Assembly: GCA_007120575.1 (NCBI GenBank)
Contig: SKNJ01000039.1
Location: 1-14,647, forward strand
Reading direction: 5' to 3'
Length of the DNA stretch: 14,647 nt
Source of the DNA: Thioalkalivibrio sp.
Lineage (GTDB): Bacteria; Pseudomonadota; Gammaproteobacteria; Ectothiorhodospirales; Ectothiorhodospiraceae
Part shown: in pieces, positions 1 to 14,647 of the stretch
Numbering within the stretch: the stretch's first letter is position 1
Layout of the letters: each line of letters starts with the position of its first letter
Position numbers and translations under genes: made by a program
The notes under the pieces: model-generated
Told to the model about the DNA's origin: nothing
The model's input: the letters and a program-made list of their open reading frames with translations, nothing else
Databases searched by the model: none

Positions 1-2
1 AG

Positions 3-314
3 CAAACCCTGCCGGTGCTGGAACGCCTGATCGAAGGCTACGACTACTACCGCTCGCTGGGCCGCTTCCGCCACCTGGTCAAGGCCGGGATCAACCTGAA
101 GATCCTCGACATGCTGGGCATGACCCTGGTCGGCACCCCCGCCGAATGCCGCGCACGCATCGAGGAGCTGCGCGCCGCCGGGGTCGACCAGGTCCTGCTG
201 GCGTTCGGCGCCGGCGCGGTCCCGCATGCCCTGGCGGAGGAATCCCTGCGCTGCTTCGCCGAAGAGGTCATGCCCGCGTTCAGCGACACCGCCAGCGTCC
301 GCGCGGCGACCTGA
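3..314 (+). CDS. LLM-class (luciferase-like) flavin-dependent oxidoreductase, C-terminal part
   Basis: The reading frame is open from the left edge of the window, so only the last 103 residues are visible and the true start lies outside. The segment with GTPAECRARIEELRAAGVDQ followed by VLL is the typical C-terminal helix-strand unit of bacterial luciferase-like (LLM) flavin/F420 oxidoreductases. The ending EEVMPAF is also common there. These enzymes use reduced flavin to oxidise or reduce small organic substrates in the cytoplasm; substrate and cofactor (FMN or F420) cannot be told from this piece. The stop is followed 7 nt later by the epimerase start, so the two are probably co-transcribed. 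Family assignment is fairly safe, function is open. Confidence 0.75.
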   Translation, partial: QTLPVLERLIEGYDYYRSLGRFRHLVKAGINLKILDMLGMTLVGTPAECRARIEELRAAGVDQVLLAFGAGAVPHALAEESLRCFAEEVMPAFSDTASVRAAT

Positions 315-321
315 GCCCGCG

Positions 322-1275
322 ATGCAGGTCGCCGTCACCGGCGCCGCCGGCCGCCTGGGACAGGTCCTGCTGCCAGCCCTGGCCCGCGATCCCGCCATCA
401 CCCGGGTCCTCGCGCTGGACCGCCGGCCGATCGTCCCGCCTTCCGCGGCCGCGTCCGTCGACGCCCGCGAACTGGCGCTCGAAGACCTGCGACCCGCAAC
501 CCTCGCCGGGACCGGCACCCTGGTCCATCTCGCCTTTCAGCTGATGGGCGGGCACGGCGGCCCCCGGCGCCACGACCGCGACTGGGTCCGGGAACAGAAC
601 GTATCCCTGGCCCGGCAAGTGTTCGAAAACGCACGCGCGGCTGGCGTCCGGCACCTGGTGTTTCTCTCCAGCGCCGCGGTCTACGGGCCGTGGCCGGACT
701 CGCCGCGCCCCCTGCGCGAGGACCACCCACCCCGCCCGCGCTTTCCCTATGCCCACGACAAGGTGGCAGTGGAGGAGGCCCTGCATGCACTCGGCACGCG
801 CCACCCCGATCTGCGGGTCACCATCCTGCGCCCGCCGGCGATCGTCGGACCGCATGCCCACCCGCTGCTGCAGCGTATCGCGCGCGGGCGCCTGTACCCG
901 ACCGGCCCCGGTCACCCGGTACAGATCCTGTGGGAGGACGACGCCGCGGACGCGATCGTGCGCGCGGTGACCGGCGTCGTTCCCGGGGTCTTCAACCTGG
1001 CCACCGCACCGGCCTGGTCGCTGCGCGCGATGGCACGCCATCGGCGCCGCTGGGCCCTGCCGGTCCCCCTGCCCCTGATCCGCGCCCTGCACCCGCTGGC
1101 CTGGCGCCTGAGCGCCGCCGCCGGAGACCCCGGCTGGGTACAGGGCCTGGACGGCCCACTGGAACTGGATTGCAGCCGTGCCCATACCCAACTCGGCTGG
1201 ACGCCGCGGGTCTCCACCCCCGAATGTCTGGAAAGACTTCGATCCACCCGCACACCCACAACCCCCGCCCCGTAG
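322..1275 (+). CDS. NAD(P)-dependent epimerase/dehydratase family protein (extended SDR)
   Basis: A 317-residue protein starting at ATG 322, seven bases after the preceding stop. The N-terminus MQVAVTGAAGRLGQ carries the Rossmann TGxxGxxG nucleotide-binding motif. FLSSAAVYG is the usual strand with the catalytic Ser/Thr region, and YAHDK is the YxxxK catalytic pair of short-chain dehydrogenases. ILRPPAIVGP is the usual substrate-side strand after it. The size fits extended SDRs that act on nucleotide sugars or related NAD-bound substrates. The substrate is not identifiable. The TAG stop at 1273-1275 lies inside the GTAG head of a REP-like repeat, so the last residues (proline- and threonine-rich) may reflect insertion of the repeat into the 3' end. 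Family confidence is high; specific role unknown. Confidence 0.85.
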   Translation: MQVAVTGAAGRLGQVLLPALARDPAITRVLALDRRPIVPPSAAASVDARELALEDLRPATLAGTGTLVHLAFQLMGGHGGPRRHDRDWVREQNVSLARQVFENARAAGVRHLVFLSSAAVYGPWPDSPRPLREDHPPRPRFPYAHDKVAVEEALHALGTRHPDLRVTILRPPAIVGPHAHPLLQRIARGRLYPTGPGHPVQILWEDDAADAIVRAVTGVVPGVFNLATAPAWSLRAMARHRRRWALPVPLPLIRALHPLAWRLSAAAGDPGWVQGLDGPLELDCSRAHTQLGWTPRVSTPECLERLRSTRTPTTPAP

Positions 1276-1339
1276 GCGGCGAACCCCTCGCCGATCCGGC
1301 CTGGCCAGCGCCCCATCGCCCAGAGGGCTGGGCTCCTGC
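1272..1339. repeat. REP-like inverted pair (copy A)
   Basis: Two palindromic elements face each other. The forward one (1272-1300) starts GTAGGCGGCGAACCCCTCGC. Its stem CGGCGA/TCGCCG closes on an ACCCC loop. The reverse one (1308-1339) read on the minus strand starts GCAGGAGCCCAGCCCTCTGG, with stem GCCCAG/CTGGGC around CCCT. Related pairs lie at 11006-11174, 13405-13474 and 14452-14521. The head-stem-tail form resembles bacterial REP/BIME elements. Confidence 0.85.
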
Positions 1340-1361
1340 GCGATCGAGGCCCTGGAACCCT

Positions 1362-1387
1362 GCAGGAACCGGCCCCGCCGGCGAACC
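1362..1387 (+). repeat. Divergent single REP-like element
   Basis: GCAGGAACCGGCCCCGCCGG followed by CGAACC has the same design as the neighbouring repeats: a GCAGGA head, a 5-bp stem CCGGC/GCCGG around a CCC loop, then a CGA tail. It has no clear reverse partner. It looks like a diverged or different-family member; lower certainty than the paired copies. Confidence 0.5.
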
Positions 1388-1450
1388 AGCGCCAGGTCTA
1401 CCCCGACCGCAGGCAGGCGCTTCGGGCACAGGGCACCCCCGGGGATCGGG

Positions 1451-1456
1451 TACAAT
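1451..1456 (+). promoter_or_regulatory. Possible -10 element upstream of the antiporter-kdsD-lpt operon
   Basis: TACAAT lies 42 nt before the antiporter ATG and is an AT-rich spot in very GC-rich surroundings. No good -35 hexamer sits 16-18 nt upstream. The rest of the 1276-1498 gap holds the REP-like repeats described separately and nothing coding that I can support. Confidence 0.35.
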
Positions 1457-1498
1457 GCACCCCCCGCACACCCCTGTCTCCAGTTTCGCGAGCTGCGC

Positions 1499-2482
1499 AT
1501 GTCCCTGGCATTGCCCCTGCTGGCCGTGATCGGCGGCCTGATCGTCCTGGTCTGGAGCGCCGACCGCTTCGTGTTCGGCGCCTCGGCCCTGGCCCGCAAC
1601 CTCGGGGTCACCCCGCTGCTGATCGGGCTGACCGTAGTCGCGTTCGGGACCTCGGCCCCGGAAGTCCTGGTCTCGATCCTCGCCAGTGTGCAGGGCAATC
1701 CGGGCCTGGCGGTCGGCAATGCGCTCGGCTCCAACATCGCCAACATCGCCCTGGTCCTGGGGGCCACCGCCCTGATCCTGCCACTGACCATCAGTCACGG
1801 CCTGGTCTGGCGCGAACTGCCGATCCTGCTCGGTGCCAGCGTGGTGGTGCTATTGCTGCTGCTCGACGGGGTTCTCGGCCGGATCGAGGGGATCTTCCTG
1901 CTGGCCGGGCTGGCCGCATTCACCACCTGGGTGATCCTCGCCGGCCGGCGCGCCCAGCAGACCGCCGGCGGGACACCCCCGGAGTTTGCGCAGGCGCAGG
2001 CTGCCGCCGTCCCGGAGGCAACCCCGATACGTCCCGCGCTGGCCTGGCTGGGAGCCGGCCTGCTGCTGCTCCTGGGCAGCAGTCAGGCGCTGGTTTGGGG
2101 GGCAGTAGAGATCGCCGAGGCACTGGGCGTCAGCGACCTGGTGATCGGCCTTAGCATTGTCGCCATCGGCACCAGCCTGCCGGAGCTCGCAACCTCGGTC
2201 GCCGCCGCGCTGCGCCGCGAGGCGGGACTGGCGATCGGCAACGTAATCGGTTCCAATCTGTTCAACCTGCTGGCAGTCCTCGCGATCCCCGGCCTGCTGG
2301 CCCCGCTGACGGTGGAACCGGCGGTGCTGACCCGCGACTACCCGATGATGCTGGGGCTCACCGCGCTGCTGTTCCTGCTCGCGCTGAGTAGCGGACGACG
2401 GATCCGGCGCTGGCATGGTGCCCTTCTCCTGGCGCTGTTCGCGGGCTACCTTGTATATCTGGCATTCACGGCGACCCCATGA
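1499..2482 (+). CDS. yrbG: Calcium/sodium antiporter, CaCA family (YrbG type)
   Basis: A 327-residue inner-membrane protein made almost entirely of hydrophobic segments. It shows the two inverted alpha repeats of the Ca2+:cation antiporter family. Repeat 1 has GTSAPE at residues 50-55 and GNALGSNIAN at about 73-82. Repeat 2 has GTSLPE at 224-229 followed by GNVIGSNLFN. The conserved glutamates and asparagines line the ion site in this family. A hydrophilic loop at about 155-180 joins the two halves. Family members exchange Na+ for Ca2+; the physiological cargo here is inferred. The ATG at 1499 is used because the protein begins directly with the first membrane segment. Its TGA overlaps the kdsD ATG (ATGA), as expected for a yrbG-kdsD operon. 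Confidence 0.92.
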   Translation: MSLALPLLAVIGGLIVLVWSADRFVFGASALARNLGVTPLLIGLTVVAFGTSAPEVLVSILASVQGNPGLAVGNALGSNIANIALVLGATALILPLTISHGLVWRELPILLGASVVVLLLLLDGVLGRIEGIFLLAGLAAFTTWVILAGRRAQQTAGGTPPEFAQAQAAAVPEATPIRPALAWLGAGLLLLLGSSQALVWGAVEIAEALGVSDLVIGLSIVAIGTSLPELATSVAAALRREAGLAIGNVIGSNLFNLLAVLAIPGLLAPLTVEPAVLTRDYPMMLGLTALLFLLALSSGRRIRRWHGALLLALFAGYLVYLAFTATP

Positions 2483-3456
2483 CCTTCAACCCCGACACCA
2501 CCCGCGCACTGGCCCTCGCCGTACTGCAGAACGAGGCGGAGGCCGTGCGTCAGCTTCAGGAGCGCATCGACGACGCGTTCCTGCGCGCCTGCCAGTTCAT
2601 CCTCGGCTGTCGCGGTCGGGTCGTGGTCACCGGCATGGGGAAGTCCGGGCATATCGGCAACAAGCTGGCCGCGACCCTGGCCTCCACCGGGACCCCGGCG
2701 TTCTTCGTCCACCCGGGCGAGGCCAGCCACGGTGACCTTGGCATGATCACCCGCGACGACGTGGTGATCGCGCTGTCCAACTCCGGCGAGACCGACGAGA
2801 TCCTCACCATCCTGCCGCTGATCCGGCGCCTCGACGTGCCGCTGATCGCGATGACCGGCAACCCCGGCTCGCGCCTCGGCCGCGACGCCAGCGTGCACCT
2901 GGATGTGAGCGTGGAGCGCGAGGCCTGCCCGCTGGGGCTGGCTCCAACCTCCAGCACCACCGCCGCGCTGGCGATGGGCGATGCGCTGGCAATCGCGGTG
3001 CTGGATGCACGGGGCTTCACCGCCAACGACTTTGCCCGCTCCCACCCCGGCGGGCGGCTGGGTCGGCGACTGCTGATCCACGTCGCGGACATCATGCACA
3101 CCGGTGACGCGATCCCGCGCGTGACGCCCGACACCGGACTGAAGGACGCCCTGTTCGAGATCACCCGCAAGGGTCTGGGCCTGGTCATCATCTGCGACGG
3201 CGAGGCGCGCATCCTGGGCGTGTTCACCGATGGCGATCTGCGCCGCACCCTGGATCGCGGCCACAGCCTGGACACCCTGACCATCGGCGAGGCGATGACC
3301 CCCGGCGGCCATACCGCGCGTCCGGAATGGCTCGCGGTCGAGGCCCTGGAGATGATGGAGAGCCGGCGTATCAGTGCCCTGCCGGTCGCCGACGACCAGC
3401 AGCGCCTGCTGGGCGTCATCAACATGCACGACCTGCTGCGCGCGGGGGTGGCCTGA
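2479..3456 (+). CDS. kdsD: Arabinose 5-phosphate isomerase KdsD
   Basis: A 325-residue enzyme that converts ribulose 5-phosphate to arabinose 5-phosphate, the first step of KDO synthesis for lipopolysaccharide. An N-terminal SIS sugar-isomerase domain (about residues 40-180) carries GMGKSGHIGNK at 52-62 and SNSGETDE. It is followed by two CBS domains (about 206-325). Aligning to the catalytic residues reported for E. coli KdsD (Lys59, Glu111, Glu152, His193), the counterparts Lys55, Glu107, Glu148 and His189 are all present. The start ATG overlaps the antiporter stop by 4 nt, and the stop overlaps the kdsC ATG by one base (TGATG). Both point to translational coupling. The length matches the family. 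Confidence 0.97.
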   Translation: MTFNPDTTRALALAVLQNEAEAVRQLQERIDDAFLRACQFILGCRGRVVVTGMGKSGHIGNKLAATLASTGTPAFFVHPGEASHGDLGMITRDDVVIALSNSGETDEILTILPLIRRLDVPLIAMTGNPGSRLGRDASVHLDVSVEREACPLGLAPTSSTTAALAMGDALAIAVLDARGFTANDFARSHPGGRLGRRLLIHVADIMHTGDAIPRVTPDTGLKDALFEITRKGLGLVIICDGEARILGVFTDGDLRRTLDRGHSLDTLTIGEAMTPGGHTARPEWLAVEALEMMESRRISALPVADDQQRLLGVINMHDLLRAGVA

Positions 3457-3992
3457 TGCCGCTCGACCCCGAGGCCCTGCATGCGGCGCAGCAGGCGGTC
3501 CGCCTGCTGATCCTGGACGTGGACGGCGTACTGACCGACGGCAGCCTGTTCCTCGGCGACGCCGGCGAGCAGTACAAGGCGTTCCACAGCCGCGACGGCC
3601 ATGGCATCCGCCTGGCGCTGGACGGCGGCCTGGAAGTGGCCGTGCTGACCGGACGCACCTCCGCGGTGGTCGAACACCGCATGCGCGACCTCGGCGTCGC
3701 GCACCTGATCCAGGGGCGCCGCGACAAGGGCGCGGCCCTGCACGAGCTGCTGGCCACCACCGGGCACGCGCCCGCCGAGGCCGCGTTCGTCGGCGACGAC
3801 ATCGTCGACCTCCCGGCGATGCGCCGGGTCGGCCTGGGTATCGCGGTCGGCGATGCACACCCGCTGACGCGCGAACACGCCCACTGGGTCACCCGCGCAC
3901 ACGGCGGCCACGGCGCGGTGCGCGAAATCTGCGAAGAACTGCTGGAAGCGCAGGGCCGGTTACAGGCCCTGCTGGCAGCGTACCTCGCGTGA
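3456..3992 (+). CDS. kdsC: 3-deoxy-D-manno-octulosonate 8-phosphate phosphatase KdsC
   Basis: A 178-residue HAD-superfamily phosphatase that removes phosphate from KDO 8-phosphate to give KDO. HAD motif I is DVDGVLTDG with the nucleophile Asp21 and the acid/base Asp23. Motif II is the Thr of VLTGRTS. The motif III lysine is in RRDKG. Motif IV is GDDIVD, which binds Mg2+. The protein lacks a cap domain, as is usual for the tetrameric KdsC group. It overlaps kdsD by one base, and its TGA overlaps the GTG start of lptC (GTGA). All motifs are intact, so it should be active. Confidence 0.96.
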   Translation: MPLDPEALHAAQQAVRLLILDVDGVLTDGSLFLGDAGEQYKAFHSRDGHGIRLALDGGLEVAVLTGRTSAVVEHRMRDLGVAHLIQGRRDKGAALHELLATTGHAPAEAAFVGDDIVDLPAMRRVGLGIAVGDAHPLTREHAHWVTRAHGGHGAVREICEELLEAQGRLQALLAAYLA

Positions 3993-4585
3993 GCGGCACC
4001 CTGCACCCCATTTACGGGCTCGCGATCGCAGCCATCGCGGCCGGGCTGTTTCCGCCGGCCGCCACAGCGCAGTCCGCCCCCGTGCCCGAGGGCGACCCGA
4101 CCCTGGAAATCACGCAATTCGCCCTGCACGTCACCGACGCGACCGGTCGGCCCAGCTACCAGCTGGAGGGCACCCGCCTGCGCGAGTTCGGACGCAACGG
4201 CCCGCAGTACATCGACGACCCGCGCCTGGACCTGCTGGATGCCCGCGGCCTGGAATGGCGCTGGACCGCGCCCGAGGCGCTGTACCGGCGCGATCGCGCC
4301 CGCCTGGAACTGTTCGGACCCACCCTCGGGCTGCAACCGGCGCGCGACGACCGGGTCCGAACCGAGATCGACAGCCGCGACGTGCAGGTAGACACCGAGA
4401 CCCTGATCGCCACCAGCGAGCAGCGCGCCACGTTGCGCCAGCCCGGGCTGCTGCATTCCGGGGTGGGCCTGCGTCTGGACTCTCGGGCGGATACCATGGT
4501 CCTGTTCAGCGATGTCTATACCCGCTACAGCCAATCGTCCGAGGAGGACGCAGCCAATGCACCCGCGACACCCTTGGCCGAATGA
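3989..4585 (+). CDS. lptC: LPS export periplasmic membrane-anchored protein LptC
   Basis: A 198-residue protein starting at GTG 3989, which overlaps the kdsC stop. The N-terminus has a single hydrophobic segment (about residues 6-28) that would anchor it in the inner membrane. The rest is a periplasmic beta-rich domain with the LptC-family pattern, including YQLEGTRLREFG and ending in a DTMVLFSDVYTRY-like strand. In the Lpt machine, LptC receives LPS from LptBFG and hands it to LptA. The length is close to the roughly 190 residues of E. coli LptC. Sequence identity in this family is low, so the call rests on the pattern plus its place between kdsC and lptA. Its 3' end overlaps lptA by 29 nt. 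Confidence 0.9.
   Translation: MSGTLHPIYGLAIAAIAAGLFPPAATAQSAPVPEGDPTLEITQFALHVTDATGRPSYQLEGTRLREFGRNGPQYIDDPRLDLLDARGLEWRWTAPEALYRRDRARLELFGPTLGLQPARDDRVRTEIDSRDVQVDTETLIATSEQRATLRQPGLLHSGVGLRLDSRADTMVLFSDVYTRYSQSSEEDAANAPATPLAE
4542..4548 (+). promoter_or_regulatory. Shine-Dalgarno site of lptA
   Basis: AGGAGGA sits 8 nt before ATG 4557 and lies inside the end of lptC. It decides the lptA start in favour of 4557 over an in-frame ATG at 4512. Confidence 0.8.
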
Positions 4586-5117
4586 CCCGCGCAGGGCACC
4601 GGGCAGGTGGCTCGGCGCGGCACGCGTCGCACGCCGGCTCCTGCTCCCGGTCTGCCTGCTGCTGCCACTGGCGGCGCTCGCGCAGCCGCCCGACGGCGAC
4701 GCACTCCCGGTGGAGATCGCCGCGGACCGCGCCGAGGTCGACGAGCGCCAGGGCATCAGCACCTACCATGGCGACGTAGTGCTCACCCATGGCGAGATGA
4801 CCCTGGAAGCGGACACCCTTACCATCCACACCCGCGAGCGCCGTCCACACACCCTGGAGGCGCACGGCGCACCCGCGCGCCTGGAAGCCCCGGATCCGGA
4901 GACCGGGGCAATGCGCATCGCCACCGCCGCGCGCATCGACTACCTGCTCGACGAGGAACGCGTGATCCTGGTCGGCGCGGCCCGCGTGCAGACCCCCACC
5001 GAGGACGCGCGCGCCGAGCGCATCACCTACGATCTGCGCAGCGACAGCATCCAGGCCGAACGCGGCGAGGGCGAAGACCAGCGCGTGCGCATCACCATCC
5101 AGCCGGGCGAGGAATGA
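4557..5117 (+). CDS. lptA: LPS transport periplasmic bridge protein LptA
   Basis: A 186-residue precursor. Residues 1 to about 42 form a signal peptide with a long arginine-rich start, a leucine-rich core and a likely cleavage after AALA. The mature part begins the OstA/LptA beta-jellyroll: PVEIAADRAEVDERQG, then GISTYHGDVVLTHGEMTLEAD, which is the classic LptA motif for a transported LPS groove. LptA forms the periplasmic bridge from LptC to LptD. The start was chosen by the strong ribosome-binding site at 4542-4548. The gene overlaps lptC by 29 nt and its stop overlaps the lptB ATG (ATGA). The acidic tail ending in PGEE is lineage-specific detail. Confidence 0.94.
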   Translation: MHPRHPWPNDPRRAPGRWLGAARVARRLLLPVCLLLPLAALAQPPDGDALPVEIAADRAEVDERQGISTYHGDVVLTHGEMTLEADTLTIHTRERRPHTLEAHGAPARLEAPDPETGAMRIATAARIDYLLDEERVILVGAARVQTPTEDARAERITYDLRSDSIQAERGEGEDQRVRITIQPGEE

Positions 5118-5875
5118 ACCCGACCACCGCCCAGCCCGCGAGCGATTCCGGCCAGCACCTGATCGGCCGCGAACTGACCAAGCGCTACGGCCAGCGCACG
5201 GTGCTCGACCGGGTCAACGTGGACCTCGCCCCGGGCGAGGTCGTCGGCCTGCTGGGCCCCAATGGCGCCGGCAAGACGACCTGCTTCTACGGGCTGGTCG
5301 GGCTGATCCGCCCGGATGCCGGGCATATCAGTCTGGCCGGTCAGGACATCACCCAGGCCCCGATCCACGAGCGTGCCCGGGCGGGCCTGGGCTACCTGCC
5401 GCAGGAGGCATCGATCTTCCGCCGCCTGAGCGTATGGAACAACATCCAGGCGGTACTCGAACTGCGCCCGGAGCTGGACCGCCACGAACGGCGCCGGATC
5501 GGAGACGAGCTGATCGAGGAGTTCCAGCTCGAAACCGTCCGCCACAGTCCGGGAATCGCCCTGTCCGGCGGCGAGCGGCGGCGCGCCGAGATCGCCCGGG
5601 CGCTGGCCGGAGACCCCCGCTTCATCTGCCTGGACGAGCCATTTGCCGGAGTCGACCCGATCTCGGTGGGCGACATTCAGGCCGTCATCACCCACCTGGC
5701 CACGCGCGGGATCGGGGTGCTGATCTCCGATCACAACGTCCGCGAGACCCTGCGCATCTGCAGTCGCGCCTATATTCTCAGCGAGGGGAAACTTCTCAGT
5801 GCCGGCACGCCGCAGGCCCTGCTGGACGACCCCCAGGTACGCCGGGTGTATCTCGGCGAGCACTTCGAGCTGTGA
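5114..5875 (+). CDS. lptB: LPS export ABC transporter ATPase LptB
   Basis: A 253-residue cytoplasmic ATPase that powers LPS extraction with LptF and LptG (not in this window). The Walker A motif GPNGAGKTT is at residues 48-56, the signature LSGGE at 150-154, Walker B FICLDEPFAGVDP with catalytic Glu175, and the switch His207 in SDHNVRET. The sequences YLPQEASIFRRLSVWNN and DEPFAGVDPISV are characteristic of LptB rather than other ABC ATPases. There is a roughly 15-residue extension before the ABC core (MNPTTAQPASDSGQ). The ATG overlaps the lptA stop, so it is translated with the operon. It is the last gene before a 127-nt gap. Confidence 0.97.
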   Translation: MNPTTAQPASDSGQHLIGRELTKRYGQRTVLDRVNVDLAPGEVVGLLGPNGAGKTTCFYGLVGLIRPDAGHISLAGQDITQAPIHERARAGLGYLPQEASIFRRLSVWNNIQAVLELRPELDRHERRRIGDELIEEFQLETVRHSPGIALSGGERRRAEIARALAGDPRFICLDEPFAGVDPISVGDIQAVITHLATRGIGVLISDHNVRETLRICSRAYILSEGKLLSAGTPQALLDDPQVRRVYLGEHFEL

Positions 5876-5960
5876 GCGTGCGCGGCGGGCCCTTCCCGGG
5901 ATACGTCCGGTCCGCCTTCCCGCGGCGCGCCCGGCACGCGAATTCATGCTCCATTCGGGG

Positions 5961-5966
5961 TAAGAT
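5961..5966 (+). promoter_or_regulatory. Possible -10 element upstream of rpoN
   Basis: TAAGAT is the only AT-rich hexamer in the 127-nt gap between lptB and rpoN. No fitting -35 is visible. If used, transcription would begin near 5973, about 30 nt before the rpoN start. Confidence 0.3.
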
Positions 5967-5973
5967 TTTCGGT

Positions 5974-6002
5974 ATGGCTACCACCCGTCGGACCCGCCCG
6001 CG

Positions 6003-6009
<7 letters not shown>
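5974..6009 (+). other. Short upstream ORF overlapping the rpoN start
   Basis: ATG 5974 opens an 11-codon frame (MATTRRTRPRC) ending in TGA at 6007-6009. The rpoN ATG at 6003 lies inside its last codons. No good ribosome-binding site precedes rpoN itself, so reinitiation after this mini-ORF is conceivable. This could equally be chance. Confidence 0.25.
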
Positions 6010-7502
<1,493 letters not shown>

Positions 7503-7504
7503 CC

Positions 7505-7843
7505 ATGCAAATCAACCTGACCGGCCACCATGTCGATATTACCGACGCCCTGCGCGACTACGTCAACGAGAAGTTCGCGAAGCTGGAGCGGCATTTCGAC
7601 AAGGTGATCGACGTGCATGTGGTGCTGACCCACGAAAAGACCCAGAACCTGCACAACAAGGCCGAAGCCAACCTCCAGGTCAGCGGCAATCACATCCACG
7701 CCGAAGCCAGTCACGACGACATGTACGCCGCGATCGACGGCCTGATCGACAAGGTCGACCGCCAGCTGATCAAGCACAAGGAGAAGGTCAAGGATCACCA
7801 CCGTGCCGAGGGCGCCCAGCGCAACCGCGAGCCGACCGAATAA
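7505..7843 (+). CDS. hpf: Ribosome hibernation promoting factor, short form
   Basis: A 112-residue protein of the HPF/YfiA family. It starts MQINLTGHHVDITDALRDYV and contains the basic helix FAKLERHFDKVIDVHVVL and the HDDMYAAIDGLIDKVDRQL segment typical of the family. It binds the 30S decoding centre and helps form inactive ribosome dimers in stationary phase. There is no long C-terminal dimerisation domain, so it is the short type, as in E. coli. A ribosome-binding site AGGAG (7493-7497) is 7 nt before the ATG, and only 2 nt separate it from the rpoN stop. The hpf gene follows rpoN in many proteobacteria. Confidence 0.96.
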   Translation: MQINLTGHHVDITDALRDYVNEKFAKLERHFDKVIDVHVVLTHEKTQNLHNKAEANLQVSGNHIHAEASHDDMYAAIDGLIDKVDRQLIKHKEKVKDHHRAEGAQRNREPTE

Positions 7844-7847
7844 AACC

Positions 7848-8309
7848 ATGTCCATTGCCGAGCTGTTCACCCCCGAGCGAATCCTGCTGGAGCCCGAATG
7901 CTCCAGCAAGAAACGGGCACTCGAGACCCTGGCGGAACTGCTCGCCAGCGGGGACGACGGGCCGGGCACCGGCGCCACGTTCGAGGCGCTGTCGGCGCGC
8001 GAGAAACTCGGCTCCACCGGGCTGGGCCATGGGATCGCCATCCCGCATGGGCGGCTGGGCGAGCTGAACGATCCGCGGGTCGCGGTCCTGCGCCTGGACC
8101 GCGGGGTCGATTTCGACGCCATGGACCACGAGCCGGTCGATATCCTGATCGGCCTGCTGGTCCCCGAAGCCGCCACCAGCGAGCACCTGGACCTGCTGGC
8201 CCAGCTTGCGCGCGGGATCTCGCAGCCGGACACCATCGCATCCCTGCGCCGCGCCGCGGACACCAGGGGGCTGGAGGGAGCGCTGCGGGCGGCGTTCGCC
8301 TCCGGCTAA
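7848..8309 (+). CDS. ptsN: PTS IIA-like nitrogen-regulatory protein PtsN (EIIA-Ntr)
   Basis: A 153-residue EIIA-Ntr protein of the nitrogen PTS. The phospho-acceptor is His67 in the motif GHGIAIPHGR, matching E. coli His73. The preceding REKLGSTGLG segment is the family signature. In other bacteria PtsN does not carry sugar; its phosphorylation state controls potassium uptake and sensor kinases. It lies 4 nt after hpf. The start was chosen by the family N-terminus (MSIAELFTPERI). There is no strong Shine-Dalgarno, so coupling to hpf is likely. Confidence 0.96.
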   Translation: MSIAELFTPERILLEPECSSKKRALETLAELLASGDDGPGTGATFEALSAREKLGSTGLGHGIAIPHGRLGELNDPRVAVLRLDRGVDFDAMDHEPVDILIGLLVPEAATSEHLDLLAQLARGISQPDTIASLRRAADTRGLEGALRAAFASG

Positions 8310-8361
8310 TGTCCACGATGCCCCCGCATCACGCCACCAGCCAGCCCCCCGGGATCCGGGC

Positions 8362-9393
8362 ATGAACGAGGCCCTGGGTGAAGGCGGGATTGCCCGCGAC
8401 ATCCGGCTGGACGACCTGATCCAGGCGCTTGGCAGCCGCCTTGACCTGCACTACGTGCATGGCGAACAGGACGCTTCCGACCGCTTGCTGATCGGGGGCG
8501 ATGGCGACGACCTCCCGCTCGCCGGCCACCTGAATCTGATCCGACCCAACCGCATCCAGGTCATCGGCGATTTCGAGTCGCGCTATATCGCCGGCCTGAC
8601 CGAAGACCAGCGCGATCAGCTGACCCTCGAAATGACCCGTGCCGGCACCACGGCGGTGATCTTCGCCGAGGACACCCAGCCATTCGCGCGCATGCCGGAC
8701 GCCCCGCCCGGCGCGCTCCCGGTCATCCTCGGTTCCGGCAGCGGCAGCCACGAGGTCATCGCGCTGCTGCGCTACTTCCTGCAGCAGCGACTGGCACATT
8801 TCGAAGTTCGCCACGGGGTGTTCATGGAGATCCTCGGGATCGGCGTGCTGATCAGCGGCGCCTCCAGTGTCGGCAAGAGCGAGGTCGCTCTGGAACTGAT
8901 CTCGCGCGGCCACCGGCTGATCGCGGACGACGCCCCCGAATTCGCGCGCATCGCCCCGGACATCGTGCGCGGCCACTGCCCGCCGCTGCTGCAGGACCTG
9001 CTGGAGGTGCGCGGGCTCGGCGTCCTGAACATCCGCGCCATGTACGGCGACTCGGCGATCAAGGGCGGCAAATACCTGCGCCTGATCATCGATCTGCGCG
9101 ATCATACCGAGCCCTCGCCGGTCCCCGACGACCGTCTCAACGGCCGGCGTGGCGAGATCGACATCCTCGGCCTGCGCATCCCACTGATCAGCCTGCCAGT
9201 CGCCCCTGGACGCAACATCGCGGTGATGATCGAGGCCGCGGTCCGCAACCACATGCTGCACATGCAGGGCTACGTCGCCGGCGACGACCTGCGCGCGCGC
9301 CAGCGCCGCCAGATGACTGGCAAACCCGACGAGCCGCCCTACCATCGGGCGATGCCCGCGACCACCGTCCCCAACCCCGACCCGGAGGGCTGA
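8362..9393 (+). CDS. hprK: HPr kinase/phosphorylase HprK
   Basis: A 343-residue bifunctional enzyme that phosphorylates and dephosphorylates Ser46 of HPr. It has the N-terminal HprK domain (about residues 1-140), then HGVFMEILGIGVLISGASSV leading into the P-loop. The P-loop GASSVGKS is at residues 166-173, and Asp189-Asp190 lie in IADDAPEF. The HprK signature EVRGLGVLNIRAMYG is present. The usual family P-loop is GxSGxGKS, so Ser169 replaces a glycine. There is a C-terminal tail of about 30 residues rich in Arg, Pro and Asp. It is found in Gram-positives and in several proteobacterial PTS-Ntr clusters. The substrate HPr with Ser46 is encoded three genes on. Confidence 0.93.
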   Translation: MNEALGEGGIARDIRLDDLIQALGSRLDLHYVHGEQDASDRLLIGGDGDDLPLAGHLNLIRPNRIQVIGDFESRYIAGLTEDQRDQLTLEMTRAGTTAVIFAEDTQPFARMPDAPPGALPVILGSGSGSHEVIALLRYFLQQRLAHFEVRHGVFMEILGIGVLISGASSVGKSEVALELISRGHRLIADDAPEFARIAPDIVRGHCPPLLQDLLEVRGLGVLNIRAMYGDSAIKGGKYLRLIIDLRDHTEPSPVPDDRLNGRRGEIDILGLRIPLISLPVAPGRNIAVMIEAAVRNHMLHMQGYVAGDDLRARQRRQMTGKPDEPPYHRAMPATTVPNPDPEG

Positions 9394-9401
9394 ACCCCCG
9401 C

Positions 9402-10274
9402 ATGCGCCTGTTGATCGTCAGCGGACTCTCCGGATCCGGCAAGACCGTCGCCCTGCACACCCTCGAAGACGCCGGCTACTTCTGTGTCGACAATCTGCCC
9501 CTGCCCCTGCTGCCCGAACTGATCGCGCAGGTCCGGCAGGGCCCGTACGACCCGGACCAGGACCGGCACCTGGCGGTGGGCGTGGACGTGCGCAGCGGCC
9601 TCCAAGCCCTGCAGGGCTTCGGCCGGCTGCTGCGCGAGCTGCGCGGCGACGGCCTCCAGGTCGAGGTGCTGTTCCTGCACTCGTCCAGCGATGTCCTGCT
9701 GCGGCGCTATCACCTGACCCGCCGACGCCACCCGCTGGCACGCGACGGCCTCCCGCTGATGGAGGCGATCGAGAGGGAACGCGAATGGCTGGGGCACGTC
9801 GCCGGCGAAGCCGACCTGACCGTGGACACCAGCCGCCTGTCGATGCACGAACTCGCGCGCACCCTGCGTGAACGCATCGGTGGCCCGGGCGGCGATGAAC
9901 TATCCGTACTGTTCCAGTCGTTCGGCTTCAAGCACGGCGCGCCGATGGATTCCGACTTCGTGTTCGACGTGCGCTGCCTGCCCAACCCCTACTACGAGCC
10001 CGAGCTTGCGCCGCTCACCGGACGCGACCCGGAGGTGATCGGCTACCTTGAAGGACACACGGAGGTCGGGACCATGTTCGACAGCATCCATGGGCTGCTG
10101 ACACAGTGGGTCCCGCGCTTCCACGACGGCCACCGCAGCTACCTGACCGTGTCCGTCGGCTGCACCGGCGGGCGCCACCGTTCGGTGTACCTGGTCGAAC
10201 GCCTTGCGGGGGCGTGGAATGGCCGCGAACATGTTACTGTTAGCACCCGTCACCGGGAGCTGGGGAAGTCGTAG
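9402..10274 (+). CDS. rapZ: RNase adapter protein RapZ
   Basis: A 290-residue P-loop protein. The P-loop GLSGSGKT is at residues 8-15, with FCVDNLPLPLL as the following family motif. The C-terminal motif GCTGGRHRSVYLVERLA, which in E. coli RapZ binds RNA and glucosamine 6-phosphate, is intact. In E. coli RapZ guides RNase E to the small RNA GlmZ and so controls GlmS; whether such an RNA exists here is not known. The length is close to E. coli (284 residues). It follows hprK after 8 nt. A GGAGG at 9384-9388 lies 13 nt before ATG 9402, a rather long spacing. Confidence 0.96.
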   Translation: MRLLIVSGLSGSGKTVALHTLEDAGYFCVDNLPLPLLPELIAQVRQGPYDPDQDRHLAVGVDVRSGLQALQGFGRLLRELRGDGLQVEVLFLHSSSDVLLRRYHLTRRRHPLARDGLPLMEAIEREREWLGHVAGEADLTVDTSRLSMHELARTLRERIGGPGGDELSVLFQSFGFKHGAPMDSDFVFDVRCLPNPYYEPELAPLTGRDPEVIGYLEGHTEVGTMFDSIHGLLTQWVPRFHDGHRSYLTVSVGCTGGRHRSVYLVERLAGAWNGREHVTVSTRHRELGKS

Positions 10275-10315
10275 GCCATGGACACGGTCGAAGCTCCCGC
10301 CCGGAACCCACAATC

Positions 10316-10319
10316 GGAG
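10316..10319 (+). promoter_or_regulatory. Ribosome-binding site of the EIIA-Man gene
   Basis: GGAG lies 7 nt before ATG 10327 and settles the start of the EIIA gene against longer in-frame options beginning at 10204. Confidence 0.6.
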
Positions 10320-10326
10320 TAGATCC

Positions 10327-10752
10327 ATGGGCGTCGGTCTCCTTCTGATCACGCATCAAAACCTCGGCGACACTCTGCTGCAGACCGCGCGCAGCATGCT
10401 CGGAGAGCTCCCCGAGGACTGCGAGTCCATGGCCATGTCCCAGAACGACGACCCCGACGAGGTGCTGGCGCGCGCCCGCGAGCGCCTGACCACGCTGGAC
10501 CATGGCGAGGGCGTACTGATCCTCACCGACATGTTCGGTTCCACCCCGTCAAATGTCGCCAGCCGGGTCGCGCGCGGCGCAAACGCGCGCGTGGTCGCCG
10601 GGGTCAACCTGCCGATGCTGGTCCGCGTGCTCAACTACCGCCACCTGCCCCTGAGCGAGCTGGTCAACAAGGCACTGTCCGGGGGGCACGATGGAATCCT
10701 ACTCTGCGACCAGGAATGCAGCGATGCCGCAGCGCGCAGTTCCCATCGTTAA
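10327..10752 (+). CDS. PTS mannose-type EIIA domain protein
   Basis: A 141-residue single-domain EIIA of the mannose family. His10 in GVGLLLITHQN is the phospho-acceptor, the same position as in E. coli ManX. TDMFGSTPSN and GVNLPML are family motifs around the active site. No IIB, IIC or IID sugar-transport parts are encoded nearby. A regulatory role within a proteobacterial PTS (often called PtsM or EIIA-Man) is therefore inferred rather than sugar uptake. The gene overlaps ptsH by 29 nt, suggesting coupled translation. The acidic linker QNDDPDEV is unremarkable for the group. Confidence 0.9.
   Translation: MGVGLLLITHQNLGDTLLQTARSMLGELPEDCESMAMSQNDDPDEVLARARERLTTLDHGEGVLILTDMFGSTPSNVASRVARGANARVVAGVNLPMLVRVLNYRHLPLSELVNKALSGGHDGILLCDQECSDAAARSSHR
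10712..10715 (+). promoter_or_regulatory. Ribosome-binding site deciding the ptsH start
   Basis: AGGA sits 8 nt before ATG 10724. It favours that start over the upstream in-frame ATG 10691, which would add 11 residues absent from HPr proteins. Confidence 0.6.
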
Positions 10753-10993
10753 TCGGCTGGGGATGCATGCGCGCGCGGCGGCCAAGTTTGTCAGCCTGGC
10801 CAGCCAGTACGTCGCCGACATCACCGTCGCCCGCAACCAGCAGGAAGTCAACGGAAAAAGCATCATGGGAGTCATGATGCTGGCCGCGGCCCAGGGCAGC
10901 GAAATCACCATCCAGGCCGAAGGCGAGGACGCCGACCAGGCACTGGACGCCCTGGCCGACCTGGTCGCCAACCGCTTCGGCGAAGAAGCCTGA
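10724..10993 (+). CDS. ptsH: Phosphocarrier protein HPr
   Basis: An 89-residue HPr, the usual length. His15 in NRLGMHARAAA is the phosphohistidine site. Position 18, usually proline, is alanine here. Ser46 in VNGKSIMG (residues 42-49) matches the HprK target site, so both regulatory sites are present. It would relay phosphate from an enzyme I to EIIA-Ntr and EIIA-Man. No enzyme I gene follows; the next 247 nt hold repeats, then a convergent gene. The start at 10724 is set by length and a ribosome-binding site. It overlaps the EIIA gene by 29 nt. Confidence 0.96.
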   Translation: MPQRAVPIVNRLGMHARAAAKFVSLASQYVADITVARNQQEVNGKSIMGVMMLAAAQGSEITIQAEGEDADQALDALADLVANRFGEEA

Positions 10994-11005
10994 CCCCGCT
11001 CGCCA

Positions 11006-11174
11006 ACGCCCCATCGCCCAGAGGGCTGGGCTCCTACGCGTCACGGGCCACCAAACCGTAGGAGGCGAGCCCCCCCGATCCGGCATCACCAGCGCCCCAT
11101 CGCCCAGAGGGCTGGGCTCCTACACGTCACGGGGCCACCAAACCGTAGGAGGCGAGCCCCCTCGCCGATCGGGC
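11006..11174. repeat. Tandem array of four REP-like elements (copy B)
   Basis: Order reverse-forward-reverse-forward. Reverse elements lie at 11006-11037 and 11092-11123, forward elements at 11058-11084 and 11145-11174. The reverse heads are exactly 86 nt apart and the forward heads 87 nt apart, with a shared spacer CGTCACGG(G)GCCACCAAACC. The array is thus one unit duplicated in tandem. The first forward element lost three bases of its stem (TCG missing). It starts 12 nt after the ptsH stop, between convergent ptsH and speD. The rest of 10994-11240 holds only a short hairpin. Confidence 0.88.
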
Positions 11175-11213
11175 CTCGCCCACGACCACCCCCAACGCGG
11201 CCAAACGCTTCGC

Positions 11214-11233
11214 CCGCCGAGCACACCCGGCGG
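11214..11233 (-). terminator. Possible terminator hairpin after speD
   Basis: Read on the minus strand, CCGCCG and CGGCGG pair over an 8-nt loop, starting 8 nt after the speD stop. There is no T-run, so intrinsic termination would be weak at best. It is a candidate only. Confidence 0.25.
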
Positions 11234-11240
11234 CACCGAG

Positions 11241-12050
11241 TCAGCCAGGACTGCTCATGTTCTTCCCGTAGAAGATTTCCATCATCTCGTGCTTGAGCAG
11301 CTTGGCGATGCGCTTGGCCTCTTTCGCCGAGTAGTCGTCCTTGCCCAGCCCGAACAGGTAACTGTCCAGGTCGAAGTCCTTCAGCACCATCTTGGTGTGG
11401 AACAGGTACTCCTGGTACACGTTCACATCCACCATCTGGTACTTCTCCTGGGTGTCGCGCGACAGGAAGTCCTGGATGGAATTGATCTTGTGATCGATAA
11501 AGTGCTTCTTGCCGCGCACATCACGGGTAAAACCGCGCACCCGGTAGTCCATGATCACGATGTCGGACTCGAAGCTGTGGATCAGGTAGTTCAGGGCCCG
11601 CAGCGGCGAGATGCGCCCGCAGGTGGACACATCGATATCGGCACGGAAGGTCGCGATGCCGCCCTCCGGATGCGCCTCCGGATAGGTGTGCACGGTGATG
11701 TGACTCTTGTCCAGGTGCCCGACCACGGTCTCCGGCAGCGGGCCGGGCCCCTCGGTATAGCCGATCTTCTCGGTGGCCACCGGCTCCTCCGAGATCAGCA
11801 TGGTCACCGAGGCCCCCTGCGGGTCGTAGTCCTGGCGCGAGATATCCAGGATATTCGCCCCGATCAGGTGCGCGACATCGGTCAGGATCTGGGTGAGGCG
11901 CTGCGCGTTGTAGGCCTCATCGATATAGGCAATGTACTCGTCGCGATGCCGCTCGCCCGAGGCATAGCAGATGTCGTAAATATTGAAGCTCAGGCTCTTG
12001 GTCAGGTTGTTGAACCCGTGGAGCTTGATCTGCTTCTTGTGACGGGGCAT
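11241..12050 (-). CDS. speD: S-adenosylmethionine decarboxylase proenzyme SpeD
   Basis: A 269-residue protein of the E. coli type. It self-cleaves to form a pyruvoyl cofactor and decarboxylates S-adenosylmethionine, giving the propylamine donor for spermidine. The cleavage site is [13 protein letters not shown], with the pyruvoyl-forming Ser116 matching E. coli Ser112. Cys144 in [20 protein letters not shown] corresponds to E. coli Cys140, a catalytic residue. The length (269 versus 264) fits. It has a Shine-Dalgarno AGGA 6 nt before its ATG and a recognisable sigma-70 promoter. It is convergent with ptsH, across the repeat array. No spermidine synthase (speE) is seen in the window. Confidence 0.97.
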
Positions 12051-12086
12051 GGCGTATCCTCTTGCCCGGGCCGCGGGGAGCGCCGA

Positions 12087-12114
12087 ATTGTAGACGTCCG
12101 CGGCACCGATTCAA
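12087..12114 (-). promoter_or_regulatory. Sigma-70 promoter of speD
   Basis: On the minus strand TTGAAT (12109-12114) and TACAAT (12087-12092) are spaced by 16 nt. This is the best promoter match in the window. Transcription would start near 12080, about 30 nt before the speD ATG. It sits in the gap after the yhfA stop, so speD can be expressed independently of yhfA. Confidence 0.7.
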
Positions 12115-12127
12115 AGCCGCACCGGCA

Positions 12128-12559
12128 TCAGGCGCGCGGCGCGGGACCCTCGATGATCTCGAAATCGTGGGTCACGTTGGCCGAGGCCCCCAGCATCAGC
12201 GACGCCGAGCAGTACTTCTCGGCCGACAGGTGCACCACCCGGCGCACGTGCTTTTCGGACAGCTCGCGCCCGTACACCCTGAAGTGCACGTGAATGTCGG
12301 TAAACACCTTGGGCACACTCTCCGCGCGCGTACCGTCCACAGTCACGTGGCAGTCCAGCACGTCCTGACGCGCCTTCTTCAGCATCGCGATCACGTCAAA
12401 ACTGGTACAGCCCCCGAGCCCCAGCAGCAGCATCTCCATCGGCCGCGCCCCCAGATTGCGCCCGCCGGCGTCCGGGGCCCCGTCCATCACCACGGCATGA
12501 CCGCTGTCGGTCTCGCCCACAAAAGCCACCTGGTCCAGCCACTTCACTTGAACCTGCAT
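12128..12559 (-). CDS. yhfA: OsmC family protein, YhfA type
   Basis: A 143-residue OsmC/Ohr-fold protein. The N-terminus MQVQVKWLDQVAFVGE and RPMEMLLLGLGGCTSFDVI match the YhfA subgroup rather than OsmC or Ohr. The two family cysteines are Cys51 in GGCTSFD and Cys117 in SAEKYCSA, the pair that reduces organic peroxides in active members. The start at 12559 is preferred to an ATG at 12577 because family members begin MQ and an AGGGA sits about 8 nt before it. In E. coli yhfA is also divergent from crp, so this placement is conserved. The actual substrate of YhfA is not settled. Confidence 0.9.
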   Translation of the reverse strand: MQVQVKWLDQVAFVGETDSGHAVVMDGAPDAGGRNLGARPMEMLLLGLGGCTSFDVIAMLKKARQDVLDCHVTVDGTRAESVPKVFTDIHVHFRVYGRELSEKHVRRVVHLSAEKYCSASLMLGASANVTHDFEIIEGPAPRA

Positions 12560-12618
12560 GTGCGTATTCCCTGTCATTGCCTATACTGAGAGGGACTCTA
12601 ATCAGCGCGGACCCAATG

Positions 12619-12650
12619 CACAAAATCGCGGCCCGATCCGCTGTTTTGTG
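12619..12650. promoter_or_regulatory. Inverted repeat between yhfA and crp
   Basis: CACAAAA (12619-12625) and TTTTGTG (12644-12650) form a perfect 7-bp inverted repeat separated by 18 nt. It lies in the divergent gap 12560-12733 between yhfA and crp. The arms contain TTTTGTG, resembling a Crp half-site (TGTGA), but the spacing is too wide for one standard Crp dimer site. It may be an operator for both genes. Confidence 0.4.
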
Positions 12651-12694
12651 AACCCGTCCAGCATGCCCGGCGCAACGGGGGCGAAGCACTGGAT

Positions 12695-12700
12695 TACACT
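12695..12700 (+). promoter_or_regulatory. Possible -10 element for crp
   Basis: TACACT in ATTACACT stands 33 nt before the crp ATG at 12734. No clear -35 is present, as is common for activator-dependent promoters. It is a candidate only. Confidence 0.3.
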
Positions 12701-12733
12701 GGCGGTCGATTTCGCGAACCACCCCGGGACGCC

Positions 12734-13384
12734 ATGATGGAAGCCATGAAAAACCCGCTCGCCTACAAGCCGGCCCAGCCGTCACCCGCCCTGGAACGCT
12801 TTCTCGGACACTGCCATCGTCGGCACTACCGCAAGCGCACCACCATCATCCATTCCGGCAGCGTGCCCGACACGCTCTACTACATCGTGAGTGGCTCGGT
12901 GTCCGTGCTGGGCGAGAACAATGGCCACGAACTGGTCCTGGCCTACCTCAATCCCGGCGAATTCTTCGGCGAACTCGGCATGTTCGAGGATGACCCGCGC
13001 AGCGCGACCGTCACCACCCGCGAGGACACCGAGACCGCGGAGATCCCCTACACCCAGTTCCGCGAACTGGTCCAGCACGACTCCGAAATCCTGATGCTGC
13101 TGACCAGCCAGATCGCCACGCGCCTGCGCCAGACCTCGCGCAAGGTCATGGACCTCGCGTTCGTCGACGTCACCGGCCGCATCGCCCACACCCTGCTCGA
13201 TCTGGCCCGCCAGCCCGACGCCATGACCCACCCCGACGGCATGCAACTGCGCATCACCCGCCAGGAGATCGCGCGCATCGTCGGCTGCTCGCGCGAAATG
13301 GCCGGACGCGTCCTCAAGGATCTCGAAGAACGCGGCCTGATCACCGCCCGCGGCAAGACCATCGTCGTCTTCGGCACCCGCTGA
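12734..13384 (+). CDS. crp: cAMP receptor protein / Vfr-type transcription regulator
   Basis: A 216-residue Crp-family regulator very similar to E. coli Crp. The cAMP pocket [19 protein letters not shown] carries the Gly-Glu and Arg-Ser that bind cAMP in Crp, and the Thr-Ser pair in RQTSRKV is present. [20 protein letters not shown] follows. The helix-turn-helix [20 protein letters not shown] has the Arg, Glu and Arg that contact TGTGA sites in E. coli Crp. The recognised DNA motif is therefore likely the same. Candidate starts are 12734, 12737 and 12746; 12746 would give 212 residues, closest to E. coli (210) and Vfr. It is divergent from yhfA, the conserved arrangement. Confidence 0.95.
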
Positions 13385-13404
13385 CCCACCGACGCCACGC
13401 CCCC

Positions 13405-13474
13405 GCAGGAGGCCAGCCCCCTGGCCGATCGGGCACATCCAGCGCCCCAATCGCCGAGAGGGCTCGGCTCCTGC
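13405..13474. repeat. REP-like inverted pair (copy C)
   Basis: The forward element (13405-13434) is GCAGGAGGCCAGCCCCCTGG, then CCGATCGGGC, with stem GGCCAG/CTGGCC around CCCC. The reverse element (13442-13474), read on the minus strand, starts GCAGGAGCCGAGCCCTCTCG, with stem GCCGAG/CTCGGC around CCCT. It begins 20 nt after the crp stop. Confidence 0.87.
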
Positions 13475-13517
13475 GTGGGCGGGGAGGCACCGCCAGACGG
13501 TGGAACCCGTATGGCTC

Positions 13518-13526
13518 TGGTACGCT
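13518..13526 (+). promoter_or_regulatory. Possible extended -10 promoter of mntA-hepT
   Basis: TGGTACGCT fits an extended -10 (TGN followed by TACGCT). It precedes ATG 13566 by 39 nt. No -35 match is needed for extended -10 promoters and none is seen. If real, translation cannot start at the upstream GTG 13500. Confidence 0.35.
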
Positions 13527-13565
13527 GTTACCGACAATGGGCACACAGACCTACTGGCAAACGGG

Positions 13566-13952
13566 ATGTTGCAACCAGATCAGACCAGGCGTATCGCCGA
13601 ACTTGCCCGGACCCATGGGTGGCAACTGGTCATCCTGTTCGGATCGGTGGCGCGACAAGGCGAGGGACGCGATATCGACCTGGCGATTCAGCCAGCGGCG
13701 GTGCCGGACCTCATGACCCAGGGGCGCTGGCAGAGGGAACTCGAAGACGTGCTCCAGCCCAAGCCAGTCGATCTGCTGGTGCTCACTGACGGGACGTCCC
13801 CGCTCCTGCGCTTCCAGGTCTTCCGCGACGGCGCCTGCCTGTACGAGGCCCGGCCCGGGCGTTTCCACGCAGAGCAGGACCGGGCATTTTTCCTGCATGC
13901 CGATGCGGTCCTCTTCCAGCGGCACCGGGAGGAGGATCCGGATGCCGCCTGA
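13566..13952 (+). CDS. mntA: MNT-domain nucleotidyltransferase antitoxin (MntA-like)
   Basis: A 128-residue minimal nucleotidyltransferase. The nucleotide-binding motif is FGSVARQGEGRDIDLAI: Gly26, Ser27, then Asp36-x-Asp38, with a probable third metal-binding Asp69 in PVDLLVL. In characterised MntA antitoxins, this domain transfers AMP to a tyrosine of the HEPN toxin and inactivates it. The motif there is GS-X10-DXD, whereas here only eight residues separate GS from DXD. The start at 13566 gives a typical MNT N-terminus; an upstream GTG at 13500 would add 22 residues that look like non-coding sequence. Its stop overlaps hepT by 11 nt. The two genes form a type VII toxin-antitoxin style pair. 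Confidence 0.82.
   Translation: MLQPDQTRRIAELARTHGWQLVILFGSVARQGEGRDIDLAIQPAAVPDLMTQGRWQRELEDVLQPKPVDLLVLTDGTSPLLRFQVFRDGACLYEARPGRFHAEQDRAFFLHADAVLFQRHREEDPDAA
13927..13936 (+). promoter_or_regulatory. Shine-Dalgarno site of hepT
   Basis: GGGAGGAGGA lies 5 nt before ATG 13942 and inside mntA. It decides the toxin start and would give strong translation coupled to the antitoxin gene. Confidence 0.75.
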
Positions 13953-14352
13953 ATCATCGGAAATCATGCAGCGCAAGCTGGACATGCTCCGCCAGTTCCT
14001 GCTTGATCTGGAACAGTACGCTGCGCTGGAACCGCGCGAACAGCGGCGCGATCACTACGCGATCGAACGCCTGCTACAGCTGCTCTGCGAGTCATCCGCC
14101 GACATCGGCCTCCAACTGTTGCGGCGCAATGGACATAGGCTTGCCGCAAGCTACCGCGAGGTATTCCTGACGCTGCGCGAACGCCTGGACCTGGACGAGG
14201 ACCTGGCAAACCAGCTCATGGACGCCTGTGCCATGCGCAATGTGCTGACACACCTCTACGACACCATTGACCTGGACCGTGTCATCGCCGCCATCGTGCC
14301 GGCCATCCGCGTATACACTGACTTCGCCCGCTGGGCCGAACAACAGCAATAG
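13942..14352 (+). CDS. hepT: HEPN-domain ribonuclease toxin (HepT-like)
   Basis: A 136-residue all-helical HEPN protein. The RNase motif RNVLTHLY (RX4HXY) is intact, with Arg99, His104 and Tyr106. Tyr106 corresponds to the tyrosine that MntA modifies with AMP in the studied Shewanella pair. HEPN toxins of this group form dimers and cut RNA when unmodified. The length and the downstream helix (DLDRVIAAIVPAIRVYTDFA) fit the HepT-like/DUF86 family. The start at ATG 13942 is supported by a strong ribosome-binding site and overlaps the antitoxin by 11 nt. The pair is flanked by REP pairs. Toxicity is inferred, not shown. Confidence 0.85.
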   Translation: MPPESSEIMQRKLDMLRQFLLDLEQYAALEPREQRRDHYAIERLLQLLCESSADIGLQLLRRNGHRLAASYREVFLTLRERLDLDEDLANQLMDACAMRNVLTHLYDTIDLDRVIAAIVPAIRVYTDFARWAEQQQ

Positions 14353-14451
14353 CCTGGCTTGCCGGCAAACCCCTCATCCACGCCCGCACCCACGCGCAAA
14401 GCGCCCTGTCGTGCGTCGCCACCGATGGCGCGCTGACGAGGCCACCAAACC

Positions 14452-14521
14452 GCAGGAGGCCAGCCCTCTGGCCGATGGGGCGCTGGCGACGCCGCAATCG
14501 CCGAGAGGGCTCGGCTCCTAC
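14452..14521. repeat. REP-like inverted pair (copy D)
   Basis: The forward element (14452-14483) starts GCAGGAGGCCAGCCCTCTGG, with stem GGCCAG/CTGGCC around CCCT. The reverse element (14491-14521), read on the minus strand, starts GTAGGAGCCGAGCCCTCTCG, with stem GCCGAG/CTCGGC. The spacer text CCACCAAACC just before it is the same as in the 11006-11174 array. The 100 nt before it (14353-14451) hold nothing else I can identify. Confidence 0.87.
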
Positions 14522-14647
14522 CGGGCCAGGTCATCCCGGGTTGGGTGGAACGGGCGCGGGTCGTGCCCCAGGATCGCGCGGGCGTGCAGCGACGGAAACT
14601 GCATGTCCTGGTTCATGCGCGCCACCATCGCCGGCGTCCACCCGCGA
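14518..14647 (-). CDS. Unidentified protein, C-terminal part
   Basis: A frame open to the right edge gives the last 42 residues of a minus-strand gene: it reads GWTPAMVARMNQDMQF, then PSLHARAILGHDPRPF, ending DDLAR and TAG. The regular residue mix, rich in Met, Phe and His, looks like real protein. The TAG stop (14518-14520) lies within the GTAGGAG head of the reverse REP-like element. I do not recognise the family. The start is outside the window. Because it is so short, coding status is likely but not certain. Confidence 0.5.
   Translation of the reverse strand, partial: RGWTPAMVARMNQDMQFPSLHARAILGHDPRPFHPTRDDLAR

Follow-up and report, generated by a model that had tools for sequence, protein, structure and literature searches.

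Short hairpin repeats of a Thioalkalivibrio contig are very probably GTAG-1-type REPs, arranged as REPINs and presumably mobilised by RAYT transposases

A 14,647-nucleotide stretch of Thioalkalivibrio DNA (the window) carries a family of short hairpins between its genes, which raises the question of what these repeats are and what has spread them. The window is one contig (C28) of a 67%-complete draft genome of 2.15 Mb. The original prediction was of REP elements mobilised by RAYT transposases, with at least ten complete copies and one divergent copy. The elements were real, and their head, loop, tail and coordinates were confirmed by pattern search and sequence reading, but the count was 10: eight complete elements with perfect 6-bp stems and two degraded ones. 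All four predicted stem types were present (GGCGAG/CTCGCC, GGCCAG/CTGGCC, GCCCAG/CTGGGC and GCCGAG/CTCGGC). All 10 elements were intergenic, except for four bases of the first, in a window that is 9.8% intergenic.

The first of these is a degraded REP at 1272..1295 (+), with head GTAGGC, a 3-nt loop and 5/6 stem pairs, whose TAG is the stop codon of an epimerase gene (322-1275). Together with a complete REP at 1315..1339 (-; GCCCAG/CTGGGC), it forms a 68-bp head-out doublet (REPIN). A four-element array at 11005-11169, with a period of about 87 bp, starts with a complete REP at 11013..11037 (-; GCCCAG/CTGGGC). It continues with a degraded REP at 11058..11080 (+), whose 3' stem arm is partly deleted and which has no stable fold, and with complete REPs at 11099..11123 (-; GCCCAG/CTGGGC) and 11145..11169 (+; GGCGAG/CTCGCC). 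Two 70-bp REPINs follow, each with stem GGCCAG/CTGGCC in its left half (+) and GCCGAG/CTCGGC in its right half (-). One, at 13405..13474, lies just downstream of a crp-like gene (halves 13405..13429 and 13450..13474), the other, at 14452..14521, downstream of a HepT-like gene (halves 14452..14476 and 14497..14521). As single-stranded DNA, the eight intact hairpins and the 1272 copy folded at -6.8 to -7.3 kcal/mol; 0 to 10 of 200 shuffles folded as well.

Further copies were sought with a pattern that left three stem pairs free on both arms and allowed up to 2 mismatches, alongside a control pattern. The eight complete window elements matched it without mismatch. Across the window's own genome there were 44 matches and 0 for the control, so chance is excluded; one of the 44, on contig C315, lacks a stem and appears to be accidental. 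The pattern was found in 28 of 30 genus genomes, the own one included (control 0), so the copies are not confined to the window. Among 47 genomes of the order, 30 had exact matches, and 28 of these belong to Thioalkalivibrio. Copy number across the 30 genus genomes ranged from 0 to 233, the highest being in genome G024.

The epimerase locus was compared with its relatives. The gap between the epimerase and the exchanger gene is 223 bp in the window, versus 0-55 bp in the eight named relatives measured (locus L035, for whose upstream gene no stop was found, was left out). The pattern was absent, even with up to 3 mismatches, from the epimerase loci of 11 named relatives, and a loose hairpin scan of the same loci gave only hairpins lacking the common core of the family. 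Two gene-order breakpoints in the window are occupied by REP clusters. An assembly artefact of draft-genome repeats could well account for the array at 11005-11169 and also for the joint between ptsH and speD, a reading we take seriously while leaning against it. In the 23 relatives for which both genes were listed, ptsH and speD either occupy separate contigs or are over 200 kb from each other, ptsH is absent from the flanks (up to 1.5 kb) of 25/25 relatives' speD loci, and REP copies elsewhere in the own genome are found at the ends of contigs (C89, C295 and C20). However, both window halves have the same four nearest relatives. Moreover, the own copy of coq7, a speD neighbour in several relatives, lies inside a contig without adjoining speD and without a REP in its locus, so gene order there changed anyway. 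Foreign origin of one window half was also considered; as just noted, the halves share their nearest relatives.

Joint change of both stem arms had been predicted, and it was borne out in the own genome: all three free pairs were kept in 39 of the 44 matches, compared with a mean of 10.5 and a maximum of 21 when arms were shuffled (10,000 shuffles). Independent arm-change events are few (five fully paired arm types among nine distinct types), because the copies descend from a few masters. Genomes G001, G005, G006 and G010 together kept all three pairs in 184/193 zero-mismatch copies. Sub-families with alternative complementary stem residues are thus present, and G024 is the exception. Most of its sampled copies have a G·G mismatch at stem pair 2, which was broken in 25 of the 42 zero-mismatch copies listed (81 counted) and in 54 of 69 elements on 20 sampled contig stretches. 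Stem changes in which pairing is lost as often as kept, the outcome named beforehand as speaking against a selected fold, were therefore seen in G024 but not in the own genome or the other four. Stems of the remaining genomes were counted by pattern only. The own genome and four relatives maintain small-hairpin pairing, yet it is not indispensable everywhere.

We mapped 46 own elements, the C315 match being left out. Head-out neighbours were 41-44 bp apart (16 pairs) and tail-out neighbours 45-48 bp (12 pairs, with one more at 131); there was one same-strand pair, and two elements were isolated. These are inverted doublets with constant spacing, able to fold into one hairpin, as REPINs are defined. 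Nearly all own doublets (13/14) are heterodimers. Ten of the 14 REPINs are built only of the four main stems, and they combine GGCGAG with GCCCAG (3) or GGCCAG with GCCGAG (7), a preference with p=0.008 among arrays that are not independent. The four REPINs left out of this test are a homodimer of GGTCAG or have a partner outside the main stems.

The doublets can fold in two ways, and selection might conceivably act on the long hairpin of the entire doublet rather than on the small ones of the single REPs, although we consider this unlikely. The long hairpin was the minimum-energy fold in 11/14 own REPINs and 18/18 sampled G024 REPINs. The G·G mismatch weakens each small hairpin but not the doublet-wide one: in most G024 doublets it is common to both partners, which still match there. 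The fold with two small hairpins had a median of -9.3 kcal/mol in G024 versus -17.1 in the own genome, while median minimum energies were -22.6 and -20.0 kcal/mol. In the own genome, by contrast, the differing stems of the heterodimers interrupt the long hairpin, 11 of the 13 heterodimers have two perfect small hairpins (by eye), and the median gap between the two folds is only 2.1 kcal/mol. The small-hairpin pairing of the four other relatives also speaks against the long hairpin.

A RAYT flanked by the same elements had been predicted as well. It was found in seven relatives, with these REPs on both sides at 7/7 loci, but not in the own genome, where a RAYT model search of the 67%-complete assembly gave no match at E<=0.1. 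The flank scan counted perfect 6-bp stems only, over a distance of at most 1.5 kb, and took in 30 of 46 matches. None of the 23 other tyrosine-transposase loci scanned was flanked by perfect-stem elements, and a pattern re-scan of them gave a single 3-mismatch hit (L167). Three RAYT proteins were matched by REP_Tyr_transpos (E 9e-43 to 1e-43), and the match in PDB was TnpArep (4er8). HLH and Tyr are invariant in the alignment of six intact members; L156, which has an internal stop, was excluded from alignment and tree. The REP-flanked RAYTs were grouped by identity only after their flanks were seen, and the tree did not show them to be one clade, with that of G006 branching outside. Ten unflanked close relatives formed one supported clade and were set aside as mobilisers, since none is flanked by the element; L161, among these, has a different hairpin pair on one side. 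A 40-residue tyrosine-transposase fragment at a contig end of the own genome (C317) was rejected as the missing RAYT, because the RAYT model had no match in the genome and no REP adjoins the fragment. In this lineage the RAYT either lies in the third of the assembly that is missing or has been lost.

Copy number was compared among the 23 genomes at least 90% complete. The six with an intact gene of the REP-flanked set had 50-110 copies and the other 17 had 0-58, apart from one with 233 (one-sided p=0.0012, in a test that ignores genome relatedness and counts the G003 gene, with its internal stop, as absent). An intact RAYT was ruled out as the only determinant of copy number by G024, which has no RAYT of this set despite its 233 copies.

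Taken together, copies throughout the genome and genus and the flanked RAYTs of seven relatives support the predicted REP/RAYT reading. The anatomy is a GTAG head, GA, a 6-bp stem, a 4-nt loop and a GAT tail, in head-out doublets of ~70 bp. These are the features of GTAG-1 REPs: a GTAG (or GYAG/GTRG) head, GA as extra bases, a stem, a short loop, a 3-bp tail and many dispersed extragenic copies, intergenic position being checked in the window. We are therefore highly confident that the elements are REPs of the GTAG-1 (Pseudomonas) type, non-autonomous mobile repeats presumably mobilised by RAYTs and inherited mainly as ~70-bp head-out REPINs and alternating arrays. A doublet exposed as single-stranded DNA would fold. 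Its GTAG head and short hairpin would be recognised by a RAYT, which is an HUH tyrosine transposase (family NF047646) and would nick and re-insert the doublet between genes. Arrays would grow afterwards through tandem duplication. Cleavage, strand choice and movement of these REPs would follow published work on other RAYTs.

It is improbable that the host retains these hairpins as RNA elements at gene 3' ends, for termination or mRNA 3'-end protection, with mobility only their origin. Each of the four window clusters does have a gene at most about 100 bp upstream of it: the 11013-11169 cluster is between two convergent genes, and the other three follow the epimerase, crp-like and HepT-like genes. 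The stems are also G+C-rich and stable. A passage in the abstract of Di Nocera et al. 2013 (PMC3733652) mentions REPs located downstream from coding regions, many of them plausibly transcribed. However, conservation extends beyond the hairpin to the GTAG head, GAT tail and doublet spacing, and the orthologous epimerase gene end lacks the element in eight relatives. Intrinsic terminators were rejected, as no T-run follows the hairpins on either strand of the window (read by eye).

The mobile REPs preferred here resemble several known systems. The same paper (PMC3733652) reports GTAG-1 in Pseudomonas, Xanthomonas, Thauera and Thioalkalivibrio sp. K90mix. It shares the GTAG head, two unpaired pre-stem bases, short stem and loop, 3-bp tail, doublets, arrays, TAG as stop codon and alternative complementary stems. 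Here, in contrast, the loop reads CCCY and heads are commonly GCAG, and the likeness to K90mix is one of anatomy, not of exact stem/loop consensus. The REP of Thioalkalivibrio sp. HL-EbGR7 (Nunvar et al. 2010, PMC2817692) comes from a strain of the same genus name, has a GTAG head and is listed with a RAYT, but its consensus differs (GTAGGTCGGCCTTCAGGCCGAC); it is GTAG-5 in PMC3733652. REPINs of P. fluorescens SBW25 (Bertels and Rainey 2011, PMC3116915) are likewise inverted extragenic doublets and tandem arrays, with clusters beside RAYT genes and two alternative folds; the predominance of heterodimers sets the own-genome doublets apart. Group 3 TnpAREP/REP pairs (PMC8266576) have short REPs, generally perfect stems and a RAYT with the HUH motif, a likeness by features and not a RAYT group assignment, and most sampled G024 copies differ in sharing one stem mismatch.

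The elements themselves are ordinary for the field, their kind being already known from Pseudomonas and relatives. Speculatively, in G024 a normally perfect short REP may have gained the pair-2 G·G and become the most numerous of the genus, its doublet exchanging two small hairpins for a single long one, as if the transposase had changed the fold or unpaired base that it reads. The genus is a useful natural experiment, with 30 related genomes, several RAYTs each with their own flanking stem types, and one breaker of the stem rule. With this Thioalkalivibrio set one can ask whether it is the small hairpins or the long one that a RAYT reads.

Eight elements in the window had the complete anatomy of a GTAG-1 type REP hairpin: a GYAGGA head, a 6-bp stem, a CCCY loop, the complementary stem and a GAT tail. 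The original prediction had counted at least ten. Two elements were degraded, one at 1272-1295 (head altered, 5/6 pairs) and one at 11058-11080 (part of the 3' arm deleted, no fold). Together they formed four clusters: an array of four elements repeating every 87 bp, and three doublets, head-out and 68-70 bp long. GTAG-1 elements have been published for Thioalkalivibrio sp. K90mix (PMC3733652), so that both the class of element and its occurrence in this genus were already known; in the part of that paper available, the likeness is one of described anatomy. The window is contig C28 of our draft genome (2.15 Mb, 344 contigs, completeness 66.6%), whose genus name is based on RapZ identities of 76-82% to 11 named relatives and on the same gene order.

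Copies were searched with a pattern in which head, inner stem, loop and tail were fixed and three stem pairs were free on both arms. The own genome gave 44 matches with up to 2 mismatches, and the reversed control none. At the free positions, 39 matches were complementary throughout, 2 had a G-T pair and 3 were broken, one of the latter resembling a chance hit. When arms were re-paired at random (10,000 trials), a mean of 10.5 and a maximum of 21 matches were fully paired. Pairing was also kept in zero-mismatch copies of the relatives G001 (65/69), G005 (38/39), G006 (37/40) and G010 (44/45). The original prediction took the joint change of both arms as strong evidence for a selected fold. The pairing recurs genome-wide, but copy counts inflate this evidence: independent compensations are only a handful, since there were nine distinct own arm pairs, five of them fully paired. 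Within the order, the exact pattern was found in 30 of 47 genomes, among them 28 of the 30 that represent the genus. The others were G040, from another genus, with 10 copies, 9 of which had GCCGAG stems, and one further genome with 2 copies.

The 46 mapped own elements were mostly neighbours at fixed distances: 16 head-out pairs 41-44 bp apart and 12 tail-out pairs at 45-48 bp, plus one tail-out pair at 131 bp, one same-strand pair and two isolated elements. Ten of the 14 own doublets consisted of the four main stems only, and these were GGCGAG+GCCCAG (3) or GGCCAG+GCCGAG (7) and never any other combination (p=0.008). This value overstates the evidence for partner choice, because 6 of the 10 belong to two arrays. 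GGCCAG also pairs with three rarer partners in own doublets. Spacing and partner pattern agree with the doublet, or REPIN, being the replicating unit, the view put forward in the part of PMC3116915 available.

The relative G024 departed from this picture of kept pairing. It had the highest copy number of the genus (233, up to 1 mismatch), and in 25 of 42 listed zero-mismatch copies (out of 81) the second stem pair was G·G. The same G·G occurred in 54 of 69 elements (up to 3 mismatches; reversed control 3 hits) sampled from 20 contig stretches, 224 kb in all, picked for containing listed copies, and most doublets carried it in both partners. According to the passage available from PMC8266576, short group 3 REPs are generally perfect palindromes, against which the G024 variant is unusual. 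For the Stenotrophomonas pair studied there, cleavage is reported to have fallen or nearly ceased when a mismatch was placed near mid-stem. The G024 mismatch lies near the stem base, where some mutations are reported to have improved cleavage. No report of the variant was found in the literature searched, which is weak evidence of novelty.

Fold energies were predicted for naked single strands with DNA parameters. Folding as two small hairpins, one per REP, had a median of -9.3 kcal/mol in 18 G024 REPINs vs -17.1 in the own genome. The long hairpin formed by the whole doublet was the best fold in all 18 (median -22.6 kcal/mol). Own doublets lean the opposite way, toward two small hairpins: 13 of 14 were heterodimers, most with both small hairpins perfect and the long one interrupted. 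The median difference between their folds was 2.1 kcal/mol, the long hairpin still being better in 11 of 14. For homodimers of the own genome and other relatives, the long hairpin was predicted to be favoured by about 18-28 kcal/mol.

Three REP neighbourhoods of the window were compared with those of relatives. Between the epimerase and exchanger genes, the window has 223 bp with a doublet, while the eight named relatives with a measurable gap have 0-55 bp and no element there. The window gap has about 150 bp beyond the doublet, so this is no clean empty-site comparison. The TAG of the doublet is the stop of the epimerase gene, a use of the head also reported for GTAG REPs in the available part of PMC3733652.

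Named relatives were syntenic with the window up to ptsH, as far as their loci extend. At 10994-11240, the REP array is the joint between ptsH and speD. Each of 25 speD loci from relatives had osmC next and 17 also had crp, whereas no flank contained ptsH. Where both genes were listed, in 23 relatives, these were on different contigs or >200 kb apart. Several relatives have coq7 beside speD (by eye; Pfam for one), and others, such as G005 and G013, yet another neighbour; the own coq7 lies elsewhere, inside a contig. Downstream of speD in G026 (L198), there were more GTAG-1-like hairpins, whose stem is different (GTAGGAGCGGCTTCCAGCCGCGAT), and the search pattern matched once within 2 mismatches. 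After crp, the window has two similar REPINs bracketing a nucleotidyltransferase/HepT-like gene pair (13405-14521), which we take to be of MNT-HEPN type; one relative has the indole-3-glycerol phosphate synthase gene (trpC) there, and most others a similar sequence by eye. Two of the three neighbourhoods are thus gene-order breakpoints, the ptsH/speD joint and the trpC site. Recombination between REPs is a possible cause, as is repeated insertion into permissive sites; misassembly is possible for the ptsH joint only.

Y1_Tnp-like genes were present in 26 of 30 genomes, and the G013 protein had 46 matches in 22 of the 30. Seven of these RAYTs, 66-100% identical (G001, G003, G006, G008, G013, G014 and G028), were flanked on both sides by GTAG-1 hairpins, 6-17 per locus; the G003 gene has an internal stop. 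The element was absent from all 23 other RAYT-match loci scanned (reversed control: 1 hit over all 30 loci). One of these 23, L161 of G016, carries a pair of Pseudomonas-like GTGGGAGCGGGC hairpins; this GTGGGAGCGGGCCTTGCCCGCGAA doublet (1363-1443) adjoins a RAYT of the unflanked clade and is perhaps a second REP family in the genus. When 19 proteins were placed in a tree, the unflanked relatives nearest to the flanked set, 10 in number, formed a supported clade (100/99) and five flanked RAYTs clustered (82/95), with G006 outside and its placement unsure. NCBIfam identified the flanked RAYT as a REP-associated tyrosine transposase (E about 1e-43), and its sole match among solved structures was TnpArep (4er8). 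All six intact proteins kept an HLH motif, presumably the HUH motif, and a Tyr-Ile-x-x-Asn-Pro motif whose Tyr we assume to be catalytic. Among REPs adjoining the G013 gene (L145, 2169-2800) there is a gene pair that we regard, by eye, as toxin-antitoxin-like. In G005, four Y1_Tnp-like genes stand in tandem with a period of about 1.4 kb (C1:1652462-1657093; L131, L150), which is unusual if RAYTs are single-copy, as stated in the available part of PMC3116915.

Neither the G013 protein nor the family model found a RAYT in the own genome at its 66.6% completeness, and G024, whose sampled REP stretches are L255-L274, has none of the flanked set. Across the 23 genomes with a completeness of 90% or more, copy number was 50-110 in the six that have an intact flanked-set gene and 0-58 in the 17 without, apart from one with 233 (one-sided Mann-Whitney p=0.0012, descent ignored). 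The more divergent RAYTs have different flanking stems: GGCCAG/GCGCAG beside the group sharing 93-100% identity, GGCCGG/GGCCAG beside G001, GGCCAG/GGCGAG beside G003 and GCCCAG/GCCGAG beside G006.
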